Positions 1 through 64,000 of a stretch of 64,000 bases of DNA are shown in pieces; within the stretch, counting starts at the first letter, position 1; every line of letters starts with the position of its first letter. The notes under the pieces are model-generated. The model did not search any database, had not been told where the DNA came from, and worked only from the letters and a program-made list of their open reading frames with translations. The DNA lies in the IMG/VR virus record IMGVR_UViG_3300024999_000097, positions 1 through 64,000 of that record; one strand, given 5' to 3'. The stretch comes from a virus. Both the position numbers and the translations under genes were made by a program.

Positions 1-14
1 AGTAGGTGGGTATA

Positions 15-236
15 ATGCCAAAGTTAACAGCAATAAGTTTAATAAAACAAGCAGCTAAAGAAACTGGTTCAAATAATCCTAGTGTTATAAGCCTCCAAAT
101 GGAAGAAATAATGTGGGAAGAACTTAGTAAAACACATAAATATGTAAGTAACAGTTTGGTATTTACCAGATTAGCAAAGTTAGGTTTTTATAAGTATTCA
201 AATGTAGAATATATGGTTAAAAGGGTATTAGGGTGA
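15..236 (+). CDS. Hypothetical protein, 73 aa
   Basis: Small basic protein of unknown function that I do not recognise. The ATG at 15 is preferred over the in-frame GTG at 6, because AGGTGGG (4-10) then sits at a usable distance and the GTG would overlap the Shine-Dalgarno site. The stop TGA overlaps the ATG of the downstream methyltransferase (TGATG), so the two are probably translationally coupled. The sequence is mostly helical in appearance, with no cysteine cluster or membrane segment. The true upstream context is outside the window. Confidence 0.6.
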   Translation: MPKLTAISLIKQAAKETGSNNPSVISLQMEEIMWEELSKTHKYVSNSLVFTRLAKLGFYKYSNVEYMVKRVLG

Positions 237-811
237 TGCAAAAATATAGCATTATATATGCTGACCCACCTTGGAGTTTTTCAAGTAAATATAAATTCAA
301 AAAAGGTGGACATGAGAGTAAATTAACGCATGTAAATGATCATTATGAAACAATGACTATAAATGATATTTGTAGCTTGCCTATAGAAAATTTAGCTAAA
401 GAAAATTCTTTACTTTTTATTTGGACTACTGATTCACATCTTGAATCATGTTTAAGAGTAATTAAAGAATGGGGTTTTACTTATAAAACAATTGCTTTTG
501 TTTGGTTAAAACAGGAGAAATCAGGTAAAGATTGTTTTGTAAAAGGTTTTTGGACAAATAAAAGTACAGAAATATGTTTATTAGCTACTAAAGGTAAAAC
601 ATATCATTTGCTTAAAGATAAATCAGTAAGACAATTAGTAAGGTCTACAAGAGGAAGTAATAGTGAAAAACCTGATGAAGTAAGGAAAAGAATAGTTCAA
701 ATGTTTGGTAATATTTCACGTATTGAATTATTTGCTAGAGTTAAACCAGACGGTTGGCATTGTTGGGGTAATGAAGTTGAATCTAGTATAAATATGGGTG
801 ATTATGAATAA
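236..811 (+). CDS. MT-A70 family N6-adenine methyltransferase
   Basis: Predicted S-adenosylmethionine-dependent N6-adenine methyltransferase acting on DNA (or RNA). The catalytic DPPW tetrad is seen near the N-terminus (YADPPWSF, residues 9-16), followed by NDHYETM and a later WTNKSTEICLLATKG segment, the usual order in MT-A70 proteins. At about 191 aa it is a normal length for the phage-encoded minimal form. No restriction enzyme or target-recognition domain lies beside it, so it is an orphan enzyme. Likely roles are protecting phage DNA from host restriction or marking it for regulation; the target is not readable from sequence. The start may be GTG 233 or ATG 236; ATG overlaps the preceding stop. 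Confidence 0.9.
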   Translation: MQKYSIIYADPPWSFSSKYKFKKGGHESKLTHVNDHYETMTINDICSLPIENLAKENSLLFIWTTDSHLESCLRVIKEWGFTYKTIAFVWLKQEKSGKDCFVKGFWTNKSTEICLLATKGKTYHLLKDKSVRQLVRSTRGSNSEKPDEVRKRIVQMFGNISRIELFARVKPDGWHCWGNEVESSINMGDYE

Positions 812-819
812 CCCTAGAA

Positions 820-901
820 GTTACTAGAATCAATTCTGAGGAACCCTATTTAATTTAATGTAAGTTTATATATTACTTTAGTTAATGGCTATTCTAGTAA
901 C
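820..901. repeat. About 82-bp intergenic repeat with inverted ends (copy 1)
   Basis: Ends are GTTACTAGAAT (820-830) and ATTCTAGTAAC (891-901), a perfect 11-bp inverted pair. The whole 82 bp aligns with 53155-53237, sharing the ends and an interior run resembling ATTTAATT..GTTTATATAT. The left 25 nt also recur inverted at 62075-62099. No reading frame is present. It lies in non-coding DNA downstream of the methyltransferase. Confidence 0.75.
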
Positions 902-1120
902 ATATGGAAGGGGTGATCTATATGTGAACTTATTGTTTTACCTCATAAAAATTTAATATGTGTAAATGCAAGCAACAAAAATTTAAAGTACTTTAACTTC
1001 TTTCGGTAACTACTTTAAGGTGTTTTTAAGTCAAATCTAATTGGTATATTTAAACATTTTGGCATATATACTAGTGAATGTTGCCATTCGCGTTGGTTTG
1101 TTTGCTAGTATATAATTTTT
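902..1120. other. Structured non-coding stretch
   Basis: No coding frame is seen. Two hairpins stand out. One has arms TTAAAGTA (983-990) and TACTTTAA (1011-1018) and is followed by a T run (1022-1026), so it could be a weak terminator. The other has arms TATATACTAG (1065-1074) and CTAGTATATA (1105-1114) enclosing an inner hairpin GAATG-TTGC-CATTC (1076-1089). Together with the tRNA-like element just downstream they look like a folded RNA or a recombination/regulatory site. Confidence 0.45.
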
Positions 1121-1165
1121 GGGCCTAACGGGAATAAAGGGGTTCAACTCCCCTTGGGTCCACCA
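1121..1165 (+). ncRNA. tRNA-like 3' domain or att-type core
   Basis: A canonical T arm is present: AGGGG, loop TTCAACT, CCCCT (1138-1154). It is followed directly by a 7-nt acceptor strand TGGGTCC (1155-1161), discriminator A and an encoded CCA (1163-1165). A 5' strand GGGCCTA (1121-1127) can pair with the acceptor strand using two G-T wobbles, one at the position of G3:U70, which with A73 is the alanine identity signal of tRNA-Ala and tmRNA. The D and anticodon arms are missing (10 nt link the strands). It is either a minimal tRNA-like RNA or the 3' end of a host tRNA/tmRNA gene copied into a phage attachment site. Confidence 0.55.
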
Positions 1166-1230
1166 AATACATAATTTTGAGTATAGCTGAGCCTATCAGT
1201 AATAGTGTTGTATAAAAGGGGCTGATTTAG

Positions 1231-1467
1231 TTGCTTAAATGTCCACATTGTGGTAATACAGATATTGATAAATTTAGGGCAATTTCAAAGACGGTTTATA
1301 ATCTTGATGAAGTAGGAAATCAGGATAAACACAGTATAGCTTCTGAGTGCTTAAAGCTTAGATGTATAGTTTGCCGTAGAATGGTAGCCAATTGGAGTTT
1401 TGTTAGACAGGAATGGCTAATGTTCAAAAAAGGAAGTACTGATAAGAAAAGAAGGTTTAAGGCATAA
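1231..1467 (+). CDS. Zinc-ribbon protein, 78 aa
   Basis: Small protein starting at TTG. It has a CPHC knuckle at residues 4-7 and a CIVC knuckle near residue 46, spaced as in a zinc ribbon, so it probably binds one zinc ion. The C-terminus is strongly basic (KKGSTDKKRRFKA), which would suit nucleic-acid binding. Function is unknown; phage proteins of this type are often regulators or host-takeover factors. It is followed by a long-loop terminator-like hairpin. The start codon is uncertain, because the G-rich stretch upstream (AAAAGGGG) is further away than usual. Confidence 0.6.
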   Translation: MLKCPHCGNTDIDKFRAISKTVYNLDEVGNQDKHSIASECLKLRCIVCRRMVANWSFVRQEWLMFKKGSTDKKRRFKA

Positions 1468-1491
1468 TGCTTTAATAGACCTCCTCTATAG

Positions 1492-1546
1492 CTCAGCCAG
1501 CGATTTAACTTTAATTTATTAGCATTAGTACTGGCTGGGTATTTTT
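1492..1546 (+). terminator. Terminator-like hairpin with long loop
   Basis: Arms CTCAGCCAG (1492-1500) and CTGGCTGGG (1531-1539) pair over 9 bp, including one G-T pair. The loop is about 30 nt and a T run follows at 1542-1546. The large loop makes it weaker than the other terminators here. Confidence 0.5.
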
Positions 1547-1565
1547 AAAGTAAAGGAGTGGAATT

Positions 1566-1796
1566 ATGAGGCAAGTAGCGATCACAGGTTGTGGAAAGTC
1601 TAGTTTTAGTTTGTTATATCCATTTTTATTTGCAAGAGATTTGCTAGTAACCCAACTTTTAGAGCCTGATTATACCGAGAAAGTATTTAGTAAGCCAAAA
1701 GGCAAATATGATAGAAAAAACTTAAACACTAACAAAGAGCAAGCTAGACGTAAAAGACAACTTGCTAGAGGAACTTTAAAGCCTTATGATAAATAA
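1566..1796 (+). CDS. Hypothetical protein, 76 aa
   Basis: Not recognised. AAAGGAGTGG lies just upstream of the ATG. The N-terminus (MRQVAITGCGKSSF) has a GxGKS-like string, but it is too short and lacks the rest of a P-loop domain, so I do not call it an NTPase. The C-terminal half is very basic (KKPKGKYDRKNLNTNKEQARRKRQ region), suggesting nucleic-acid or ribosome contact. Its end overlaps the next gene by 11 nt. Confidence 0.5.
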   Translation: MRQVAITGCGKSSFSLLYPFLFARDLLVTQLLEPDYTEKVFSKPKGKYDRKNLNTNKEQARRKRQLARGTLKPYDK

Positions 1797-1980
1797 AGGT
1801 GATAAAGTAAAAGTTACATGGTCCAAGAGTTTTTATACTGGTACTGAGAAAAGGATCCCTACCGGCACTAAAGGTGAAGTACGCAGTATTAACAAAGGTT
1901 TTGCTTATGTATATTTTGGTGTTGGTTTGTCTTCCAGAATTAAACTTAGTCACTTAAAAACAGTAAAGGAGGTTAGATAA
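1786..1980 (+). CDS. SH3-barrel-like small protein, 64 aa
   Basis: Starts with GDKVKVTWSKSF and continues through short beta-strand-like segments with a G at each turn (GTKGEVRSINKGFAYVYFG), the pattern of a KOW/SH3-like barrel. Such proteins bind RNA, DNA or protein partners; the partner is unknown. The ATG overlaps the end of the upstream gene and the stop TAA overlaps the next ATG, indicating translational coupling within a run of tiny genes. Confidence 0.6.
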   Translation: MINKGDKVKVTWSKSFYTGTEKRIPTGTKGEVRSINKGFAYVYFGVGLSSRIKLSHLKTVKEVR

Positions 1981-2141
1981 TGTCTAAATTAAGTATTCTT
2001 AGTAAACCTTCAATGAAAGAACTACCTGCTCATACTTGTTTTAACATTCCTAAACTTAGTAAAGATAAAAGCAAATGTTGTTTAGGGTGCCACTATTGGG
2101 AAGCTTGCAGGTACTATAAGAAAGCGGAGGATGGGAATTAG
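1980..2141 (+). CDS. Cys-rich small protein, 53 aa
   Basis: ATG overlaps the preceding stop (TAATG), with GGAGG ending 6 nt upstream. The protein has cysteines at positions 20, 33, 34, 37 and 43 (CCLGCHYWEAC), so it could hold a zinc ion or an iron-sulphur centre, but no family is recognised. It is one of several Cys-rich mini-proteins in this genome (also 4256, 6862, 50079, 54502). Confidence 0.55.
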   Translation: MSKLSILSKPSMKELPAHTCFNIPKLSKDKSKCCLGCHYWEACRYYKKAEDGN

Positions 2142-2142
2142 T

Positions 2143-2346
2143 ATGGCAAACAATAAAACAAAGAAAATAAAAGCAGCTAAGGAAAAGATTGAAGGAGCTT
2201 TAACCGTAGTAAACAAGCTATTCACTGAATTAGGTATTGGTATGGGTGCTGGCTTGAATGACTTAGGTAAACCAGTAATTATTATTCAAGATGCTGAAAC
2301 TGGCTATGGTTGTACAATAGTTAAAAGTGGTAGTTCAAAAATATAA
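2143..2346 (+). CDS. Hypothetical protein, 67 aa
   Basis: Begins MANNKTKKIKAAKEK, a basic helical N-terminus, then a glycine-rich turn and beta segments ending CTIVKSG. Not recognised. The ATG at 2143 is preferred to the in-frame ATG at 2131, because the GGAGG at 2126-2130 would directly abut the earlier codon. The gene follows the 53-aa protein without a gap. Confidence 0.55.
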   Translation: MANNKTKKIKAAKEKIEGALTVVNKLFTELGIGMGAGLNDLGKPVIIIQDAETGYGCTIVKSGSSKI

Positions 2347-2372
2347 ATAGTATATTTGAGGAGGAACTTACA

Positions 2373-2648
2373 ATGAAAGAAACAGCAGCTTTATTAATTT
2401 ATGAAACTCCACATGATCAATGTTTACCGCCTATGGTAGTATCAAAGGAAACTGCTGAAAATGTTATGAATAATTATTTTGATACTGGCGGGTTCAAATT
2501 GTTTAATATTAATAAAAGAAAAATTGTAACGTTTATGCCATATGCCGTAGTTATAGCTGATGTCAGAACTATGATACAGTCTGACGAAAACGAGATTAGT
2601 CTAATAGATGTAAAAAATGATAAAAAGTATTTATATAAGTTCGAATAA
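2373..2648 (+). CDS. Hypothetical protein, 91 aa
   Basis: GAGGAGG precedes the ATG at good spacing. The protein has alternating beta-type segments (KIVTFMPYAVVIADVRTM) but no motif I can assign. No cysteines, signal peptide or membrane segment are visible. The 3' end is followed within 20 nt by the next gene. Confidence 0.55.
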   Translation: MKETAALLIYETPHDQCLPPMVVSKETAENVMNNYFDTGGFKLFNINKRKIVTFMPYAVVIADVRTMIQSDENEISLIDVKNDKKYLYKFE

Positions 2649-2667
2649 AAAGTATGAGGTGGTAATC

Positions 2668-3216
2668 ATAAATAAACTACAAGGTTTTAGAACGTTAAGG
2701 GAATTAGGAATTCCTTCTACTCCATGGGCTTTTATGGATGAAAATACAGAGCTTAGTGAAGGCATTCTGTGGACAGTTAGAACAGCAGTTGAAGTTGGAG
2801 ATGATTATAACTTACCAAGAGCTGTTGGTGTTAATGCAGAAGTAGCTAAGCAAAAGTACGAAGAATTTAGTAAAGAAGGTTTAAAGGTTATTTGTTACCC
2901 ATACTTTGTAGCTGAAATTAGTGGTGTAGTGATTATTGAACCAGATAAGATTGTTATAGAGTATGTTAACAGTGATCTTTGGGATTTAGTAACGAAAGGA
3001 AAAGTAGATGGGAGACAAATACTTCCTATAAATACTTGGTGTGAATATAGATCTATAGTGAGATATGCCAAATGGGTGTATAGTAAGATGAAAGGGTATA
3101 TTGAAAATAATTTAAGCATTTATTTAGAGTGGTCTTGGGCTTCTAATTGTGATATTAACAAAAACAAAACAGGTAAGCCTTATTTAGTATTCTATGAGTG
3201 CAGAGTAATAAAATAG
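2668..3216 (+). CDS. Hypothetical protein, about 182 aa, probable ATA start
   Basis: Not recognised. The frame is open from an ATG at 2617, but that codon has no Shine-Dalgarno site and lies inside the previous gene. A strong GAGGTGG (2656-2662) instead sits 5 nt before an in-frame ATA (2668), and there is no ATG, GTG or TTG between that site and the conserved-looking body. I therefore place the start at ATA 2668, as in several other genes here. The body is a mixed alpha/beta domain with many aromatic residues (YLEWSWASNCD near the end). If the ATG is used, the protein is 17 aa longer. Confidence 0.55.
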   Translation: MNKLQGFRTLRELGIPSTPWAFMDENTELSEGILWTVRTAVEVGDDYNLPRAVGVNAEVAKQKYEEFSKEGLKVICYPYFVAEISGVVIIEPDKIVIEYVNSDLWDLVTKGKVDGRQILPINTWCEYRSIVRYAKWVYSKMKGYIENNLSIYLEWSWASNCDINKNKTGKPYLVFYECRVIK

Positions 3217-3230
3217 GAGGTAAATAAATT

Positions 3231-3389
3231 ATGTTTGTTATGGTAGTAGCTTCTATATGGGTAAGTGTATCTTTAAGTATTTCAGTTGGCCTATATTACA
3301 CACATAATTCTAATTGTTTATGGGCATTTATTGTACCAGCTTTAATTAGTATTAGTTCCGGAACATCTGGAGGTAAAAAATGCGAATAG
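3231..3389 (+). CDS. Small membrane protein, 52 aa
   Basis: Two hydrophobic stretches (MFVMVVASIWVSVSLSISV and LWAFIVPALISIS) indicate a protein with one or two membrane spans. TAGGAGG lies upstream of the ATG. Its end overlaps the nrdG start by 10 nt, so it is cotranslated with that gene. Function unknown. Confidence 0.55.
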   Translation: MFVMVVASIWVSVSLSISVGLYYTHNSNCLWAFIVPALISISSGTSGGKKCE

Positions 3390-3865
3390 CTAATATAGTT
3401 CAACAAAGTGTAGTTGATGGCCCTGGTTTAAGGTTTACAATATTCTTTCAAGGATGTAAGCATAACTGTAAAGGTTGTCACAACCCTTCAACACATGATT
3501 TAAACGGTGGTTATGATGTTGGTATTACTTCATTAGCAAACATAATAAGAATGCACCTTGATAACAATCCGTTAATCCAAGGAATAACATATTCAGGTGG
3601 AGAACCTCTACTACAAACTCCCTCACTATTTGAGTTAACTAAGTTGATAAAACAGTTTAAGCCAGATGTTAACTTTATGTTGTATACCGGATTCCATATG
3701 CGTGATATAAGTTCAAAATTAGCTAAAGAAATGGACTACGTCATAGATGGTAAATATGTTGAAAGGCTCAGAGATATCGGACTAAAATTTAGAGGCAGCT
3801 CTAACCAACGCATATATCAGAACATAAATGGTGAATTTATAGATATAACAGATAGTGAGGTGTAA
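3380..3865 (+). CDS. nrdG: Anaerobic ribonucleotide reductase activating protein NrdG
   Basis: Radical-SAM enzyme that makes the glycyl radical on the class III ribonucleotide reductase NrdD, allowing dNTP synthesis without oxygen. The CxxxCxxC iron-sulphur motif is visible (GCKHNCKGCHN, residues 25-35), preceded by the usual VDGPGLRFTIFFQGC lead-in, and YSGGEPL follows. Length, 161 aa, is normal for NrdG. NrdD itself is not in this window; it may lie further upstream or be supplied by the host. The gene implies replication in an anaerobic cell. It overlaps the membrane peptide upstream and is followed closely by a small hypothetical gene. Confidence 0.93.
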   Translation: MRIANIVQQSVVDGPGLRFTIFFQGCKHNCKGCHNPSTHDLNGGYDVGITSLANIIRMHLDNNPLIQGITYSGGEPLLQTPSLFELTKLIKQFKPDVNFMLYTGFHMRDISSKLAKEMDYVIDGKYVERLRDIGLKFRGSSNQRIYQNINGEFIDITDSEV

Positions 3866-3868
3866 TAA

Positions 3869-4108
3869 ATGTTTAGTTGGTTTTTAAAATTATTAGGTTT
3901 AAGTAAGCCTAAAGCTATTCCGGTAACTAAAAGGTACTTTACTATAAATGAAATACCAGATGGTATTGAGAAACTTCCTTCAGGTAAGTTTAGATACCAA
4001 GGTTATACTTATAAATTCTGTTTCGGTAAAGTTCCCAATCCTGAACAATATGGTTATAAAGGTAAAGGTGAGCTTCGTAATGCTTTTATTCGGGAGGGTT
4101 TAGAATAA
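3869..4108 (+). CDS. Hypothetical protein, 79 aa
   Basis: Starts 3 nt after nrdG with GAGGTG upstream. The N-terminus is hydrophobic (MFSWFLKLLGLSKPK) and could be a short membrane anchor or amphipathic helix; the rest is soluble and rich in K, Y and G. Not recognised. Confidence 0.5.
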   Translation: MFSWFLKLLGLSKPKAIPVTKRYFTINEIPDGIEKLPSGKFRYQGYTYKFCFGKVPNPEQYGYKGKGELRNAFIREGLE

Positions 4109-4255
4109 TTGTAGGTGAATTGCGGTAAACTAATAATTGACTAAGATCTATCTGAAACGTATACAGACAGCATCAGAACGCTACAGAACAAAACAAAACT
4201 ATTAATAAACGGTTCTGATGCTATCTAGAACACTTCTGAAGGGAAAAGGAACAAA
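4109..4255. promoter_or_regulatory. Intergenic region with large imperfect inverted repeat
   Basis: Arms AGACAGCATCAGAAC (4165-4179) and GTTCTGATGCTATCT (4212-4226) match at 14 of 15 positions around a 32-nt centre. The string CAGAAC also recurs at 4174 and near 4185. No T run follows, so it is not a normal terminator. It could be an operator, a replication or packaging signal, or an mRNA stability hairpin. Confidence 0.5.
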
Positions 4256-4492
4256 ATGCTTAAAAACATATTAAATAAATTAAAGCTAATAGGTAAACAA
4301 AAAGCAGTAATAGTTAAAAGTTGCGATAATTGTGCTAATAGAAGTTCCTTTGTTGATAATGGAGTAACGGTTACTTCAAAGGAAGTAACAAATACAAGAT
4401 TAAGCGAAAGAAGGTTATGTAAAGTTTATTCACCTTTAGATGCTTATGAATGCCAAAGGAACAAATATAAACATTGGAAGGGTGTTAGTTAA
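4256..4492 (+). CDS. Cys-containing hypothetical protein, 78 aa
   Basis: Basic N-terminal helix (MLKNILNKLKLIGKQKA), then CDNC at residues 23-26 and further cysteines near residues 60 and 70, so a small metal-binding fold is possible. Its layout (CDNCANRS...RLCKVYSP...ECQRNKYKHW) looks like small phage zinc-finger proteins, but I cannot name a family. The stop overlaps the next ATG (TAATG). Confidence 0.5.
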   Translation: MLKNILNKLKLIGKQKAVIVKSCDNCANRSSFVDNGVTVTSKEVTNTRLSERRLCKVYSPLDAYECQRNKYKHWKGVS

Positions 4493-4860
4493 TGGATAAC
4501 ATTAAAGCTAATTGCAATAGTGACATTATAGAACAGTTTGCTAATAAGAAGTTTAATGAAGGTATAGTAGCTGAAAGGCAAAGGATATTACAACTAGTAA
4601 TGAAGTCGGGAATATGTAACTTATCTATTGAAGGTCCTTGTCTTGATGTTGATTGCAATAAGTGCTGGATAGATTATTTAAGTAATGGAGCAACTATTAC
4701 CCCTCCTAATTCAGTTAGCACTAATCAATTAGTAAATGAATTGCAGTTAAGGGAAGGTGTAAAAGTTATAGTAGTAAAGGCTAATGAGCTTTATAAAATA
4801 GTAGGTCCAGCTAAATTTCTAATGTTAACCCCAGGTAAAGAAATAGTATTTACTGATTAA
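4492..4860 (+). CDS. Hypothetical protein, 122 aa
   Basis: N-terminal half is helical and contains CNLSIEGPCLDVDCNKCWIDYL, four closely spaced cysteines that could bind zinc. The C-terminal half is beta-rich (REGVKVIVVKANELYKIV). No family recognised. Coupled to the upstream gene by overlapping stop and start codons; another small gene follows after a GGAGG site. Confidence 0.5.
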   Translation: MDNIKANCNSDIIEQFANKKFNEGIVAERQRILQLVMKSGICNLSIEGPCLDVDCNKCWIDYLSNGATITPPNSVSTNQLVNELQLREGVKVIVVKANELYKIVGPAKFLMLTPGKEIVFTD

Positions 4861-4873
4861 GGAGGTGATAACA

Positions 4874-5029
4874 ATGGAAACTAAAGCAATAATTGAATTA
4901 ATAGATGAAGCTATAAGTCTAAACCTTGAAGCTATTAAATCGGTAAGTAAGAACATTGATAATGCTACTGTTGAAGCTATTAAGATATTAACAGATAATA
5001 CTATAGCATTAGCTAAACTATTTGAATAG
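4874..5029 (+). CDS. Small helical protein, 51 aa
   Basis: GGAGG ends 9 nt before the ATG. The whole protein reads as an amphipathic helix (METKAIIELIDEAISLNLEA and onward), with hydrophobic residues every three to four positions, so it is probably a coiled coil or helical hairpin. Function unknown. A terminator hairpin follows at once. Confidence 0.55.
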   Translation: METKAIIELIDEAISLNLEAIKSVSKNIDNATVEAIKILTDNTIALAKLFE

Positions 5030-5049
5030 CCAGCCTTAGTGCTGGTTTT
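5030..5049 (+). terminator. Rho-independent terminator
   Basis: CCAGC (5030-5034) and GCTGG (5041-5045) form the stem and a TTTTATTTATTT tail follows. It closes the run of small genes that starts upstream. Confidence 0.75.
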
Positions 5050-5083
5050 ATTTATTTATAACCCTTACTACAATATACTTCAA

Positions 5084-5135
5084 GTTAACTAGGATGGCCA
5101 CAGTTGAACTTAATATTAAAGTCCATAATAACTTA
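5084..5135. repeat. Intergenic repeat, degenerate copy
   Basis: GTTAACTAGGATGGCC (5084-5099) matches the conserved end of the repeats at 820, 53155 and 57853. The opposite end is only weakly recognisable (CCATAATAACTTAC, ending about 5135). It lies between a terminator and a promoter. Confidence 0.5.
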
Positions 5136-5176
5136 CATATATTTGTAGTATTGCTTTATATTTGTACAAAAAACTG

Positions 5177-5204
5177 TTTACATTTATAGCAGATATGATA
5201 TAAT
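5177..5204 (+). promoter_or_regulatory. Sigma-A-type promoter
   Basis: TTTACA (5177-5182), 16 nt, then TATAAT (5199-5204) with an extended TG (ATGATATAAT). The leader contains TAGTTCTTAAG (5221-5231) before the ribosome site, a string shared by several promoters in this window. Confidence 0.85.
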
Positions 5205-5246
5205 AGTACTTGTAAGTAAATAGTTCTTAAGAGGAGGAATATACAT

Positions 5247-5420
5247 ATGCAAAAGGAATATAGCTTAAAAATTAAAAAAGGTGGTAAATGGCAAAGTAGT
5301 AAAAATGAATATACCTTAGAAGAAGCTAATGCAAGAATAGAAGCTTTAACCAAAGTTGGTATCAAAGCTAAGATTGTAGCTGCTAGTGTAAATCGTATGG
5401 ACCTTTATGGTATTAAGTAG
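5247..5420 (+). CDS. Hypothetical protein, 57 aa
   Basis: First gene after a strong promoter; GAGGAGG precedes the ATG. The protein begins with a beta-type, lysine-rich segment (YSLKIKKGGKWQSSKNEY) followed by a helix (TLEEANARIEALTKVG), then a second strand. This short beta-alpha-beta pattern resembles small phage proteins annotated only as hypothetical. No catalytic motif. Confidence 0.6.
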   Translation: MQKEYSLKIKKGGKWQSSKNEYTLEEANARIEALTKVGIKAKIVAASVNRMDLYGIK

Positions 5421-5445
5421 TTACTAAAGAATAGGAGGGAAGTAA

Positions 5446-5679
5446 ATGGTAAGTAATACTGTTATTAGTTGGAATCAAGTTAACATGAGAGGTAAGGACA
5501 AATTCCTGCCAAATGAACATGAGGCAATTGTTTATTACAGCAATGGTATTTGCATTGGGTTTGTAGCTAAGAATAGCAAAGGCAAACTATGTGTAAATTC
5601 AGGATTTAAACAAAAAGAAGTAAAAACAGGTTTTCTCTGGTGTTATCAAAAGGACATCTTGAAGCCAGAAGAGATTTAG
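5446..5679 (+). CDS. Hypothetical protein, 77 aa
   Basis: AGGAGG lies 9 nt upstream of the ATG. The sequence (ISWNQVNMRGKDKFLPNEHE, then AIVYYSNGICIGFV) resembles the compact beta-fold of DUF551-type phage proteins, with W..V..R.P followed by a V-Y strand, but the match is weak. Function unknown. It precedes a strongly structured leader. Confidence 0.5.
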   Translation: MVSNTVISWNQVNMRGKDKFLPNEHEAIVYYSNGICIGFVAKNSKGKLCVNSGFKQKEVKTGFLWCYQKDILKPEEI

Positions 5680-5690
5680 CAATATAGTTT

Positions 5691-5759
5691 CTCAGGTTAA
5701 TTCCTGAGGGGCTACCTGAGACTTTAGTTATAACTAAGGTTTGAGTTAGCTTATATAAT
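5691..5759 (+). promoter_or_regulatory. Structured leader with alternative hairpins and a -10 box
   Basis: CTCAGG (5691-5696) can pair with either of two CCTGAG copies (5703-5708 or 5715-5720), so two hairpins exclude each other. The near-perfect palindrome ACTTTAGTTATAACTAAGGT follows (5721-5740). A TATAAT box is at 5754-5759, followed by the shared leader string TAGTTCCTA. This could be an attenuator or operator for the glycosylase gene downstream. Confidence 0.5.
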
Positions 5760-5785
5760 AGTTCCTATGAAAGGAGGTTACGGTT

Positions 5786-6172
5786 TTGAGGTTATGGCAT
5801 GAAAGTTTAATTCCACTACTACCTAATGCACAATTGCTAGGTCAACACAGAGAATGTTGTGCTTTAAGAGGAAATGGTTGGGGCAAGAAACATAGTGTAG
5901 TTAATTATGTGTTTGAGCATAGCTACAGAATGTTGTTTAAATATCATAAACTTGTAATGAATGAAATGGTTAAGCGTGGCTACAAAGTTTCTCCTGAATG
6001 GATGTTTTCTTTGTATAGAGGTAAGCAATGTGAATCAGCAAGTCATGAGTTTTATAGCTTAAATCATAGTTATAGAAACAAAGGTCAATGTATTTATCCA
6101 GAGCATAATTCAGATTATTTAACTGAATGCTTAGAGAACCTTAGAAGTAAAGGTATAATAATTAAAATATAG
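5786..6172 (+). CDS. Pyrimidine-dimer DNA glycosylase, T4 endonuclease V-like
   Basis: Predicted base-excision repair enzyme that recognises UV-induced pyrimidine dimers, cuts the glycosyl bond and nicks the abasic site. The N-terminus MRLWHESLIPLLPNAQLLGQ and the following HRECCALRGNGWGKKHSVVNY are the strongly conserved signature of the TIGR02328/DenV-like family, in which the N-terminal residue and the LxxQHRE segment form the active site. Length, 128 aa, is normal. Translation starts at TTG with AAAGGAGG upstream. As in DenV, the second residue would be exposed after methionine removal; here that residue is arginine, so the catalytic amine is uncertain. Confidence 0.85.
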   Translation: MRLWHESLIPLLPNAQLLGQHRECCALRGNGWGKKHSVVNYVFEHSYRMLFKYHKLVMNEMVKRGYKVSPEWMFSLYRGKQCESASHEFYSLNHSYRNKGQCIYPEHNSDYLTECLENLRSKGIIIKI

Positions 6173-6192
6173 TTTATAAGAGGAGGTTAAAG

Positions 6193-6738
6193 ATGCAAAA
6201 TGTTATTATTAATCCTAAATGGTTTTTTGATCCCACTGGTCCACATGGTGTTGCACATTCAAAACGTGTAATGGTATTAGCTGAAACTATAGCTATAATG
6301 TGTGGTTGTAATAAAGATGAAATACAGATACTTAGGAAGGCAGCAGTTTACCATGATATTGGTAGGGTAGATAATAAAGTGGATGAAGGACATGGATTTA
6401 GGAGTGCAAATAAAGTAAAATCATTCGGCTTATTAAAACCAAAAGGTTTTATGGATGTTGATGATACGGCATTAAGAATTATTAGGAATCATTGTTTACC
6501 AGATGAAAAAGAAGAATACATTTTACTTAGTATATTTAAAGATGCTGATGCTTTAGATAGGGTAAGGTTTGCAGATGTACAATCGGCATTAAACCCTAAA
6601 TACTTAAGAACGACAGAAGCTAAGAGATTAGTTGGATTTGCTAGGATGCTGCTTAGTCAAATAACGGAAGTAGCTAAAGACCCTGAATATTATAGTGACC
6701 CTTGTGGATATGTTGATTTAAGTTTGAATGATTGGTAA
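6193..6738 (+). CDS. HD-domain phosphohydrolase
   Basis: Metal-dependent phosphohydrolase of the HD superfamily. The ordered ligands are visible: H at HGVAHSKRV (residues 17-25), the HD pair in AVYHDIGR (residues 52-59), a second H in DEGHGFRSA, and a later D in FKDADALDRVRF. Length, 181 aa, fits stand-alone phage HD enzymes, which act on nucleotides or cyclic nucleotides. The substrate cannot be told from sequence; given the many nucleotide genes here, a dNMP or (p)ppGpp-type substrate is possible. Strong AGGAGG upstream; about 24 nt separate it from the glycosylase gene. Confidence 0.85.
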   Translation: MQNVIINPKWFFDPTGPHGVAHSKRVMVLAETIAIMCGCNKDEIQILRKAAVYHDIGRVDNKVDEGHGFRSANKVKSFGLLKPKGFMDVDDTALRIIRNHCLPDEKEEYILLSIFKDADALDRVRFADVQSALNPKYLRTTEAKRLVGFARMLLSQITEVAKDPEYYSDPCGYVDLSLNDW

Positions 6739-6804
6739 TATAAGATTTGAATTATCTATTGACGGGGGTTAGCAGTAGCATCGTAAAGGCATTGGAAATA
6801 AAGG

Positions 6805-6833
6805 TTTACAAGGTTGCAATTTAGTGTTATTAT
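6805..6833 (+). promoter_or_regulatory. Promoter with TATTAT -10 box
   Basis: TTTACA (6805-6810), 17 nt, then TATTAT (6828-6833). TAGTTCTTAAGGG follows directly, the leader string found after other promoters here. Confidence 0.7.
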
Positions 6834-6861
6834 AGTTCTTAAGGGAAGGAGGTGTAAGCAT

Positions 6862-7002
6862 TTGTGTAAAATGTGTGAGGATTGTGAAGTATTCTTTAAA
6901 GATTACAAAAGCCTTAACGATGAAGAATTGGAAGAAACTGATGATTTAAACTGGTGTTGTGAATGTCCGTGTTGTGGTAAAAAATGTGATGATTGTGTGT
7001 AG
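6862..7002 (+). CDS. Highly Cys-rich mini-protein, 46 aa
   Basis: Starts at TTG 6862, 8 nt after GGAAGGAGG. An earlier in-frame TTG (6814) lies inside the promoter and is rejected. Ten of 46 residues are cysteine: CKMCEDC at the N-terminus and CCECPCCGKKCDDC at the C-terminus, with an acidic helical middle. It probably binds one or two zinc ions. Family unknown. First gene of the transcript leading toward the terminase. Confidence 0.65.
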   Translation: MCKMCEDCEVFFKDYKSLNDEELEETDDLNWCCECPCCGKKCDDCV

Positions 7003-7162
7003 TTTGTATAAGCACTTACCTAGTGGTAAATTAGTAATTGTTTTAAATAACGATGTTACTAAAGCCACTAGAAGTGTAAACTATAGAAACTTAGTTGTAG
7101 ATGCTAAAGATAATAAGTATTTAGTAAATGTTAAAGATTTAATATTAGCTGAGGAGGAATAG
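6989..7162 (+). CDS. Small beta-rich protein, 57 aa
   Basis: The open frame begins earlier (6959) but overlaps the Cys-rich gene. ATG 6989 or GTG 6995 are the likeliest starts, and no good Shine-Dalgarno site decides between them. The body (SGKLVIVLNNDVTKATRSVN, then YLVNVKDLILAEEE) looks like a small beta fold. Not recognised. Confidence 0.45.
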   Translation: MIVCSLYKHLPSGKLVIVLNNDVTKATRSVNYRNLVVDAKDNKYLVNVKDLILAEEE

Positions 7163-7165
7163 TTA

Positions 7166-7648
7166 ATGCCAGATAAAAGATATTTTAAGTGTCCTGAGTG
7201 CAATATAGTTTCTAATGGTGATGATTGGGATAAGGCTACTGATAGTGCAGGCAATAAGCGAAAATATACCCCTCCTATTGGTTGTAAAGGAAAATTAAAC
7301 TATGAAATTTATAATTATGTTTGTGATGTTTGTGGTGCTGAAGTAAATGGAGCTAAGATTAAAGAAACATTTGGCTTAAAACCACCCGGTAATTATTTAG
7401 CTGCTGATTTTAGTGGAAATAAGACTGTTAAACCAGAATCTACTTATGCTAGTTTTGTTGAAGCCGAATATGGTGTAGAAATACCCGAACCTTTACATGA
7501 GCCTGACAACTTTGATGTATTTATTGATAGGGTAGAATCTTTAGTTGAAAGGTGGAAAACCTTCCATGAAAAGAACAGAGATTTTGATGGTATAGCTAAT
7601 CAATGTATGGCTGGTTTTCTCAGTGAAATGAAGGAGGAAGGTGAATAA
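7166..7648 (+). CDS. Zinc-finger hypothetical protein, 160 aa
   Basis: Two CxxC knuckles are visible: CPEC at residues 9-12 and CDVC near residue 52, with an extra C in GCKGK, consistent with one zinc ribbon in the N-terminal third. The C-terminal part is helical (FDVFIDRVESLVERWKTFHE). The stop overlaps the start of the next gene (ATAATG). Position just before the terminase would suit a small terminase, but no DNA-binding helix-turn-helix is evident, so I leave it unassigned. Confidence 0.55.
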   Translation: MPDKRYFKCPECNIVSNGDDWDKATDSAGNKRKYTPPIGCKGKLNYEIYNYVCDVCGAEVNGAKIKETFGLKPPGNYLAADFSGNKTVKPESTYASFVEAEYGVEIPEPLHEPDNFDVFIDRVESLVERWKTFHEKNRDFDGIANQCMAGFLSEMKEEGE

Positions 7649-8013
7649 TGCCTAAGATATTAGTAATAAAAGCAGATGGTGCTATTGAGGCCGTTGAATC
7701 AGGAGCAGCTGGTACAGAACAATTTTCCAAGTCCCTAAATAGTGCAGTTGAAGGCTGGATTGAAATTGTAAGACCAATAACAGGGATACTTGAACAAGAT
7801 CATGTAATGGTAGTAAATGAAGAAGGGCATTGTAAGAATTTACCGTTTAATTTAATAGGTACAAGAATTTATGGTTATGGTTTTATAGTTGGTAACATAG
7901 TGATTTGTAAAGAAGTTATGATTGATGAAGGTTATGATTTATATCCTTTTGATGATGATGAAGTTGAAACAGTAATTAATAGATTAAAACTTAAATTAGC
8001 AACAAACTTTTAG
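7648..8013 (+). CDS. DUF3846 domain protein
   Basis: The segment VMVVNEEGHCKNLPFNLIGT followed by RIYGYGFIVGNIVI is the hallmark of DUF3846 proteins, small phage and mobile-element proteins of unknown function. The usual order is present: an N-terminal beta segment, then EEGhxxxLPxN, then a hydrophobic GNxxI strand. Length, 121 aa, is typical. The stop codon is followed immediately by a terminator that separates it from the terminase. Confidence 0.75.
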   Translation: MPKILVIKADGAIEAVESGAAGTEQFSKSLNSAVEGWIEIVRPITGILEQDHVMVVNEEGHCKNLPFNLIGTRIYGYGFIVGNIVICKEVMIDEGYDLYPFDDDEVETVINRLKLKLATNF

Positions 8014-8034
8014 GCTCCCTAAATGGGAGCTTTT
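8014..8034 (+). terminator. Rho-independent terminator before terL
   Basis: GCTCCC (8014-8019), loop TAAAT, GGGAGC (8025-8030), TTTT. It separates the small early-type genes from the packaging and structural genes, and shows that the ATG at 8023, inside the hairpin, is not a real start. Confidence 0.85.
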
Positions 8035-8055
8035 CCTATTTGTGAGGTGTGTTTA

Positions 8056-9351
8056 ATGTCAGTTGAAACTGTAAAGAATATAGTTAAAGCTGTATTATTT
8101 TTTGTAGCTTTTTCGTTAAAGCAAAAGAAAATACTGACTTGGTGGACGGATAAAAGTCCATATAAAGATTATAATGGTATTATAGCAGATGGAGCTATTA
8201 GGGCAGGTAAAACAGTACCTATGGCTTTATCTTTTGTATTTTGGGCTATGGATATATTCCATGGCAGAAACTTTGCTATGTGTGGTAAATCAATTGGTTC
8301 ATTTCATAGAAATGTTTGGTCTTGGTTGAAACCAGCTTTGATAGTTAGAGGGTATAAAATAAAAGAAGTAAGAGCTGGAGAAGATAAACATATCTTAATA
8401 AGCTATAAAGGTAATTGGAATAAGTTCTATATATTTGGTGGTAAAGATGAAGGTAGTCAAGCACTTATTCAAGGTATTACATTAGCCGGTATACTATTTG
8501 ATGAAGTTGCTTTAATGCCAGAAAGCTTTGTAAATCAGGGTACCAGTAGATGTTCTGTTGAAGGTGCTAAGTACTGGTTTAACTGTAACCCTGATGCACC
8601 GTTACACTGGTTCAAAGTTAATTGGATTGAGAAAGCAACAGAAAAGAAGTTATACCATTTACACTTTATGATGGACGATAACCCAAGTTTAAGTGATGCA
8701 GTTAAAGCTAAATATCGGTCAATGTATTTTGGTGTATTCTTCAAACGCTTTATCCTAGGATTGTGGGTTATTGCCGAAGGTGCTATTTATGATATGTGGT
8801 CAGATGATGAAAACTTGTTTGATGATGAAACAATACCACAAGGTTTGAAATATATTGCTAGACGTTCTATAGCTATTGACTATGGTACTACAAATCCTAT
8901 GGTATTCTTAGATATATGGGATGATGGTAAGACTTGTTGGCAAGTAAATGAATATTATTGGGATAGTAAAGAAAAAGGAAGACAAAAAACAGATAGTGAA
9001 TATGCTGATGATTTAATGGCTTTTATTGGTGAAGATATGCCGGATGATATTATTCTTGACCCTTCAGCTGCAAGCTTTAAAGCCGAGTTAAGACAAAGAG
9101 GTTTAAGGGTTAAAGATGCTGATAATGATGTAAGAGATGGAATTAGTATTGTATCAACAATGCTAGGACTTAGATTGTATAAAGTACATAAGCGTTGTAA
9201 GATGACACAATATGAAGTAACTTCTTATGTTTGGGATGATAAAGCAAGGGAACGTGGTGAAGAAAAACCACTTAAAATAAAAGACCATACTTGTGATGCA
9301 AAACGTTATTTCTGTAAGACTAAAATAAAACCATGGAGGCTAACAGCTTAA
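8056..9351 (+). CDS. terL: Terminase large subunit
   Basis: ATP-driven DNA packaging motor and nuclease. Walker A reads GAIRAGKT near residue 44 and Walker B is GILFDEVAL. The C-terminal RNase H-like nuclease shows D residues in IDYGTTNPM, in ILDPSAASFK and in HTCDAKRYF. About 431 aa, the PBSX/Terminase_6 size. ATG 8056 is chosen because GTGAGGTG lies just upstream and the longer frame begins in a terminator. No small-terminase gene is recognised beside it; it may be unrecognisable or elsewhere. Confidence 0.93.
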   Translation: MSVETVKNIVKAVLFFVAFSLKQKKILTWWTDKSPYKDYNGIIADGAIRAGKTVPMALSFVFWAMDIFHGRNFAMCGKSIGSFHRNVWSWLKPALIVRGYKIKEVRAGEDKHILISYKGNWNKFYIFGGKDEGSQALIQGITLAGILFDEVALMPESFVNQGTSRCSVEGAKYWFNCNPDAPLHWFKVNWIEKATEKKLYHLHFMMDDNPSLSDAVKAKYRSMYFGVFFKRFILGLWVIAEGAIYDMWSDDENLFDDETIPQGLKYIARRSIAIDYGTTNPMVFLDIWDDGKTCWQVNEYYWDSKEKGRQKTDSEYADDLMAFIGEDMPDDIILDPSAASFKAELRQRGLRVKDADNDVRDGISIVSTMLGLRLYKVHKRCKMTQYEVTSYVWDDKARERGEEKPLKIKDHTCDAKRYFCKTKIKPWRLTA

Positions 9352-9364
9352 GGTGGTATAAAAT

Positions 9365-10948
9365 ATGAGTAAAAAATCAAATGCAAAAAGGAAAATACAA
9401 ACACAAATACAGGAAGTTCCTCAACAACCTAGAAGCTTTACAACAGATGCTTTTCAGAATCTATTAGCAAGAATGGGTGTAGGGACTCCTAGTATGATTG
9501 AATCTACTGCTTATCCATTAACAAGGTTATCACAAAACTATACACTAATGAACAGCTTGTATAGAAGTCATTGGATAGTACGACGGATTATTGATGTAAT
9601 ACCAGAAGATATGTGTAAAAACTGGTATCAAGTATCTAGTCAATTAGAACCAGACCATATTGAACGCATTAAGAAACTTGAAAGAAAAACAAGCGTAAAA
9701 CCTAAGATTCTTGAAACTTTAAAGTGGGCAAGGCTTTATGGTGGTGCTGCTGCTATAATGATGATTGATGGTCATGAAGGAATACTTGATCAACCACTTA
9801 ATATTGATATGGTAATGCCTGGTAGTTTCAAAGGCCTTCTAGTAGTTGACAGATGGTCAGGATTGAACCCAAGTACAGGTTTGGTAATAGATATTAATGA
9901 TCCTGAGTTCGGCCTCCCAGAAACGTACCAAGTAACAAATAACGCTACTCATGAAACAGTAAATATACATCATAGTAGGGTACTTCGGTTTATTGGTCGT
10001 GATCTTCCATTCTGGGAAAAGCAATCCGAAGTTTATTGGGGTGCTTCTGAAATTGAGCATATTTATGATGAATTAAGGAAGCGTGATAATACATCATGGA
10101 ACATTGCAAATTTAGTATTTAGGGCTAATCTTAATGTTTTACAAATGGAAGGCCTTGACCAAGTATTTGCAACTGGTAATGATAAGGTGAAGCAAGACAT
10201 TTATAACACTGTACAAGCTCAAAACTGGCTTATGAATAATTTTAGTATGTATATTCTGGGTGAAAAAGATAAGTTTGATACTAAATCCTATACATTTGCT
10301 GGTTTATCTGATATATATGAAAACTTTATGTGTGATATATCTGGTGCTGCTGAGATACCGGTAACAAAACTCTTTGGTCGTTCACCTGCTGGTATGAATG
10401 CAACGGGTGAATCGGATATGCAAAACTATTATGATGTAATTGAGGAACGCCAGGAGTCGTATTTAAGGCCAGTATTTGATAAATTGCTTCCGGTACTATT
10501 TATGTCAGAATTAGGAGCTATTCCTGATGATTTAGATTATAAGTTTAGTCCTATACGTAGGGCCTCGGATGAAGAAAAAGCTGAGTTAGGTTCTAAAATA
10601 ACAGGTTCAGTTATTGAAGTATTTAATGCTGGTTTAATCAGTCAACAAATAGCTTTAAAAGAACTTCGTCAGTTAGAAGAAATCACCGATATGTGGTCTA
10701 ATATTACTGATGATGATATAGCTAATGCTGATGCTAATATTCAACAGCCTATGGGTGAAGAGGGAATACCCGGTATGGGCGAAGGGATGGAAGGATTATT
10801 TGGCAATAATAAGCCGGATAATAAGCAACCGGAAAACGATAGCTCAAACATGTTACAACAAATGCAGTACCAACAACACAGAAACAAAGTACAGCTTGAT
10901 GATGTTTTAAATAAAATGGCGTTTGACGAAAATAGTTTACAAAATTAA
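9365..10948 (+). CDS. Portal protein, DUF1073 type
   Basis: Forms the dodecameric portal at the capsid vertex through which DNA passes. The region from RSHWIVRRIIDVIPEDMCKN through ARLYGGAAAIMMIDG, the later LFGRSPAGMNATGESDMQNY and the FSPIRRASDEEKAEL helix are typical of the DUF1073/Gp6-like portal family. 527 aa is a normal length. The C-terminal tail is rich in Q, G and M and probably disordered. It follows terL by 13 nt, and its stop codon lies inside the promoter of the next gene. Confidence 0.92.
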   Translation: MSKKSNAKRKIQTQIQEVPQQPRSFTTDAFQNLLARMGVGTPSMIESTAYPLTRLSQNYTLMNSLYRSHWIVRRIIDVIPEDMCKNWYQVSSQLEPDHIERIKKLERKTSVKPKILETLKWARLYGGAAAIMMIDGHEGILDQPLNIDMVMPGSFKGLLVVDRWSGLNPSTGLVIDINDPEFGLPETYQVTNNATHETVNIHHSRVLRFIGRDLPFWEKQSEVYWGASEIEHIYDELRKRDNTSWNIANLVFRANLNVLQMEGLDQVFATGNDKVKQDIYNTVQAQNWLMNNFSMYILGEKDKFDTKSYTFAGLSDIYENFMCDISGAAEIPVTKLFGRSPAGMNATGESDMQNYYDVIEERQESYLRPVFDKLLPVLFMSELGAIPDDLDYKFSPIRRASDEEKAELGSKITGSVIEVFNAGLISQQIALKELRQLEEITDMWSNITDDDIANADANIQQPMGEEGIPGMGEGMEGLFGNNKPDNKQPENDSSNMLQQMQYQQHRNKVQLDDVLNKMAFDENSLQN

Positions 10949-10964
10949 CTTTATATGTTATAAT
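10936..10964 (+). promoter_or_regulatory. Promoter inside the end of the portal gene
   Basis: TTTACA (10936-10941), 17 nt, TATAAT (10959-10964). It would start a transcript near 10971, so the ATG at 10963 cannot be the start of the next gene. Confidence 0.75.
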
Positions 10965-10992
10965 GTTATTTATCAGTAAAGAGGTGGTTCAA

Positions 10993-12663
10993 ATAGATAA
11001 GAAACAAATACTAATACCACTTGTAAATGTTTTATCTGGTTTAGCTGCTGTTATAGAACAGGAAAGCAAGAAACCTATGACACATGATGGTGGTGAAGGT
11101 AGTGGCAATCATGGTCATAAAGGTAGGCCAGGTAAAAGAGGCGGAAGTGGTAAAGGTGGGGGAAGTAGTATAAGTGAACCAGAATTAAGGAAATCAATAG
11201 TTGAAGCATTATTGGGACATGAAACTGCTGGATACCCAGAATCTAAAAAATCAACTTTAGAAGAACGTACTACTACACACCTTATAAATTCTTACAAAGA
11301 AATGATTGAAAAGCATGGAGCAAGTGAGAAAGAAGAAGTTTCAAAAGTTGGCGAACTGATAAAAGAATTTAAAGATGAAAGTAAACCTGAAACTAAAAGT
11401 CCAAGTAGTTCTGGTAAAGCACCAAAGTTGCCTAAATCTTTTATGACACTCTGGGGTAAAGCTGGTAAACTTACTGAAATAGGTAGTAGATATGTTGATG
11501 GTGCAGAAGATTTAACAAGGCATGGTTTAGCTATTCATATAGCTTTAGGTGCAAAAGATAAGGATAAAGATGGTAAGTTCTTTGATGAACTAACTGAAAT
11601 GGTTCCAACTCCTCATGAAGCTCCTAAATCTTTCGATAGTTTTAAAGATATGCATCATCTTGAATTAGCTTATAGAGCCAAAGTAATGGGTGTTAAAGAT
11701 TGGGATAAGTTAGCTATAAGATCTTTAAAAGCTAAACTGCCAGAAGCTTACAGTGTAACTCCAGTTGATTCACATGTTGTTAAAACTGTTAAACCGGTTG
11801 AAAAACCAGTTAAGGTTGAAGGTAAAAAAGTTCCTGCTCCTACTAAAGAGCAACCAATACCTAAAAGTAACCGCCAAATTATTCGTGGTCAAGATAGTTT
11901 TATGAATCGTTATGTACCGCCAGATAAAACAGTAAAAAGTTATTATAATGAGGTAGGAGAAAACATTGAATTTCATGCTAAGAAAAATAATTTAACTGTT
12001 GAAGAATACAAATCTAAGCTTAATGAAAAATGCCAGGATTTAATTGATAAGTGTGATCTTAAAATGAGGATTGATTCAAAAGTATTATTGAATTTTATTC
12101 TTCATAATGGTGGTAGATTTAAGAATCAATTTGAAACTGGTACATCCGGTGGTTATTTAGGAAAAGGATTTGATAATCCAAGAGCTAAATGTGAAACAAG
12201 TTATTGGGATATACATAAAGAAGCTGATGGTGCTACTAGACCAATATATGGTTATATGTATTCAGATGAAGCTTTTGATGGTAAAGGCCCAGGTTGGGTA
12301 GATGGTTATGGTGACCTATCAATAACATTTAAACCAGATGTTAAGAAAAGGACTACTGTTGGCACAGGTGATACATTAAATAATCATTTTAGTAAAGGTG
12401 ATACAGATTTTATTGTTAAACCAGTAACTGAAATTGATCATACTATTATTGGCAGAGGAAAATTTGGTTCACTTGCTGATCCTTTAAAAGCTAAAAGCTT
12501 ATATGATTTAAAGGATGAATATATTGAAGCTCAAATATTTGGCCCAACAACTGTTCATGATATAGCTCATGTAAGTTTTGCAGGTGGTATACCAAATAGT
12601 GAAATAACTAAAGAATTAGACAAATTAGGTATACCTTGGCATAAAGGTAAAAAGGGGGAATAA
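10993..12663 (+). CDS. Head-associated protein with GSGNHGHKGRPG motif and DUF3626-like C-terminus; probable ATA start
   Basis: A long protein between portal and MuF-like gene. Residues 30-60 contain GEGSGNHGHKGRPGKRGGSG, a linker motif common in phage head proteins of this genomic position. A charged, helical middle follows. The C-terminal part (NGGRFKNQFETGTSGGYLGK, then RPIYGYMYSDEAFDG and the GTGDTLNNH segment) resembles DUF3626, which has been likened to ADP-ribosyltransferase folds; I hold that loosely. The only in-frame ATG (10963) lies in a -10 box. GAGG (10981-10984) is 8 nt before ATA 10993, the preferred start. Possibly injected with DNA to act in the host. Confidence 0.65.
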   Translation: MDKKQILIPLVNVLSGLAAVIEQESKKPMTHDGGEGSGNHGHKGRPGKRGGSGKGGGSSISEPELRKSIVEALLGHETAGYPESKKSTLEERTTTHLINSYKEMIEKHGASEKEEVSKVGELIKEFKDESKPETKSPSSSGKAPKLPKSFMTLWGKAGKLTEIGSRYVDGAEDLTRHGLAIHIALGAKDKDKDGKFFDELTEMVPTPHEAPKSFDSFKDMHHLELAYRAKVMGVKDWDKLAIRSLKAKLPEAYSVTPVDSHVVKTVKPVEKPVKVEGKKVPAPTKEQPIPKSNRQIIRGQDSFMNRYVPPDKTVKSYYNEVGENIEFHAKKNNLTVEEYKSKLNEKCQDLIDKCDLKMRIDSKVLLNFILHNGGRFKNQFETGTSGGYLGKGFDNPRAKCETSYWDIHKEADGATRPIYGYMYSDEAFDGKGPGWVDGYGDLSITFKPDVKKRTTVGTGDTLNNHFSKGDTDFIVKPVTEIDHTIIGRGKFGSLADPLKAKSLYDLKDEYIEAQIFGPTTVHDIAHVSFAGGIPNSEITKELDKLGIPWHKGKKGE

Positions 12664-12666
12664 ATA

Positions 12667-12915
12667 GTGGAAGGTAAAATAATAGCTACAAGGAGTGCAA
12701 GCGGTTATTTGATTGATGTAGGTAATAATCAAGGTAGGGTGTTTGATATTGAAAAGAAGATAATCTTCACTCCTTTTAATATTAATTCTATCCTTGCTCG
12801 TGGTTACTGGGAAGATTATCCTTCTGAAGGTGAAGAACCTATGGAAGTTGCCAGTTTGATTAAAGGAGCTAAGGAAATGGATTTGGAAGGGAATTTAACC
12901 GGTAAAACTTTTTGA
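12667..12915 (+). CDS. Hypothetical protein, 82 aa
   Basis: GTG start with AAAGGGGGA upstream. The sequence suggests a small beta barrel in the first half (GKIIATRSASGYLIDVGNNQ, GRVFDIEKKIIFTPFNIN), followed by an acidic tail. No family recognised. Lies between two head-associated genes and is followed by a promoter-terminator pair. Confidence 0.5.
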   Translation: MEGKIIATRSASGYLIDVGNNQGRVFDIEKKIIFTPFNINSILARGYWEDYPSEGEEPMEVASLIKGAKEMDLEGNLTGKTF

Positions 12916-12934
12916 TTAAAATTTAAAATAACTG

Positions 12935-12963
12935 TTTACAACTTTTAGGTTTTATGATATAAT
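12935..12963 (+). promoter_or_regulatory. Promoter of short transcript
   Basis: TTTACA (12935-12940), 17 nt, TATAAT (12958-12963) with TG extension. A terminator begins only about 30 nt after the expected start point. Confidence 0.8.
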
Positions 12964-12969
12964 ATTACT

Positions 12970-13019
12970 ATGTGTTATCTTAGTAAATAAACATTAGACT
13001 CCCATTTGGGGGTCTTTTT
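12970..13019 (+). ncRNA. Short terminated RNA or attenuator
   Basis: The expected transcript from the promoter at 12935 would run about 50 nt to a good terminator: AGACTCCC (12996-13003), ATTT, GGGGGTCT (13008-13015), TTTTT. There is no coding frame. It is either a small RNA or a leader that limits transcription of the MuF-like gene. Confidence 0.55.
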
Positions 13020-13042
13020 GTTATTATAAGTGGTGATAAGAA

Positions 13043-13873
13043 ATGCCTAAAGAACCTTGGGAACCAAAAAGAAAGATTGAACATGGTTATTTTAGTTCAT
13101 TAAAACAGATTGTAGATTATTTAGGTAACTTAATCATAAATGAATCAAACCCTTATGTTATTGCAGCTCTTATAAAAGTAGCTTTTAATAATCCAGTATT
13201 TAAGCGTTATTCTGAATCAGCAGCTAGAAAAATGGTAACACATTTGATGGTTGAAAATGCTAAGTCTTGGAGGGAAGCTGCTAGGAAGGGTAGTAAAGGA
13301 AGTATTATATATAAAGCTTTAAGGCAAGAACTAAAAGGTCCAATTGGTGGCGCAGTACATAGTCAAATAATGCGTAATGCAGAAATAATTAGTACTTTAC
13401 CTTTAAACATTTCACAAAAAGTAACTGATTATATCAGTGAAGAAACTTTTAAGGGTAAAAGAGCTTCAGAAATAGCAGAAGAAATAAAAAGAATGTTTCC
13501 TGAAAGAACTAAAGCCAGTGCTAAGTTAATTGCTAGAACTGAAGTGAGTAAAACCTCAACAGCTTTAACTAGGGCACGTGCTGAAAGTATAGGCTTGAAT
13601 TGGTACGTATGGAGAACAAGTGAAGATGAAAGAGTGAGGTCAAGTCATAGGCATATGGATAGAGTATTGATTAAATGGCTTAATCCTCCTCAGCCGGAGA
13701 AGCTTATAGGTGAAAAACATCCGCCAGCACCATATCATGCAGGTGAAATATATAATTGTAGATGTTATCCGGCACCTTTAACTGATATAGACCGAGTACA
13801 ATGGCCCCACAAAGTATTTTATAATGGGTCTATTCAAATGATGACGAGAAGTAAATTTGTAAGAATTATGTAA
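13043..13873 (+). CDS. MuF/SPP1 gp7-like minor head protein
   Basis: Minor head (head morphogenesis) protein that sits near the portal and is often ejected with DNA. The conserved C-terminal module is clear: ARTEVSKTSTALTRARAESI, then WYVWRTSEDERVRSSHRHMD and the metal-like YHAGEIYNCRCYPAPL. Length, 276 aa, is normal. The N-terminal two thirds are helical. GTGGTGA provides the ribosome site before ATG 13043. It follows the portal region as in Mu-type and SPP1-type head gene orders. Confidence 0.9.
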   Translation: MPKEPWEPKRKIEHGYFSSLKQIVDYLGNLIINESNPYVIAALIKVAFNNPVFKRYSESAARKMVTHLMVENAKSWREAARKGSKGSIIYKALRQELKGPIGGAVHSQIMRNAEIISTLPLNISQKVTDYISEETFKGKRASEIAEEIKRMFPERTKASAKLIARTEVSKTSTALTRARAESIGLNWYVWRTSEDERVRSSHRHMDRVLIKWLNPPQPEKLIGEKHPPAPYHAGEIYNCRCYPAPLTDIDRVQWPHKVFYNGSIQMMTRSKFVRIM

Positions 13874-13882
13874 GGAAAGAAG

Positions 13883-15970
13883 GTGGTTAAAATACCTGGT
13901 ATAAATACTATAAGCCCGAATACAGGAAGACTTATTCAAGAAGATAACGATGTGGTAAACTTAGCTGATATGTCCGAGCTGATAACTAAAACTTTAGTTG
14001 TAGCAGGAATAGCCTCTATGGATGGTTCATCTTCTTTTATTGTTGACGATACAAAGAACTTTGAAGCTGGTTTGTTTGTTGGTAAACTAATTAAAGTAAC
14101 TATTGATGGAGTAGAATATATCCGTAAAATAGTAAGTTGTGATGGTCAATTAATACAAATTACTCACACGAGGGAAACTGTAGCTGCTTCTGTGATAATA
14201 GGTGAACCAGAAGGCCCACAGTTAACTATAACAAGTGAATTTCCTGGTAGCGAAGGAAATAATTGTTCAGTTATTATTGTAAATGGTGCAGAACCAAATA
14301 CACTTTTAGCTGCTGTTATAGACCCTGAAACTAATCTTTTAACTGTTACATTGGCTACTGATGGAGAAGGTTTACCCGATAATACTGTAAATACTGGAAT
14401 GGCTGTAGCTACTGCTATTGATATATTACCTGAATTTATTGCTGAAATGACAGGTGCTGGTGGTATAGTAACAGAAATAGCCGAAGCTATTCCGCTTACT
14501 GGTGGTATTGATCCAATAGTAATAACCGAAGGAACTCCATATGAAATTTTACTTACAGATCCAAATCAAATAGATGTTAAAGTAGAAGGAATGGGTAGTG
14601 TAGATACTATTGCTGTAACTGATCCGGATACATTAACAGCTAATGAGCTTGGGTTATTAAGAGGTATACTTAAACAAATTAAAACTGGCATAGTGAATAA
14701 AGATTCAAATGGTGATGAAATATTTACTAATACAAGACCTGGTAGTATGAAATTAATGGATAGTAATGGTGGGCAGGCAACTATTACAGGCGGTAAATTA
14801 GATGTCAATGCAAATGTCTCTGTTGATAATTTAACTATACCTAATAATTTGTTAGCGATTCCAAAAACTGAATTAAAACCATTAGCTCTTTTAGAGAGCC
14901 ACCCTAATGACCCTGTACCTAATAGCATTGACCCAGATGGTAATGTTTATGGTAGAGCAAGTAATGGATTAATATTTAATAGTACAGATAGTTGCGCTAC
15001 TTTTAATTACTCCACTTTTGACTTTACTATTTTTGCACTTGGAACACCATACTATGTCATAAAAACTAATAAAAAATATATTGTCTTTTTGCGGGATGCA
15101 AACAACAATAAGGGCGGTATTGTTACAAGTGATTCTTTTGATAGTGGCTATGTCCTAGCGGTAACAAACGTTAGTTCATATCCAGATGATATTGCTATTA
15201 ACTACTATCATGGTGCTATGCCTAATGGTGATTCTATTATTTTATCCGGCGAATATGGTATGGTTAAGAATGTTGTAAAAAACTTGTGGGCATCATTTGA
15301 TAGTGGGGTAACATGGCAATCTGTACTACAAACACCAATTGTAGATATTGCTGTTAATAACCACTTTCATCATAGTATTTATGACCCATATATGGGCAGA
15401 ATTTGGGCTACTTGTGGTGATGGAGTAAACGCAATATTGAGGTATTCTGATGATTTAGGTTTAACATGGGGAACTGTGTCATTCGAAGGAACAAACCCAC
15501 AACCAACAATACTAATGGCATTTCCTGGTAGAATTGTTTACGGTGCGGATGCAGGAAATTACCCTGTTTCTTTGTGGAATATTCCGAGAGATACGGATGC
15601 TACGGTAAAAGGTATGGAAACATTTACTTCAGAACTGGCGTATACAATGATAACTAATAAATTTTGTTATGATTATTACGGACAACCCCCTGTGGCACAA
15701 TCAGGAATTGAAGCATATGCTGCTTTTCCTGCTTATGATGGTTCAAAGAAATCACTTATTGTTGCTACAGGTGATGGAGGTAATAGTTGGAATATTGTTT
15801 ATCAGTATAAGTATGAAAGAATTGTAGGTGGTCAAGGGTTTACCAGAGGTTTAGTTGGTCCAGATAAAAATGGTTTTATATTTTCCTATATTTTAGCATT
15901 AGCACCATCTAATAATACTGTAAGATCGTGTATATTAAAATTGCCAAAAGTAGAGTGGGTTTATAAGTAG
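13883..15970 (+). CDS. Fibre or decoration protein with BNR-type propeller
   Basis: 695-aa protein. The N-terminal third is beta-rich, with a TGRLIQEDNDVVNLADM segment and a repetitive extracellular-looking middle. The C-terminal half has Asp-box (BNR) signatures SxDxGxTW: ASFDSGVTWQSV, YSDDLGLTWGTV and TGDGGNSWNI, which mark sialidase-like beta-propellers. It probably binds or degrades a surface carbohydrate, perhaps as a head fibre, since it lies among head genes. GTG 13883 has AAGGA upstream; ATA 13892 after AAGGTGG is an alternative start matching the pattern seen in other genes. Confidence 0.7.
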   Translation: MVKIPGINTISPNTGRLIQEDNDVVNLADMSELITKTLVVAGIASMDGSSSFIVDDTKNFEAGLFVGKLIKVTIDGVEYIRKIVSCDGQLIQITHTRETVAASVIIGEPEGPQLTITSEFPGSEGNNCSVIIVNGAEPNTLLAAVIDPETNLLTVTLATDGEGLPDNTVNTGMAVATAIDILPEFIAEMTGAGGIVTEIAEAIPLTGGIDPIVITEGTPYEILLTDPNQIDVKVEGMGSVDTIAVTDPDTLTANELGLLRGILKQIKTGIVNKDSNGDEIFTNTRPGSMKLMDSNGGQATITGGKLDVNANVSVDNLTIPNNLLAIPKTELKPLALLESHPNDPVPNSIDPDGNVYGRASNGLIFNSTDSCATFNYSTFDFTIFALGTPYYVIKTNKKYIVFLRDANNNKGGIVTSDSFDSGYVLAVTNVSSYPDDIAINYYHGAMPNGDSIILSGEYGMVKNVVKNLWASFDSGVTWQSVLQTPIVDIAVNNHFHHSIYDPYMGRIWATCGDGVNAILRYSDDLGLTWGTVSFEGTNPQPTILMAFPGRIVYGADAGNYPVSLWNIPRDTDATVKGMETFTSELAYTMITNKFCYDYYGQPPVAQSGIEAYAAFPAYDGSKKSLIVATGDGGNSWNIVYQYKYERIVGGQGFTRGLVGPDKNGFIFSYILALAPSNNTVRSCILKLPKVEWVYK

Positions 15971-16014
15971 ATTTACTATCTAGTTAATGGTATTAAAAAA
16001 AAGGAGCTAATATT

Positions 16015-16344
16015 ATGACGATGACCGGTGGGACTACAAACGTCCAGCTAGTTGTTAAAGGATCTGTTATTAAAGATGATAATCCATTTCCTGTAAAATT
16101 AATAGGCAGCGATATCGTAGAACAACTTACTGAGGCTGATGCGGTGGATAATGTTTTAACTTTTTCTGATGTTATTCATGCTGTTGAAATAGTCCACGAG
16201 GAAGAAACATGGCAGACTTTCGTTGTTAACGGTATTTCTCTTAAACTACCTCAAGGCGTTTATCGTACTGGAGTTGGTGGTACTCCTAGTGTAAGTGTTA
16301 CTATTCCGGCAGGGATTACGTGTACTATAGGGAGGTTGGTGTAA
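16015..16344 (+). CDS. Small fibre adaptor-like protein
   Basis: 109 aa with TTNVQLVVKGSVIKDDNPFP near the N-terminus, closely matching LTANVQLLARGGIVSDNNPF of the protein at 24738. This shared module sits in both cases directly before a beta-helix protein, so it likely anchors or caps those fibres. The rest is beta-rich (SVSVTIPAGITCTIGRLV). AAAGGAG upstream supports the ATG. Function is inferred from the paired arrangement only. Confidence 0.55.
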   Translation: MTMTGGTTNVQLVVKGSVIKDDNPFPVKLIGSDIVEQLTEADAVDNVLTFSDVIHAVEIVHEEETWQTFVVNGISLKLPQGVYRTGVGGTPSVSVTIPAGITCTIGRLV

Positions 16345-17796
16345 TTGAGTTATAGCCCGATTAGGCCGACCAGGAAAGAGTTTAATGACAATCTTGGAAA
16401 TATTATATCGATAAAACAACCTCCGCCACCTCTTGTCCCAGTGAAAAGCGGTGGTGTAATAGATGCCTCCGTTGATACACAAAACATATTTAATGGTGCT
16501 GTTAATAAAAGAATTTATATTCCAGATGGCATTTACTATATTGCTTCCTCAATAGACCCTAGTGGGTTTAAATATATTGAAGGTTCATGTTCAAATAAAG
16601 TTATTTTTATAACAGACCAGGATATATCTATTTTTGAAAGCCCAGATACAACAGATAACAATTACCTTTTTATAAAAGGTATAACATTAAAACAAATAGG
16701 GGTGTCAACCAAACCAGCTATAAAGTTAGCAGGTAAAATGGCAAGTCCTTATACTGGTTTTAGTTATAGTTTGTTAGAGGATGTTATGGTAGATGGTTTT
16801 CAAGATGGTTTTGAGGGGTATGGTTTTTGGAGTACGCTTTTTAATCGTATCAGGTTTAGAAATTTGGCTAGGCACCATATTAGGCTTGGTTCTAAGACCA
16901 ATAACGTTATTGTGAAAAATTCAGTTCTTCAAAATGGAGTAAATGGAATTGTGGCCAATAACGCTATTGGTGGTGATGGTACACAAATAACATCCATTCA
17001 TTGTGATAATCTTGACTGTGAAAGCATGAGTGGATATTTATTCGATTTATACGCCGTTGAAACATTTACAGCTTCGAAACTTCACACGGAAGGAATTGCT
17101 CAAATAGCTAATATTGATTCCGTGGCAAATTTTGTGCTGGAAAAATCCAGGTTAAACGCTGTTACTAGGGTATTAACAGCTAGAAAATCCAATGCCTCCG
17201 TCTTATTTTCTGGTATACCTAAAATACTAAACAATCAAATCACTATTAACACTACAGGTAATATTGGGCTTGTTCAATTAAGTACGTCTGAGATTCCAGC
17301 AAAACTTAAATGGGAGGGTAATGACGTACAAGTTACTAATGGTGCTAATGTTTTTGTTTATAATAATGATTTTAACGCAACAACCCTATCGAACCATAAA
17401 AGAATAGGAGACACAATATCAACAGCAGCTAGCAGGTTTAGGTATAGCGAGGACATAATAACTCACGTTTTCGACCTTTCAAGAAGTCGTGAAAAATACG
17501 CTAAGTTAATGACTGCTGAATTAGAATGTGTAGGTGCTGGCACCGCTGCATCCGCTACAACAGTAAGTGTAAAAGATGCAACGGGTACAGCTATTTTCCA
17601 AGGAACCATTCAAGCGCAAGCATACGCCACAGGTGACAAGATTAATCTAGGCAGGACATTTACTGCTAGTGAGTATTGGCGAGGAGTGGTTACCGAGGGA
17701 ACAACTTGGACTGTCAGTCATTCAAATACTACAGGCGTTGATGCCTTGACGTTTAAAGTAAACTTCCTTTTGCCGAAATTTGGTGACGAAGCATAA
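16345..17796 (+). CDS. Beta-helix (pectate-lyase-fold) tailspike-like protein
   Basis: TTG start behind GGGAGG. The central region has repeating short beta coils (NNVIVKNSVLQNGVNGIVAN, TSIHCDNLDCESMSGYLFD), typical of right-handed beta-helices that form receptor-binding or polysaccharide-depolymerising spikes. The C-terminal part (VGAGTAASATTVSVKDATGT) looks like a separate beta sandwich for trimer closing. 483 aa. It follows its adaptor-like partner without a gap. Substrate cannot be predicted. Confidence 0.75.
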   Translation: MSYSPIRPTRKEFNDNLGNIISIKQPPPPLVPVKSGGVIDASVDTQNIFNGAVNKRIYIPDGIYYIASSIDPSGFKYIEGSCSNKVIFITDQDISIFESPDTTDNNYLFIKGITLKQIGVSTKPAIKLAGKMASPYTGFSYSLLEDVMVDGFQDGFEGYGFWSTLFNRIRFRNLARHHIRLGSKTNNVIVKNSVLQNGVNGIVANNAIGGDGTQITSIHCDNLDCESMSGYLFDLYAVETFTASKLHTEGIAQIANIDSVANFVLEKSRLNAVTRVLTARKSNASVLFSGIPKILNNQITINTTGNIGLVQLSTSEIPAKLKWEGNDVQVTNGANVFVYNNDFNATTLSNHKRIGDTISTAASRFRYSEDIITHVFDLSRSREKYAKLMTAELECVGAGTAASATTVSVKDATGTAIFQGTIQAQAYATGDKINLGRTFTASEYWRGVVTEGTTWTVSHSNTTGVDALTFKVNFLLPKFGDEA

Positions 17797-17855
17797 AAGT
17801 AGGTGATAAAAATATCCTCTAACCCTAAGAGAAATTGAAAGAAGGTGGTGATAAT

Positions 17856-19148
17856 GTGAAGGCGTTTTATGGTTCAAGATTTAGCCCGAATATGACGAAA
17901 ACTCCAGAAGGGTTTTTAGTTTGTCATAATGTTCCTATAACAAGGACGGGTTGGCTAGAATATTTAGGGCAAGAGCTGGGGTTAAAAGATAAATACGACC
18001 AGGTAATTAAAGTATATCGAAGTGACAAAGAAGTGTTTAATTCAGCTACTATGGCTTCTTTTGAAGGTAAGTCTGTTACAGATGGGCATCCTTCAAATGA
18101 TGTTAGAGCTGATAATTATATGATGTATGAAAAGGGTCAAGTAACAAATGTAAGGCCAAGTCAAGATGAACCAGATTTACTTCTTGCAGATTTAATAATA
18201 AAAGATCCGTTACTTATTTCTGAAGTTGAACATGGTAAACGTGAAGTATCTTGTGGGTATGATTGTAATTATGTTCCTATTCAAGGTGAAGAAGGAATAT
18301 ATAATCAGGTTGCTATACGAGGTAATCATGTAGCTGTTGTACCTGTTGGTAGAGCTGGTTCAAGAGTAACAATAAAGGACGAAAGTCCATTATATAAAAA
18401 AAGAACAAATGAAAGGGGAAAGAAAATGCCTATACTGGACAAAAAAAGTATAATTGGAAGAATGCTTTCCGCATTTGCAAGGGACGCTGAGCCAGAAGAG
18501 ATGGCTGAAGCTGCTAAAATGTTTAAGGAAGAGGAAGGGGAAGCAAGAGATAGTATGTTTCAAAATGCTGAGCAAAACCAAACTGCTGCTCCACAAGCCG
18601 GTGGCAACAACGCTGTAGCTGAATTAACTAAACAAGTACAAGCTCTAACAGAGGTTGTAGGTCAGTTACTTCAAGCTGAAAAAAGTGAACCGAATCATAA
18701 TCCGGATGCTTTGGAATCTTTAGCTGCTGAGCTTGAGGGTCAAAAACCTACTCAGGATTTTGGTAATGAAGAATCAGTAACAGTTTCACCTGAACAGATG
18801 AATCAAGATTCTGAAATTAGTGCCGGCCCTGTGTCTGCTGCTAATACTCGTCCTGACAATCCCATTCCGGGTGCAGACAGAAATACCATTTTAAATGCCA
18901 TTAAAACTATGAAGCCAATTATTGCTTCTATTCCCGATGCCGGCGAAAGAAAGAAAGCTTCTGATGCTTTGGCTAAGACCTTTAGGGATCAGATGGCTGT
19001 TGCTCCAACAAATGTCAATGGTTATGCAATGGTTCAAAATGCTATTAGTGCTAATACTAAAGCAAAAGATAAGCAGGTTGTTGACCCTGTTTATGAAGGT
19101 AAAGAATGGGCCAAGAAATTTAATCCGCATTATAAGGAGGGTAAATAA
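17856..19148 (+). CDS. DUF2213 prohead protease-scaffold fusion
   Basis: N-terminal about 190 residues match DUF2213, thought to be the capsid maturation protease: GWLEYLGQELGL, ATMASFEGKSVTDGHPSNDV, then REVSCGYDCNYVP and NHVAVVPVGRAG. The C-terminal half is acidic, Q-rich and helical (AVAELTKQVQALTEVVGQLL), as in scaffolding proteins. GTG 17856 after GAAGGTGG is the likely start. An in-frame ATG at 18426 with AAAGGGGA before it could give the scaffold alone. It lies directly before the decoration and capsid genes, as expected. Confidence 0.85.
   Translation: MKAFYGSRFSPNMTKTPEGFLVCHNVPITRTGWLEYLGQELGLKDKYDQVIKVYRSDKEVFNSATMASFEGKSVTDGHPSNDVRADNYMMYEKGQVTNVRPSQDEPDLLLADLIIKDPLLISEVEHGKREVSCGYDCNYVPIQGEEGIYNQVAIRGNHVAVVPVGRAGSRVTIKDESPLYKKRTNERGKKMPILDKKSIIGRMLSAFARDAEPEEMAEAAKMFKEEEGEARDSMFQNAEQNQTAAPQAGGNNAVAELTKQVQALTEVVGQLLQAEKSEPNHNPDALESLAAELEGQKPTQDFGNEESVTVSPEQMNQDSEISAGPVSAANTRPDNPIPGADRNTILNAIKTMKPIIASIPDAGERKKASDALAKTFRDQMAVAPTNVNGYAMVQNAISANTKAKDKQVVDPVYEGKEWAKKFNPHYKEGK
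18426..19148 (+). CDS. Probable internal-start scaffold product
   Basis: ATG 18426 (MPILDKKSIIGRMLSAFARD) is preceded by GAAAGGGGAAAG at usable spacing and falls exactly at the junction between the DUF2213 domain and the acidic helical part. This is the same layout as nested protease/scaffold genes such as lambda C/Nu3. If used, it would give a 240-aa free scaffolding protein. Confidence 0.5.
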   Translation: MPILDKKSIIGRMLSAFARDAEPEEMAEAAKMFKEEEGEARDSMFQNAEQNQTAAPQAGGNNAVAELTKQVQALTEVVGQLLQAEKSEPNHNPDALESLAAELEGQKPTQDFGNEESVTVSPEQMNQDSEISAGPVSAANTRPDNPIPGADRNTILNAIKTMKPIIASIPDAGERKKASDALAKTFRDQMAVAPTNVNGYAMVQNAISANTKAKDKQVVDPVYEGKEWAKKFNPHYKEGK

Positions 19149-19150
19149 AC

Positions 19151-19663
19151 ATGCCAGGTCAAGCTATTGGGATAAGTATGAAATACGGTTACCCCGGTTC
19201 ATTTGCCAGAAATGGTGATTGCATTATCAGAAATAGAATTGTTAAAACAACTGCCCCGGCTTTTGGTGACCCTGTAGTTTTGAACACTGATGGAACAGTT
19301 ACGAAGTTCGGTGCAGCAGGTACAGCAGCTTTATTTGATGGTGTTGCTGTTCGTGAAGTAATGCAGAATGCTTCTTATGTTCCGGCTTTGGGTACATATA
19401 CCGTTGATAGTCCGTGTGATGTACTTCAAAGAGGTTCAATTTCTGTTATTTGTAACGTTGGGACACCTACCGCAGGCGGTGGAGTTTATGTAAGAGTTAC
19501 CGCTAATGCAGCTATTCCTGCTGGTGTTATCGGTGGTTTTGAAGCAAGGTCTGACACTGATGATGATAAGTGTATCAAGCTTACCAATTGTAAGTGGACG
19601 AATGGTTTAATCGACAGTAATAAGGTTGCTGAGTTAACCATTCTTGAACGGTTAAATCCCTAA
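19151..19663 (+). CDS. Head decoration protein, DUF2190-like
   Basis: 170-aa beta-rich protein starting 2 nt after the scaffold gene with AAGGAGG upstream. It has the order seen in DUF2190/cement proteins: a G-rich N-terminus (GQAIGISMKYGYPGSFARNG), then PAFGDPVVLNTDGTVTKFG, later GVAVREV and a PTAGGGVYVRV segment. It lies immediately before the major capsid gene, the normal place for a decoration or stabilising protein. Confidence 0.75.
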   Translation: MPGQAIGISMKYGYPGSFARNGDCIIRNRIVKTTAPAFGDPVVLNTDGTVTKFGAAGTAALFDGVAVREVMQNASYVPALGTYTVDSPCDVLQRGSISVICNVGTPTAGGGVYVRVTANAAIPAGVIGGFEARSDTDDDKCIKLTNCKWTNGLIDSNKVAELTILERLNP

Positions 19664-19688
19664 AATAAGATAAAGGAGGTATAGGAAA

Positions 19689-20720
19689 TTGAGTGGTATA
19701 AAGACATATCCAATTAAAGATGTAAGAACTTTAGATAGCTTGGTTGCCAGTAATGGTGGCTTTTCAATGTTAACTACGGATGCTGCTACTGCTGGTGGTA
19801 TGGCATTCTTAATGGGTGAACTTGAGAAACGGGATCCAAAAGTAAGAGAGCCATTAACTTCCGTTACTTGGGCCAGAGATATTGTAGCTAAGACTGGCGG
19901 TGGATGGGTAGAATTTACTTCCACTATGAATGTAAGCTATGCAACAGCAGGCCCAAATGCTAATGGTATTATGGGTGGTGAAACTACCAATATTCCCGTA
20001 ATGCAAGCTGATATTGGTAAAGATATTTACAAAGTGTTCACTTGGGGCAATATTCTTAAAATTCCGTTTGTTGATCAAGCAAAGCTGCAAAATATTGGTC
20101 GAAGCCTTGATGAAATCTTGGATAAAGGTATTCGTCTTAACTATAACAAAACTGTCGATCAAAACGTTTACACTGGTTTTACTGAAGCTGGTACAACCGG
20201 TATTATTAATGATGCTAACGTTACTGCTGCTTCGGTAGCTAATGGTGCTGCTGGCACTTCGGCGTGGAATACAAAAACGCCTGATGAAATTTTGAATGAT
20301 ATTAACCAATTAATTATTGATGGTTGGGCTGCTTCTGAGTATGACCTTTCCGGTATGCCGAATCACATTTTAATTCCGCCTTCTCAGTATGCCTATATTG
20401 TAGGAACTAAAGTTTCTACTGCCGGTAATGTAAGTATCCTGGAGTTCTTACTTAACAATAATATCGGTAAAAACCAAGGTGTTGAACTTGTAATTGCTCC
20501 TTCTCGGTGGTGTATCGGTGCCGGTACTGGTGGTACAGATCGTATGGTTGCTTATGTGAATGATGAGGACAAGCTTTATTTTGACCTTACCGTTCCTTGT
20601 TCCAGGGTTATGACCCAGCCGGTTGTTAGTGATATGGCCTATTTGACTGCTTATGCAGCTCAGATTGGTGTTATTAAGTTCCTTTACTTACAACCACCCA
20701 GATATGGTGATGGTATTTAA
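19689..20720 (+). CDS. Major capsid protein, DUF2184 type
   Basis: 343 aa, the main shell protein. TTG start (19689) after AAAGGAGG. Features of the DUF2184 capsid family are visible: an N-terminal RTLDSLVASNGG region without a long delta domain, GGWVEFTSTMNVSYA, VFTWGNILKIPFVDQAKLQN, and a C-terminal FDLTVPCSRVMTQPVVSDM then VIKFLYLQPPRYGDGI. Codon use is more GC-tolerant than its neighbours, as expected for an abundant protein. A hairpin follows. Confidence 0.9.
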   Translation: MSGIKTYPIKDVRTLDSLVASNGGFSMLTTDAATAGGMAFLMGELEKRDPKVREPLTSVTWARDIVAKTGGGWVEFTSTMNVSYATAGPNANGIMGGETTNIPVMQADIGKDIYKVFTWGNILKIPFVDQAKLQNIGRSLDEILDKGIRLNYNKTVDQNVYTGFTEAGTTGIINDANVTAASVANGAAGTSAWNTKTPDEILNDINQLIIDGWAASEYDLSGMPNHILIPPSQYAYIVGTKVSTAGNVSILEFLLNNNIGKNQGVELVIAPSRWCIGAGTGGTDRMVAYVNDEDKLYFDLTVPCSRVMTQPVVSDMAYLTAYAAQIGVIKFLYLQPPRYGDGI

Positions 20721-20739
20721 TTCTTATTCAGTACAATCC

Positions 20740-20767
20740 GTGGTGTAGGTTAAATAGCTTACACCAC
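20740..20767 (+). terminator. Hairpin after major capsid gene
   Basis: GTGGTGTA (20740-20747) and TACACCAC (20760-20767) pair perfectly. No T run follows, so it may be a partial terminator or a 3' mRNA stabiliser for the capsid message. Confidence 0.55.
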
Positions 20768-20801
20768 TACATAACAAAAAATATTTTGGAGGTTATTACT
20801 C

Positions 20802-21149
20802 ATGGCAATTAGAGTTTTTTCTAAAAAAGCTTTTCAGTTTAATAGAAGGGTAGAAAAAGATGGCTTAATGCAATCTGTCGAAAAGGCTACAACTTTACCG
20901 TTGGCCTTTTGTGAATTGCCAGATTGGGTAGAAAAAGACCCTCTGTTTATGTGGGCTCAACAGGACGGCGATATTGAAGTTATTAGCAGCAAAGCTGATG
21001 AAAAGCAGGCTGAATTAAACGCTACTGTTAAACCACCTGTTAACACTGGTAATGTTGAAACACAAACTGTCACCGGTAACAATCCACAACAGCAGTATCC
21101 CAAGAATAACGGACAAGTAAATGGTCAAAAGAACTTTCAAAAGCGGTAG
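20802..21149 (+). CDS. Hypothetical head protein, 115 aa
   Basis: TTGGAGG upstream. N-terminal half resembles a short folded domain (RVFSKKAFQFNRRVEKDG, ELPDWVEKDPLFMWAQQDGD), and the C-terminal third is Q, N and P rich and probably disordered. Genes of this kind lie between capsid and head-tail connector genes in many Firmicute phages and are usually of unknown role. Confidence 0.55.
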   Translation: MAIRVFSKKAFQFNRRVEKDGLMQSVEKATTLPLAFCELPDWVEKDPLFMWAQQDGDIEVISSKADEKQAELNATVKPPVNTGNVETQTVTGNNPQQQYPKNNGQVNGQKNFQKR

Positions 21150-21168
21150 TAAAGTGAGGTGAAGCTAA

Positions 21169-21699
21169 ATGGCTTTTCCTGAAAATATAATTCCGGATAC
21201 TTATCCAACAAGTTTTGAACCTCAAGAAGTAACAATAATATCAAATGCTTCTAATCTTAAATTCGGTACTAATTCCGTATACACTATAGATAATTTTATT
21301 GAAATGTATCCTGGTTTTGGTCCTGATGCTGAAGGTAATTATAATATTGTTCCTCAAGTTATTTTGCAGTTATATATTAATCTTGCTAATGCTAGTATTC
21401 AAGAAACACGATATGGTGAATATTGGCAATTGTGCATGGGGTTATTTACTGCTCACTTTGTTACTTTATGGCTTGAAGGAACAACACAAGCGGGTTCTCC
21501 TGCTGCTCAAGTATTAGAGGCTAGTATTGCACGTGGTTTAAGAACTTCCGAATCAGTCGGTGATTTATCTTCTGGCATTGACTATAGTGCTATTTCAAAT
21601 GATTTAGATGGTTGGGCAATGTGGAAATTAACTGTATTCGGTCAACAATTCGCTACAATGGGTAAGCTAGTTGGAAAAGGTGGAATGATGGTATGGTAA
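21169..21699 (+). CDS. DUF4054 head-tail connector protein
   Basis: 176 aa. The order FIEMYPGFG....VPQVILQLYINLANASIQETRYG..W..CMGLFTAHFVTLWL is typical of DUF4054 proteins, which act as head completion (adaptor) proteins attached to the portal. AGTGAGGTG upstream of ATG 21169. It overlaps the next gene by 7 nt. Confidence 0.75.
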   Translation: MAFPENIIPDTYPTSFEPQEVTIISNASNLKFGTNSVYTIDNFIEMYPGFGPDAEGNYNIVPQVILQLYINLANASIQETRYGEYWQLCMGLFTAHFVTLWLEGTTQAGSPAAQVLEASIARGLRTSESVGDLSSGIDYSAISNDLDGWAMWKLTVFGQQFATMGKLVGKGGMMVW

Positions 21700-22187
21700 G
21701 AGTTGATACACCAATCGATGAAGTTGAGAGGATGAAAAGACTTGTAAAAAAGCTTTCTAATCTCGATGTATTAGTTGGTGTTCCTCAAAATAAATCAAGT
21801 AGACCAAAAGGTAAAATAACAAATGCTGAATTAGTTTATATCCATACACACGGTTCCCCCGTTAACCATATTCCAGCTAGACCCATTATTGAGCCAGCAA
21901 TTGAGGATAACGAAAATAAACAGATAATTTCTGAAAGTTTAAAGGAAGCTGCTAAAGCTGTTTTAAATGGCGATGAACAAAAGACGATGGAAATGTTAAA
22001 TAAGGCTGGGTTAGATGCCCAAAATATAGTTCGTGATTGGTTTACTAATTATAAGAACAATTGGGCTCCTAACTCACCAATAACAATCAGAAGAAAAGGA
22101 AGTAGCCGTCCATTAATTGATACAGCGGAGCTTAGAAAAAGTATTATTTATGTTATCCGTCGCAAAAAGAGTGGTGGAACATCTTGA
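21693..22187 (+). CDS. HK97 gp10-like neck protein
   Basis: 164 aa. VLVGVPQNKSSRPKGKITNA, then HIPARPIIEPAIEDN and a C-terminal PLIDTAELRKSIIYVIR follow the layout of gp10-like/virion morphogenesis proteins of the head-tail joint (IPARPF and LIDTGxLxxSI motifs). It overlaps both neighbours by a few bases, so the neck genes are translationally coupled. Confidence 0.7.
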   Translation: MVRVDTPIDEVERMKRLVKKLSNLDVLVGVPQNKSSRPKGKITNAELVYIHTHGSPVNHIPARPIIEPAIEDNENKQIISESLKEAAKAVLNGDEQKTMEMLNKAGLDAQNIVRDWFTNYKNNWAPNSPITIRRKGSSRPLIDTAELRKSIIYVIRRKKSGGTS

Positions 22188-22543
22188 AACAAATAGCAAG
22201 AATTTTGTACAGTAAAAGGTATATAAGAACATTTATTGTTAATCGTAAAACTGGCTCATGGTTAAATGGACGTTTTATTGAAACTGAGAGTTCTATAAGC
22301 TTAAACGGAATTGTTACTACTGCAACTTCAGAGGATGTTAACCAAGTCCCTGAAGGTGATAGAGTAAGTGAAATGTTATGTTTTTATTCCGATAAAGAAA
22401 TGTTTGTAACACATAACGAAGCAAGTTTTAAAGGAACTTCAGATCAAATATCTTGGCGTAATAACCGATATAGAGTTTTAAGTGTACAATTCCATGATTT
22501 AGGTTATTTTAAAGCTATTGGGGCTTATATGGGAGGTGATTAA
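22184..22543 (+). CDS. Neck/head-completion protein, 119 aa
   Basis: TTG start overlapping the upstream stop. Beta-rich (RTFIVNRKTGSWLNGRFIE, SEMLCFYSDKEMFVTH) with a final ISWRNNRYRVLSVQFHDLGY strand pair, the look of head-tail stopper proteins. The assignment rests mainly on position between gp10-like and tail-terminator-like genes. Confidence 0.55.
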   Translation: MKQIARILYSKRYIRTFIVNRKTGSWLNGRFIETESSISLNGIVTTATSEDVNQVPEGDRVSEMLCFYSDKEMFVTHNEASFKGTSDQISWRNNRYRVLSVQFHDLGYFKAIGAYMGGD

Positions 22544-22545
22544 AT

Positions 22546-23082
22546 ATGTCCAACATTATTCTGACTATAAAACAATTGGAAGACATATTTCAATCCCTCA
22601 CCGTAACCCTAACAGGTTTAAATAAAGATAGTGGTGTAAGAGTTTCATGGCCTACCGAAGGTTCCCCTGGTTGGAAAATAACAGATAATGTAGCTTTTAT
22701 TAAAGTTGTTTCTGTTACGGATAATTATTCCAATATAGTTGAAACAAACTACCAACAAGATGAATTAGAACTGGGAGTAAATGTTGAACTAGTTTATACA
22801 AGGGTTCATCTAATTCAATGGGTTCTTTATGGGCCTAATTCTTATGAATTAGCTGAAAAAATTAAAAGTGGGTTATTTTTATATGATACAAAACAAGCAT
22901 TAAATTTAAGTAACCTATTTCTTGTTACAGATATAGAGCAACCGGTTAGAATACCAGAGCAAGCTAATGGACGATGGTGGGAAAGATGTGACTACCAAGC
23001 GAGGTTTAACGAGAAAGTGGTAAAAGCTTCAACAGTACCATATATTACTGGTACTAATATTCAATTTAGAACAAGCAAATAA
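22546..23082 (+). CDS. Tail terminator-like protein (LIC_12616-like)
   Basis: 178 aa. GVRVSWPTEGSPGWKITDNV, followed by AFIKVV and a later LIQWVLYGPNSYELAEKIKS, resembles the LIC_12616/neck family that caps the tail tube and joins it to the head in PBSX-like tails. It immediately precedes the sheath gene. Function is inferred from motif and position. Confidence 0.65.
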   Translation: MSNIILTIKQLEDIFQSLTVTLTGLNKDSGVRVSWPTEGSPGWKITDNVAFIKVVSVTDNYSNIVETNYQQDELELGVNVELVYTRVHLIQWVLYGPNSYELAEKIKSGLFLYDTKQALNLSNLFLVTDIEQPVRIPEQANGRWWERCDYQARFNEKVVKASTVPYITGTNIQFRTSK

Positions 23083-23098
23083 AGATTGAGGTGATAAA

Positions 23099-24205
23099 GT
23101 GTCTAATTTGCCTATTGGTGATATTGTTGATATATCTGTTGAAATATCTTCCGTTTCAACGGCAAGGAATGGGTTTAATTTAGGTTTAATTGTTGGTTCA
23201 AGTGCTGTTATTGATGCGACCGAACGGGTAAGGATTTACTCCGACGTTGAATCTATGATTACGGATGGTTTTGCGCTTGAGAGTGCAGAATATAAAGCAG
23301 CCGTACTTTATTTTTCGGCTAAACTAAGACCAGATTATGTGGCTATAGGTTATTGGGATTCGGCAGGTGAAACTGTTGTTGACGCGCTTATGGATTGTAG
23401 GGCTAAAAATACTGAGTGGTACGGTTGTATGGTGTGTGGTTTACAAAAAGCTAATATTCTTTTAGCTGCTGCTTATATCGAGGTTGCTGCACAAAGCAGC
23501 ACTTTCTTTTATACAACCTCTGATGTTGAAGTTTTAACAAAGGTAGCCGGTAATGTGATGGAAACACTTCAAGGTTTAGAGTATAAAAGGACAATTGGTC
23601 AATATAGTACTCATATAGATGCTGTGGCTGCTATTTTAGGTTATGCTATGGGAGCAAATACTGGGCTTGAAAACAGTATGTATACCTTAGCTTACAAGAA
23701 AGAAATAGGTGTTGTTACTGAAGACCTAACAGCAACACAAGTTTTAAATATTAAGGACCAAAACGGTAATATTTACATCAGCAGAGGAAATACTTACAAC
23801 CTGTTTGAACAAGGTGTAATGGCTAACGGTCAATACTTCGATGAAATACTAGGTATTGATATGCTAGTACATAATATTCAACTTTCGGTTCTTGACCTTT
23901 TAACAAGTGCCGCTAAAGTACCTCAGACAGAGGATGGTGTAAGTTTACTTGTTAATGCTATTTCAAGGCCATGCATAGCTTCGAGAAATATTGGTTTTAT
24001 TGCTCCTGGCGTTTGGAATGCTGCTCCTGTATTAACTCTTAAAACTGGCGATATGCTTTCACAAGGCTTCTTAATCCTTTCAAAATCTATTGCTAGTCAA
24101 AGTGTAGAAGATAGGGCTGCAAGAATAGCCCCTCCAATTTATGTTTGTGTTAAACTATCCGGGGCTATTGAGTTTGTAAATATTCAAATTATAGTAAATA
24201 GGTAA
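23099..24205 (+). CDS. Tail sheath protein, DUF3383 type
   Basis: Contractile sheath subunit, 368 aa, GTG start after TGAGGTG. It carries the DUF3383 order: GFNLGLIVGSSAVIDATERV, YFSAKLRPDYVAIGYWD, a middle CMVCGLQKANILLAAAYIE, then NTYNLFEQGVMANGQYFDEI and a final strand ending FVNIQIIVNR that inserts into the neighbouring subunit. Its presence defines this phage as a myovirus. Confidence 0.88.
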   Translation: MSNLPIGDIVDISVEISSVSTARNGFNLGLIVGSSAVIDATERVRIYSDVESMITDGFALESAEYKAAVLYFSAKLRPDYVAIGYWDSAGETVVDALMDCRAKNTEWYGCMVCGLQKANILLAAAYIEVAAQSSTFFYTTSDVEVLTKVAGNVMETLQGLEYKRTIGQYSTHIDAVAAILGYAMGANTGLENSMYTLAYKKEIGVVTEDLTATQVLNIKDQNGNIYISRGNTYNLFEQGVMANGQYFDEILGIDMLVHNIQLSVLDLLTSAAKVPQTEDGVSLLVNAISRPCIASRNIGFIAPGVWNAAPVLTLKTGDMLSQGFLILSKSIASQSVEDRAARIAPPIYVCVKLSGAIEFVNIQIIVNR

Positions 24206-24222
24206 AGGAGTGGTGAAATAAA

Positions 24223-24660
24223 ATGGGAACTTCTACTTATGGTTTTGATGATGTTTCGTGTGTTATCTCTCACCCCTCTTTTGGGCAATATGTCACAAAT
24301 GGGGCTGGGCTAGGCGGAATATCCATTACGATGGCAAATGACAGAACCATACACGATTTAGCTGCCGATGGATCTGTCATGGTAAGTAAAATAAGAGGGA
24401 GAAATGGTTCAGCTTCAATAACAACACAACAAACATCCTCTTTAAATAAATGGCTTTTAAGGCTTTACAACTACTTGGAAACAGCTCCAACGGATGAATG
24501 GGCTGATATTAATATTACTGTTCGTTCTCCTATGATGCAAGATTTAATCACTTGTTCTGGTACATCTTTTCAGAAGCTTGCTGATAGACCGTATCAAGCG
24601 CAAGGTCAAAATATTGTATGGCCGTTTATGTCTGCCGATATTCAACAAGATGTAATATAG
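24223..24660 (+). CDS. Tail tube protein, DUF3277-like
   Basis: 145 aa, directly after the sheath gene. YGFDDVSCVISHPSFGQYV, then SKIRGRNGSASITTQQTSSL and a NKWLLRLYNYLE helix match the DUF3277 tube family. It forms the inner tube along which DNA passes. AAGGAGTGGTG precedes the ATG. Confidence 0.85.
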   Translation: MGTSTYGFDDVSCVISHPSFGQYVTNGAGLGGISITMANDRTIHDLAADGSVMVSKIRGRNGSASITTQQTSSLNKWLLRLYNYLETAPTDEWADINITVRSPMMQDLITCSGTSFQKLADRPYQAQGQNIVWPFMSADIQQDVI

Positions 24661-24737
24661 GGGTTGATTGAATGTCAATCACTTTTAACGATATTGTTAA
24701 TGCTTCAACAAAACTATATCAAGAAAGGGTGAATATT

Positions 24738-25169
24738 ATGGCGCAAGTAGGTTTAACTGCAAATGTTCAATTGTTAGCTAGGGGTGGGATTGTAAGTGAT
24801 AATAATCCATTTCCTGTAGCCAATTATATTAAAACAGCTGGCGGTATATTTATACCACAAAAAGGGTCTGACGAAGGTGAAGCCTTTATGAAACTAATGG
24901 GTAGTAATGCTTTAGTGGGAGCGTTAGCTACTGTTGTTACTGCAGGAACTCGCGTTCAGCTTCCAGATATACCATGTCAGAGAGTAATAGTAATTGCAGA
25001 GGATGATAATCTTGGCGTTGTTTATGCTGGTGGTAACGATGTTTCGTCGAGTACTTACGGGGTAAAGTTATACGCTGAAGATGTATTTCCGTTTGATGTG
25101 AGTAACGCAAACCTTATCTATATTGATGCTTCTTTAGATGGGGAGGGCATCAGTTATGTTGTTCTTTAG
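24738..25169 (+). CDS. Fibre adaptor-like protein, paralogue of 16015
   Basis: The frame opens at ATG 24672, but ATG 24738 (MAQVGLTANVQLLARGG) has AAAGGGTG upstream and its product aligns from its first residues with the protein at 16015 (NVQL-x2-x-G-x-I/V-x-D-N/D-NPFPV). The remainder is beta-rich, with RVQLPDIPCQRVIVIAEDDN resembling a capping domain. It precedes a beta-helix gene, the same pairing as at 16015/16345, so it is likely an attachment module. Function is inferred. Confidence 0.6.
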   Translation: MAQVGLTANVQLLARGGIVSDNNPFPVANYIKTAGGIFIPQKGSDEGEAFMKLMGSNALVGALATVVTAGTRVQLPDIPCQRVIVIAEDDNLGVVYAGGNDVSSSTYGVKLYAEDVFPFDVSNANLIYIDASLDGEGISYVVL

Positions 25170-26388
25170 TAAAGGTAAAAGACAAGCAGGTTTAATCCAA
25201 AAACCTATTGGTTTTGATTGGTATGCACCAATAAGAATATATAGAACACGACTCGGTACGTTTTTAACCGACTACTCGGCTACACGGTATCGAATTTATG
25301 GGAAAGAATATTTTGTGTCAACGTCAGGAAACGATGCTAACGATGGACTTACCCTGGCCACAGCTTTTAGAAAAATTTCCACTGCTGTACAACAACCAGA
25401 TGTAGATGTGATTTGGCTTAGTAATGGTATGTTCAACAGAGACTATGGATTCAATGGAATTGCTCCTGCCCGCTCAATGTCAATTATGGCTTTACCAGGT
25501 GCTATTCCTATTATCACGACTCACAGTAATTTAACATGGACATTAGAAACAGACAAAACTTATACCTACAAGGCAACACGTAGTTTAGTCACTAGAGTAT
25601 TAGATTCAAATACAATAGCTGAAAATGGAGATTATTTAGAATATACCCTAAAAACCTCAGTAGATGAGGTTGAAGTCACACCAGGAAGTTATTATACGGA
25701 TGGGGCAACAATTTGGGTGCATAGAACGGATGGTGCTATCCCAGATACTTCAATATGGTGTTTGCTTAGTACCAGGAATTTTGGTCATCAAGGAGGATGC
25801 CAATTCTATTTGGAAGGTCTGACTTTTCTTGGTGGTAATTATGTCTGTGATATAGAAAATACCGCATTGGGAGAAACCACTACCGCTCTATATGCTAGGA
25901 GTTGTAAATTCAAATACGGTAGAAGAGATGCAAACGCTTTTCAATGTTATGGTGCCAATCAAGTGCATTTAGATCATTGTGAGGTAGCGGTAACAGGTGC
26001 AGATGGTTTTAACTATCATGCAGGAAATGGTGTGATTCCAAAAGTTTTAGAGGTCGGCTGTAAAGGGCGGGACGTTGGTACAAACGGCACACATCAATGT
26101 TCTACTGCTCATGATGGAGTAACAATAATTCGTCTTAACAGTGAGTATTATAATGCATATGGTTCATGTGTGACCGACATTACAGCTGGTACTAAGTCAT
26201 GGATGCTTGGATGTTATTGTCATGGTGGTGGACTGGAAGATATGGCATTCCAAGATGGGACAGCATGGCTTGATGGATGCCGTACTGATGGACAATTTAG
26301 AACCAAGAATACAACCGTTTATACACGGCAGAATTGTAGTTTTGGCTCTGTCGTGCTAGAGGGAGCAGCTCAAAAGATAAATTATTAA
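25156..26388 (+). CDS. Beta-helix (pectate-lyase-fold) spike-like protein
   Basis: 410 aa, ATG 25156 with GGGAGGG upstream; a longer frame opens at 25138. YFVSTSGNDANDGLTLATAF is the classic start of a phage pectate-lyase-like domain, followed by repeated beta coils (CQFYLEGLTFLGGNYVCDIE, DGFNYHAGNGVIPKVLEVGC). It lies between tube and tail chaperone genes, an unusual place for a spike, suggesting insertion as a unit with the adaptor gene. Substrate unknown. Confidence 0.75.
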   Translation: MLFFSKGKRQAGLIQKPIGFDWYAPIRIYRTRLGTFLTDYSATRYRIYGKEYFVSTSGNDANDGLTLATAFRKISTAVQQPDVDVIWLSNGMFNRDYGFNGIAPARSMSIMALPGAIPIITTHSNLTWTLETDKTYTYKATRSLVTRVLDSNTIAENGDYLEYTLKTSVDEVEVTPGSYYTDGATIWVHRTDGAIPDTSIWCLLSTRNFGHQGGCQFYLEGLTFLGGNYVCDIENTALGETTTALYARSCKFKYGRRDANAFQCYGANQVHLDHCEVAVTGADGFNYHAGNGVIPKVLEVGCKGRDVGTNGTHQCSTAHDGVTIIRLNSEYYNAYGSCVTDITAGTKSWMLGCYCHGGGLEDMAFQDGTAWLDGCRTDGQFRTKNTTVYTRQNCSFGSVVLEGAAQKINY

Positions 26389-26447
26389 TCTTACTAATGA
26401 AAAAGCGTTAGTTTGGTAACAGTGTTAAATAAAAGGGGTATAATTTT

Positions 26448-26876
26448 ATGAATAAACGTATATTATACAAAACTTTTGAGTTTGAAGATAGAAAGTGGCG
26501 TATAGGTAAATTTGATGCAATGACTGGTTCATATATAGCTTATAAGCTTATGGCCGAGGCTGTTCCATTCGGTTTAGCTGCAAAGTTAGATATTCCAGTT
26601 AATAAAGATGCTAAAACAATGTCCAAAACTGATTTTATCGATCTGCAAAAAGACTGCTTACTGGTTTGCTCTGAGTTTCTTCCTGCAGGACCTATTCCGG
26701 TGTTAAATGAAAATGGAACGTTTGGTGTTGAAGGTCTTGAAAATGATGCAAAAACAGTATTAGCTTTAACGGTTCAAGCTTTAGCTTTTAATGTATCTGA
26801 TTTTTTTACCGAAAGCCTCTTGACTTCATTAGTAGAGGCAATGCAGGGTATATTCCGGCTAGATGCGAAAATATAA
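26448..26876 (+). CDS. Tail assembly chaperone, short form
   Basis: 142 aa. Lies between tube and tape measure genes, the fixed place of tail assembly chaperones. KTFEFEDRKWRIGKFDAMTG followed by helical segments suits the family. The gene is the zero-frame product; a slippery run at 26801-26807 permits a -1 shift into an open frame that has no start of its own (see the fusion entry). AAAGGGG precedes the ATG. Confidence 0.75.
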   Translation: MNKRILYKTFEFEDRKWRIGKFDAMTGSYIAYKLMAEAVPFGLAAKLDIPVNKDAKTMSKTDFIDLQKDCLLVCSEFLPAGPIPVLNENGTFGVEGLENDAKTVLALTVQALAFNVSDFFTESLLTSLVEAMQGIFRLDAKI

Positions 26877-27058
26877 ATGAATTTTTGTTCACTCCGGTAA
26901 TGCTTGGAATGTGGAAACAAAAAGAGCTTTGGGACGGAACTTATACTTTTAAAGATTTACTTGATATACACGAATTACTTGAGGTACAACATGAAAATAA
27001 ACGGAGAGCTTATGAATATGAATTAGCTATTTCAAAAGGAGGTGGACAAAATTCTTAA
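26448..27058 (+). CDS. Tail assembly chaperone, -1 frameshift fusion
   Basis: The -1 frame is open from just before 26801 to a TAA at 27056-27058. A slip at T-TTT-TTT (26801-26807) would join 120 residues of the short form to 83 new residues, including NEFLFTPVMLGMWKQKELWD and YTFKDLLDIHELLEVQHENK. That frame has no plausible start codon, and without frameshifting 26877-27050 would be an unexplained gap. This mirrors P2 E/E' and lambda G/GT, where the long form binds the tape measure protein. The fusion would be about 203 aa. Confidence 0.8.
26801..26807 (+). other. Slippery heptamer T-TTT-TTT
   Basis: In the zero frame the codons are GAT-TTT-TTT-ACC. Seven T residues allow both tRNAs to slip back one base and keep pairing. 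Phage P2 uses T-TTT-TTG at the same step of tail assembly. Confidence 0.75.
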
Positions 27059-28430
27059 TGTAATCAAAGAATATCTAATAAGTTTAGGTTATAGAGTTGA
27101 TCAACATTCTTTCAATACAGCAATGAATTCCATAACACAACTTAGCAGATCAATAAATAGTTTTGTTGGTGCAGCTATAGGAAGGTTCACCTCTTTAGGT
27201 TTAGCTATGTCAGGCTTTTCTTCAGCTTTTCTTGCTGTTTTATATCAGCTTACCATTGGTGTAGCAAATGCGGATTTACAAAATGAATTATTCGCCCGTA
27301 GAATGTGGATGGCTAAGGATGCTGCCCTTGCTTATAAGAATTCACTTAATGCTTTAGGTGTTACATTACAAGATTTATATTTAAGCCCAGAGCTAATGGA
27401 TAAATTTATCCAGCTTAGAAATCAGTCTTATTATATGCAAACACCAGATAGTTTTGGTGATGCAATGAAAGGTCTTAGGTCAATTACGTTTGAGTTTCAA
27501 CGTTTTAAACTTGAAGCTACTTATGCTGTTCAATGGGTTGGTTATTATCTGACTAAATATTTATCAGAACCAATATTCGGTATGAAAGATGGATTGAAAG
27601 GTATCAATGATATTATTGCAGAGAAAATGCCTATTTGGACTAATAAAGTGGCTCAAGTAGTAGCTGGCTTTGTTCGTTTAGGTGATACTGCTTATTTTGC
27701 TGGTAAAGAAATCAAAAAGGTATGGGACAGTTTAAGCGACTCAACAAAGCAAGTTATTAGTATAACAGCAGGATTTTTTGCTTTACTTAAAATGGGTCCT
27801 GTAGGGATCATGATAGCAGGTCTTACCGCTCTTTTGTTGCTTTTAGATGATTATCGAGCATATGCAAAAGACCAAAATAATAGTGCATTTCCTGATTTAT
27901 GGAAATGGGTTGATAATCTTAAGAAGTCTATGAAAGATGATGGAACTTTAAAAGAGTTTAAAGAAAGCTTAGATGGTTTAGCTCAGAGTGTAGTTACTTT
28001 AGGCAAAAACTTTTGGAATTTGATGGATTCATTTGTAAATGGTGATAGTAAAATAAAAGCCATTAAAGGTGCTATTGGTATAATCACTGGAGCTTTTAAT
28101 GAACTTAGTTTTGTTCTTAAAACAATAGCTGATTCTCTGAAAATAATTGATAGTTATATAAATGGCGATGATAAAGCCATTACTAAAAGTAAAAAAGATT
28201 TTATGAGTGGTATACTTGAAAAACCTTCTTGGCTTGATAAGTTTGCAGCAACGCTTTTAGCTCCGTTAGCCTTTGGAAACATTTCTACTAAAGCACCTCG
28301 TGGTGATACAAATATGACCGTAGCCACTACAAACTATATTTATGGGGCTACTAATCCTCAATCGGTTGCAATAGCTGTTGGGCATACATATTCTAAGGCA
28401 ACGAGGCAACTTCAAGGGGTGATAGTATAA
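27051..28430 (+). CDS. Tape measure protein; probable ATT start
   Basis: About 459 aa, which would set a fairly short tail. Hydrophobic segments (FTSLGLAMSGFSSAFLAVLY, ITAGFFALLKMGPVGIMIAG) and long helices fit tape measure proteins, and the position after the chaperone is canonical. GTG 27042 overlaps its own Shine-Dalgarno site (AGGAGG 27037-27042), whereas ATT 27051 lies 8 nt after it, so I place the start there. The long chaperone form ends at 27058, inside this gene. Confidence 0.8.
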   Translation: MLNVIKEYLISLGYRVDQHSFNTAMNSITQLSRSINSFVGAAIGRFTSLGLAMSGFSSAFLAVLYQLTIGVANADLQNELFARRMWMAKDAALAYKNSLNALGVTLQDLYLSPELMDKFIQLRNQSYYMQTPDSFGDAMKGLRSITFEFQRFKLEATYAVQWVGYYLTKYLSEPIFGMKDGLKGINDIIAEKMPIWTNKVAQVVAGFVRLGDTAYFAGKEIKKVWDSLSDSTKQVISITAGFFALLKMGPVGIMIAGLTALLLLLDDYRAYAKDQNNSAFPDLWKWVDNLKKSMKDDGTLKEFKESLDGLAQSVVTLGKNFWNLMDSFVNGDSKIKAIKGAIGIITGAFNELSFVLKTIADSLKIIDSYINGDDKAITKSKKDFMSGILEKPSWLDKFAATLLAPLAFGNISTKAPRGDTNMTVATTNYIYGATNPQSVAIAVGHTYSKATRQLQGVIV

Positions 28431-28999
28431 TGGCTTTATCACCTGTTTTGCCAAAGTCATATAATGGAGCTTTAAAAGATGTTGAACAATTAGTTTTTGT
28501 TAAAACAAATATTGGTGGTTATTTCTTCGATGCAGTTTTAAGGTCAGAGCATACTACAAGTTTAACTATTACTGACCACCCAGTAGAAATTGGGGCAGCT
28601 ATATCTGATCATTCATTTGTTAACCCTTCTATTTTAGTTATGGAGGTTGGAATGTCTGACGTAGCTAAAAGTCTTGTAAAAGGTCAATTTGCTGGTGGGT
28701 GGTCAAGGTCAGTTACAGCGTATAAGGTTCTTTTAGAATTACAAAAAAGTAGAATACCTTTCCAAGTGCTTACAAGGTTAAATTTATATAAAAACATGTT
28801 GATAGAAACAATGATAGTCCCAGATGATAAGGAAACGCTTTATGGATTAAAAGCTACCGTTACAATGCGGGAAATATTTGTAGCCACAGTGAAAACTGTT
28901 AAAATTAGTGAAAGACCTCAAACAACAGATTCAACACAAAGAGGGGAAGTACAAGCCATCACTACTGATGATAGTATATTAAAACAATTGTTTAAGTAA
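28430..28999 (+). CDS. Baseplate protein, Dit-like N-terminal domain
   Basis: 189 aa, ATG overlapping the tape measure stop. YFFDAVLRSEHTTSLTITDH, then PVEIGAAISDHSFVNPSILV, matches the Dit-like/baseplate component of PBSX-type tails, followed by a second beta domain. It likely forms the ring joining tube and baseplate hub. Confidence 0.7.
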   Translation: MALSPVLPKSYNGALKDVEQLVFVKTNIGGYFFDAVLRSEHTTSLTITDHPVEIGAAISDHSFVNPSILVMEVGMSDVAKSLVKGQFAGGWSRSVTAYKVLLELQKSRIPFQVLTRLNLYKNMLIETMIVPDDKETLYGLKATVTMREIFVATVKTVKISERPQTTDSTQRGEVQAITTDDSILKQLFK

Positions 29000-29024
29000 A
29001 TGTATCAAATGTAGTAGTTTATGA

Positions 29025-29030
29025 TATAAT
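29025..29030 (+). promoter_or_regulatory. -10 box of lipoprotein gene promoter
   Basis: TATAAT with TG extension (TTATGATATAATATA). The -35 region 17 nt upstream (near 29003) is poor. It lies just before the lipoprotein gene, in the middle of tail genes. Confidence 0.55.
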
Positions 29031-29065
29031 ATAAAATACTATATTAAGTTAAGGAGTGGTATTTT

Positions 29066-29389
29066 ATGTTAAAGCGTTTATGTTTGTTAATTTTAGTTAT
29101 AACTATACTTTGTGTTGGTTGTGCTGAGGTTAAAACAAAAGATTTTATGAAGGTAAGATTAGATAACATTCCAGAAGGAATGTATAAGGTAGGGGTAGAT
29201 ATACCAGCAGGTGAATATCTTATAGTTTCTGATAAAGATGGTAGTATGTATTTTATTTTTAATAATTTAGATCGTTCATCTGAAGATTATTTAGCTAATG
29301 CAGGATTTATCAATGTTAAGCAGTATGTAAAGGTTACCGAAGGACAATACTTAAAATTTTCAGATTCACACGTTTCAAAAGTTGATTAA
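29066..29389 (+). CDS. Phage-encoded lipoprotein
   Basis: 107 aa with a clear type II signal: KR, a hydrophobic run LCLLILVITILCVGC, then lipobox VGC-A with the lipidated cysteine near residue 19. The mature part (MYKVGVDIPAGEYLIVSDKD) is a small beta domain also seen in host lipoproteins. It has its own promoter and lies inside tail genes. Possible roles are superinfection exclusion (blocking DNA entry of related phages) or another surface change; neither is proven by sequence. Confidence 0.7.
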   Translation: MLKRLCLLILVITILCVGCAEVKTKDFMKVRLDNIPEGMYKVGVDIPAGEYLIVSDKDGSMYFIFNNLDRSSEDYLANAGFINVKQYVKVTEGQYLKFSDSHVSKVD

Positions 29390-29397
29390 AATAGTTG

Positions 29398-29426
29398 TTT
29401 ACAAATTCCATAAAGTGTGATATAAT
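29398..29426 (+). promoter_or_regulatory. Strong promoter
   Basis: TTTACA (29398-29403), 17 nt, TATAAT (29421-29426) with TG extension. The leader begins TTCAGGTCAAGGAA, close to the leader of the promoter at 57950. Confidence 0.85.
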
Positions 29427-29481
29427 TATTTCAGGTCAAGGAATTAGCTTGATACTTTAGCTTTCCAGGAGGAGTTAGTAT

Positions 29482-29646
29482 ATGGAATTAAACAATAACT
29501 TAAAGCAGAAGCTAGTTAAAGAAGACTTACTTATTGAGATTGAGGAGCTTATTGCAAAGTTGGAAGATTGCAAGTTCAATATTGAAGCAAAAGTTAAGCT
29601 TGACCCAACACAACTAGGTTTTCTTGAAAGTCTAGGGATTAAGTAA
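29482..29646 (+). CDS. Small acidic helical protein, 54 aa
   Basis: CAGGAGGAG precedes the ATG. The protein is a long predicted helix (KEDLLIEIEELIAKLEDCKF) with heptad-like leucine and isoleucine spacing, so it likely forms a coiled coil. It is bracketed by its own promoter and terminator, forming a one-gene unit inside the tail operon, which suggests different timing from its neighbours. Function unknown. Confidence 0.6.
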   Translation: MELNNNLKQKLVKEDLLIEIEELIAKLEDCKFNIEAKVKLDPTQLGFLESLGIK

Positions 29647-29650
29647 ACTA

Positions 29651-29677
29651 ACCCACTTCGGTGGGTTTTATTATTTT
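29651..29677 (+). terminator. Rho-independent terminator
   Basis: ACCCAC, TTCG tetraloop, GTGGGT (29651-29666), then TTTATTATTTT. It closes the one-gene unit. Confidence 0.85.
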
Positions 29678-29694
29678 GTAAAGGAAAATAAATT

Positions 29695-30015
29695 ATGGCT
29701 AATTACTATATTCCTGTAACAAATGACCCAGATCAAAGTTTTACTTGTTCAATACCTTTGAATGGTAAAAATGTTCAATTAAAGTTTCGCATTAGATACA
29801 ATAGCAAAGCAAAATACTGGTGGATGACAATTAGTGATTCTAAGGGAACTATACTGATTGATTCATTACCTCTTTTATCTGGAGGTAATTTGTTAGAGCA
29901 ATATCAGTATTTAGGCCTTGGGAATGCCTATATCATTAATGCTGGCAATAAAACACTTGAGGACCCCGATGATAAAACTTTAGGTATAGACTTCTTTTTA
30001 ATGTGGGGTGATTAA
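29695..30015 (+). CDS. Baseplate plug-like protein (Pam3 gp18-like)
   Basis: 106 aa. MANYYIPVTNDPDQSFTCSI, then KFRIRYNSKAKYWWMTISDS and a final strand ending in a GIDFFLMWGD-type segment match the small beta protein that plugs the tube end in simple contractile baseplates. It stands directly before the hub gene. Ends one base before the next GTG. Confidence 0.7.
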   Translation: MANYYIPVTNDPDQSFTCSIPLNGKNVQLKFRIRYNSKAKYWWMTISDSKGTILIDSLPLLSGGNLLEQYQYLGLGNAYIINAGNKTLEDPDDKTLGIDFFLMWGD

Positions 30016-31809
30016 GTGGCTGATTCTAATTATATAATTAATAAATTAACTTCCTATGGTGTTTCACAAGATGATGCTACTATTTTGGCTGCTGTAGCCT
30101 ATTCTGAATCTAGCTATAGACCAGAAATTATAGGTGATGAATCATATGGTGGAAGTGTAGGATTATTTCAAATAAACCTCCCAGCTCATGCAAATAAGTT
30201 AAAGCAATGGACAAAAAGCAGTAATAGAAAAGACTGGATTGAATGGCTTTATAACATAAATAATAATATTTATGCAGCTTCACAAGTTTACTTCTCCCAA
30301 GGTCTTGGTGCTTGGACAATGTATCGTAACGGGCACTATAAAAAATACCTTGGGAAAAACTTAAGTATATCATTAAGCTCTGGCAGCATAAATCAAGTAG
30401 TTACTGTTAATAATTTAGAGCAGTTTATAGCTTTTGCAAGAGCCCAGGTTGGCAAGCCTTATGTATGGGGCAATGAAGGTCCTGATTCCTTTGACTGCTC
30501 AGGATTGGTTCAATATGTATGGCTTCACTTTAAAGTGCAAATATCAAGGACAACATATACTCAGTTCCCAGAATGTCAGGAAATAAGCGCAAGTAATTTA
30601 CAAACTGGCGATTTATTGTTTTCAAACTTTGACGAAAATGGGCCTGGGCATGTAGGTATCTATATCGGTAATGATAGAGTGGTCCAAGCTAAGGGTGTGG
30701 CTTATGGAGTTATAGAGTGTAGTGTTGGTGAATTTGGTGTTGCTACATATGCTAGGCATTCACCAATACATAATACTTTAGGAGATAGTGTTAGTGGTTT
30801 TTTAGCTGATAGCAATGATTTTTCTGGACCATTTGGCGTAATTAAAATACCTGAGTCAAATTTTGAAGTAGTACCAGATAGTATTTCTTCAGGTGATGTT
30901 CTTTATGGCAGAAGGTATAGAGTTATTGTAAGTAGTTTAAATGGTGAAATAGCTTTTGATGTTTCGCAGTTAAGATGTACTTTTAGCTGTATCAAAAATA
31001 TTATGGAAGCTAATTATTCTGAAGTGGTTATCTATAATTTATCACCAACTACTGAAAACATTGTAATAAAAGAAGGATATAGAGTAGTTGTTGAAGCTGG
31101 TTATGAAGGGAGTCAATACGGAATTATATTTGACGGTAACGTTATTCAACCTTTAAGAGATAAAGAAGGTGGAGTAACTTTTAAGCTTTCTTTAGTTTCA
31201 ATGGATTCAGATATGTTTTTGGTAAGTGGTACAGTTAATTTTTCCATTATGCGTGGACAAAACTCTAGGTCTTTGGCAGAAAGTATAGTTAATTCTTCTA
31301 ATGTTTCAACACAATTAGGTGAAATTTCACAAAACTTTTCTGAATCGAAATTAACAAGAGGTAAGGCGATATTTGGTTTAACAAGTGATTATTTAAGGCA
31401 AATAGCACAGTCACAAGCAGCTACATTTTACATGGAAGATGGGAAAGTAAATATTATTCGTGCAGATGATTATCCTGAAGGTGAAATAATAGAGCTTAGT
31501 CCAGAATCAGGTCTTATCGGTGTACCTGCTCAAAGTGATTATGGAGCTACTATTAAGATGTTACTTAATCCTAGAGTAAAGCTTGGTAGTATGATTCATA
31601 TAGATAACAGCTTAATTCATAACAAGCAATTTCAACAAGGACAAGCTTTTTATGGTTTAGACCAAGATGGTATTTATCGTGTTATAAAAATTACCCACAA
31701 AGGTGATACTCGTGGTGAGGATTGGTATACTGAAGTTGAAACGGTAACACAATCCGGTCTTGATGTTCCCAATATGTTAAGTGGTTCAAGATTTTCTAAC
31801 CCCAATTAA
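30016..31809 (+). CDS. Tail-hub protein fused to lysozyme-like and NlpC/P60 domains
   Basis: 597 aa, GTG start. Residues about 1-115 form a transglycosylase/lysozyme-like domain (ILAAVAYSESSYRPEIIGDE, GGSVGLFQIN). Residues about 135-255 are an NlpC/P60 peptidase with catalytic C in DSFDCSGLVQYVW and H in GPGHVGIYIG. The remainder (from about 270) is a baseplate-hub domain with YRVIVSSLNG and EVVIYNLSP strands and a GYRVVVEAGYEGS segment. The protein would therefore cut both glycan and peptide of the wall during injection while forming the hub. Confidence 0.85.
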   Translation: MADSNYIINKLTSYGVSQDDATILAAVAYSESSYRPEIIGDESYGGSVGLFQINLPAHANKLKQWTKSSNRKDWIEWLYNINNNIYAASQVYFSQGLGAWTMYRNGHYKKYLGKNLSISLSSGSINQVVTVNNLEQFIAFARAQVGKPYVWGNEGPDSFDCSGLVQYVWLHFKVQISRTTYTQFPECQEISASNLQTGDLLFSNFDENGPGHVGIYIGNDRVVQAKGVAYGVIECSVGEFGVATYARHSPIHNTLGDSVSGFLADSNDFSGPFGVIKIPESNFEVVPDSISSGDVLYGRRYRVIVSSLNGEIAFDVSQLRCTFSCIKNIMEANYSEVVIYNLSPTTENIVIKEGYRVVVEAGYEGSQYGIIFDGNVIQPLRDKEGGVTFKLSLVSMDSDMFLVSGTVNFSIMRGQNSRSLAESIVNSSNVSTQLGEISQNFSESKLTRGKAIFGLTSDYLRQIAQSQAATFYMEDGKVNIIRADDYPEGEIIELSPESGLIGVPAQSDYGATIKMLLNPRVKLGSMIHIDNSLIHNKQFQQGQAFYGLDQDGIYRVIKITHKGDTRGEDWYTEVETVTQSGLDVPNMLSGSRFSNPN

Positions 31810-31821
31810 GGGTGTGATTAA

Positions 31822-32412
31822 ATGCGTACTTTAGGTGAAAGAATAGATAGTTTTGAGGAGCTTTTAAAAAGGCATTCTGATAAAATTAAAAATGATATAA
31901 GAGTAGCTATTCCAGGTATAATTCAGTCATTTGACCCAGTTGAACAAACTGTTTCAGTACAACCAGTGTTAAGGGAGAGAATAAGAGATAGCCAAGGAAA
32001 TATGGAGTTTATTCAACTTCCAATCCTGCTTGATGTTCCTATTGTACTCCCAAGAGCTGGCGGTTATATATTAACTATGCCAGTTTCTGCAGGTGATGAA
32101 TGCCTTGTAATTTTTGGGGATATGTGTATAGATGCTTGGTGGTCAAATGGTGATATTCAAAATCAGATAGAAAAAAGAAGGCATGATTTATCGGATGGTT
32201 TTGCTGTTTTGGGTACGTGGAGCCAACCAAAACGTGTACAAAACTATAGTACTGATTCAGTACAACTAAGGACTGAAGATGGTACTTCTTCAATTTCATT
32301 AAAATCAGGTGAAATAAAACTTGTAGCAAATTCAGTAAAGATAAATGGAAAGGAATTTGCTACCCACACTCATTCGAATCCAGAGGGTGGTCAAACTGGT
32401 CCGGTAAGTTAA
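31822..32412 (+). CDS. Baseplate spike protein, Gp138/gpV-like
   Basis: 196 aa. An N-terminal helix precedes an OB-fold region (VAIPGIIQSFDPVEQTVSVQ), then GGYILTMPVSAGDECLVIFG and DAWWSNG, the hallmark of the Gp138 N-terminal/puncturing spike family. The C-terminus has a beta-repeat (SISLKSGEIKLVANSVKING) ending in THTHSNPEGGQTGPVS, a likely metal-binding tip. It pierces the cell envelope at contraction. Confidence 0.85.
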   Translation: MRTLGERIDSFEELLKRHSDKIKNDIRVAIPGIIQSFDPVEQTVSVQPVLRERIRDSQGNMEFIQLPILLDVPIVLPRAGGYILTMPVSAGDECLVIFGDMCIDAWWSNGDIQNQIEKRRHDLSDGFAVLGTWSQPKRVQNYSTDSVQLRTEDGTSSISLKSGEIKLVANSVKINGKEFATHTHSNPEGGQTGPVS

Positions 32413-32425
32413 AAGAGGTGATGCT

Positions 32426-32782
32426 ATGATTTATAGGGCTTTAGATTCAAATGGTGATTATGTATTTGGGAAGAATATGCAAAGTTTTCTTATTGACATT
32501 AATGCTGTGGCTCAAGCAATTAAAACTAATTTACTTTTGTTAAAAGAAGAATGGTGGGAGGACTTAAGTGAAGGACTTCCTTTGTTTCAAAATATACTTG
32601 GTCAATCAGGTTCAGGGGAAAGTATTCAGTCGATTGATTTAATTGTAAAGGACAGAATTTTAAATACACAAAACGTATTAAATATTATTACATATAGCAG
32701 CAAGTATGAAAACAGAAGACTTGCAATTTCTTGCAGTGTTGAAACTGTTTTTGGGATTGCTGTTGTGGAGGTGAGTTTTTAA
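32426..32782 (+). CDS. Baseplate wedge protein, gp25/gpW-like
   Basis: 118 aa with lysozyme-like gp25 features: an N-terminal beta segment, LLLLKEEWWEDLSEGLPLFQ, then a helix and a final AISCSVETVFGIAVVEVSF pair of strands. Usually joins sheath and wedge. It precedes baseplate J as normal; AGAGGTGA precedes the ATG. Confidence 0.82.
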   Translation: MIYRALDSNGDYVFGKNMQSFLIDINAVAQAIKTNLLLLKEEWWEDLSEGLPLFQNILGQSGSGESIQSIDLIVKDRILNTQNVLNIITYSSKYENRRLAISCSVETVFGIAVVEVSF

Positions 32783-33958
32783 GTGGCCTACTTTCAACCT
32801 TATATTGATGATTCAGGCCTTCATATTCCTTCATATTCCGATATTAGAGATAGTTTGATTCAAGATGTAAAATCTATTTATGGGCAAGATATTTATCTTG
32901 GTATTGATAGCCAAGACTATCAGTTAATTTCTGTTATAAGTGTTAAAATATACGACACTTTACTTGCTGTTCAGAAAGTTTATAATAGTAGAGGTCCTTC
33001 AACAGCGATTGGGGCTGCTCTTGATGGTATAGTTAAATGTAATGGTATTTCGAGGGAATCAGCAACTTATTCAACTTGCACAGTTACTTTAACTGGTATT
33101 GTCAGTACTCAAATTATAAATGGTATAGTTGAAGATAATAGTGGTTACAAATGGGATGTTCCAAACTCTATTATAGGCCAAGATGGTACAGTTTCTGTAC
33201 TTGCTACTTGTCAACAACCAGGACCAATTTCAGCAAGCCCTGGTGATATATCAAAGATATTTACTCCAACCTACGGATGGACAGCTGTAACTAATGCTGG
33301 TTATGCAACAGTTGGAGAAGCCCAAGAAACAGATTCACAGCTTAGGGGCAGGCAAACAATAAGTACAGCACAAGCGAGTAGGTCCTTACTTGAAGGCCTA
33401 AGAGGTTCTATAGCTGCTGTAAAAAATGTAACAAGATTTAATGTAAAAGAAAATGATACCAGCGTAGTTGATGCTGAAGGACTCCCTGCTCATAGTGTTA
33501 CAGTAGTAGCGGAGGGTGGACTTGACAATGACATAGCTCAAGCTATTTTTTTAAAGAAAGGTCCCGGGTGTTATACCAATGGAACCACGGAAGTAGCTAT
33601 GACAGATTTATATGGACAGCCTATTACAATACGTTTTTACCGCCCTTCTTATATTGATGTTGATGTAGTTGTAAATGTTAAAGCATTATCAGGCTATACA
33701 ACACAAACAACAGAGGACATAAAGACAGCAATAGTAAATCATCTAAATAGCATTTCATTAGGTGTAGGTAGTATTCCTATTTCAAGCCTATGGGGTGCAG
33801 CTTTATCGGCAATGACTAGTTTAACTTCACCCATGTTTTCAGTTACCTCCATAACAGCAGCAAAACATGGAGAAGTCCAAGGAACTACCGATATTGTGAT
33901 ACTTTTTAATGAAATAGCAAGGGGCAACGCCTCCTATATTACTGTCAATGTTACTTAA
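32783..33958 (+). CDS. Baseplate J-like protein
   Basis: 391 aa, GTG start with GGAGGTGAG upstream. The order is that of baseplate J wedge proteins: an N-terminal helical part (YSDIRDSLIQDVKSIYGQDI), then GRQTISTAQASRSLLEGLRG, SIAAVKNVTRFNVKENDT, AHSVTVVAEGGLDNDIAQAI and a GYTTQTTEDIKTAIVNHLNS domain. It starts one base after the gp25-like gene. Confidence 0.9.
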   Translation: MAYFQPYIDDSGLHIPSYSDIRDSLIQDVKSIYGQDIYLGIDSQDYQLISVISVKIYDTLLAVQKVYNSRGPSTAIGAALDGIVKCNGISRESATYSTCTVTLTGIVSTQIINGIVEDNSGYKWDVPNSIIGQDGTVSVLATCQQPGPISASPGDISKIFTPTYGWTAVTNAGYATVGEAQETDSQLRGRQTISTAQASRSLLEGLRGSIAAVKNVTRFNVKENDTSVVDAEGLPAHSVTVVAEGGLDNDIAQAIFLKKGPGCYTNGTTEVAMTDLYGQPITIRFYRPSYIDVDVVVNVKALSGYTTQTTEDIKTAIVNHLNSISLGVGSIPISSLWGAALSAMTSLTSPMFSVTSITAAKHGEVQGTTDIVILFNEIARGNASYITVNVT

Positions 33959-33970
33959 AGGAGGTATAAT

Positions 33971-34528
33971 GTGCAATCTTATCTTAACTTAATTACTTCG
34001 GAACATTTCAATAAGACTAATTTTATTTCTTTTCTTGCTTCTTTTCTTAGTAAAGTTCAAGATATAACTTCTCTTTTAGAAGTGTTTGACACTTATTTTA
34101 CACTTGATACAGCAACAGGTAAACAGCTTGATGTTTTAGGAAATATTGTAGGAGTAAAAAGGGAAGTTAATTTTCAACCATCTAATGGAATTTCCCCTAT
34201 TTTAGATGATGCTACATTTTTAATGGTGATTAGAGCGAAAATAGCTAAGAATCAATGGGATGGAACAATAGAGCAAATAAATGATTTATGGAATAGTATT
34301 TTTGAGTACCAAAAGTTAATCTTGTTTGATAATCAAGATATGTCCTTGAATGTTTTTGCTTTAGGATTTTCTGATGGCATTCAAAAAGACCTAGTAAATA
34401 ATGGTTATATTATTCCTAAACCTTTAGGTGTTTTAATTAATTATTCTTTCCCAACGGAATTGATTTTCTCATATGATTTAGACAATGATGTATTCTCTGG
34501 CTATGATACTGGCCACTGGTACTTGTAA
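33971..34528 (+). CDS. DUF2612 baseplate protein (gpI-like)
   Basis: 185 aa, GTG start after AGGAGG. LTSEHFNKTNFISFLASFLS, then ATGKQLDVLGNIVGVKREV and FLMVIRAKIAKNQWDGTIEQ, typical of DUF2612, a wedge protein following J that connects to the fibres. Confidence 0.82.
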   Translation: MQSYLNLITSEHFNKTNFISFLASFLSKVQDITSLLEVFDTYFTLDTATGKQLDVLGNIVGVKREVNFQPSNGISPILDDATFLMVIRAKIAKNQWDGTIEQINDLWNSIFEYQKLILFDNQDMSLNVFALGFSDGIQKDLVNNGYIIPKPLGVLINYSFPTELIFSYDLDNDVFSGYDTGHWYL

Positions 34529-34542
34529 GGAGTTGATATTAA

Positions 34543-35070
34543 ATGGCTGGTAGTACAAATTTTTTAGTGTTTAATGAAAACCTTCAAAATATTATAGACG
34601 ATGCCACTTATGCTGCAAATACAGCTAGAACAAATGGTATTACCACTGGTCCAGCACAAAGTAATCTTCATAATAAACTTTTTAGGCAGTTATCCGTTAT
34701 GGTAGCTGCTGTAGGTCAACTTATTTCAGATCAAGATAATGTGGCTAGTGATATTGACTTACCTTCATTAGTTAGTGCTTTAACAAATTCTGTTTTAACT
34801 CCTGGTGTGTCTAATAAGTCAATAAGACAAATTAAAACACTTTTAGTTAATACTGATACAAGGTCCGTTACAGTTACAAAAACTGGTGGAGCTATTACTG
34901 GTCTTACGGTAAAAGACCCTAGTGATAATTCAACGGTTAAAACTGTTACTGTAAACAGGGTTGGCGGAGTAATTTCCTCTGTTGTTTCAGTAGCTGGTGG
35001 AAAAACAATAACCCAAACAGTGAACCGTACTGATGGTATTATTACAAACATTACTAAGGAGGTGGTATAA
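34543..35070 (+). CDS. Tail fibre-type protein with repeated strands
   Basis: 175 aa. The N-terminal part (MAGSTNFLVFNENLQNIIDD, then ATYAANTARTNGITTG and a LHNKLFRQLSVMVAAVGQLI helix) is of the kind that attaches fibres to baseplates. The C-terminal third has a short imperfect repeat TVTKTGGAITGLTVKD / TVNRVGGVISSVVSVA / TVNRTDGIITNITKEV, likely a small triple beta-helix stalk. Its stop overlaps the next ATG. Confidence 0.65.
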   Translation: MAGSTNFLVFNENLQNIIDDATYAANTARTNGITTGPAQSNLHNKLFRQLSVMVAAVGQLISDQDNVASDIDLPSLVSALTNSVLTPGVSNKSIRQIKTLLVNTDTRSVTVTKTGGAITGLTVKDPSDNSTVKTVTVNRVGGVISSVVSVAGGKTITQTVNRTDGIITNITKEVV

Positions 35071-35600
35071 TGAGTGAGGAAAATTTAATCTTAATAGTTG
35101 ATATACTTGACAAGTTAGGTCTTAATACTGATGCAGCTGGTGCAAGTACTTTATTTGCAAGGTTAGTACAAATTGCTGGATATACAGATACGCTTGAGAC
35201 AATTATTGGTACTACTTCGGCTTCTGCTAGTGTAACTGGTTCAGTTAATGCTAAACTTGCAGCAGTTTTACAAAGGCTTGGGGGAGGAACTCCTAATATT
35301 TTTAATCAGGCTATACTTACCAGCAATATACAAGCCTCACCTAGTACTATTTTAAATATTACCGGCAGTGGGGTTGTGTTAGGACTTAGTGCAAAGCCTC
35401 CCGGTTGGAATCAATATATGAGGATAGTGATTGATGGGGTAGAAAAATTTAATGGAATGCTAATGGCACAAGGTAATGATTATAGAGTGCTTTTTGGCCC
35501 GTTAAAATTTAGTACTTCATTTTTTGTATCTTCTTACATGGATTCTTCTGAACCATTAAATGCTTCTTATTTATGTACTTTTTTAACGGGGGTGGCTTAA
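35070..35600 (+). CDS. Tail fibre-type protein, 176 aa
   Basis: N-terminal half is helical and repetitive (TSASASVTGSVNAKLAAVLQ), the C-terminal half is a beta sandwich-like domain (ILNITGSGVVLGLSAKPPGW, MRIVIDGVEKFNG), as in small receptor-binding tips. Coupled to the previous gene by an overlapping ATG. No enzyme motif; exact role unknown. Confidence 0.6.
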   Translation: MSEENLILIVDILDKLGLNTDAAGASTLFARLVQIAGYTDTLETIIGTTSASASVTGSVNAKLAAVLQRLGGGTPNIFNQAILTSNIQASPSTILNITGSGVVLGLSAKPPGWNQYMRIVIDGVEKFNGMLMAQGNDYRVLFGPLKFSTSFFVSSYMDSSEPLNASYLCTFLTGVA

Positions 35601-35972
35601 TTGCTTATAGTTAATCCGCTAAACGAAATGGAAATATTAAATCAATGGGAAACTATTGATGGAGCTATAGTTAGTACGCATCATTGCTGGGCAATTAAAT
35701 TAATCTTAACCGGTCAAGTATCTGGGGAAGTTGGAGTAGGCTTACCTATAATAGTTCAATATAAAGACTGGCAAGACAATTTATTAACTAATATTAATGA
35801 ACCTGTTCGTATAGGTGTGGACGGACCAGGTGAAGCTGACCAAGAATTAACGTTAAATCCAGTAAACGGTCAAGCTGAATTTAGTTTTGTAAGTGACATT
35901 GCTGGTGTGTTTAGAATTAAAGCACTATCAAGTATTCCTTGTGATATGGCTGAAATTGAGGTGGTTATATAA
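35601..35972 (+). CDS. Ig-like or fibre-accessory protein, 123 aa
   Basis: TTG start immediately after the preceding stop. Beta-sandwich pattern (EVGVGLPIIVQYKDWQDNLL, VRIGVDGPGEADQELTLNPV, GQAEFSFVSDIAGVFRIKAL) suggests an Ig-like domain used for weak carbohydrate binding on phage surfaces. The stop overlaps the next ATG (TAATG). Confidence 0.6.
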   Translation: MLIVNPLNEMEILNQWETIDGAIVSTHHCWAIKLILTGQVSGEVGVGLPIIVQYKDWQDNLLTNINEPVRIGVDGPGEADQELTLNPVNGQAEFSFVSDIAGVFRIKALSSIPCDMAEIEVVI

Positions 35973-36097
35973 TGACAGTTAAGCAAGTTTTGAAAGTTTC
36001 TAAAGCTAATGAAAGTAAAAGCCAGAAAGTAACCTTAGAGGATATTTTTAAGCAAAATAAGGTTATTATTGAGCTTTTACAGAGTATAAAAAAATAG
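35972..36097 (+). CDS. Small basic protein, 41 aa
   Basis: ATG overlaps the preceding stop. A lysine-rich N-terminus is followed by an amphipathic helix (VTLEDIFKQNKVIIELLQSI). It stands between fibre and lysis genes; function unknown. Confidence 0.5.
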   Translation: MTVKQVLKVSKANESKSQKVTLEDIFKQNKVIIELLQSIKK

Positions 36098-36138
36098 GTT
36101 TAGCAATAAAAAATCGGTTACCAAGGGGTTGAGGTGAA

Positions 36139-36345
36139 GTGGAGTCTGAAGTTATAAAACTTGCTACAAGCCAAGGGTTTTATGCTGTTCTGTTTGTTGT
36201 GCTACTTTTTTATGTATTACGAGAAAATGCTAAACGTGAATCCCAATATCAAAAAACTATTGATACTTTAGCTCAAAAACTTGATATAGTTGAGGATATT
36301 GGGAAAGACGTATCAGAAATAAAAGTTTCTTTAGAAAAGAGGTGA
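36139..36345 (+). CDS. BhlA/UviB-like holin
   Basis: 68 aa, GTG start after GAGGTGAAG. One N-terminal membrane span (FYAVLFVVLLFYVL) followed by a charged helical tail (REN.KRE..YQ.TID.L..KL) matches BhlA/UviB small holin-like proteins. It precedes the amidase with a 4-bp shift of reading frame overlap region, so the two act as a lysis pair: holin opens the membrane, amidase reaches the wall. Confidence 0.8.
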   Translation: MESEVIKLATSQGFYAVLFVVLLFYVLRENAKRESQYQKTIDTLAQKLDIVEDIGKDVSEIKVSLEKR

Positions 36346-36350
36346 AAGTA

Positions 36351-36929
36351 ATGGAGGAATTTGAAATAGGATTGGAACCTGGACATGGAGGTTTAGACCC
36401 AGGAGCTATAGGTTTTGGGTTATTAGAGAAAAATATAAACTGGGTAATAGCTAATTTAATCAAAGACAAGTTAGCTAAATATAAAGTTAAAGTAACTATT
36501 TTTCAACCGTCATGTAAGAATCCTAAATCAACAGCAAATGATGAATTAGTAATACCGGTTAGGGAAGCAATTAAAGCCAAAATAAATTTCCTTTTGTCTA
36601 TTCACACCAATGCTGGTAAAGGAACTGGTTTTGAAAGTTATATTCATGAAAAAGCTGATATTAAAACTAAGATAATTCGCAGTATTATACATAACAATAC
36701 ACAGCTTGTATTTGGTAGAAATAATATGCCAGATAGGGGAAAGAAAGTAGATAATTTTTATGTCCTTAGAAAAATGCAAGAAGCCGGTATACCTGCTATG
36801 CTAATTGAAAATGGTTTTATAGATAATGCTAAGGATGCTGGGCATTTAAAAGATTCAGTATTCCTTAACCAATTAGCTAATGAAATAGCTTATGGTATTG
36901 TGCTGGCTTTTGAATTGAAGGTGAGGTAA
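36351..36929 (+). CDS. N-acetylmuramoyl-L-alanine amidase (endolysin)
   Basis: 192 aa, zinc amidase of the Amidase_3 type that cuts the bond between muramic acid and the stem peptide. Zinc ligands and catalytic residues are seen in LEPGHGG (H near residue 10), in a GLLEKNINW segment (E), SIHTNAG (H) and LIENGFIDN (E). ATG 36351 follows AGAGGTGAAAG; a GTG lies 9 nt earlier. There is no cell-wall binding domain, so it is a single-domain endolysin. Confidence 0.9.
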   Translation: MEEFEIGLEPGHGGLDPGAIGFGLLEKNINWVIANLIKDKLAKYKVKVTIFQPSCKNPKSTANDELVIPVREAIKAKINFLLSIHTNAGKGTGFESYIHEKADIKTKIIRSIIHNNTQLVFGRNNMPDRGKKVDNFYVLRKMQEAGIPAMLIENGFIDNAKDAGHLKDSVFLNQLANEIAYGIVLAFELKVR

Positions 36930-36933
36930 CAAG

Positions 36934-37947
36934 ATGGAATTAATGAAATTATTCCCGTATGAAAAACAAGAAGCAACTATTTTTCCTCAATCAATTCCTT
37001 GGAATATCCAGATAATAAATACACCTTCATTTTGGGCTAATAAAACAAAAGGAAATGGTGCTGTTGCTGCCGTTGTTGATACAGGTATTGACGTAAACCA
37101 CTGTGAATTTGCAGGAAGAATTATTGATTTTAAAAACTTTACAAAGACAGATAATAAAGATACTGATGGCCATGGAACTCATGTAGCTGGTATTATTGGT
37201 GGTAACAATATTGGTGTTACTCCTGAAGCTAGAGTGATGGCTTTAAAAGTATTTGGTGATGTCAATGTTAATGCTAATATACATGAAGCTTTTCTTCATA
37301 TTCTTAAGTATAATGAAACTGCTAAAGAAGAGGATAAAGTAATTGTTGTTAATTGTAGTTTTGGTGGTTCTTATGATGGATACATGCATTATTTAATTCG
37401 CCGTCTTATTAATTCCGGTGTTGCTGTTATTGTTGCTGCTGGTAATAGTGGTGATGGAAAAGCTGATACTATAGAATTTGCTTCTTATCCAAGCTTTTTA
37501 TATGAAGTAATAACCACCGGGGCAGTTGATAAAAATGGTCAACCAGCAGGATACTCTAATACTCATGATGGTATAGATATAGGGGCTCCAGGGTCAGAAA
37601 TTTATTCCGCTTGGTCGGGTGGTGGTTATAAGTTGCTTTCTGGAACAAGTATGGCCACCCCACATATTACTGGATTATATCTATTAATTGCAGCAGCTTT
37701 TAGAATGCGCGAAGGTCGCTACCCAACTGTCGCAGAAGGTGAAAGTATTCTGTTTAAGCATATCAGGAAGGTTAATATTGACCCAGCTTTTGTTGGTCGC
37801 GGAATAGCTGATGCAACTTATGATACAAAAAGGTGGCCACTGTATCATGTTCAGGTTGGAGCTTACTTTAATCGTTCTGGAGCTGAGGAAATAAAAGTGC
37901 AAGTAAGAACAAAAGGTTTTGATAAAGCCTTTATTGTAACATATTAA
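36934..37947 (+). CDS. Subtilisin-like serine protease with C-terminal SPOR-like domain
   Basis: 337 aa. The S8 catalytic triad is complete: D in VVDTGID (about residue 49), H in DGHGTHVAG (about 80) and S in SGTSMATPH (about 239), with the oxyanion N in AAGNSGDG. There is no signal peptide, so it would act in the cytoplasm or reach the wall only after holin action. The last 40 residues (YHVQVGAYFNRSGAEEIKVQ, then a KGFDKAFIVTY-type strand) form a SPOR-like peptidoglycan-binding domain. It lies between amidase and a second holin-like gene, so a lysis role is likely. Confidence 0.88.
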   Translation: MELMKLFPYEKQEATIFPQSIPWNIQIINTPSFWANKTKGNGAVAAVVDTGIDVNHCEFAGRIIDFKNFTKTDNKDTDGHGTHVAGIIGGNNIGVTPEARVMALKVFGDVNVNANIHEAFLHILKYNETAKEEDKVIVVNCSFGGSYDGYMHYLIRRLINSGVAVIVAAGNSGDGKADTIEFASYPSFLYEVITTGAVDKNGQPAGYSNTHDGIDIGAPGSEIYSAWSGGGYKLLSGTSMATPHITGLYLLIAAAFRMREGRYPTVAEGESILFKHIRKVNIDPAFVGRGIADATYDTKRWPLYHVQVGAYFNRSGAEEIKVQVRTKGFDKAFIVTY

Positions 37948-37963
37948 TGAGGAGTTGATTAAA

Positions 37964-38140
37964 ATGGGTAGTAAATTAAAATCACGTAAATTTTGGATGT
38001 CTTTTGTTACAGCCGTACTGGTTATTGCTAATAAAGGTTTGGATTTAAACTTACCTGATGAAGCTGTTATAACCGTTGCTGGTGTAGTTATTGCTTATGT
38101 TTTAGGGGAATCTTACGTAGATGGTAAACATATAAAATAG
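37964..38140 (+). CDS. Holin-like membrane protein, 58 aa
   Basis: ATG 37964 with GAGG upstream; a TTG opens the frame at 37955. The protein has a KSRKFWMSFVTAVLVIANKG start and a second membrane span (AVITVAGVVIAYVLGES), the layout of small two-span phage holins. It completes the lysis group. Confidence 0.7.
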   Translation: MGSKLKSRKFWMSFVTAVLVIANKGLDLNLPDEAVITVAGVVIAYVLGESYVDGKHIK

Positions 38141-38160
38141 TTTTAAAATTTTATGGTATA

Positions 38161-38220
38161 TACTTCACTCCTTTGTAATACAATTGTAATACAACAAAAG
38201 TAAAACAAAGGAGTGAAGTA
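38161..38220 (+). promoter_or_regulatory. Long inverted repeat enclosing the ribosome site of the RHH gene
   Basis: TACTTCACTCCTTTG (38161-38175) and CAAAGGAGTGAAGTA (38206-38220) are perfectly complementary. The right arm is the Shine-Dalgarno site of the gene at 38222, so in mRNA the site is buried in a 15-bp stem. The loop has a repeated TTGTAATACAA. It is either an operator for the encoded DNA-binding protein, a translational switch, or both. Confidence 0.75.
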
Positions 38221-38221
38221 A

Positions 38222-38416
38222 ATGGCTCAGAAGTTTACACAGCAAGCTAATGTAAGATTAACACCAAATCAGTTTAAACAGTGTTTAGAAAATGGTGGAG
38301 TTTCATTTTATGTTAGATGGTTAATTGACCAAGATATAGTTGTTCGGAAGTGTAAAGTGGAGAGCAATTTGGTTAGAAAAGTAATGGAGGAAAAAAGAAT
38401 AGAGTGTGGCTATTAA
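38222..38416 (+). CDS. Ribbon-helix-helix DNA-binding protein
   Basis: 64 aa. The order is a short strand (ANVRLTPNQ), a helix (FKQCLENGG) and a second helix (SFYVRWLIDQDIV), the size and layout of Arc/CopG-type dimeric regulators. Small proteins of this fold repress their own operons or serve as accessory proteins of conjugative relaxosomes; the following genes look conjugation-like. Its ribosome site is inside the perfect inverted repeat upstream. Confidence 0.7.
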   Translation: MAQKFTQQANVRLTPNQFKQCLENGGVSFYVRWLIDQDIVVRKCKVESNLVRKVMEEKRIECGY

Positions 38417-38435
38417 ATGTTGTGTTACAACATTT
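38415..38435 (+). terminator. Hairpin at end of RHH gene
   Basis: AAATGTTGT and ACAACATTT (38415-38423, 38427-38435) flank GTT, followed by TTATTC. It is a low-GC terminator or a second operator. Confidence 0.55.
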
Positions 38436-38491
38436 TATTCAGTGAATACTCAGAATATACCTATTTTAGTCTTTAGAGGAGGAAATATTTT

Positions 38492-38845
38492 ATGGGAATT
38501 AAAAGTAAGTTGTTTACTGCTGTTCATTCTATTGGTAATCACCTAGAAAGAAATAAAAAACTTTACCTAGGAATTGGTTACTCGTTAGTTGTTACAATTT
38601 TAATAGATCCTTCTGAAGCCTTTGCAAGTGTTGATGAAAGTGGTAGAAGGTTCCATATGAAAGTAGTTTCTATTGGTAAATGGGTTATAATTATCAAAGG
38701 TTCTATTGATGCTATACAATCCGTTCTTAATGGTGATATGCAAGCTGCTAAAAAGACTTTCCTTTCATATTTAATGTGTTTTGCTATTATGCTTGGTTTA
38801 CCTTGGTGCCTTGATGAAATTGAGGGGGTATTTAAGGATGTTTAG
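38492..38845 (+). CDS. Pilin-like membrane protein, 117 aa
   Basis: After a basic N-terminus there is a hydrophobic stretch ending in AFAS (YLGIGYSLVVTILIDPSEAF), like a signal-peptide cleavage site. Two further spans follow (KWVIIIKGSIDAI and FLSYLMCFAIMLGLPWCL). This signal-plus-two-spans layout resembles VirB2/TrbC pilins of type IV secretion systems, but sequence similarity cannot be claimed. It is followed by another small membrane protein and a VirD4/VirB4-like ATPase. AGGAGG precedes the ATG. Confidence 0.55.
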   Translation: MGIKSKLFTAVHSIGNHLERNKKLYLGIGYSLVVTILIDPSEAFASVDESGRRFHMKVVSIGKWVIIIKGSIDAIQSVLNGDMQAAKKTFLSYLMCFAIMLGLPWCLDEIEGVFKDV

Positions 38846-39050
38846 TCTTTTAGGTAAAGGTGGTATATTAGCAGCTCTTTATATCTTAGCTAAAACACAG
38901 CCTGAAAAAGTAATTAATTATAGTCATGAAATAACTTTAATTGGAAGTACCATTTTAGTTATTTTATATGTAGCTGGTCTTAAAGATGGTTTACGTTGGA
39001 TAGTTATTTTATTTGTGATTAACCTACTTGTTAGAGCATTTATAGGTTAG
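38838..39050 (+). CDS. Small two-span membrane protein, 70 aa
   Basis: ATG 38838 overlaps the upstream gene by 8 nt with GAGGGGG upstream. Two or three hydrophobic segments (GKGGILAALYILAK, LIGSTILVILYVAG, WIVILFVINLLVRAFIG). Size and position between a pilin-like protein and an ATPase are like VirB3 in conjugative systems; not provable by sequence alone. Confidence 0.5.
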   Translation: MFSLLGKGGILAALYILAKTQPEKVINYSHEITLIGSTILVILYVAGLKDGLRWIVILFVINLLVRAFIG

Positions 39051-39061
39051 GAGGTAATTAT

Positions 39062-41374
39062 TTGAAATCAATAAAGTTTAGTAATATTATCAACATTATT
39101 CATCCAGAGTATGTTTATTTAAAGTTAACATCAAACAATTCTATAAGAAACAATTCTTCATATAAGATAGCTAAAGCAATTAGTTCACTTTATATTTCTT
39201 CTTTGCAAGCAATAAAACGTGAAGAGGTCAAAGTAATTAAACTTCTTGGTAAGCAATTTACTTTATCTAAACTTTCGGTTACTGTAAATTCAAAAGTCTC
39301 ATATTTTGTTTATATTGAAAAGCAACAAGTTAACTTTTATTTTATTATACCAAAATATGTTCTTAGTATTATAGAAGAAAAAATAAATGATGCATGGCCT
39401 AGTGTAACAATTACAAAAGTTGCTGACATTCCTCAGTTTAGTGATTTAGCTACTAAATATCAATTGGTATATACCAAAGAAGATGCTTTAAGTTTAGCTA
39501 TAGATAGAAGATCTAATGAACTTCTTACAAGCACCCTTAATATTGCTGATGTATTAAAAGAAAATGATAAAGTAGGTATATTTTATAATTTTATGCCAAC
39601 TAATCAACATATATGGGGTAGTTCATATCGTACAACAATTAACAATGTTGCTAGGAACGTTCCAGTTGAACGGAATAAATTAAGCCCTGTGTTTATATTA
39701 AAGTTAATATTAAAGTTTATCAGTGACGTTGTGAAGGATATATGTGAGGTCTTTACAGGGCCCAATAAACCTACTCTTGAAGGGATATTAAATCAGTTTA
39801 ATCAACCAAAAACATTATCAGAAGCTACTATTAAAAAAGGTACTGACTCAGTGTTAAATACTCAAATAGTAATTCTTAGTGAAAGCAAAGATAGTCTTAG
39901 ACAAATAAATAATGCTAAAAGTTTAGTACAAAGTTTTGATTCTATTTCCGATGATAATTCTTTAGTTGCTAAAAAATATACTAAGAAATTTAATCCATTA
40001 GGTTTTTCTATAGGTACAGAAACAAATAAAATAGGTACTATTGAGTGTTCTAATTTTATTTGTTTACCTGGTAGGGAGCTGCTTGAAAAGTATGATTTTA
40101 TTGATAAAGTTCAAACACAGGAAATACAAATACCAGATGAATTAAAGCAAGGTATAATGTGTTTAGGTGAAAATACTTTCAAAGGAAATAAACAAAAAGC
40201 TTACCTTAGTACAGATTTTGATTACCAGATGTTAAGCTTAGTCTTAATTGGGCCAAACCGGGCAGGTAAATCAAAATTTCTTGCTAATATTGCTAAAAAT
40301 GCCATTGATGCTGGAGAATGTGTAATAATACCAGACTATATTGGAAGTTGCCAACTTAGTAGTGAAATAGCTGCTACTATTAATAAAAATAAAGTCCTTG
40401 AAGTACATTGTGATAATTGGGATACTTTACAAGGGCTTGGTTTTAATGAAGTACCTAAAAGTAATAATCAATTTGTGCAATATAAAAATGCTAAAGAGCA
40501 AACAGCACTTTTAATGACATTAGTAGATAGTATAAATTCAGATGATGCTAATTTCACTGCTAGAATGGGAAGATATTTTGAAGCAGCTAGTTTAGCAGTA
40601 TTCCTTTCAAATGGAAGTATAAAAGATGTATTTGCTGTATTAATGAATCATAATATAAGGCATGAATTTATCAAGAAAATACCTCCAACTCAAAGGGAAA
40701 ATATGAAGGAATATATTGATTACTTAATTGAACTTGATGCTATAGAAAAAGGAGTATTAGTAGGTACAAGAACTCACTTAATTACTGGTGCAATTGATAG
40801 ACTTCAAAAGCTTAAAGTTAATGCTTACCTGGAGTTAATGCTTAAGAAAGGTTCTAAAGGTAATATTAATTTAGTTAATGAAATGCAAAAGAACCAGCTT
40901 ATTGTAATTAAAATGCCTCAACGGATGTTCTTGACTGACAATGAAAAAGATGTATATGTAACTTATTGGTTAACTAAAATATGGCTATCTTTACAAATAA
41001 GGGAAGAGCAAATTCAAGATAGAAATAAAATGGCAAAAGTTAACTTAATAATAGATGAACTCTATCAAGTCAATAATGCTGAGAAATTCCTGACCAAAAA
41101 GTTAAGTCAACTACCTAAGTTTAATCTTAAACCGATTATAAGTTGCCATTATCTAAATCAAATAAAGATTATACGTGAAGAACTTAGAAGTGCTAATGCT
41201 TCGTATATGTTAATAAGTGGATGTGATAAAAAGAACTATGATGAATTAAAATCTGAATTATATCCATTTATTGAAGAAGACCTTTTAAAACTGCAACGTT
41301 ATAATAGCATGAATTTGATAAAATGTAATAATGGATATGGCAAGTTTATAACTAAGCTTCCAAAACCACTCTAG
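39062..41374 (+). CDS. VirD4/VirB4-like (HerA-FtsK type) ATPase
   Basis: 770 aa, TTG start after AGGAGG. The C-terminal half is an ATPase of the type IV secretion/conjugation class: Walker A GPNRAGKSKF (about residues 397-406) preceded by FDYQMLSLVLI, a CVIIPDYIGSCQL segment, Walker B VNLIIDELYQV (about residue 664) and ISCHYLNQIKI. The N-terminal 380 residues are unassigned but contain a hydrophobic stretch. In other systems such proteins couple DNA or protein substrates to a membrane channel. It is not needed for packaging, since a TerL is present. It follows two small membrane proteins and an RHH gene. Confidence 0.8.
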   Translation: MKSIKFSNIINIIHPEYVYLKLTSNNSIRNNSSYKIAKAISSLYISSLQAIKREEVKVIKLLGKQFTLSKLSVTVNSKVSYFVYIEKQQVNFYFIIPKYVLSIIEEKINDAWPSVTITKVADIPQFSDLATKYQLVYTKEDALSLAIDRRSNELLTSTLNIADVLKENDKVGIFYNFMPTNQHIWGSSYRTTINNVARNVPVERNKLSPVFILKLILKFISDVVKDICEVFTGPNKPTLEGILNQFNQPKTLSEATIKKGTDSVLNTQIVILSESKDSLRQINNAKSLVQSFDSISDDNSLVAKKYTKKFNPLGFSIGTETNKIGTIECSNFICLPGRELLEKYDFIDKVQTQEIQIPDELKQGIMCLGENTFKGNKQKAYLSTDFDYQMLSLVLIGPNRAGKSKFLANIAKNAIDAGECVIIPDYIGSCQLSSEIAATINKNKVLEVHCDNWDTLQGLGFNEVPKSNNQFVQYKNAKEQTALLMTLVDSINSDDANFTARMGRYFEAASLAVFLSNGSIKDVFAVLMNHNIRHEFIKKIPPTQRENMKEYIDYLIELDAIEKGVLVGTRTHLITGAIDRLQKLKVNAYLELMLKKGSKGNINLVNEMQKNQLIVIKMPQRMFLTDNEKDVYVTYWLTKIWLSLQIREEQIQDRNKMAKVNLIIDELYQVNNAEKFLTKKLSQLPKFNLKPIISCHYLNQIKIIREELRSANASYMLISGCDKKNYDELKSELYPFIEEDLLKLQRYNSMNLIKCNNGYGKFITKLPKPL

Positions 41375-41398
41375 GCCCTTCTAAGGGTCTATTTTTTT
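41372..41398 (+). terminator. Rho-independent terminator
   Basis: TAGGCCCTT and AAGGGTCTA (41372-41380, 41383-41391) form a 9-bp stem overlapping the stop codon, followed by seven T residues. Confidence 0.85.
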
Positions 41399-41412
41399 AT
41401 AAAAAATAACTA

Positions 41413-41441
41413 TTTACAAACTTTTATATATGTGATATAAT
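41413..41441 (+). promoter_or_regulatory. Promoter of the replication region
   Basis: TTTACA (41413-41418), 17 nt, TATAAT (41436-41441) with TG extension. The 70-nt leader contains TTAGTTCCTAGAAGGAGG. Confidence 0.88.
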
Positions 41442-41510
41442 ATTTCTTGTAATACTTTTTGGTCAGGAATAATATAATAATAAATTAGTTCCTAGAAGGA
41501 GGAATAAAAT

Positions 41511-41903
41511 ATGGCATTAGAGCAAGAGTTAGCTTCTGCTGTTGAAATGACAGAGGAGTGGGGAAATGATATTTGTATATCTGGTAGTAAAAAAGTTGTA
41601 GTTGGTAAATGTAAATCTTCTTATGTTGATGAAGCTACTATTGGTAATATTATTGCTTTTAGTATCAACGAAACAAAAGCTTTATCAGGCATGATTGAGG
41701 AAATCAGTAGTGATTCTTTTGTTGTAAAAACTAAGAATGGTATAACATTTACTGTATTAAAGAAAAATGTACTCTGGGTAAAAACTGCCGGTAGGTGGCC
41801 TAGGGGAATTTATTTAGCTCTGAAGGGAGAAGCTGGTATTCATGAATATAGAAGAGATAATCAGGAAAGCATTCAAAGCCAAACAGTTATCAGAGAAGTT
41901 TGA
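41511..41903 (+). CDS. SH3-like hypothetical protein, 130 aa
   Basis: First gene of the replication transcript. The middle (IGNIIAFSINETKALSGMIE, then SFVVKTKNGITFTVLKKNV) reads as a small beta barrel, and the preceding CISGSKKVVVGK strand fits. The last part (TAGRWPRGIYLALKG) is conserved-looking. Function unknown. It overlaps the next gene by 62 nt. Confidence 0.6.
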   Translation: MALEQELASAVEMTEEWGNDICISGSKKVVVGKCKSSYVDEATIGNIIAFSINETKALSGMIEEISSDSFVVKTKNGITFTVLKKNVLWVKTAGRWPRGIYLALKGEAGIHEYRRDNQESIQSQTVIREV

Positions 41904-42318
41904 TGATGAACTTCAAGTATGTAAACAGTTAATTCAGCAACATTTTGATAAGTTAGCCGCTAATAATGCTACTATAGTTAAGGTTGATGATATTGTAGCT
42001 TCTAAAAGGGAACGTGTTGATATTCAATACTTTCCTGACAAACTTCGTGAAAGTCTAACTAAAAAAGCTTTTAACAAGGTTACAAATAGGACTTACATTA
42101 TCAAAGACATTGATGGTTTAATTGAAATTCTTAAGGAAGCTGAGATAAGTCCTAGGGATTTTAAAAAGTATATTGAGCCTCAAATAACTGTAAATAAAGA
42201 AGCTATAAAACAACTGTTTGAGACCGGTGATATTACCAAGGAAGATCTTGATGGTTGTTATTCAGCAAAAATCGTTAAATATATAGACCTAAGAGTAGGA
42301 AAGGGTGTCGAAGATTGA
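41842..42318 (+). CDS. Hypothetical protein, 158 aa
   Basis: Helical, charged protein (MNIEEIIRKAFKAKQLSEKF) with a QYFPDKLRESLTKKAFNKVT middle. Not recognised. Its place between a barrel protein and the primase suggests a replication role. The start lies inside the upstream gene; GGGAGAAG precedes the ATG. It overlaps the primase start by 14 nt. Confidence 0.6.
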   Translation: MNIEEIIRKAFKAKQLSEKFDDELQVCKQLIQQHFDKLAANNATIVKVDDIVASKRERVDIQYFPDKLRESLTKKAFNKVTNRTYIIKDIDGLIEILKEAEISPRDFKKYIEPQITVNKEAIKQLFETGDITKEDLDGCYSAKIVKYIDLRVGKGVED

Positions 42319-43264
42319 GTTTAAACCAGGTGGTAAAGAACTAGCTAAAGTTCTACATTATTTCGGTTTATTAGAAGGGGATAGTAATGAATTTAAAATA
42401 GTTTGCCCCTTTCATGAAGACATTAATCCTAGTATGTTAATCAATTTAAACACAGGTTCATATTTTTGTTTTGGATGTAGTTCATCAGGTGATGCTTTTA
42501 CATTTGTAAAAAGTTTATATAAAAAGCTTGATGACTTAGAATGCTTAAAGTTGTATTTTAAAATACTTCGGAGCAAAAAAGTCAAAAAGCTTATTTTTAT
42601 TCGTAAAAAGGTGGACAAGCCTTCAGATAGCCAAGCATTGGTTGAAGCTCATGACTTTTATTTCGGTTTAAAAACTATAAATTGGATAAAAGATAATAGT
42701 CCTGAGAAACAATACATGTTTGATAGAGGCTTACTTCCATCATCTTTGAATAGATGTAAAGCAAAACTTACATATAATAATAACTACCCTATAGTTTTTC
42801 CAATGTTTGATATGGGTGAATTTAAAGGATGGGTATGTCGAACTACTTCTAAAGTAATAGAAAAGAAACGTAAATACCTTTATAACACTGGTTTTAGTAG
42901 AAGAAATACTTTGGTTGGTGAATATAATTCTAAACAAGTTATTCTTGTGGAAGGTTATATGGATTGGCTTAAGTTAAAACAGTTTGGAGTTAAATATGCA
43001 GCAGCTATATTAGGTTGGAAAATAACTCAACAACAAATTGCTAAATTAAAAGCACATGGAGTTACAACTATTATATCTGCTCTTGATAATGATGTTTGTG
43101 GTAAACAAGGTACAAATTATTTAAAACAGTTTTTTAATGTAGTACGTTTTCAATTTCCTAAAGATGTTAAAGACCCTGGTGATTTAACTAGGGAGCAGTT
43201 TAAAAAGTGTAAAAGGGAGACACAAAGGGAAGCTAGGAGGCTAAAAACAAATGGCAAAAAGTAG
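42305..43264 (+). CDS. DnaG-type DNA primase
   Basis: Makes RNA primers for replication. An N-terminal CHC2 zinc finger is visible (VCPFHEDINPSMLIN ... YFCFGCSSSGDAFTF, residues about 34-65) and a TOPRIM domain with VEGYMDWLKL (E) and SALDND (D-x-D) at about residues 215-265. 319 aa is shorter than cellular DnaG and lacks the helicase-binding domain. Start GTG 42305, or possibly ATT 42314 placed 9 nt after AAAGG. No DnaB-type helicase is in this window, so a host or distant phage helicase must be used. Confidence 0.88.
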   Translation: MSKIEFKPGGKELAKVLHYFGLLEGDSNEFKIVCPFHEDINPSMLINLNTGSYFCFGCSSSGDAFTFVKSLYKKLDDLECLKLYFKILRSKKVKKLIFIRKKVDKPSDSQALVEAHDFYFGLKTINWIKDNSPEKQYMFDRGLLPSSLNRCKAKLTYNNNYPIVFPMFDMGEFKGWVCRTTSKVIEKKRKYLYNTGFSRRNTLVGEYNSKQVILVEGYMDWLKLKQFGVKYAAAILGWKITQQQIAKLKAHGVTTIISALDNDVCGKQGTNYLKQFFNVVRFQFPKDVKDPGDLTREQFKKCKRETQREARRLKTNGKK

Positions 43265-44126
43265 TTTAATTAGTAGCATCAAAGATCAAATTAAAAGGTC
43301 AGGTGCTAATAAAGGTAAATTTATTTACTTTAAACCAGGAGTAAAAGTCAGAGTAAGATTTTTACACGATATGGATGAGGGAATGAAAATACCTTTCCAT
43401 GATAGTTATCAAAGAGGAATAAATGTTCCTTGTCAGGAATTATTTGGTCGTGATTGTGATAAGTGCGAGGATGAAGAACTGCGTCATAGGGACCTATATG
43501 CTTGGTCTGTTTATGACTATGATTCTAAGGAAGTAAGAATTCTTATGGGTGCTGTAAATAATGTTTCTCCCGTGCCTGCTTTGGTAGGTATGTATGAAGC
43601 ATATGAAACTCTTACCGATCGTGACTATGTAATAACTAAATCAGGTACCGGTACATCAGCAACATTTCAAGTTGTACCAATGGACAAGGTTAAGTTTAAG
43701 AATGATAAAGCTAAACCTTTTAGTGAATCAAAGACTCTTGAGCTTCTTGACAAAGCTTTTCCTAATGATACCGAAGATGATGATGACGATGATAAACCTG
43801 CCAAAGGAAAAGGCGGTAACAAGAAACAAAAAGATGAACCGGAAGATTATAATGAAATGACAGCTAAGCAACTTTACAAACTTTGTCAAGAACGTGATAT
43901 TGATTGTAAAGCTAAAAAGGATGAAGATTACTATATTGCTTTACTCGAGGAATACGATGAAGAAAATTCCGAAGGTCTTGATTATTCTGAAATGTCTGCC
44001 AAAGAATTGTACAAGCTCTGCCAAGAACGTGACATTAGCTGCAAACCTAAGAAAAGTGAAGAATATTATATTGCTTTACTTGAAGAGGATGATGAAGCCG
44101 AGAAGGATGAAGAAGATGACTGGTAA
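43251..44126 (+). CDS. Single-stranded DNA-binding protein, gp32-like, with SAP-like repeats
   Basis: 291 aa. An N-terminal core (KGKFIYFKPGVKVRVRFLHD) and a Cys cluster (VPCQELFGRDCDKCEDEEL) resemble zinc-containing gp32-type ssDNA-binding proteins. From about residue 195 there are two copies of a 39-aa SAP/HeH-like module (YNEMTAKQLYKLCQERDI / YSEMSAKELYKLCQERDI), and the protein ends in an acidic tail closing with EEDDW. Acidic tails of this type dock replication partners. It lies directly after primase; overlap of 14 nt. Confidence 0.75.
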   Translation: MAKSSLISSIKDQIKRSGANKGKFIYFKPGVKVRVRFLHDMDEGMKIPFHDSYQRGINVPCQELFGRDCDKCEDEELRHRDLYAWSVYDYDSKEVRILMGAVNNVSPVPALVGMYEAYETLTDRDYVITKSGTGTSATFQVVPMDKVKFKNDKAKPFSESKTLELLDKAFPNDTEDDDDDDKPAKGKGGNKKQKDEPEDYNEMTAKQLYKLCQERDIDCKAKKDEDYYIALLEEYDEENSEGLDYSEMSAKELYKLCQERDISCKPKKSEEYYIALLEEDDEAEKDEEDDW

Positions 44127-44487
44127 AAACTCTTTACATGAGATTTTTGCTAAGCAGATTAAATTTCAACAATTAGTTACTGGAGAAGCCCACTTACCAC
44201 AAGATAATATCGAGTGGGCTTCATATCATGTACTAGGTCTTGTTGAAGAAGTTGGTGAAGTTCTTAAAGCAGATAAACGCTGGAAAACCCATCGTAATTC
44301 TCATTATGACAAAAGGAACAAACTTGAAGAATTAGCTGATATTTTTATAACATCAACTAATATTGCATTATTTTCTGGCTTTAGTGCTGATGATATTTAT
44401 AAAGCAATATTAGAAAAAATAGAAGTTAATACTTCCAAGTTAGAATTAGAGAGGAGTAAAACTAATAATGCCACTAATAATAGTTGA
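44116..44487 (+). CDS. MazG-like nucleotide pyrophosphohydrolase
   Basis: 123 aa. ATG 44116 is inside the last codons of the ssDNA-binding protein. HVLGLVEEVGEVLKADKRWK, then KLEELADIFITSTNIALFSG gives the ExxE...ExxD signature of all-alpha NTP pyrophosphatases (MazG-like). It hydrolyses (d)NTPs to monophosphates, possibly clearing unwanted or (p)ppGpp-related nucleotides. It heads a run of nucleotide-metabolism genes. Confidence 0.85.
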   Translation: MTGKNSLHEIFAKQIKFQQLVTGEAHLPQDNIEWASYHVLGLVEEVGEVLKADKRWKTHRNSHYDKRNKLEELADIFITSTNIALFSGFSADDIYKAILEKIEVNTSKLELERSKTNNATNNS

Positions 44488-44962
44488 AGGTATAGATAGG
44501 GTTGGTAAATCAACTTTATGTAGTAAAATATCTGAAGAATTAAAAATCCCCTGTTTCCATGATAAGTTTAAACCTAAGTATTTATATGGTCATTATTCAA
44601 ATGAAGTTGCCAATGACTTTATCAAACTTAAAATGGAAATGTTGGTTCAAACTTTGCAATTAGCTGGTAATATAGTAATTGATAGATTTCATCTTACTGA
44701 ACTTGTTTATAACTATTTTCGTAATATTATTTGTTTAGAGATAGTTAATTACTATGATAAACTTCTTGCTGAAATGGATGCGGTGTTAATCTTAGTTCAA
44801 CCAGAAAATATAAAACTGGCTAGCAAAAATCATGGCAGTGATTTACAAAAACATCATGATTTATTTAATTTTGTTTTTGTAAATAGTTTGATAAAACGCA
44901 AATTTATTACTTCATATAGTCGCTTAGATGAAGCTGTAAAATATGCAAAGCTTTTTAATTAA
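44468..44962 (+). CDS. P-loop nucleotide kinase (thymidylate/deoxynucleoside kinase-like)
   Basis: 164 aa. Starts MPLIIVEGIDRVGKSTLCSK, a Walker A of thymidylate kinase form with R in place of the usual G/S, followed by DRFHLTELVYN (DR motif). It phosphorylates a nucleoside or monophosphate. A second, canonical-type thymidylate kinase is at 61480, so this copy may have a different substrate, for example a modified deoxynucleotide. Confidence 0.82.
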   Translation: MPLIIVEGIDRVGKSTLCSKISEELKIPCFHDKFKPKYLYGHYSNEVANDFIKLKMEMLVQTLQLAGNIVIDRFHLTELVYNYFRNIICLEIVNYYDKLLAEMDAVLILVQPENIKLASKNHGSDLQKHHDLFNFVFVNSLIKRKFITSYSRLDEAVKYAKLFN

Positions 44963-44983
44963 TTAATTAAAGAAGGTAATGCT

Positions 44984-45859
44984 ATGAATTATATCATCGG
45001 TGGAAGTACTACCGGATTAGTGCTTCTTGAACTTTTGAAAGGAAAAGGCTATAAGCTATTAACCAATGGAATAGGTGGAAAATTATCAAGTAATGACTTT
45101 TCTTTAGGTCCAAGAATTTTACATAAAACTGAAGCTACAGAAAAGTTTTTATATAATATTGGTTATTTTGAACCACCAACAACTTTTAAAATTGGTTTTG
45201 TTAGAAGTGGCTTTTTAGTTGATGAGGTTACTGAAGAACAAAAGTTAGTTTATTTTCAAAATACAAGAGGTAAGCAAGTAGAAGTAAATAAAACCTTTTT
45301 AAGTGAAGGCAAAAAGGAAATAGTAGGTTGGGATTTAAACGACTTAAATCTTGTTGAAAAATTATATGAAAGGAATCAACAATCTATCATAGATATGAAT
45401 GTTACCTCTATCGATACTTATTTTAAAACAATTAATGATTCTTTAAAGTATGATAATCTCATTTCAACAATAAGTTTAAAGTCTTTATCTGTACTTCTCG
45501 ATACTGTCCAGTTATTTAACGAAGTAGTAAAAGAAAAACCTGCTATTTTTACTTTAGTTATCAAGAAACACAATGACTACTTTGACAATAAAGATTTAAG
45601 TTATGTTTATTTTTTAAATCATAAAAATATTAAAAGAATAACAAAGCTTAATGATTCTTTAAGGGTAGTTGAATCAAAAGTGAATATCAGAGAAAATGAT
45701 AACTATTTCCCTTTAAAGTGTATTGCAGTCAATTGTGTTTTAGGTAAAGAATTAAAAATGAAAACTTATAAAGGAATAACTTTAGCTGGACGTTTTGCTC
45801 AATCAGACCATAGTGTTAAGTTAAACAATGTTGTTGAGAGGTTCCAAAATGGAATTTAA
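44984..45859 (+). CDS. FAD/NAD-binding amine-oxidase-like protein
   Basis: 291 aa. An N-terminal Rossmann start (MNYIIGGSTTGLVLLELLKG) with a GxGxxG-like variant, then GGKLSSNDFSLGPRILHKTE, recalls the FAD-binding site of amine-oxidase/UDP-galactopyranose mutase folds. A C-terminal KGITLAGRFAQSDHSVKLNN is the typical last FAD-contacting segment. Substrate unknown. Placed between a kinase and an HAD phosphatase next to a ThyX-like gene, so a role in making a modified base is possible. AGAAGG precedes the ATG. Confidence 0.7.
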   Translation: MNYIIGGSTTGLVLLELLKGKGYKLLTNGIGGKLSSNDFSLGPRILHKTEATEKFLYNIGYFEPPTTFKIGFVRSGFLVDEVTEEQKLVYFQNTRGKQVEVNKTFLSEGKKEIVGWDLNDLNLVEKLYERNQQSIIDMNVTSIDTYFKTINDSLKYDNLISTISLKSLSVLLDTVQLFNEVVKEKPAIFTLVIKKHNDYFDNKDLSYVYFLNHKNIKRITKLNDSLRVVESKVNIRENDNYFPLKCIAVNCVLGKELKMKTYKGITLAGRFAQSDHSVKLNNVVERFQNGI

Positions 45860-46406
45860 AACTTGTATCTTTGATGTTGATGGTGTATTGAATTACTATC
45901 CAGAATCTTACGTAGATTTTATAAATGATGAATTAAAAACATCTTATGCTGACCTTCATGAAGCTAAAGAAAATATCCCTTATAAAATCTACAAACAGTT
46001 AAAATTAAAGTATCGTGTTTGTGGTGTAAAGCAACAATTACCGGTAAGACTAGATGCTGTAGAAATTTTAGCTGATTTAAGAAAACAAGGGTTTTACATT
46101 ATAATACTTTCATCAAGACCAGTTCATGAAATAAATTCTTTGATAATGCAGACTTCAAGATGGTTGCATAGTAATAATCTATTTTATGACTATCTTCTGT
46201 TTAATAAAGAAAAACACCTTGAAGTTATTAAAAACTTTGATAATGTTACTTTTATTGTAGAAGATAATAGAGCTTATGCTAATTCTATTGCTAAGTATGG
46301 TGGCTATAAAGTTTATCTTCTAAATAATCAATACAATCAAGGTGAAGTTTGCCCTAAGGTAACAAGAATTAATAGACTAAGAGAAATAGAGGAGTGTTAT
46401 ATTTAA
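45849..46406 (+). CDS. HAD-family phosphatase (5'-deoxynucleotidase-like)
   Basis: 185 aa, ATG 45849 after GAGAGG. HAD motif I DVDGVLNYY (residues about 8-16), motif II S in IIILSSRPVHE, and motif III/IV in VTFIVEDNRAYAN are seen. The layout is that of deoxyribonucleotidases (NT5C type), which remove 5'-phosphate from dNMP. In this cassette it could remove canonical dUMP/dTMP or a modified intermediate. Stop overlaps next ATG. Confidence 0.8.
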   Translation: MEFKTCIFDVDGVLNYYPESYVDFINDELKTSYADLHEAKENIPYKIYKQLKLKYRVCGVKQQLPVRLDAVEILADLRKQGFYIIILSSRPVHEINSLIMQTSRWLHSNNLFYDYLLFNKEKHLEVIKNFDNVTFIVEDNRAYANSIAKYGGYKVYLLNNQYNQGEVCPKVTRINRLREIEECYI

Positions 46407-47377
46407 TGCCAGTAAATAATAACTTAAAACCAACTACTTTCCCAATGCAAATTAAGTTTGATGAAATACCGGTAACTGAGTTTCATAATAACCTTGAAAA
46501 TATTGATGTTAAAATAGAATATGCTCCTACAATGGATGACCTTCGCAACTTTGTGCCTAACTTTGCTTTAGCAACTTGGGCTGATAAGCCTGAAATTCAA
46601 GATTTAACAGAAATTGAAAAAGATAAAGCTATCTACATGGTTTTTAGGGAAAAGCTTCTTCCTTCAACTCTTGAAACAATTAGACCTACTTTCCTTTTAA
46701 AAGGTATTTCATATCAGGATGTTACTCATATCCTTCGTTATCGCGGAGCTACTTTCTCAGCTGAATGTTCCGGTGATAAATGGTGGACCGATAAAGATGT
46801 AGTTGTCCCAACTAGTATTCAAAATAGTCCTGAATTTTATACACGGTATAAGGAGCTTTCAAAACAAATTAAGCAACTTTATTGTGATATGCTTGACTCA
46901 CGCGAGATAAGTTTACTTGACGCCAGGTTCATTTTGCATAGAGGAATGGAAACTTATTATCATATGTCAATTAGCCTACGTGAAGCTTTGCATTTCATCA
47001 AACATAGGATTGATAAGCAAATTCAACCTGATTCTGATAATGTAATAGCTTATCGGATGTGGGAAGCTTTAATTGACCGATATCCGCTTCTTGTAGACAT
47101 AATTGACATTCATCAACCGGCAATGTTTTATGTAAAAACTGCAAGAACTGGTAGATGTACAAACCTTTTTGTTCCTGATGCTGATACTGATATTTATGAA
47201 TGGAATGAAGAAGATTATTTATATGGTAGGACTCGTGACAAAGTTAATGGTACGGATAAAAAGTTAGCTGAATCCTACTATCCGTTTGGTGAAATATTAA
47301 AAAATTTGGATGCTAAGATAGCAAGAATCAAAAAGGAAAACATTGCCAAGTATGGTGAAGACTTCTTTAAAATTTAG
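46406..47377 (+). CDS. Divergent ThyX-family flavoprotein
   Basis: 323 aa. The second half follows ThyX: VTHILRYRGATFSAECSGDK stands where canonical ThyX has VRHRxxSxxxxSxRY, and LDARFILHRGMETYYHMSIS then LREALHFIKHRIDKQIQPDS corresponds to the conserved helix region with dUMP/FAD contacts (LREALHFxxxR). The first catalytic motif is not conserved, while a canonical ThyX sits at 60816. So this copy likely uses another nucleotide or adds another group, for example a hydroxymethylase. ATG 46406 (TAATG overlap) follows GGAG. It is the last gene before polymerase. Confidence 0.8.
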   Translation: MPVNNNLKPTTFPMQIKFDEIPVTEFHNNLENIDVKIEYAPTMDDLRNFVPNFALATWADKPEIQDLTEIEKDKAIYMVFREKLLPSTLETIRPTFLLKGISYQDVTHILRYRGATFSAECSGDKWWTDKDVVVPTSIQNSPEFYTRYKELSKQIKQLYCDMLDSREISLLDARFILHRGMETYYHMSISLREALHFIKHRIDKQIQPDSDNVIAYRMWEALIDRYPLLVDIIDIHQPAMFYVKTARTGRCTNLFVPDADTDIYEWNEEDYLYGRTRDKVNGTDKKLAESYYPFGEILKNLDAKIARIKKENIAKYGEDFFKI

Positions 47378-47394
47378 TTAGAAGGTGTTGCGTT

Positions 47395-50079
47395 ATCGAC
47401 TTACATCGCCATGATGAATATAGTAATTTTGATGGATATGGTAAAGCAACTACCTTAGCTAAAATAGCCAAAGAAAAAGGCTATGAAGCTTTAGGTATTG
47501 CTAACCATGGTAATAGTAATGGATTAGTTGAACATTACTTTGCTTGTAAAGAAAATGGTATAAAACCAGTAATGGGTGTTGAGGTTTATTTTCAACCGGT
47601 ATTTAATAAAGATAAACCAACATACCATTTATGCTTATTTATTAAAAATCTTAAAGGTTATGAAAACCTTAATAGGATAATAACAATAGCTAATTCAGAT
47701 TATTTTTACTATAAACCTATAGTTACTTTTGAATTGCTTGAAGATTATAATGAGGGTATAATTTGTTCTTCTGCTTGTGTTGGTGGTTTAATTCCCCAAC
47801 TTATAGCTAACAATAAAAAAGAACTTGCTATAAAAGCAACTAAAAAGTTTGTAAATATTTACGGTAAAGACTTCTACTTTGAAATACAACCTTATAAACT
47901 TTTTGATTCACCTGGGCTTCAAGAAAAAGTAAATATAGGTTTGATAAAGTTAAGTGAAAAGTACGACGTCCCTTGTGTATTAACTTCTGATTCACATTAT
48001 GGTAATAAAGAAGACTTCCCCAGTTATCTCAAGATGCATGAAATAGCAGGTAGAACTGGGGAAGCTCTTGATAAAATAAAGCTAACCTATAGTGAAAGAT
48101 ACATGCCAGAGTTAACTGAGATGCCCTCTAGGTTTAAACAAATGCACCCAACCTATAAACATATGGTAAAAGAATTTAAGTTCAATATAGAGGGTCTGGT
48201 GAACTCTATAGATGATGATATACTTGAACTTTTACCCTTACAGATACCTAAGTTTATTGAGGGTGTTGATAGTGGTAAGTTATTAAAGGATGAACTTGTT
48301 AAAGGTTTAAAAGCTAAAGGCAAATATAATAAAAAGTATCTCGCCCAAGTTAAAGAAGAATATGATGTTATTTTACATCATGGTTTTGAAGATTATTTCT
48401 TAATAGTACAAGACTATGTAAAGTGGGCTAAAGATAATGATATTGCTGTAGGTCCTGGTAGAGGCTCTGTCTGCAATAGTATAGTAGCTTATGCATTGGA
48501 TATTACCAATGTTGATCCTATATATTTTAACTTAGATTTTAAAAGGTTTTTGCGGAAAGATAAGAAAAAACTGCCAGATATTGATCTAGATTTTGAAACA
48601 GCTAGAAGACCAGAAGTAATAAAGTACATAATAGATAAGTATCCAGGAAGGGCTGTTCAAATCTGTTCATATGGTCTTTATAAAGTTGATAACTTGATAA
48701 ACGATCTTTGTAAAACTTGTAGTATAAAAGATTCTGGTGAAAAAGCTAACTTAAAAACTTTAGTTAACAAACATGTAATAGAAGGTGTGCTTCAATATGA
48801 AGACCTTATAGCTACACCTGAAGCTAGATACTATAATAAAACATATGATAATGTTATAAATCACTTTAGTAACCTATTTAAGCAAGTAAGGTTTATTGGT
48901 ACACATGCTGCTGGTGTAGCTATCGTAGCTGATGATATTATCAAATATACAGCTATACAAAAGCGGAAAGATAACTTTAGTAGTTCATATGACCTTGCAA
49001 ACTTGGAAAAAATTAATGCTATTAAGTTTGATATTTTAGGTTTAAAAACAATGTCCGAAATAAAGGAACTTGAAGTATTAACCGGTGAAATTCTTGACTA
49101 TTCATGGTTTGAAGATAAAGAGTTATTATCTGCTTTTGGTGCAGGTAATACTGTGGGGATATTCCAGTTTGAAAAAGCAGCAGCAAGGAGTATCCTAACA
49201 GAAATGGATGCAGATTGTATGGAAGATGTAATTGCTGCAAGTGCTTTAAATAGACCTGGTCCTTTGTCATTAAAAATGCCTGAACTTTATGCTGAAAATA
49301 AAAAAGATTCGTCCCATATGCAGGATAGTAAATATTGGGAGTATACAAAGGAAACATATGGTACAATAGTTTACCAAGAACAAATCATGGCTATATGTCG
49401 TAATATTGGTGAAATGGAATATGAAGATATAGACAAAGTCATGAAGATGTTAAAGGGTAGTTCTATTGTTGAATCTGTTTTAAAGAAAAGGGAAGCGGAA
49501 GAAAAAGATCTGCGTGATAAATTCAAAAAGGGTGCTAAGAACCATGGCATAAATAGTAAAGAAGCAGATGACCTTTTTGATAAAATGCTTGTATATTCTT
49601 TCAATAAAGGACATGCTACCGGTTATGGTATTATTAGTGTCCAAAATATGCATTACAAAATAAATCATCCTTTAGAGTTCTGGTTCATGAAAATGAAGTA
49701 TGCTCCAACCGAACAAGACTTAGGTAGATTTAGAGCTAATGCTGTACAAAGTGATTGTTTACTAATGCTTCCTCATGTTAACTTTACAGCTAATTTTTCA
49801 ATAGGTAAAATGGAAGGTGAAAAGGTTATCAGGGAAGGTCTATGTAGTATTAAGAACGTAGGTCTTAAGGCAGCTGAGGTTATCGAGAAGGAACGGTTAA
49901 AGAATGGTAGATATAAAACCATTGATGAATTTATAAGTAGGGTTCCTAAGCGTTCAGTAAACTCTAGGGTAATTAATTCTTTAATAGAACATGGTGCTTT
50001 AGAGTTTGACAAAAAGGTTTATATGAAGCGTGTAATAAAATATAATAGTGCTTTATACATGAGGGGGATGGGAAAATAG
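47395..50079 (+). CDS. dnaE: DNA polymerase III alpha subunit (DnaE-type); ATC start
   Basis: About 894 aa. PHP domain begins at once: IDLHRHDEYSNFDGYGK, the usual first residues of DnaE. Catalytic polymerase motifs follow: GPGRGSVCNS, then LPDIDLDFE with the Asp pair, and helix-hairpin-helix NVGLKAAEVIEKERLKNGRY near the C-terminus. In this frame there is a stop at 47368 and no ATG, GTG or TTG before ATG 47572, which would remove the PHP motif. ATC 47395 lies 9 nt after GAAGG (47381-47385), so translation most likely starts there. It lacks the far C-terminal OB and tau-binding parts of cellular DnaE (about 1100 aa or more). Confidence 0.9.
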   Translation: MDLHRHDEYSNFDGYGKATTLAKIAKEKGYEALGIANHGNSNGLVEHYFACKENGIKPVMGVEVYFQPVFNKDKPTYHLCLFIKNLKGYENLNRIITIANSDYFYYKPIVTFELLEDYNEGIICSSACVGGLIPQLIANNKKELAIKATKKFVNIYGKDFYFEIQPYKLFDSPGLQEKVNIGLIKLSEKYDVPCVLTSDSHYGNKEDFPSYLKMHEIAGRTGEALDKIKLTYSERYMPELTEMPSRFKQMHPTYKHMVKEFKFNIEGLVNSIDDDILELLPLQIPKFIEGVDSGKLLKDELVKGLKAKGKYNKKYLAQVKEEYDVILHHGFEDYFLIVQDYVKWAKDNDIAVGPGRGSVCNSIVAYALDITNVDPIYFNLDFKRFLRKDKKKLPDIDLDFETARRPEVIKYIIDKYPGRAVQICSYGLYKVDNLINDLCKTCSIKDSGEKANLKTLVNKHVIEGVLQYEDLIATPEARYYNKTYDNVINHFSNLFKQVRFIGTHAAGVAIVADDIIKYTAIQKRKDNFSSSYDLANLEKINAIKFDILGLKTMSEIKELEVLTGEILDYSWFEDKELLSAFGAGNTVGIFQFEKAAARSILTEMDADCMEDVIAASALNRPGPLSLKMPELYAENKKDSSHMQDSKYWEYTKETYGTIVYQEQIMAICRNIGEMEYEDIDKVMKMLKGSSIVESVLKKREAEEKDLRDKFKKGAKNHGINSKEADDLFDKMLVYSFNKGHATGYGIISVQNMHYKINHPLEFWFMKMKYAPTEQDLGRFRANAVQSDCLLMLPHVNFTANFSIGKMEGEKVIREGLCSIKNVGLKAAEVIEKERLKNGRYKTIDEFISRVPKRSVNSRVINSLIEHGALEFDKKVYMKRVIKYNSALYMRGMGK

Positions 50080-50312
50080 TGGCTACCAATATAGTACTTC
50101 CTTGTGGTCAAAGTGGTATAGATATTTGTTGTTATAATGATTGTGAAAAGTATTGGGGTAATCCAGAGGAAATCAATAAATGCTATAATTCTTACAAACG
50201 TGCTAAGAAAAAGGCAGGTAAAGTTGCAGCTAAATCTATTAAAATGGACAAGATAGATAAAGAAGTTTTAAAAATATATGCAAAAGTTATTTACAACAAG
50301 AATCCTTTGTGA
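50079..50312 (+). CDS. Cys-containing small protein, 77 aa
   Basis: GTG start overlapping the polymerase stop. Cysteines in PCGQSGIDICCYNDCEKYWG at residues 9-22 and one more later, followed by a basic helical tail (KKKAGKVAAKSIKMDKIDKE). Possibly zinc-binding and nucleic-acid-associated. Not recognised. The last bases contain the next promoter's -35 box. Confidence 0.5.
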   Translation: MATNIVLPCGQSGIDICCYNDCEKYWGNPEEINKCYNSYKRAKKKAGKVAAKSIKMDKIDKEVLKIYAKVIYNKNPL

Positions 50313-50318
50313 TATAAT
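50290..50318 (+). promoter_or_regulatory. Promoter overlapping end of 50079 gene
   Basis: TTTACA (50290-50295), 17 nt, TATAAT (50313-50318) with TG extension. Leader CTTCAGTAGGAAAATAGTAC resembles that of the promoter at 56646. Confidence 0.85.
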
Positions 50319-50359
50319 AACTTCAGTAGGAAAATAGTACTCTAGAGGAGGAATATTTG

Positions 50360-50653
50360 ATGAAAATTTGGACAGTTGATGAAATTAAGGAAAACTTACA
50401 AAAAAGTCAAGCTTGGTTAGAAAGAGCTGTGTTGGCTATTTATGATAAGCAAACTGCTATTGAGAAAAGTGTCAAAGATACAAGGGAAAACAATGGTGTA
50501 GGTTTTAATGGGGTAGATGCTAAGTATCTGAGTTGGGTTGCAGATTATCTTAAATCAGGTAGACATCTATCTGGAAAGCATATCGATAAAGTATTAAAGA
50601 AAATGTTAAAGTATTCAAATCAGTTAACAAAGATTGCAAATGGAGAAATTTAA
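50360..50653 (+). CDS. Hypothetical protein, 97 aa
   Basis: ATG 50360 after GAGGAGG. WTVDEIKENLQKSQAWLERA, then AIYDKQTAIEKSVKDTRENN and GVDAKYLSWVADYLKSGRHL is a pattern found in many phage hypothetical proteins with a KGFSHLS-like end; it lacks a known function. It forms a one-gene unit between promoter and terminator, so it may be strongly expressed. Confidence 0.65.
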   Translation: MKIWTVDEIKENLQKSQAWLERAVLAIYDKQTAIEKSVKDTRENNGVGFNGVDAKYLSWVADYLKSGRHLSGKHIDKVLKKMLKYSNQLTKIANGEI

Positions 50654-50680
50654 CCCTCTTATGAGGGTTTTATTTATTTA
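50652..50680 (+). terminator. Rho-independent terminator
   Basis: AACCCTC, loop TTAT, GAGGGTT (50652-50669), then TTTATTTATTT. Confidence 0.88.
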
Positions 50681-50696
50681 GGAAGGGTGTACAAGT

Positions 50697-51632
50697 TTGG
50701 CGAAAACTAATAAAGCAAAAATAATGCAGCTTTGTAAGCAAATAGACCAAAAGGAAGGCGAAGGCAGTATATTTTCATTAGGTTCTAAGAACTCTATCCT
50801 TAAAATACCACGTTGGTCAACTGGTATAGAGGATTTAGATCATATACTTGGTGGAGGTATGCCTGAAGGCCGTATAATAGAAATATTTGGTCCTGAGTCT
50901 AGTGGTAAGACTTCCCTTGGTTACCATTTAATGTCCTTACATGAGCTTGGTTTAAATATACCTATTGAAGGTACATTTGATGCTAACAGGGCTAAACAGT
51001 TTGGTAATAGACCCAAACAAATGTTAGTTTATAGAGCTAAATATGGTGAACAAGCTTTAAACAGAACTATGAAGTTTGCCGAAGCTGGTATTCCTCTAAT
51101 TGTTATTGATAGTGTTCCAGCATTAAAACCTAAAGAAGATATAGAAAAGCTTAAGAAAAATGTTAACAATGATAAAGAGGAACAAGACCGTATGGGTGGT
51201 GTAGCTAGATTATTACATCGTTATACTCCTATGCTTGAAGAAGTAGTTGAATTTAGTGGTACAACAGTTATATTTATCAATCAAGTCAGAGACAAAATGG
51301 ATGCAATGCTATTTGGTGAAAAAACTGATACACCTGGTGGTAGAGCTTTAAAGTTTTATAGTAGTATTAGAATGCAAGTAGCTAGAAGAGCATGGATTGA
51401 AATACCTAATACTGACCCAAGAAATTCTGCTAAAACAGAAAAAGTTGGAATGATAATGAAGGTTAAGGTAATTAAATCCAAAGTCTGTAATCCAATGGGT
51501 GAAGCAGAACTTCCTATGTTCTTTAAACATAATTTTGTAAGCTTTGATGATATACCGGTATTAAGGAAGCAACTTATGGCTGAAAGTAGGAAAAAGTCTA
51601 GTGATGGAGATGGTGAAGATGGCGATGATTAG
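50697..51632 (+). CDS. recA: RecA/UvsX-like recombinase
   Basis: 311 aa, TTG start. IEDLDHILGGGMPEGRIIEI is followed by the Walker A GPESSGKT (about residues 65-72); IPLIVIDSVPALKP is the Walker B strand; INQVRDKMDAMLFGEK and TPGGRALKFYSSIRMQVARR are the L2/DNA-binding part. The catalytic-type loop reads IPIEGTFDANRAKQFG, with E-G in place of the usual D-x-E spacing. It mediates strand exchange and recombination-dependent replication. An acidic C-terminus ends the protein. The dCMP deaminase overlaps its 3' end. Confidence 0.9.
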   Translation: MAKTNKAKIMQLCKQIDQKEGEGSIFSLGSKNSILKIPRWSTGIEDLDHILGGGMPEGRIIEIFGPESSGKTSLGYHLMSLHELGLNIPIEGTFDANRAKQFGNRPKQMLVYRAKYGEQALNRTMKFAEAGIPLIVIDSVPALKPKEDIEKLKKNVNNDKEEQDRMGGVARLLHRYTPMLEEVVEFSGTTVIFINQVRDKMDAMLFGEKTDTPGGRALKFYSSIRMQVARRAWIEIPNTDPRNSAKTEKVGMIMKVKVIKSKVCNPMGEAELPMFFKHNFVSFDDIPVLRKQLMAESRKKSSDGDGEDGDD

Positions 51633-52032
51633 GCCTAGTAAAGATGCTTACTACTTTGCTATAGCAAAAACTGTAAGTATAAGAAGTACATGTATAAGAA
51701 GGCAATATGGTGCAGTTATTGTCAAAGATGATGAAGTAATAGCTACAGGTTATAATGGTTCACCTAGGGGTGAAGTTAACTGCTGTGATGTTGGACGTTG
51801 TTTCCGTATTGATAATAATGTTCCTAGGGGTACTAATTATGAAACTTGTAAAAGTATCCATGCTGAACAAAATGCTATAATCTCAGCCAGCCGTAAGGAC
51901 ATGTTTGGTGGTATAATGTATATATATTGCTTTGATGTTGCTCTTGGTCAACCAGTAACACCTGAACCATGCCCTATTTGTCAACGTTTAATTAAAAATG
52001 CAGGACTTGAGGTAAAATTATGTCCATGTTAA
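51619..52032 (+). CDS. dCMP deaminase (ComEB-like)
   Basis: 137-138 aa. SIHAEQNAI supplies zinc ligand H and catalytic E; PEPCPICQRLIKNAG supplies the two zinc cysteines. It turns dCMP into dUMP, feeding ThyX. Extra cysteines (NCCDVGRC) suggest a second structural site, as in T4 dCMP deaminase. Start chosen at ATG 51619; ATG 51610 or 51625 are possible. Overlaps RecA end by 14 nt and the nuclease start by 13 nt. Confidence 0.9.
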   Translation: MAMIRPSKDAYYFAIAKTVSIRSTCIRRQYGAVIVKDDEVIATGYNGSPRGEVNCCDVGRCFRIDNNVPRGTNYETCKSIHAEQNAIISASRKDMFGGIMYIYCFDVALGQPVTPEPCPICQRLIKNAGLEVKLCPC

Positions 52033-52838
52033 AAGATGCTATAAAGAAAGAACTAAAAGGTATTAAGATTGGTAGTAGTTTAGCTGATAAACTAGTAATA
52101 GAACAGACATTAAACAAATTATTCTACCTACCAGCTAAACCTAAGGAAGAACTTGAAATGATAAAAGCTCAATATAAGCAAAAACAAGGTGACCGTTATG
52201 GCCTTCATGCTTCTGCTATGCTAGCTTCTACTAATGAATTCTGTTACAGAGAACAAGTGCTTAGCTTATTCTTTAAACAATCACAGGGTGAAAACATTTC
52301 AATAGGTTTAAAACGTATATTCGAGGAAGGTAACTTTATAGGAGAAAAATGGCAACGTTTATTTATCCGTGGTGGATTAGGTACTCCACTTGATATGGAC
52401 CATAGCTTATTTAAAGATGAATATGACCTTAGCTATACTCCTGACGCTATAATTACTATAGGTAAAAAGAAGTTTATAGTAGAAATAAAATCCCAAAATA
52501 CATTTACGTATAAAAAGTCTGAAACACATCCTTCCGGTATGAAGCAGCTTAAATTCTATATGTACCTAACTGGCATACATAATGGGTTCGTATTAGTAGA
52601 AGATAAAAATGACCAAAACTATAAAGTACTATTAGCTGACTATGATGCTGCTGAAATGGAAGAATATATTGAAAGGTTAGAGAATATTCAAATCTATAAA
52701 AGGAAGTTTAGGAAGCTTAAAAAACCTCCTATGAGGATATGTAAAATTCCTAGTTGTAAAAGGGCTTTAAAATGCAATATGCTTGATGCCTGCTTTAATA
52801 TAGGAGAAGGTAGGGTTAGGTTAACTAAGGATGTTTAA
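52020..52838 (+). CDS. Cas4/RecB-like PD-(D/E)XK nuclease
   Basis: 272 aa. Active-site pattern: GEKWQRLFIRGGLG helix, DLSYTPDAIITIGKKKFIVEIKSQN (PDA then ExK) and MKQLKFYMYLTGI (Q-x3-Y). The C-terminal CKIPSCKRALKCNMLDAC gives four cysteines, as in the iron-sulphur cluster of Cas4/AddB-type nucleases. It probably processes DNA ends for RecA-driven recombination. ATG 52020 overlaps the deaminase; ATG 52026 is an alternative. Confidence 0.88.
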   Translation: MSMLKDAIKKELKGIKIGSSLADKLVIEQTLNKLFYLPAKPKEELEMIKAQYKQKQGDRYGLHASAMLASTNEFCYREQVLSLFFKQSQGENISIGLKRIFEEGNFIGEKWQRLFIRGGLGTPLDMDHSLFKDEYDLSYTPDAIITIGKKKFIVEIKSQNTFTYKKSETHPSGMKQLKFYMYLTGIHNGFVLVEDKNDQNYKVLLADYDAAEMEEYIERLENIQIYKRKFRKLKKPPMRICKIPSCKRALKCNMLDACFNIGEGRVRLTKDV

Positions 52839-52887
52839 GAGCGGTTAAGAAGTTTTAGGTATACTTTTTATATTTTCTGTATATGAT

Positions 52888-52923
52888 ATTGCATAGCACT
52901 TTAATTAAGGAGGTCTATGCAAT
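52888..52923 (+). promoter_or_regulatory. Inverted repeat flanking ribosome site
   Basis: ATTGCATAG (52888-52896) and CTATGCAAT (52915-52923) are perfectly complementary and place AAGGAGG in the loop and the first two bases of the ATG in the stem. A weak -10 box (TATGATATT) overlaps the left arm. Confidence 0.7.
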
Positions 52924-53143
52924 GTCTATACCTAAAGGTAAACTTAAACGTAAAGCTGTATTCTTTACAACAGTTGATAAAGATATTTTTGTTTTGGCAG
53001 AATCTAAGCCTAACTTTTCTGATTGGGTTAAAGCTAAGCTAAGGGATGAACTATTTGTTGATATGTTACTTATAGAACAGCAGCAACAAACAGAATATAA
53101 GGAACCAGTCAAACAAAAGATAGTATGGAATTTCCCCAACTAA
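52922..53143 (+). CDS. Possible ribbon-helix-helix protein, 73 aa
   Basis: ATG 52922 is 8 nt after AAGGAGG; a longer frame opens at 52883. KLKRKAVFFTTVDKDIFVLA (strand) then SDWVKAKLRDELFVDMLLIE (helices) is compatible with a small RHH regulator, followed by a Q-rich tail. As with the RHH gene at 38222, the ribosome site is enclosed by an inverted repeat. Function unproven. Confidence 0.55.
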   Translation: MSIPKGKLKRKAVFFTTVDKDIFVLAESKPNFSDWVKAKLRDELFVDMLLIEQQQQTEYKEPVKQKIVWNFPN

Positions 53144-53154
53144 GGTACCCTATA

Positions 53155-53237
53155 GTTAACTAGGATAGCTTTTCCTAATACTTATTTAATTATATGGTAG
53201 TTTATATATGTATTTTGTTCTTGGCCATCCTAGTAAC
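53155..53237. repeat. About 83-bp intergenic repeat with inverted ends (copy 3)
   Basis: Ends GTTAACTAGGATAGC (53155-53169) and GGCCATCCTAGTAAC (53223-53237). Aligns along its whole length with 820-901, including ATTTAATT and GTTTATATAT segments. It lies just before a promoter. Confidence 0.75.
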
Positions 53238-53263
53238 TTCTAAGGTATATGCTAAAATAACTG

Positions 53264-53292
53264 TTTACTTTGCTTCTACTATTTGATATAAT
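53264..53292 (+). promoter_or_regulatory. Promoter with TTCTAC in spacer
   Basis: TTTACT (53264-53269), 17 nt, TATAAT (53287-53292) with TG extension. The spacer carries CTTCTACT, similar to the spacers at 56646 and 57950. Confidence 0.82.
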
Positions 53293-53319
53293 GGTTTTAG
53301 TAGGGAGGAGGTGTACAGT

Positions 53320-53499
53320 TTGATAATAAGTAAATCTAGTCCACAAGGTAATATATTTGCAATAATAGCCTTAGCAAAGCAACTTCTTGAAGTTGAAGCC
53401 GGTAGGAAGATGCAAAATGAAGTACAGCAGCAAAGGTCTTACGAAGATGCTTTAAAGGTTATTAAGAAATATGTACCTGAAATTAGTTTTATAGACTAA
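53320..53499 (+). CDS. Hypothetical protein, 59 aa
   Basis: TTG 53320 lies 7 nt after GGGAGGAGG; GTG 53311 overlaps that site and is rejected. IISKSSPQGNIFAIIALAKQ followed by a helical EDALKVIKKYVPEISFID. It resembles short phage proteins that accompany cytosine- or adenine-related enzymes, but I cannot name a family. Confidence 0.55.
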   Translation: MIISKSSPQGNIFAIIALAKQLLEVEAGRKMQNEVQQQRSYEDALKVIKKYVPEISFID

Positions 53500-53521
53500 A
53501 ACTTAAGGAGGAATTTATATA

Positions 53522-53737
53522 ATGACTAAAATAGTAAAGTTAAACTTAACTAAAGGTGACATGATAGTATTATCAAAACAAGGTGCAGTTAAATACCCTG
53601 AATATGAAAATGTTCCAATGTTTGTTAAACTCGTTACAACTTTAAGGGTTTATGTAAATGACTTGTTTGGCAATTCACTTTGGTTAGTTCTTTCTAAAAA
53701 AGATGTTAATCCATACTATGAAGGTCAGGAGTTGTAG
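53522..53737 (+). CDS. Hypothetical protein, 71 aa
   Basis: AAGGAGG precedes ATG. Beta-type N-terminus (KIVKLNLTKGDMIVLSKQGA), then TLRVYVNDLFGNSLWLVLSK. Not recognised. Close spacing with neighbours marks an operon of small genes. Confidence 0.5.
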   Translation: MTKIVKLNLTKGDMIVLSKQGAVKYPEYENVPMFVKLVTTLRVYVNDLFGNSLWLVLSKKDVNPYYEGQEL

Positions 53738-53740
53738 AAG

Positions 53741-53941
53741 TTGAAGTGGTATAAAGAGTGTCCAAGGCTAGGTACAATTAGGACAAAAACTTCATTTTTG
53801 TTTTTACCAAAAACAATAGATGGTGTTACAAAATGGCTTGAAAAAGCAATATGGGAAGAATGTTTTATACTTACTTCTCATATTCCTATATTTAAAAGTT
53901 CAGAAAAACCAGTATGGGTTCCTATAAAATGGAAGGAGTAG
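53741..53941 (+). CDS. Hypothetical protein, 66 aa
   Basis: TTG start 3 nt after the preceding stop. Sequence RTKTSFLFLPKTIDGVTKWL, then EKAIWEECFILTSHIPIF has no motif I recognise; W and F residues are abundant. The ribosome site is the AGGAG within the upstream gene's final codons. Confidence 0.45.
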   Translation: MKWYKECPRLGTIRTKTSFLFLPKTIDGVTKWLEKAIWEECFILTSHIPIFKSSEKPVWVPIKWKE

Positions 53942-53946
53942 TAGTA

Positions 53947-54027
53947 ATGATTATTAAGGTAATATTTATAGTAACAGCTACTTTAGCAATCATTAACTTA
54001 ATCTTATATAGAAAGAAGGTTAAATAG
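53947..54027 (+). CDS. Single-span membrane peptide, 26 aa
   Basis: MIIKVIFIVTATLAIINLIL then YRKKVK: one membrane span with a positive C-terminal end. GGAG lies upstream. Fully contained between two coding genes. Function unknown. Confidence 0.45.
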   Translation: MIIKVIFIVTATLAIINLILYRKKVK

Positions 54028-54028
54028 T

Positions 54029-54268
54029 ATGGTAGTAGCATTTAAAGTGTATTCTATGAAGTTTCCTACAATGAAATTAACCGCCGATGAAGCTGGCCTA
54101 ATCTTAGGTATATCCGATGCTAGTGTACGACAGTACATCCGCAAAGGTAGACTTAAAGCTATTAAAATAGGTACCCTCAGAACTTCACCATATCTAATTG
54201 ATTTTCATGAAATTATGAAATTTATGAAAGTTCTAAGGTTTAAAAGGAAACATGGGTTAATAAAATAA
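54029..54268 (+). CDS. Excisionase/MerR-type helix-turn-helix protein
   Basis: 79 aa. LTADEAGLILGISDASVRQY then IRKGRLKAIKIGTLRTSPYLI is the HTH_17 (excisionase-like) domain: a helix-turn-helix followed by the wing K-x-G-x-L-x-A-x-K. It may be a regulator or a recombination directionality factor, although no integrase is visible in this window. A membrane peptide gene ends 2 nt before it. Confidence 0.75.
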   Translation: MVVAFKVYSMKFPTMKLTADEAGLILGISDASVRQYIRKGRLKAIKIGTLRTSPYLIDFHEIMKFMKVLRFKRKHGLIK

Positions 54269-54293
54269 TTAGATGCTAGGAGGCAGATTTTAA

Positions 54294-54443
54294 ATGATAG
54301 TAGTTACATGTCCAGTTTGTGGATCAAATGATATTGACCTTGATGATAGTTATGATTTAGATACTGATAGTTGTATATACTTTAAATGCAATCATTGCGA
54401 TGCTATATTTGATAAAAGTAATGCAGATTATGAGAATATTTAA
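54294..54443 (+). CDS. Zinc-ribbon mini-protein, 49 aa
   Basis: AGGAGG upstream. TCPVCGSNDIDLDD and FKCNHCDAIFD give two CxxC knuckles 25 residues apart, a rubredoxin/zinc-ribbon pattern. Acidic overall. Function unknown. Confidence 0.6.
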   Translation: MIVVTCPVCGSNDIDLDDSYDLDTDSCIYFKCNHCDAIFDKSNADYENI

Positions 54444-54490
54444 TAACCCTCTTCTTTAATAACCCTCTTCTGGAGGGTTTATTTTATTTT
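54440..54490 (+). terminator. Terminator with duplicated left arm
   Basis: AACCCTC (54461-54467) and GAGGGTT (54473-54479) with a T-rich tail. The 16-nt unit TTTAATAACCCTCTTCT occurs twice in tandem (54439-54455 and 54455-54471), so two alternative left arms are possible. Confidence 0.8.
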
Positions 54491-54501
54491 AGGAGGTATA
54501 T

Positions 54502-54693
54502 ATGAATACTATCCGTCACTGCCCTGAATGGTCTATTAAAGATAACTACCAACCTAAACCTATGGAAAAGATCATACTTAAATGTTGTGGCACTTGTAAA
54601 TATTATTGCCAATTCCATTTATCTGATTGCTGCATTAATCCTAAATATCTTACTGCTCCTAAATATCTAACATGCTCATGCAAACAACAGTAG
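54502..54693 (+). CDS. Cys-rich protein, 63 aa
   Basis: Eight cysteines, mainly in CCGTCKYYCQFHLSDCC and CSCKQQ, suggest a zinc-binding or disulphide-like fold. Not recognised. The C-terminal NPKYLTAPKYLTC contains a short internal duplication (PKYLT). Overlaps the next gene by 16-22 nt. Confidence 0.5.
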   Translation: MNTIRHCPEWSIKDNYQPKPMEKIILKCCGTCKYYCQFHLSDCCINPKYLTAPKYLTCSCKQQ

Positions 54694-55520
54694 TAAACAT
54701 ATATAATAGCTCATATGACATTTATATAGGTAGGGGTAGTATTTGGGGTAACCCTTTTTACATAGGCATTCATGGTGATAGGGAAGAAGTAATAGACCTA
54801 TATCGTCAATATATATTAGGTAACCTACTCCTCTTAAGTCAAATAAAACTACTAAAAGGTAAAATACTAGGATGCCACTGTAAACCAAACAATTGCCATG
54901 GTGATGTCTTAGTAGATCTATCGAATGGAGTATTGAAAATGTATAAAAAACTAATCATAGGAATAGACCAAAGTTATACCCGTACCGGTATATCAATTGC
55001 CGTTGATGGTAGATTAATAAAGGTAACTAGTATACCCTTCAGAGGTCTCAGGTTTAAATCTGAGAAACGTAAACACATCTCCCATATATTATCCCATATT
55101 CTAGCTCTTAACGTTCAGAAGGCCACTGAGGTTATGGTCATATGTGAACGTATACGTACATTTAGTACATCTAGCCAAGGGGGTAGTAGTAAGGAAAATA
55201 AGGCTTTTATCAGTACTAATTACATAAAATCAACCGGTGCTTTAATTGGAGTAATAGTAGATGCAGCTTTTGAATATGGAATAGAAGTATATTCTGCTGA
55301 TACTAGGGCTTGGAAATCTTCTGTAGTTGGAAGTACAAAAGCTATAAAAGGGGATAAAAAGCTTGCTACGGTAAAATTTGTAATTTCGAAAGGCTTTGGT
55401 GGGAGCATAACTTCTAAAAATAAAAAAGGTAAAATAGTCTATGATAATGATGCTGCAGATAGTGCTGCAATGGCTTTATACGGATTTAAGAAGGATTGTA
55501 AGTTAAAGTTAGAACAGTAG
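54678..55520 (+). CDS. DUF4326-RuvC-like resolvase fusion
   Basis: About 280 aa. Residues 1-80 are a DUF4326 domain (YIGRGSIWGNPFYIGIHGDR, EEVIDLYRQYIL, GKILGCHCKPNNCHGDVL). Residues from about 90 are a RuvC-type resolvase: KLIIGIDQSYTRTGISIAVD (first Asp), VMVICERIRTF (Glu), VYSADTRAWKSSV (Asp) and NDAADSAAMALYGF (Asp). An in-frame ATG with GGAG upstream (about 54939) could make the resolvase alone. DUF4326 is normally a separate small phage protein. Confidence 0.82.
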   Translation: MQTTVVNIYNSSYDIYIGRGSIWGNPFYIGIHGDREEVIDLYRQYILGNLLLLSQIKLLKGKILGCHCKPNNCHGDVLVDLSNGVLKMYKKLIIGIDQSYTRTGISIAVDGRLIKVTSIPFRGLRFKSEKRKHISHILSHILALNVQKATEVMVICERIRTFSTSSQGGSSKENKAFISTNYIKSTGALIGVIVDAAFEYGIEVYSADTRAWKSSVVGSTKAIKGDKKLATVKFVISKGFGGSITSKNKKGKIVYDNDAADSAAMALYGFKKDCKLKLEQ

Positions 55521-55727
55521 GACTTTTTGATACTTTTACACACAAAAAGCTACTTTGTTTAAATCGTATTTAGAAGCTTCCTATTATATATCAGCCTATT
55601 CTAACTTCGTAAAACCAATAGATTAAAACCTTAGCATAAAAAAGTCGTTAACCCCTTTATATATAGTATATCTATAATAGTATTATAATAGTAGTATATA
55701 TTGTATAAATATTTTATGTATAAACTA
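55521..55727. other. AT-rich non-coding region
   Basis: No convincing gene. From 55659 to 55724 the sequence is nearly pure A and T (repeats of TATA, ATAATAG and TAGTATAT), suggesting easily melted DNA before a promoter. It might act as a replication-start or promoter-activation region. Confidence 0.5.
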
Positions 55728-55756
55728 TTTACAAATTTATGTAGTTGTAGTATAAT
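55728..55756 (+). promoter_or_regulatory. Promoter
   Basis: TTTACA (55728-55733), 17 nt, TATAAT (55751-55756). Leader AAAATAGTTCCTAAGAAGGAGG. Confidence 0.85.
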
Positions 55757-55797
55757 ATTCATGTGGGGAAAATAGTTCCTAAGAAGGAGGAGTTTAA

Positions 55798-56580
55798 ATG
55801 GCAGTTGAATATAAGAAGCAACACTTCAATAGTTTGGGTGAGTTTTATAAGTTTGTAAGTGAAACAAAAGAAAATCTAGTTTTTATGGGTAAACCTTTAT
55901 CATCAAAAACTAGGGATAAAAAATTTACTGGTACAAAAAGTTTTGAAGAAGCAGTTGAGCTAATGAAAAATGGTTGGGATGAAGGTGCTAAAAACTTAGA
56001 AGGTAAATTGCAAGCTAAGTTAAAAACACTGAAACCTAAAACAACACAACGTAGTAAATATGATGTAGTTGGTGGTAATTGCTCAGTACCGAGATATTTA
56101 CAGGGTGTACCAACTAACATGGTAAATAAAAAACCTGTAGTACAGAAAACTAAAGTAGTAACAATTAATAAAAGTATAGCATATAATGCTTTTGTAACAA
56201 CTGAGCAAATCATCGAAGAAAGTATCAAAGCTTTAATAATAGTATATGAAATTGAAGCAGCAGGAACTAGGGTAAACTTAAATATTATTGTTGAATCTAG
56301 GGAAGGAAATGAAATCGCAGCTTTTACTGTAAGAATTAAAAGTGCAAATGAACGATTAAATGTTTCAAAACTTGCTTTTCCTTTGGTTCATCCTAGTATG
56401 TTACGCAGGTTAAGTTTTAGATGGTTGGAAGTTTCACCTTTAGTAACAAATCCTAGTTTTAATTATGGTTATGGTAGTGCAGTTGATGAAAAAGAATCAA
56501 GGCAATATTTACCGAAAGGTGAGATTCTTCTACCAGCTTTTATTCCTGATGTTGATAAAGTAATAAAACAGTTTGCATAG
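55798..56580 (+). CDS. Hypothetical partner of AAA+ ATPase, 260 aa
   Basis: Not firmly recognised. HFNSLGEFYKFVSETKENLV and the FEEAVELMKNGWDEGAKNLE segment are of the sort seen in phage proteins encoded beside MoxR-like ATPases (DUF7192-like). The C-terminal 130 residues (IVYEIEAAGTRVNLNIIVES) look like a metal-free von Willebrand-type or similar alpha/beta domain, which would suit a MoxR partner, but no MIDAS motif DxSxS is seen. It has its own promoter and terminator. Confidence 0.55.
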   Translation: MAVEYKKQHFNSLGEFYKFVSETKENLVFMGKPLSSKTRDKKFTGTKSFEEAVELMKNGWDEGAKNLEGKLQAKLKTLKPKTTQRSKYDVVGGNCSVPRYLQGVPTNMVNKKPVVQKTKVVTINKSIAYNAFVTTEQIIEESIKALIIVYEIEAAGTRVNLNIIVESREGNEIAAFTVRIKSANERLNVSKLAFPLVHPSMLRRLSFRWLEVSPLVTNPSFNYGYGSAVDEKESRQYLPKGEILLPAFIPDVDKVIKQFA

Positions 56581-56591
56581 TAAAAAACCGG

Positions 56592-56625
56592 TTAGAGGCT
56601 AAACAAAAGCCTCTAATTTATTTTG
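56592..56625 (+). terminator. Rho-independent terminator
   Basis: TTAGAGGC (56592-56599) and GCCTCTAA (56609-56616) with a T-rich tail (TTTATTTT). Confidence 0.82.
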
Positions 56626-56642
56626 TAGAAATTTCTACAAAA
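56621..56642. promoter_or_regulatory. Perfect 22-bp palindrome, likely operator
   Basis: The core TTGTAGAAATTTCTACAA is a perfect palindrome, extended by two bases on each side. It ends 3 bp before a -35 box, and the half-site AAATTCTACA recurs in the promoter spacer (56651-56660). Confidence 0.75.
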
Positions 56643-56645
56643 GTA

Positions 56646-56673
56646 TGTACAAATTCTACAGATGTGATATAAT
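56646..56673 (+). promoter_or_regulatory. Promoter of AAA+ gene
   Basis: TGTACA (56646-56651), 16 nt, TATAAT (56668-56673) with TG extension. The leader has TTTAGTTCTTGAG. The spacer contains TTCTACAG. Confidence 0.8.
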
Positions 56674-56720
56674 ATCTTCAGTGGAAAATTTAGTTCTTGA
56701 GAAAAGAAGGAGGATGTTAA

Positions 56721-57818
56721 ATGAATAAAATAGTTAAAATTGAAAAGTCCTGGAAGTATGGCGAAGGTTTCTGTATGGTTGCTGTTGAAGGTAAAGACCA
56801 GATGTTAAAGCGTAAAATCTCTGTAAGAAAAACCGGTGAACTTGCTGGTAAGGTTCTGGTAAACGTACTAAACTCAAATACATATAGTTTCACTTGGAAC
56901 GGTAATATAGCTGAGAACATCAAGTGGGAAGGTAACTACAGAGCTTACACTGGAATCTACAGTCACATGGCTGAAAAGGTACCTGGTACCAAAATAGTTG
57001 TAGACGAACTAAAGGCTGAAGTTAAAGCTAAATCTGATGTAGTGGTTGAACTTCCTAAATCTGATGTTAAGGGTGTAAAACATAGCAAATACGAACAAAT
57101 TAAAACTTGTGTGAACGCCGACATTCCAGTGTACCTCTACGGACCAGCTGGTTCGGGCAAAAACCACACACTTCAGCAAATAGCAACTGACTTGGGGTTA
57201 GAGTTTTACTTCACAAACTCTGTTCAACAGGAATACAAAATAACTGGTTTTATTGATGCAGGTGGTAAGTTCCATGAAACTGAGTTTTATAAGGCATTTG
57301 TTAACGGAGGATTATTCTTCCTGGATGAAATGGATGCTAGTATCCCAGAGGTCCTGGTTCTTCTAAACGCAGCACTTGCAAATAGGTACTTCGAATTCCC
57401 GAATGGTAAAGTTAATGCACATCCTGATTTTAGAGTAGTTGCTGCTGGTAACACTGTAGGAAATGGTGCGGATGAATCCTACACTGGTAGGTTACAGCTT
57501 GACCAAGCAACACTTGACCGGTTTGTTCTAATAGAGTTTGACTACGACTTAAACATTGAAAAAGCTTTAGCCAAAGGTAATATGGAGTTAGTAAATTTCA
57601 TTAGAGGTTTAAGGAAGCAAGCTAAGGAAAAAGGCATCAGGGCAACATTTAGTTACCGTTGTATAATCTCAGTAATAAAACTTGAAGGTAAGCTTGAACT
57701 TAAGGACATAATTCTAATAGCAGTAATGAAGGGATTTGACAAGGATACAATTAACACCTTCACAGCAGGAATGGGTAAATACAATGAAGCATTAAGGATG
57801 GTACAAAAGGGAGCCTAA
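56721..57818 (+). CDS. MoxR/dynein-like AAA+ ATPase
   Basis: 365 aa, ATG after AAGGAGG. The N-terminal 100 residues are beta-rich and may bind partner or DNA. Walker A YGPAGSGKNHT (about residues 140-150), Walker B GLFFLDEMDAS, sensor 1 VVAAGNTVGN and an arginine-containing LDRFVLIEFDY define an AAA_5/MoxR-like ATPase. These act as chaperones that load or remodel partner proteins. The partner is likely the preceding gene. The codon use is somewhat richer in C-ending codons than neighbours. Confidence 0.85.
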   Translation: MNKIVKIEKSWKYGEGFCMVAVEGKDQMLKRKISVRKTGELAGKVLVNVLNSNTYSFTWNGNIAENIKWEGNYRAYTGIYSHMAEKVPGTKIVVDELKAEVKAKSDVVVELPKSDVKGVKHSKYEQIKTCVNADIPVYLYGPAGSGKNHTLQQIATDLGLEFYFTNSVQQEYKITGFIDAGGKFHETEFYKAFVNGGLFFLDEMDASIPEVLVLLNAALANRYFEFPNGKVNAHPDFRVVAAGNTVGNGADESYTGRLQLDQATLDRFVLIEFDYDLNIEKALAKGNMELVNFIRGLRKQAKEKGIRATFSYRCIISVIKLEGKLELKDIILIAVMKGFDKDTINTFTAGMGKYNEALRMVQKGA

Positions 57819-57828
57819 GGGCTCCTTT
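57810..57828 (+). terminator. Rho-independent terminator
   Basis: GGAGCC (57810-57815), loop TAAG, GGCTCC (57820-57825), then TTT; overlaps the stop codon. Confidence 0.8.
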
Positions 57829-57852
57829 CCCTATTCCACAATATGTTTAGAT

Positions 57853-57919
57853 GTTACTAGGATGGCCGAGAGGAAGGGTTAAAGTTTAGGTATGATTAAA
57901 CTTACATCCATCCTTAAAT
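57853..57919. repeat. Intergenic repeat, degenerate copy
   Basis: GTTACTAGGATGGCC (57853-57867) is an exact match to the repeat end. The other end is reduced to a CCATCC string (57908-57913). It lies between a terminator and a promoter, as do the other copies. Confidence 0.55.
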
Positions 57920-57949
57920 ACAAATTTTAAAAAACTTACATAAAAACTA

Positions 57950-57977
57950 TTTACTTTTTCTACAGTTTTGATATAAT
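57950..57977 (+). promoter_or_regulatory. Promoter with TTCTACAG in spacer
   Basis: TTTACT (57950-57955), 16 nt, TATAAT (57972-57977) with TG extension. The leader has GGTCAAGGAAATGGCC and TTAGTTCTTGAG. Confidence 0.82.
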
Positions 57978-58029
57978 AGACTCAGGTCAAGGAAATGGCC
58001 AAAATTAGTTCTTGAGAGGGAGAGTTATT

Positions 58030-58797
58030 ATGGGTGTATTTATTTCAGTTGATTGGGATTTTTTTATCAAAGAAGATTTAATGATGGATTTTGGACACTC
58101 TGAATCTATGAATAATGACTTTATATGGGGTACAAGGGTTACTGGTTTTGCAGCACAAGGAAATAACCTTTTAAAGATGCTTCAAACTAATGGTAAAGAA
58201 AGAGAGTTTTGGAATAGGCTAAGAAGCATGGGTTTTAACTTTAATGACCAAACACACTTGATTATTACTGAATCTCATGCTGATGCTTATGAATTAGTTG
58301 AATATTTTACTCCAACTAGCATTATTAACTTTGACAGTCATTCAGACTTAGGTTATAAAGGTTTAGAATCTTTGTATGATGAAGATGTATCTTGTGAAAA
58401 TTGGTTAGGTAAAAGTATCATAGATTTTGGTCCATATTACATTGATGATGTGTCATTAGTTTATAGCAATCATACACTTGAAAAGAATGACACAAGGTTT
58501 GATGAGATTATTAAAAAGCTAAAGGTTGATGTTAAATACGAAGATAATTTCTTTAGTGGTAAACCTATAGAGCCTGATGTTGACGTGATACATGTTTGTA
58601 GATCAGGAGCATGGGCACCCCCTTGGTTGGACTCAAAGCTATTCTCTTTCATTAAAAGAAGTGGATGTAATATCTTTGATGAGTATATTAAACCAAGGAA
58701 ATTGGACTATAAGTCATTATATTTTCAAGGTAAAGAGCAAGCAAAGATTTTTGAAGAATTTTATAAAAACTACGATTTGTTAAAACAGATGCTTTAG
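58030..58797 (+). CDS. Arginase/deacetylase-fold (UPF0489-like) protein
   Basis: 255 aa, ATG 58030 after GAGGGAGAG. ISVDWDFF, ITESHADAYELV, SIINFDSHSDLGYKG and VIHVCRSGAWAPPWL are spaced like the metal ligands of arginase/histone-deacetylase folds (D/H clusters xDxHxD). Similar stand-alone proteins (UPF0489 type) include peptide arginases. Substrate is unknown; a phage role in changing a host peptide or polyamine is possible. It has its own promoter and terminator. Confidence 0.65.
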   Translation: MGVFISVDWDFFIKEDLMMDFGHSESMNNDFIWGTRVTGFAAQGNNLLKMLQTNGKEREFWNRLRSMGFNFNDQTHLIITESHADAYELVEYFTPTSIINFDSHSDLGYKGLESLYDEDVSCENWLGKSIIDFGPYYIDDVSLVYSNHTLEKNDTRFDEIIKKLKVDVKYEDNFFSGKPIEPDVDVIHVCRSGAWAPPWLDSKLFSFIKRSGCNIFDEYIKPRKLDYKSLYFQGKEQAKIFEEFYKNYDLLKQML

Positions 58798-58800
58798 AAT

Positions 58801-58826
58801 AAGCCCTCTTCGGAGGGTTTTATTAA
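58801..58826 (+). terminator. Rho-independent terminator
   Basis: CCCTC, TTCG loop, GAGGG (58804-58817) with flanking A-T pairs and TTTTATTAATTT. Confidence 0.85.
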
Positions 58827-58844
58827 TTTAAGGAGGTAAACTTC

Positions 58845-59162
58845 TTGAAGTTTAACAATCCTTATTGGACTATAAAAACTAGGTTGCAGCTGCTTGAAAG
58901 GTGGATAATAATCCATAGTATAATCTATTATCGATTAAATACTTCTATTGTTGAAGATACTATGTTTGATAATAACTGCAACCAATTAGTTAGAGGTATT
59001 AAAAAATACCCTAAAGAATTTAAACAAACTAAGTATTACTACTGCTTTAAAGAATTTGATGGTAGTACAGGTTTTGATTTGTATAGTAAGTTAAATGCTA
59101 AAGATAAAGATAAGTTAGAACAGCAAGCTATATACTTAGCTTATAAATATGGAGGTAATTAA
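58845..59162 (+). CDS. NAD-ligase Ia-domain-like small protein
   Basis: 105 aa, TTG start after TAAGGAGG. LERWIIIHSIIYYRLNTSIV then EDTMFDNNCNQLVRGIKKYP matches the N-terminal Ia segment of NAD-dependent DNA ligases (Y...Y..NPxISDxEYDxL). The catalytic lysine domain is absent, so it is not a ligase by itself. It could be an NAD-binding or ligase-modulating protein. Followed closely by a methyltransferase. Confidence 0.55.
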   Translation: MKFNNPYWTIKTRLQLLERWIIIHSIIYYRLNTSIVEDTMFDNNCNQLVRGIKKYPKEFKQTKYYYCFKEFDGSTGFDLYSKLNAKDKDKLEQQAIYLAYKYGGN

Positions 59163-59972
59163 ATGGTTAGAAAAGGAGAAAAACAGAACAAAACAGAAGC
59201 ACATGATAAAACTCCAGATAGGTTACTAAAAAGTATGAGTTTGTTAAGTAGTGCTTTTGATATACAGGAAATATTACGCATGCAAGTTGTTCAAAATATC
59301 TTTGATAAAAAGGACATTAAAAAGCTTTTAGATGTAGGTTGTAGCGGTGGTATATTCTTACAATACTACTTATGTTTAGCTAGAACTCAATCTACTAAAA
59401 TACCATTTTATGTAGGTATAGACTTTGAGGAAAAGAACATAAACATCTTAAAGAGCTTTATCAATAGTTGTTCTGAAAATGTACGCAAAGATTTATATGC
59501 TGTTCAAGGCAATGTTGTGGAAGTTGAAACATTCAAAAACATTTACAAAGAACATGGTAAATTTGATGTTTGTATAGCTTTAGAAGTAATTGAACATTTC
59601 GACAAAAAATATGCTGAGCAATTTATAAAAAGCTTACATAAGATGCTAAATGCTGGTGGTTACTTAATACTATCTACACCGGTACATTTTATTGAAGACG
59701 AAAAGATGTATTGGCCTGGAGCCCATGTTCATGAGTTTATGTTTGATGAAATACATGAGCTGCTGCAAAACTACTTTAGTATTGAAAATGTTATTGGTAA
59801 CCATGTAAATGCTGTTAAACTGAAAAAGCACATGGAAAGTAATAACTCAGAAATGTTTAATGTTTATAAGCAATTAAGGGCTAAACAAATAAGTGGAAAC
59901 TGGATTAATTCAGTATTTGCTATGGCTTTCCCTGAAATATGTATGAATAACATCTTTATATGTAGAAAATAG
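59163..59972 (+). CDS. Class I SAM-dependent methyltransferase
   Basis: 269 aa, ATG directly after the preceding stop. Motif I LLDVGCSGGIFLQYY (about residues 57-71), motif II in YVGIDFEEKNI, then FDVCIALEVIEHFDKKYAEQ and GGYLILSTPVHFI, the UbiG/Methyltransf_11 layout. Substrate unknown; it could act on a small molecule, protein or nucleotide. It lies in a group with the ligase-like and resolvase-like proteins. Confidence 0.85.
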   Translation: MVRKGEKQNKTEAHDKTPDRLLKSMSLLSSAFDIQEILRMQVVQNIFDKKDIKKLLDVGCSGGIFLQYYLCLARTQSTKIPFYVGIDFEEKNINILKSFINSCSENVRKDLYAVQGNVVEVETFKNIYKEHGKFDVCIALEVIEHFDKKYAEQFIKSLHKMLNAGGYLILSTPVHFIEDEKMYWPGAHVHEFMFDEIHELLQNYFSIENVIGNHVNAVKLKKHMESNNSEMFNVYKQLRAKQISGNWINSVFAMAFPEICMNNIFICRK

Positions 59973-59986
59973 TGGAGGTATAAATA

Positions 59987-60472
59987 GTGGCTAAACGTTC
60001 GGGTAAATTTTACTTTAAGAACGAAAAAGAAGTAATGTTAGATTTAGGCCTAAAACCTACTAAAGGATCTGGTTCGGGATGGATTGAAAAGGAAGACGGA
60101 CAAAATGAACATATCATAGCACAACTTAAAAGTACTGATGCTCAAAGTATAAAAGTAAGTTTGTTAGATATACAAAAACTTGAATACCATGCTGCTACAA
60201 GTCACAAAATACCAATGTTTGTAATACAGTTTTTAGAAACAAATGATTTGTTCATATTATCAAGACCTATGGACATGCCTGTTATAACTAAGTATATTGA
60301 ATGTGGAATATGCGAAAAACAACCTGAACAAATAATAGGACTTGAAGAAGTGGACAAGCCTATAATAAAGTCAAAAACAATTAGTTCTGGAGGTAAGAGT
60401 AAAAATAGTTTTTGGAAAGATAAGGAAAGGGAGAGAGAAAAGTGGCAGAAGGAAATGAAACAAAGAAAGTAG
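59987..60472 (+). CDS. Hjc-like Holliday junction resolvase-fold protein
   Basis: 161 aa, GTG start after GGAGG. TKGSGSGWIEKEDGQNEHII then AQLKSTDAQSIKVSLLDIQK and KLEYHAATSHKIPMFVIQFL follow phage Hjc-type PD-(D/E)XK proteins. The usual E-x-K is Q-L-K here and the preceding Asp is not obvious, so catalysis may be altered or lost. The C-terminal tail is very basic and helical. Overlaps the next gene by 31 nt. Confidence 0.65.
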   Translation: MAKRSGKFYFKNEKEVMLDLGLKPTKGSGSGWIEKEDGQNEHIIAQLKSTDAQSIKVSLLDIQKLEYHAATSHKIPMFVIQFLETNDLFILSRPMDMPVITKYIECGICEKQPEQIIGLEEVDKPIIKSKTISSGGKSKNSFWKDKEREREKWQKEMKQRK

Positions 60473-60816
60473 TAATAAAAACAATCGGTAAATATGCCGG
60501 TCATAGCATCAAGGCTAACAAGTCTATCGACCTAACTTTAAAGATGGGTTATGATGAACTTCCCAACTATATTAAGTTAATTCAACTGCTTAATGAAAAC
60601 ATCAACATAGTTGTTAAAGTTGGGGATGAAAAGCCTAAAGAACTTGGTATGTATATGATTAAGAGTATTGGTATTGATCATGATGGGGAAGGTACTATTA
60701 AGTTTAATTCTTCCCTTGATTATGTTGAACCTGACAATCTTAATGGTTTAGCTGGTGAGATATTAAAAATTGCCTTTAAGGCTAATGTAGAAGTAGAAAG
60801 TGAGGATGAAGAATAG
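60442..60816 (+). CDS. Hypothetical protein, 124 aa
   Basis: GTG 60442 after AAGGGAGAG. Reads as a mixed alpha/beta protein (VVIKTIGKYAGHSIKANKSI, LPNYIKLIQLLNENINIVVK) with an acidic C-terminus (VEVESEDEE). Not recognised. The stop overlaps the GTG of thyX, so it is cotranslated with it and possibly connected with DNA metabolism. Confidence 0.6.
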   Translation: MAEGNETKKVVIKTIGKYAGHSIKANKSIDLTLKMGYDELPNYIKLIQLLNENINIVVKVGDEKPKELGMYMIKSIGIDHDGEGTIKFNSSLDYVEPDNLNGLAGEILKIAFKANVEVESEDEE

Positions 60817-61478
60817 TGCGTATAATTAATCCATCAGTAGAAATTGAGAAGATTGACCCAGAAAGAATAATTAGGAATCTTGAGAAGTATGGCAGGAAAT
60901 GTTATCTCTCAGAACCAAAGGGTGATCCTAGTAAGTTTGTAGCTGATAAGATTAAACTTGGTCATGAATCAATAATTGAACATGAAAAAGTAACTGTTAT
61001 TATTGTTTGTGACCGTGGTGTAACACATGAAATTGTAAGGCACCGGTTAGCAAGTTACAGCCAAGAAAGTACTCGGTATTGTAATTATGCACAAGAAAAG
61101 TTCGGTAGTGAAATCACAGTAATTAAACCATTCTTTTATTCAGAAGGTTCTGATAAATATGCTGCTTGGAGACGAGGTTGTGCGATGACTGAAATGGCAT
61201 ATTTTATATTACTCGAAGATAATAGCCAACCTCAGGAAGCCCGTTCTGTTTTACCTAATAGTTTAAAAACTGAAATTGTAGTAACTTTTAACATGCGTGA
61301 GTGGAGGCATTTCTTTAAACTTCGTTGTAGTGCTAAAGCGCATCCACAAATGCGGCAAGTAGCTATTCCTTTATTGGCTAAATTCAAAGAACTTATGCCG
61401 GCATTGTTTGGTGATATTGAGTATGATAAAGATTTTCCGGTTGAACATTATGCGAAAGTAGTGATGGAAAATAAATAG
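60816..61478 (+). CDS. thyX: Flavin-dependent thymidylate synthase ThyX
   Basis: 220 aa, GTG start. The full ThyX signature RHRLASYSQESTRY is present (about residues 73-86), with PHESIIEHEKVTVIIVCDRG-like helix region before it and RSVLPNSLKTEIVVTFNMRE plus WRHFFKLRCSAKAHPQMRQV after it. It methylates dUMP to dTMP using folate, NADPH and FAD. It works with dCMP deaminase (51619) and thymidylate kinase (61480). Confidence 0.95.
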   Translation: MRIINPSVEIEKIDPERIIRNLEKYGRKCYLSEPKGDPSKFVADKIKLGHESIIEHEKVTVIIVCDRGVTHEIVRHRLASYSQESTRYCNYAQEKFGSEITVIKPFFYSEGSDKYAAWRRGCAMTEMAYFILLEDNSQPQEARSVLPNSLKTEIVVTFNMREWRHFFKLRCSAKAHPQMRQVAIPLLAKFKELMPALFGDIEYDKDFPVEHYAKVVMENK

Positions 61479-61479
61479 A

Positions 61480-62046
61480 ATTATTTGTATAGAAGGAATT
61501 GATGGTTCAGGGAAATCAAGTGTTATAGAAAAAGTCACTAATGAGCTTGATAAAAGAGAGTTAACAAACAAAGTTATCCATTTTCCAAATGAAGAAGCTT
61601 ACTTCGGTAAAATTATTTATGATCACTTAAATGGAAAACGTGAAATACCAGGTGATATATTTCAAGCATTATACATCATGGATATGTATGATAAACAACA
61701 ACATATTAAGCACAGTACAAAATACTATGATGTTATAATTCTTGATAGGTGGTATTATTCAACATTAGCTTATAGCAAGTTTTATAAAACACAAGAAGTA
61801 ATTGAGAACATAAGCTATTCCTTATTAATGCCGGATATTACATTCCTGCTTGATACACCTTTAAATGTTTTATCAAAAAGGTTTGAAGGTAAGGATAAAG
61901 ATAAGCATGAATCAAATATTGAGCTTTTAAAAATAGTAAAGGATGAATACTTAAATCTTGCTAATGTTCACAATTTTGTTGTTCTTGACTCAACCTTACC
62001 TATTAATGATATAAAAAATGAAATAATGGGGCATTTCAAAGCTTAA
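61480..62046 (+). CDS. tmk: Thymidylate kinase; ATT start
   Basis: 188 aa. IICIEGIDGSGKSSVIEKV is the canonical N-terminus of thymidylate kinases (Walker A GIDGSGKS), then VIILDRWYYSTLAYS (DRY-type motif) and a lid DTPLNVLSKRFEGKDKDKHE. The only in-frame ATG/GTG/TTG is ATG 61678, which would delete the Walker A motif. ATT 61480 (or 61483) lies at the exact family start, overlapping the thyX stop region, so it is the probable start. The Shine-Dalgarno site is weak (ATGGAAA), suggesting coupling with thyX. Confidence 0.9.
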   Translation: MICIEGIDGSGKSSVIEKVTNELDKRELTNKVIHFPNEEAYFGKIIYDHLNGKREIPGDIFQALYIMDMYDKQQHIKHSTKYYDVIILDRWYYSTLAYSKFYKTQEVIENISYSLLMPDITFLLDTPLNVLSKRFEGKDKDKHESNIELLKIVKDEYLNLANVHNFVVLDSTLPINDIKNEIMGHFKA

Positions 62047-62074
62047 CGCATAAATATCCATTATGATAATTTAA

Positions 62075-62099
62075 GTTCCTCAGAATTAATCCTAGTAAC
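62075..62099. repeat. 25-nt repeat segment, inverted relative to 820-844
   Basis: Reverse complement begins GTTACTAGGATTAATTCTGA and matches 820-844 at 23 of 25 positions. It is the end of the same repeat family, in the opposite orientation and without a visible partner arm. Confidence 0.7.
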
Positions 62100-62190
62100 T
62101 CTCAAAGGTATTGTATAGTTTAAGTTTTGGGTATAAAATAGCTTAACTAAAATAAATATTCAAAACTTTTTAAAATATTACAAAAAAGTG

Positions 62191-62218
62191 TTTACAAATT
62201 TCTAAAGTTTGATATAAT
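62191..62218 (+). promoter_or_regulatory. Promoter of acidic protein gene
   Basis: TTTACA (62191-62196), 16 nt, TATAAT (62213-62218) with TG extension. An 80-nt leader follows with a small hairpin (ATAAGA..TCTTAT, 62248-62268). Confidence 0.85.
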
Positions 62219-62302
62219 AGAAACAATCAAGCATGCAAACCACATAAGATTTTTAAAGTCTTATCTGATAGGTTTAGCTTAAAATTAAAGGAGGCCAACA
62301 AC

Positions 62303-62932
62303 ATGGCTAAAAATTGGAAACCAGGTGAAGCAGCTGAAGCTGTTAAAGAAAGTAAAGTATCTGATATTCTTGATCTTGGGAGAAGGTTCCCATTGTTTGC
62401 AACTACTGTTGCTGCCGCTACTGCCGGCGATGTTGAAAGTATGATTAAAATTCTTGATGCACTTCCGGAATACTGCACTGTTCGTAAAATTGAATCCGCT
62501 CTTAAAGGCGAAGCTTCTGATGATGATGCTGGTGAAAACGATGGCGATGAAGATGCCGAAAAAGAAAAACCTGCTAAAACCGAAAAGGCTGGTAAACTTA
62601 CCAAAGCCGGTTTAATGAAAAAATCTCCGAAAGAACTTATGACACTGGCTAAAGCTGCCGAGATTGAAATCATGTCCACTAAAAAGTTCAAAGCAATGGA
62701 TGGGGATGAAAAGAAAGAGGCTCTCGTAGCTGCTATCCTTAAAGCTCAAGCTGCTGCCAAAGATGACGATGGCGAAGATGCTGAAGATGAAAAGCCGGCA
62801 AAGTCTGGCAAGGCTAAAGATAAGGCTAAGGACGATGACTGGGATGACGAAGATGGAGAGGATGAAAAGCCCAAAAAAGGCGGTAAAGAAAAAGCAAAAG
62901 CCAAGGATGACGATGACGACTGGGACATCTAA
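62303..62932 (+). CDS. Acidic SAP/HeH-like protein
   Basis: 209 aa with its own strong promoter and AAAGGAGG. N-terminal helical domain (AAEAVKESKVSDILDLGRRF), linker DDDAGENDGDEDAEKEK, a HeH/SAP-like segment (LTKAGLMKKSPKELMTLAKA, then a helix ending AAILKAQAAA), and a long D/E/K tail ending DDDDDWDI. It uses far more GC-ending codons than its neighbours. The tail is similar in kind to that of the ssDNA-binding protein at 43251 (EEDDW). It is likely an abundant DNA-linked protein; function unknown. Confidence 0.65.
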   Translation: MAKNWKPGEAAEAVKESKVSDILDLGRRFPLFATTVAAATAGDVESMIKILDALPEYCTVRKIESALKGEASDDDAGENDGDEDAEKEKPAKTEKAGKLTKAGLMKKSPKELMTLAKAAEIEIMSTKKFKAMDGDEKKEALVAAILKAQAAAKDDDGEDAEDEKPAKSGKAKDKAKDDDWDDEDGEDEKPKKGGKEKAKAKDDDDDWDI

Positions 62933-62964
62933 TTGCTGTTAATCTGGCTGGTGTATTTAACTAA

Positions 62965-63000
62965 TAAAGCTAGCCTGTATATTTAATCGGGCTAGCTTTA
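62965..63000 (+). terminator. Terminator-like hairpin
   Basis: TAAAGCTAGCC (62965-62975) and GGCTAGCTTTA (62990-63000) form an 11-bp stem with a 14-nt loop. The T run is poor, so the efficiency is uncertain. Confidence 0.65.
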
Positions 63001-63018
63001 ACTATAATGAGGTGAAAT

Positions 63019-63387
63019 ATGGCTAAAATAACTATTGAAAAACTAGTAGTTCTTGATGTAAGAATACCAGGAAATAAAGAGCTTTTACTATCAGCTTTGT
63101 CCAAAACTAAATGGTTGGATAAATATAGTCAGGATGAAATAACTTTAGAAATACTAGAGAAATTATATCTAAAAGTAAAAAATAAATATTCCGTAAGTAT
63201 TGGTTACATCCAGGATGCCGGTGATAATAGCTGGGTATTTATGATTAAAAATACCGAAACGCATTCTTGGATTAATACAGTTTATGCAATATCTTTATTC
63301 GAAGGTATGGCTAAATCTATTCTTACGTTATATGGTTATTTAGTTAAAGAAATAGCTTTTCATGATACCAAAAGGAGGGATTCTTAG
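63019..63387 (+). CDS. Hypothetical protein, 122 aa
   Basis: GAGGTGA precedes ATG. Beta/alpha mix (ITIEKLVVLDVRIPGNKELL, KYSVSIGYIQDAGDNSWVFM). No motif I recognise. Stop overlaps the RNase HI start (GTG). Confidence 0.6.
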   Translation: MAKITIEKLVVLDVRIPGNKELLLSALSKTKWLDKYSQDEITLEILEKLYLKVKNKYSVSIGYIQDAGDNSWVFMIKNTETHSWINTVYAISLFEGMAKSILTLYGYLVKEIAFHDTKRRDS

Positions 63388-63842
63388 TGTTAAAGATAAA
63401 GGCTTACACAGATGGAGCTTGTAGTGGTAATCCAGGTCCTGGTGGTTGGGCTGCAGTATTACTTTTCCCAGAAGGTAAACAGGAAATATCTGGTTATGAA
63501 CAGGAAACTACAAACAATCGTATGGAGCTTAATGCAGTAATCCAAGCTATTAAATTAGCAACAGATTTAGGTTATTTTAGGATGGATGTCTATTCCGATA
63601 GCGCATATGTAGTAAATGCTGTAAAATTGGAATGGATAAAGAAATGGCAGTTAAATGGTTGGAAAACAGTAAGGGGAGAAAATATCAAGAACAAAGATCT
63701 TTGGGTTAAACTCCTATCTTTGATTAAAAAGTACAGAAAAGTTAATTTAGTTAAAGTAAAAGGTCATTCTGGTGATATTAACAATGAAAGAGTAGATGTC
63801 CTTGCTAAAAAAGCGATTGTGAGGATGAAAAGATGCATATAA
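63387..63842 (+). CDS. rnhA: Ribonuclease HI
   Basis: 151 aa, GTG start. YTDGACSGNPGPGGWAAVLL (first Asp), NNRMELNAVIQAI (Glu), DVYSDSAYVVNAV (Asp) and KGHSGDINNERVDVLAKKAI (His, Asp) form the complete DEDD-type active site. It removes RNA primers or R-loops during replication. The basic handle region (WKTVRGENIKNKDLW) is present, as in E. coli-type enzymes. Confidence 0.95.
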   Translation: MLKIKAYTDGACSGNPGPGGWAAVLLFPEGKQEISGYEQETTNNRMELNAVIQAIKLATDLGYFRMDVYSDSAYVVNAVKLEWIKKWQLNGWKTVRGENIKNKDLWVKLLSLIKKYRKVNLVKVKGHSGDINNERVDVLAKKAIVRMKRCI

Positions 63843-63925
63843 CAAATTGGTGGGGTATAAGTTCATTAGTAATTATTTTTTTACTTGTTATTATTGGACT
63901 AGCAGCATGTGGTTTTGAAGATTAA
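63833..63925 (+). CDS. Small membrane or lipoprotein-like peptide, 30 aa
   Basis: ATG overlaps the RNase HI end. One hydrophobic span (SLVIIFLLVIIGLAACGFED) ends in LAAC, which fits a lipobox, so it may be lipidated with almost no mature part. Function unknown. Confidence 0.4.
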   Translation: MHITNWWGISSLVIIFLLVIIGLAACGFED

Positions 63926-63966
63926 ATCATACAACGGTAAGGAGGTTTAATTAAGGAGGTTACGAG

Positions 63967-64000
63967 TTGAATATTTCTGTTAAATATTTTGCAAAGAATT
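63967..64000 (+). CDS. Start of a gene cut by the window end
   Basis: TTG start after two AAGGAGG sites (63941-63947 and 63954-63960). Only MNISVKYFAKN is visible; too short to identify. Confidence 0.4.
   Translation, partial: MNISVKYFAKN

What the first reader, a model, noticed from the sequence alone, without database searches (positions are those of the whole stretch)
2656..27060. Recurring AGG-TGG-N5-ATA/ATT start layout
Seen: at 2656-2670 (GAGGTGG-taatc-ATA), 10981-10995 (GAGGTGG-ttcaa-ATA) and 27037-27053 (GGAGGTGG-acaaa-ATT) the site ends 5 nt after AGG-TGG with an AUH codon at 8 nt from AGG, and no standard start codon fits. At 10963 the only ATG is inside a -10 box. 13883 (AAGGTGG-ttaaa-ATA) and 42305 (AAAGGGTGTCGAAG-ATT) are ambiguous because GTG is also possible. 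The repeated spacing suggests a systematic use of AUH starts rather than chance.
Basis: partly seen in the sequence, partly recalled or inferred. Interest (0 to 1): 0.85.

Follow-up and report, generated by a model that had tools for sequence, protein, structure and literature searches.

The report
Phage genes starting with AUA/AUU/AUC
A virus of anaerobic bacteria appears to start about seven of its roughly 91 genes, including its DNA polymerase, at AUA, AUU or AUC instead of the usual AUG/GUG/UUG; comparison with related viruses shows most of these starts are very probably real, and standard gene finders would miss or mis-trim the genes.

Summary
In AGGTGG-N5-ATH a GTG is always in frame three codons upstream, so "no standard start fits" is not strictly true. 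The motif is not enriched: 4 found, 1.7 expected, 9 of 100 shuffles reach 4. The conclusion survives on better evidence. Relatives have ATG exactly where the window has ATA (2668) or ATT (27051). They have TTG, just after an in-frame stop, where the window has ATA (13892). They keep ATA at 10993 in three diverged lineages and ATT at the primase start (42314) in three phages. The swap also runs the other way: relative G001 has ATA, directly after an in-frame stop, where the window has ATG (31822). Two more cases: DNA polymerase III alpha needs a non-NTG start (ATC 47395; PHP domain rises from 68 to 128 bits), as does thymidylate kinase (ATA 61471). So about 7 of ~91 genes use AUH, with ordinary Shine-Dalgarno sites at ordinary spacing. 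Most likely these are weak, SD-driven starts that lower output of low-copy proteins. The kind is known (infC, pcnB, S. aureus ccpN/cvfC1; one AUU predicted in phage TP-J34). I found no report of so many in one phage lineage.

The parts
2668..3216 (+). Gene of unknown function, start ATA 2668, SD GAGGTG at 2656-2661
   Evidence: ATG at the same column in L071/L072, 58-60% identity, where the SD-internal GTG is out of frame
10936..10964 (+). Sigma-70-like promoter TTTACA-17-TATAAT in front of the 10993 gene; contains the ATG at 10963
   Evidence: Consensus scan, 11/12; TATAAT also upstream in G001
10993..12663 (+). Minor-head-like protein with a DUF3626 match, start ATA 10993, SD AAAGAGGTG
   Evidence: ATA at the same column in G001, L009, L010, L011; 4-fold sites 54-66% different between lineages; Pfam DUF3626
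13892..15970 (+). 695-aa-class protein in the head gene block, start ATA 13892, SD AAGGTG
   Evidence: TTG at the same column, preceded by in-frame TAA, in L009/L010/L011; ATA in G001
27051..28430 (+). Tape-measure-like protein, start ATT 27051, SD AAGGAGGTG
   Evidence: ATG at the same column in G001/L069, L015, L017, L018, L056; GTG in L022; PHROG tape measure matches E about 1e-5
42314..43264 (+). DNA primase, probable start ATT 42314, overlapping the previous gene's TGA (AUUGA)
   Evidence: ATT at the same place in G001 18369 and L092, AUUGA overlap in all three; DnaG zinc ribbon and Toprim
47395..50079 (+). DNA polymerase III alpha, start ATC 47395, SD GAAGGTG
   Evidence: No NTG in frame until 47572; PHP domain 68 to 127.6 bits when translated from 47395
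61471..62046 (+). Thymidylate kinase, start ATA 61471, weak SD AGTGAT, overlaps the end of the previous gene
   Evidence: No NTG in frame until 61678, past the P-loop; Thymidylate_kin matched from profile position 1
31822..32412 (+). xxxxx_N-domain phage protein, start ATG here; the G001 orthologue starts with ATA
   Evidence: G001 6575 ATA directly after in-frame TAG

Best explanation
These are real AUH (AUA, AUU, AUC) start codons. The ribosome is placed by an ordinary Shine-Dalgarno site about 8 nt (GGAGG end to codon) upstream, and normal initiator tRNA (anticodon CAU) pairs with the first two bases. The third-base mismatch is tolerated, probably at reduced efficiency and under IF3 discrimination, so output is lowered. 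Many of the affected genes make products needed in few copies (tape measure, minor head protein, primase, DNA polymerase, thymidylate kinase). Shown by comparison: the start position at 2668, 13892 and 27051, and in G001 at 6575 and 45440. Shown by domain completeness: a non-NTG start for 47395 and 61471. Probable by conservation: 10993 and 42314. Inferred, not shown: initiator tRNA decoding, reduced efficiency, dosage tuning.
For: Orthologues carry ATG or TTG exactly at the AUH column (2668, 13892, 27051), and G001 carries ATA at the window's ATG column with an in-frame stop directly before it. In L009/L010/L011 a TAA separates the SD-internal GTG from the TTG start, and in the 2668 and 27051 homologues that GTG is out of frame, so it cannot be the ancestral start there. 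AUA is kept at 10993 in three lineages whose four-fold sites differ at 54-66%, AUU at the primase start in three phages. Polymerase and thymidylate kinase lose essential N-terminal domain parts if started at the first NTG. AUH sites have SDs at aligned spacing 8-9, the mode of NTG genes. S. aureus AUA/AUU starts work at about 10-30% of AUG (PMC13009471).
Against: No protein or ribosome data. The motif is not enriched. At 10993 and 42314 the GTG stays in frame in the relatives examined, so GTG starts are not excluded there. SD strength at AUH sites spans the normal range (-5.6 to -16.3 against median -11.6), so there is no sign of special compensation; 61471 has a weak SD. The major capsid gene uses TTG in both phages, so weak codons need not mean low copy number.
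Confidence: 0.78

Rival explanations
1. Translation starts at the GTG inside the SD (AGGTGG), giving proteins three residues longer.
For: GTG is in frame at 2659, 10984, 13883, 27042 and 42305; at 10993 and 42314 it is in frame in the relatives too.
Against: These GTGs have little or no SD. Homologues have a stop between GTG and the start (13892) or GTG out of frame (2668, 27051). It cannot explain 47395, 61471, G001 6575 or G001 45440, which have no NTG in frame upstream.
Confidence: 0.1
2. Starts depend on translational coupling: ribosomes ending the previous gene reinitiate at a nearby AUH, so codon identity matters little.
For: Several AUH codons overlap or lie within about 20 nt of the upstream stop: 42314 (AUUGA), 61471, 27051, 13892, 2668, 47395, G001 6575.
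Against: 10993 lies 45 nt after the portal stop with its own promoter-like site; G001 45440 lies 55 nt after the previous stop. Most NTG genes have the same close packing.
Confidence: 0.3
3. The host, or a phage factor, has loosened initiation fidelity (altered IF3, initiator tRNA or 16S), so AUH is an ordinary start in this system.
For: About 8% AUH genes; relatives show CTG and possibly ACG starts too; the major capsid gene uses TTG.
Against: No IF3 in the phage, no tRNA found; about 92% of genes still use NTG and 59 of 84 use ATG.
Confidence: 0.15
4. Assembly or sequencing error, or decayed start codons in broken genes.
For: All sequences are metagenome contigs without reads at hand; 47395 and 61471 rest on the window alone.
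Against: The same ATA or ATT recurs in independent contigs, and the frames downstream are intact and conserved (61-68% identity between lineages for 10993).
Confidence: 0.03

Closest known systems
S. aureus / B. subtilis non-canonical starts: infC AUA, ccpN AUA, cvfC1 AUU, citZ AUA (PMC13009471)
   Same: AUA/AUU codons behind SD sites in Firmicutes, conserved among relatives
   Different: Chromosomal genes, mapped by ribosome profiling and reporters with extended SDs; here phage genes, several per genome, inferred by comparison, with SDs in the normal range
infC (AUU in E. coli, AUC in Streptomyces), pcnB AUU, sigR GTC (PMC5472188 and references in PMC13009471)
   Same: Third-base mismatch starts (for infC and pcnB) that limit expression
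   Different: IF3 feedback or regulatory purpose shown there; none shown here
Streptococcus thermophilus phage TP-J34: predicted AUU (orf28) and CUG (orf55) starts (PMC3952083)
   Same: Phage gene predicted to start at AUU, with the sequence re-verified
   Different: One AUU gene of 60, predicted only; here about seven genes with orthologue swaps, conserved AUA and AUU, and domain completeness as evidence

Membership tests
AUH start codons (near-cognate bacterial initiation) | Start position fixed by orthologues carrying NTG at the same column | tested here: met
   2668, 13892, 27051; G001 6575
AUH start codons (near-cognate bacterial initiation) | SD at normal aligned spacing | tested here: met
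   Spacing 8-9 against an NTG mode of 8; SD weak at 61471
AUH start codons (near-cognate bacterial initiation) | No usable NTG start in frame | tested here: met
   Met at 47395, 61471, G001 6575 and G001 45440; at the five SD-GTG sites a GTG remains in frame
AUH start codons (near-cognate bacterial initiation) | Ribosome or N-terminal peptide at the AUH codon | not testable with these tools
   No such data for an uncultured phage
S. aureus-type starts with extended SD | SD stronger or longer than at ordinary starts | tested here: not met
   AUH SD energies -5.6 to -16.3 against NTG median -11.6
IF3-autoregulated or IF3-limited starts (infC, sigR) | Expression changes with IF3 level or fidelity | not testable with these tools
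   No IF3 gene in the phage; host unknown

The most novel reading that the evidence does not exclude
A phage lineage (and perhaps its clostridial hosts) in which start-codon identity is broadly relaxed: SD and spacing define the start, and AUH, CUG and perhaps ACG serve as routine weak starts across structural and replication genes, unseen because gene callers allow only ATG/GTG/TTG.
Probability: 0.25. Interest if true: 0.8.

Novelty: new variant of a known kind. Interest (0 to 1): 0.58.

Why it matters
PHANOTATE by default allows only ATG, GTG and TTG (PMC6853651), and start prediction generally leans on that assumption (PMC5472188), so such genes are truncated or missed. Here the polymerase would lose 59 residues and much of its PHP domain, and the thymidylate kinase its P-loop. 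If weak starts are common in phages of anaerobic Firmicutes, they are a little-recorded layer of dosage control, and the one-base differences between orthologues (AUA/AUG) offer natural experiments on start-codon discrimination.

Tried and rejected
Motif enrichment as the argument: rejected, not enriched. Special spacing: rejected, same mode as NTG genes. De novo scans of all relatives for NTG-less ORFs with an SD: noisy, mixed codons, useful only case by case; the automatic orthologue vote is dominated by off-by-one alignments. Phage IF3: none. Phage tRNAs: none found. Host: only a distant Pelotomaculum MAG match; the other 24 genomes of its family gave no DNA match to window 8001-20000. Relatives in INPHARED: no megablast match for window 1-25000. 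17835 TTG dropped: the real start is GTG 17856. 54672/54678 kept as ATG although it has no SD.

Full report
What was checked. The window is 64.0 kb of a 65.2-kb IMG/VR phage record (33.5% GC); the genes considered here all read forward and no tRNA was found. Counted as a bare motif it is not unusual: 4 seen, 1.7 expected, 9 of 100 shuffles reach 4.

Orthologue test. Translating from the proposed AUH codon and searching IMG/VR relatives gives start-column alignments. 2668 ATA aligns with ATG in L071/L072 (AAGAGGTGAGAT|ATGAACAAACTGCAAGGATTT). 27051 ATT aligns with ATG in G001/L069, L015, L017, L018 and L056, and with GTG in L022. 13892 ATA aligns with TTG in L009, L010 and L011, where an in-frame TAA directly precedes the TTG, so the SD-internal GTG cannot be the start there; G001 has ATA. 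10993 ATA is ATA in G001, L009, L010 and L011 (L070 is the same contig as L009). Protein identity between the three lineages is 61-68% and 54-66% of four-fold sites differ, so the shared AUA is not mere recent ancestry.

Whole-genome comparison with G001 (63.3 kb). Most orthologous genes share an NTG start with an SD in both phages. The exceptions are informative. G001 45440 is ATT two codons after an in-frame TAA (the codon between is also ATT), with no NTG for 36 codons.

The DNA polymerase III alpha frame opens at 47371 and has no NTG until 47572. Started there, its PHP domain scores 68 bits from profile position 59; started at ATC 47395 it scores 127.6 bits over profile 1-162. G001's polymerase starts with ATG two codons further upstream in the alignment. 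The thymidylate kinase frame opens at 61465 and has no NTG until 61678, past the P-loop; ATA 61471 gives a Thymidylate_kin match from profile position 1. Both therefore need a non-NTG start, unless there is a sequence error; neither has an independent contig showing the same codon.

Statistics. By my curated list, 84 genes start with ATG (59), TTG (13) or GTG (12) and seven with AUH, about 8% (the list is hand-made). ATH makes up 8.1% of internal codons. With at most two in-frame codons in the SD spacing range, the chance that the five best-supported window genes (2668, 13892, 27051, 47395, 61471) all show ATH there is about 0.16^5, or 1e-4; this is a post-hoc estimate. AUH sites lie at aligned spacing 8-9 (for 13892 the longest SD match is a different one at 13, its AGGTG match is at 8); NTG genes peak at 8 with a range of 4-13.

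Wider relatives. In the DUF2213 head-protease family, whose N-terminus (xKAFYGSR) is well conserved, relatives start with ATG, GTG or TTG but also CTG (L023, directly after TAA; L089; probably L024), ATA (L068, L027, both with a GTG in frame) and possibly ACG (L020). Near-cognate starts are therefore probably not confined to this phage.

Mechanism. Shown by comparison: start positions and codons. Inferred: initiation by initiator tRNA with a third-base mismatch, lowered efficiency, IF3 sensitivity. S. aureus AUA/AUU starts give about 10-30% of AUG output (PMC13009471), and IF3 represses non-canonical starts (PMC5472188). Most products here are plausibly low-copy (tape measure, minor head protein, primase, polymerase, kinase), which fits dosage lowering. 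However, AUH/NTG turnover, SDs no stronger than elsewhere, and TTG at the major capsid gene leave open that start-codon identity is simply weakly selected in this host. Coupling to the upstream gene may help at the overlapping sites. The host is not known: the nearest bacterial match is a Pelotomaculum MAG (portal 70%), whose infC appears to start with AUU (TGATGGAGGTGAACCAGCT|ATTACAAAG), as infC does in other bacteria.

Known or new. AUH starts are a known kind (infC, pcnB, ccpN, cvfC1), and one AUU phage gene was predicted in TP-J34 (PMC3952083). A phage lineage with about seven such genes supported by orthologue swaps was not found in eight literature searches of an open-licence library, which does not exclude a report elsewhere. 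Filed as a new variant of a known kind.

Noticed in passing
26448-26876 and 26801-27058: Probable -1 programmed frameshift before the tape-measure gene (tail assembly chaperone layout): heptamer T TTT TTT in the right phase at 26801, with the second frame lacking its own start; conserved in G001 at 1786. The frameshift product would end inside the ATT start region of 27051.
   Followed up: partly
19689-20720: The major capsid protein starts with TTG behind a strong SD in both this phage and G001.
   Followed up: partly
L023 15735, L089 13806, L024, L020, L068 7642, L027: Near-cognate starts (CTG, possibly ACG, ATA) in the DUF2213 head-protease gene of relatives.
   Followed up: partly
L062 17103: Candidate ATT start (AAAGGGGGTGATGAAG|ATTCCCCTAGAAGAA) in a gene of another phage, supported by 6 of 6 homologue votes.
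   Followed up: no
44468-44962 and 61471-62046: Two thymidylate-kinase-like genes in one phage.
   Followed up: no
59163-59972: tRNA-methyltransferase-like protein (PHROG 4752, E 3e-12) in a phage with no tRNA found.
   Followed up: no
G001 1397-1861 and 62792-63256: ORFs of the same length with matching start contexts at both ends of the G001 contig, suggesting a terminal redundancy or an assembly overlap of about 1.9 kb.
   Followed up: no

What the first reader, a model, noticed from the sequence alone, without database searches (positions are those of the whole stretch)
47381..47580. DNA polymerase appears to start at an ATC codon
Seen: the polymerase frame has a stop at 47368 and no ATG, GTG or TTG before 47572, yet residues from 47395 read IDLHRHDEYSNFDGYGK, the standard first residues of the DnaE PHP domain. 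GAAGG (47381-47385) lies 9 nt before ATC 47395. Knowledge: AUC/AUU/AUA starts are rare in bacteria (infC is the classic case). Inference: this essential gene uses AUC, perhaps to keep its level low.
Basis: partly seen in the sequence, partly recalled or inferred. Interest (0 to 1): 0.85.

Follow-up and report, generated by a model that had tools for sequence, protein, structure and literature searches.

The report
Phage polymerase gene lacking normal start
A bacterial virus carries a DNA polymerase gene (and a second gene, for thymidylate kinase) with no ordinary start codon where the protein must begin; it most likely starts from a weak codon (ATC or the GTT just before it), a known but rare trick that can lower protein output.

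Summary
In detail: the DnaE-type polymerase frame (47371-50079) has no ATG, GTG or TTG before 47572, although family homology begins at its very start and a Shine-Dalgarno sequence (AGAAGGTG, 47380-47387) stands in place. The interpretation needs a correction. GTT is one base from GTG, so the ancestral start codon appears to have changed in its third base. The ATC site is itself an ATG start in 9 relatives. All 69 relatives keep a canonical start. Codon strength and spacing (9 versus 6 nt) favour AUC; homology favours GUU. Sequence alone cannot decide. A second gene of the same phage, dTMP kinase (61465-62046), also lacks a canonical start; ATA 61471 is the only fitting codon. Two of 65 genes here, against 0 of about 308 in relatives, and no broken genes, make random sequencing error unlikely to explain both, but an error at the polymerase site alone is not excluded. 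AUA, AUC and AUU starts are known in bacteria and work well in clostridia.

The parts
47371..50079 (+). open frame of the DnaE-type DNA polymerase III alpha subunit (PHP, palm, finger, HhH), 894-895 aa from ATC or GTT
47380..47387 (+). Shine-Dalgarno sequence AGAAGGTG (7 of 8 bases of AGGAGGTG), 6 nt before GTT and 9 nt before ATC
47392..47394 (+). GTT: codon aligned with the start codon of 51 of 69 relatives; one base from GTG
47395..47397 (+).
47375..47377 (+). TAG stop of the upstream ThyX-like gene (46394 or 46406 to 47377), 14 nt before GTT, close enough for translational coupling
47572..47574 (+). first canonical start (ATG, codon 61 counting GTT as 1); no Shine-Dalgarno sequence (score 5.2, spacing 13), and a start here would remove the HRH and NHG motifs of the PHP domain
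61465..62046 (+). second gene without a canonical start: dTMP kinase (Thymidylate_kin), first ATG only at 61678, inside the domain
61471..61473 (+). ATA: the only near-cognate codon among residues 1-5, where the shortest solved dTMP kinases place their first Met; lies just before the stop TAG (61476-61478) of the upstream thyX gene; weak GTGAT Shine-Dalgarno match at spacing 9

Best explanation
The polymerase gene is intact and translated, but its start codon is non-canonical. The ancestral start lay at 47392 (ATG, TTG or GTG in relatives) and a third-base change, most simply GTG to GTT, removed it. Ribosomes bound at AGAAGGTG, possibly coupled to termination of the thyX-like gene 14 nt upstream, now start with fMet most likely at AUC 47395, giving M-DLHRHDEYS, the same kind of N-terminus as the nine relatives with an ATG at that place; some or all initiation at GUU 47392 (M-IDLHRH) is possible. 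Yield would be below that of an ATG gene and sensitive to IF3. Shown: no canonical start, alignment of the start with relatives, Shine-Dalgarno sequence, intact gene, a second such gene in the genome. Inferred: which codon is used, coupling, lower yield. The confidence given is for a real non-canonical start at GTT or ATC together; about 0.45 of it is for AUC.
For: No ATG/GTG/TTG before 47572. Domain homology begins at the first codons. 69 of 69 relatives start with a canonical codon: 51 at the GTT position, 9 at the ATC position, 9 one to three codons upstream. The window is sister to L014 (TTG start; SH-aLRT 100), then L015 and L018 (ATG), all starting at the GTT position. Shine-Dalgarno spacing is 6 to GTT (8% of strong sites of this genome) and 9 to ATC (15%). 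The gene is not decaying: 2 deviations at 188 columns that are at least 95% conserved, the family median. The same phage has a dTMP kinase gene with ATA as its only fitting start; 2 of 65 genes against 0 of about 308 sense-strand frames in relatives, Fisher p 0.03. One third of its genes use GTG or TTG. AUC, AUU, AUA and CUG gave 5-20% of AUG with one leader and 40-100% with another in two Clostridium species (PMC9680021); AUU and AUA starts in S. aureus gave about 10% (PMC13009471).
Against: No other sequence of this phage could be fetched, so a base-calling or assembly error (for example GTT for GTG) is not excluded. No relative shows a non-canonical start, so the feature has no comparative conservation. 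There is no protein or ribosome-profiling evidence. The clostridial host is inferred only from relatives of about 50% identity (Agathobaculum phages).
Confidence: 0.75

Rival explanations
1. Within the non-canonical start reading: initiation at GUU 47392, the ancestral start position, as in Streptomyces sigR (GTC, GTT), rather than at AUC.
For: 51 of 69 relatives start at exactly this codon and all three nearest ones do; Ile at position 2 is kept as in the nearest relative L014; a GTC start is proven for sigR and GTT inferred in two species (PMC5472188).
Against: GUU is not among the seven strongest start codons of E. coli while AUC is (PMC12350097); spacing 6 is less usual here than 9.
Confidence: 0.27
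2. Sequencing or assembly error (or a minority variant) at 47392-47397; the real phage has GTG or another canonical start.
For: A single base separates GTT from GTG at the conserved start position; all 69 relatives have canonical starts; only one record of this phage is available.
Against: No interrupted genes seen among 65 long frames and an ordinary count of unusual residues, so the error rate looks low; a second gene lacks a start independently, and two random errors both falling on start codons would imply several hundred errors over the window.
Confidence: 0.18
3. The polymerase is made as an extension of the upstream ThyX-like protein by ribosomal frameshifting.
For: The two frames overlap by 7 bases between the polymerase-frame TAA 47368-47370 and the end of the thyX TAG 47375-47377.
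Against: A -1 shift would have to occur within AATTTAG, which has no slippery heptamer in the thyX frame; many relatives have a stop zero to two codons before their polymerase start, so no fusion exists in the family; a Shine-Dalgarno sequence follows the thyX stop.
Confidence: 0.02
4. Translation starts at the canonical ATG 47572, giving a shortened polymerase of 835 aa.
For: It is the first canonical start in frame.
Against: No Shine-Dalgarno sequence; it lies inside the PHP domain and removes the DLHRH and NHG motifs, invariant or nearly so in relatives; those 60 codons remain conserved.
Confidence: 0.03

Closest known systems
infC (IF3) AUU/AUC/AUA starts (E. coli ATT, Streptomyces ATC, S. 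aureus AUA)
   Same: non-canonical near-cognate start codon in an essential gene
   Different: infC is autoregulated by its own product; no such loop is evident for a phage polymerase, and the codon is not conserved among relatives here
Streptomyces sigR GTC (GTT) start (PMC5472188)
   Same: a GTC/GTT codon at the start position behind AGGAGGTG; the phage has GTT behind AGAAGGTG
   Different: sigR is a regulator with proven and conserved use of the codon; here a competing ATC follows directly and relatives have canonical codons
S. aureus ccpN and citZ (AUA) and cvfC1 (AUU) starts (PMC13009471)
   Same: Firmicute genes with weak starts; citZ AUA is lineage-specific, like the present case
   Different: mapped by retapamulin ribosome profiling; ccpN and cvfC1 starts are conserved and carry extended Shine-Dalgarno sequences

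Membership tests
DnaE-type DNA polymerase III alpha (TIGR00594, phrog_405) | PHP, NTPase/palm, finger and HhH domains in order, above the curated cut-off | tested here: met
   TIGR00594 591 bits against a cut-off of 434; four Pfam domains in order; phrog_405 E 4.5e-212
genes with a non-canonical start codon | no ATG/GTG/TTG at the homology-supported N-terminus | tested here: met
genes with a non-canonical start codon | Shine-Dalgarno sequence at usual spacing before the weak codon | tested here: met
   AGAAGGTG, spacing 6 (GTT) or 9 (ATC); genome mode 7-9
genes with a non-canonical start codon | weak codon conserved among relatives (supporting, not required) | tested here: not met
   69 of 69 relatives have ATG, GTG or TTG
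genes with a non-canonical start codon | use shown by N-terminal peptide, ribosome profiling or reporter mutation | not testable with these tools
   no such data for this uncultured phage
infC-like autoregulated weak start | product controls start-codon discrimination | not tested
   the product is a polymerase; no such activity is known (own knowledge)

The most novel reading that the evidence does not exclude
This phage uses weak start codons by selection on at least two DNA-synthesis genes, the polymerase (GTT/ATC) and dTMP kinase (ATA), each directly downstream of a thyX-type gene, so that their output is tied to translation of thyX and to the host's IF3 level.
Probability: 0.1. Interest if true: 0.7.

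Novelty: new member of a known kind. Interest (0 to 1): 0.45.

Why it matters
Gene finders that allow only ATG, GTG and TTG would cut this polymerase by about 60 residues and damage the N-terminal PHP domain, and would cut the dTMP kinase behind its P-loop. If real, it shows that a major phage replication gene tolerates loss of its canonical start, probably because clostridial ribosomes accept AUC and AUA well, and it gives a natural pair of adjacent weak codons (GTT, ATC) for testing start-site choice.

Tried and rejected
Near-identical copies of the phage: a protein scan of viral contigs found only distant relatives (27-30%), a degenerate DNA pattern for IDLHRHDEYSNFD found nothing, and genome contigs gave only relatives of about 27-33%, so there is no independent sequence of this site. 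A search with an alignment profile worked (67 loci). dTMP kinase relatives: none in viral contigs and only one weak, interrupted match in 20 records checked, so its start could be placed only with distant phage and solved-structure homologues. RNA folding around both starts showed no unusual structure (z -0.34, 0.32, 0.57). No tRNA genes in the window, so no phage-borne initiator tRNA. Ten startless frames in relatives were all on the antisense strand and were taken as spurious. The paper that measured all 64 codons in E. coli is not held; its results are used only as quoted in other papers. Literature searches for phage genes with ATC/GTT starts found nothing direct.

Full report
The window is part of a 65,198-base virus record. 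The finding concerns a DnaE-type DNA polymerase III alpha gene. The frame is open from 47371 to 50079 and contains no ATG, GTG or TTG before 47572. The protein read from ATC 47395 carries the PHP, palm/NTPase, finger and HhH domains and passes the TIGR00594 cut-off (591 bits against 434). PHP homology begins at its second residue, so the start must lie at or directly before 47395. A Shine-Dalgarno sequence, AGAAGGTG, stands at 47380-47387. Sites as good at usable spacing occur before 1.1% of internal codons in this genome.

Relatives correct this. In the nearest annotated phages the aligned start is M|LDLHRH and M|FDLHRH, so their Met aligns with GTT 47392-47394, one codon before the ATC. A profile search gave 67 loci. 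Over 69 relatives, 51 start at the GTT position (46 ATG, 3 GTG, 2 TTG), 9 start with ATG at the ATC position, and 9 start one to three codons upstream; none lacks a canonical start. In a tree of 65 sequences the window is sister to L014 (support 100), which starts TTG-ATT-GAT; next come L015 and L018, both ATG at the GTT position. The ancestral start is therefore the GTT position, and GTT differs from GTG by one base. The ATC is the old second codon (Ile), but a place that other relatives use as their start.

Which codon is used cannot be settled from sequence. For AUC: it is one of the seven strongest start codons in E. coli (as quoted in PMC12350097), spacing 9 is nearer the genome's habit than 6 (15% against 8% of strong sites), and AUC/AUU/AUA/CUG starts reached 5-20% of AUG with one leader and, with another, 45-85% and 40-100% in two Clostridium species (PMC9680021). 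A clostridial host is likely only by kinship with Agathobaculum phages at about 50% identity. For GUU: its position, and the precedent of Streptomyces sigR, which uses GTC and in two species GTT behind AGGAGGTG (PMC5472188). Both sites may be used. The products differ by one residue.

Is the sequence right? No second sequence of this phage was found. Indirect evidence favours a real feature. The polymerase deviates at 2 of 188 highly conserved columns, the family median, so the gene is neither decaying nor visibly full of errors. No broken genes were seen among 65 long frames, though I did not compare every gene with relatives. And a second gene of the same genome lacks a canonical start: the dTMP kinase at 61465-62046 (Pfam Thymidylate_kin 106.6 bits; TIGR00041 above its cut-off). 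Its residues 1-5 are TGG AAA ATA AAT AGA, followed by IICIEGIDGSGKSS. Solved dTMP kinases with short N-termini have their first Met at residues 2 to 5 of this frame, which leaves ATA 61471 as the only near-cognate start. Its Shine-Dalgarno match is weak (GTGAT, spacing 9), and it lies just before the stop of the upstream thyX gene, as in coupled gene pairs. Two of 65 genes here against 0 of about 308 sense-strand frames in relatives gives p 0.03. This comparison was made after seeing the two cases, so the p-value is only indicative. If random errors had struck two start codons, hundreds of errors and several broken genes would be expected.

Rivals. A ThyX-polymerase fusion by frameshift has no slippery site and is contradicted by stops directly before the start in many relatives. 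A start at ATG 47572 has no Shine-Dalgarno sequence and would remove conserved PHP motifs. A sequencing error at the polymerase site alone remains possible, a little under 20% in my judgement.

Verdict: a real and correctly spotted startless frame; most likely a non-canonical start, AUC more likely than GUU; a new instance of a known phenomenon. The dTMP kinase case makes it more interesting than a single odd gene. A regulatory purpose is not shown.

Noticed in passing
61465-62046: dTMP kinase gene without ATG/GTG/TTG at its N-terminus; ATA 61471 is the likely start.
   Followed up: yes
46394-47377 and 60816-61478: Two ThyX-family genes in one phage (the first divergent, 32.6 bits against the thyX cut-off of 87.9); each lies directly upstream of one of the two startless genes.
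   Followed up: partly
L003 (Dulem virus 36, PP511521.1) 4262-5412: The polymerase gene of Dulem virus 36 is interrupted: two polymerase pieces are separated by about 1.1 kb holding an 800-base gene, which suggests an intron or an inserted mobile gene.
   Followed up: no
window, whole: About a third of the genes appear to start with GTG or TTG (17 and 14 of 96), more than in phage SPP1 (10%).
   Followed up: partly
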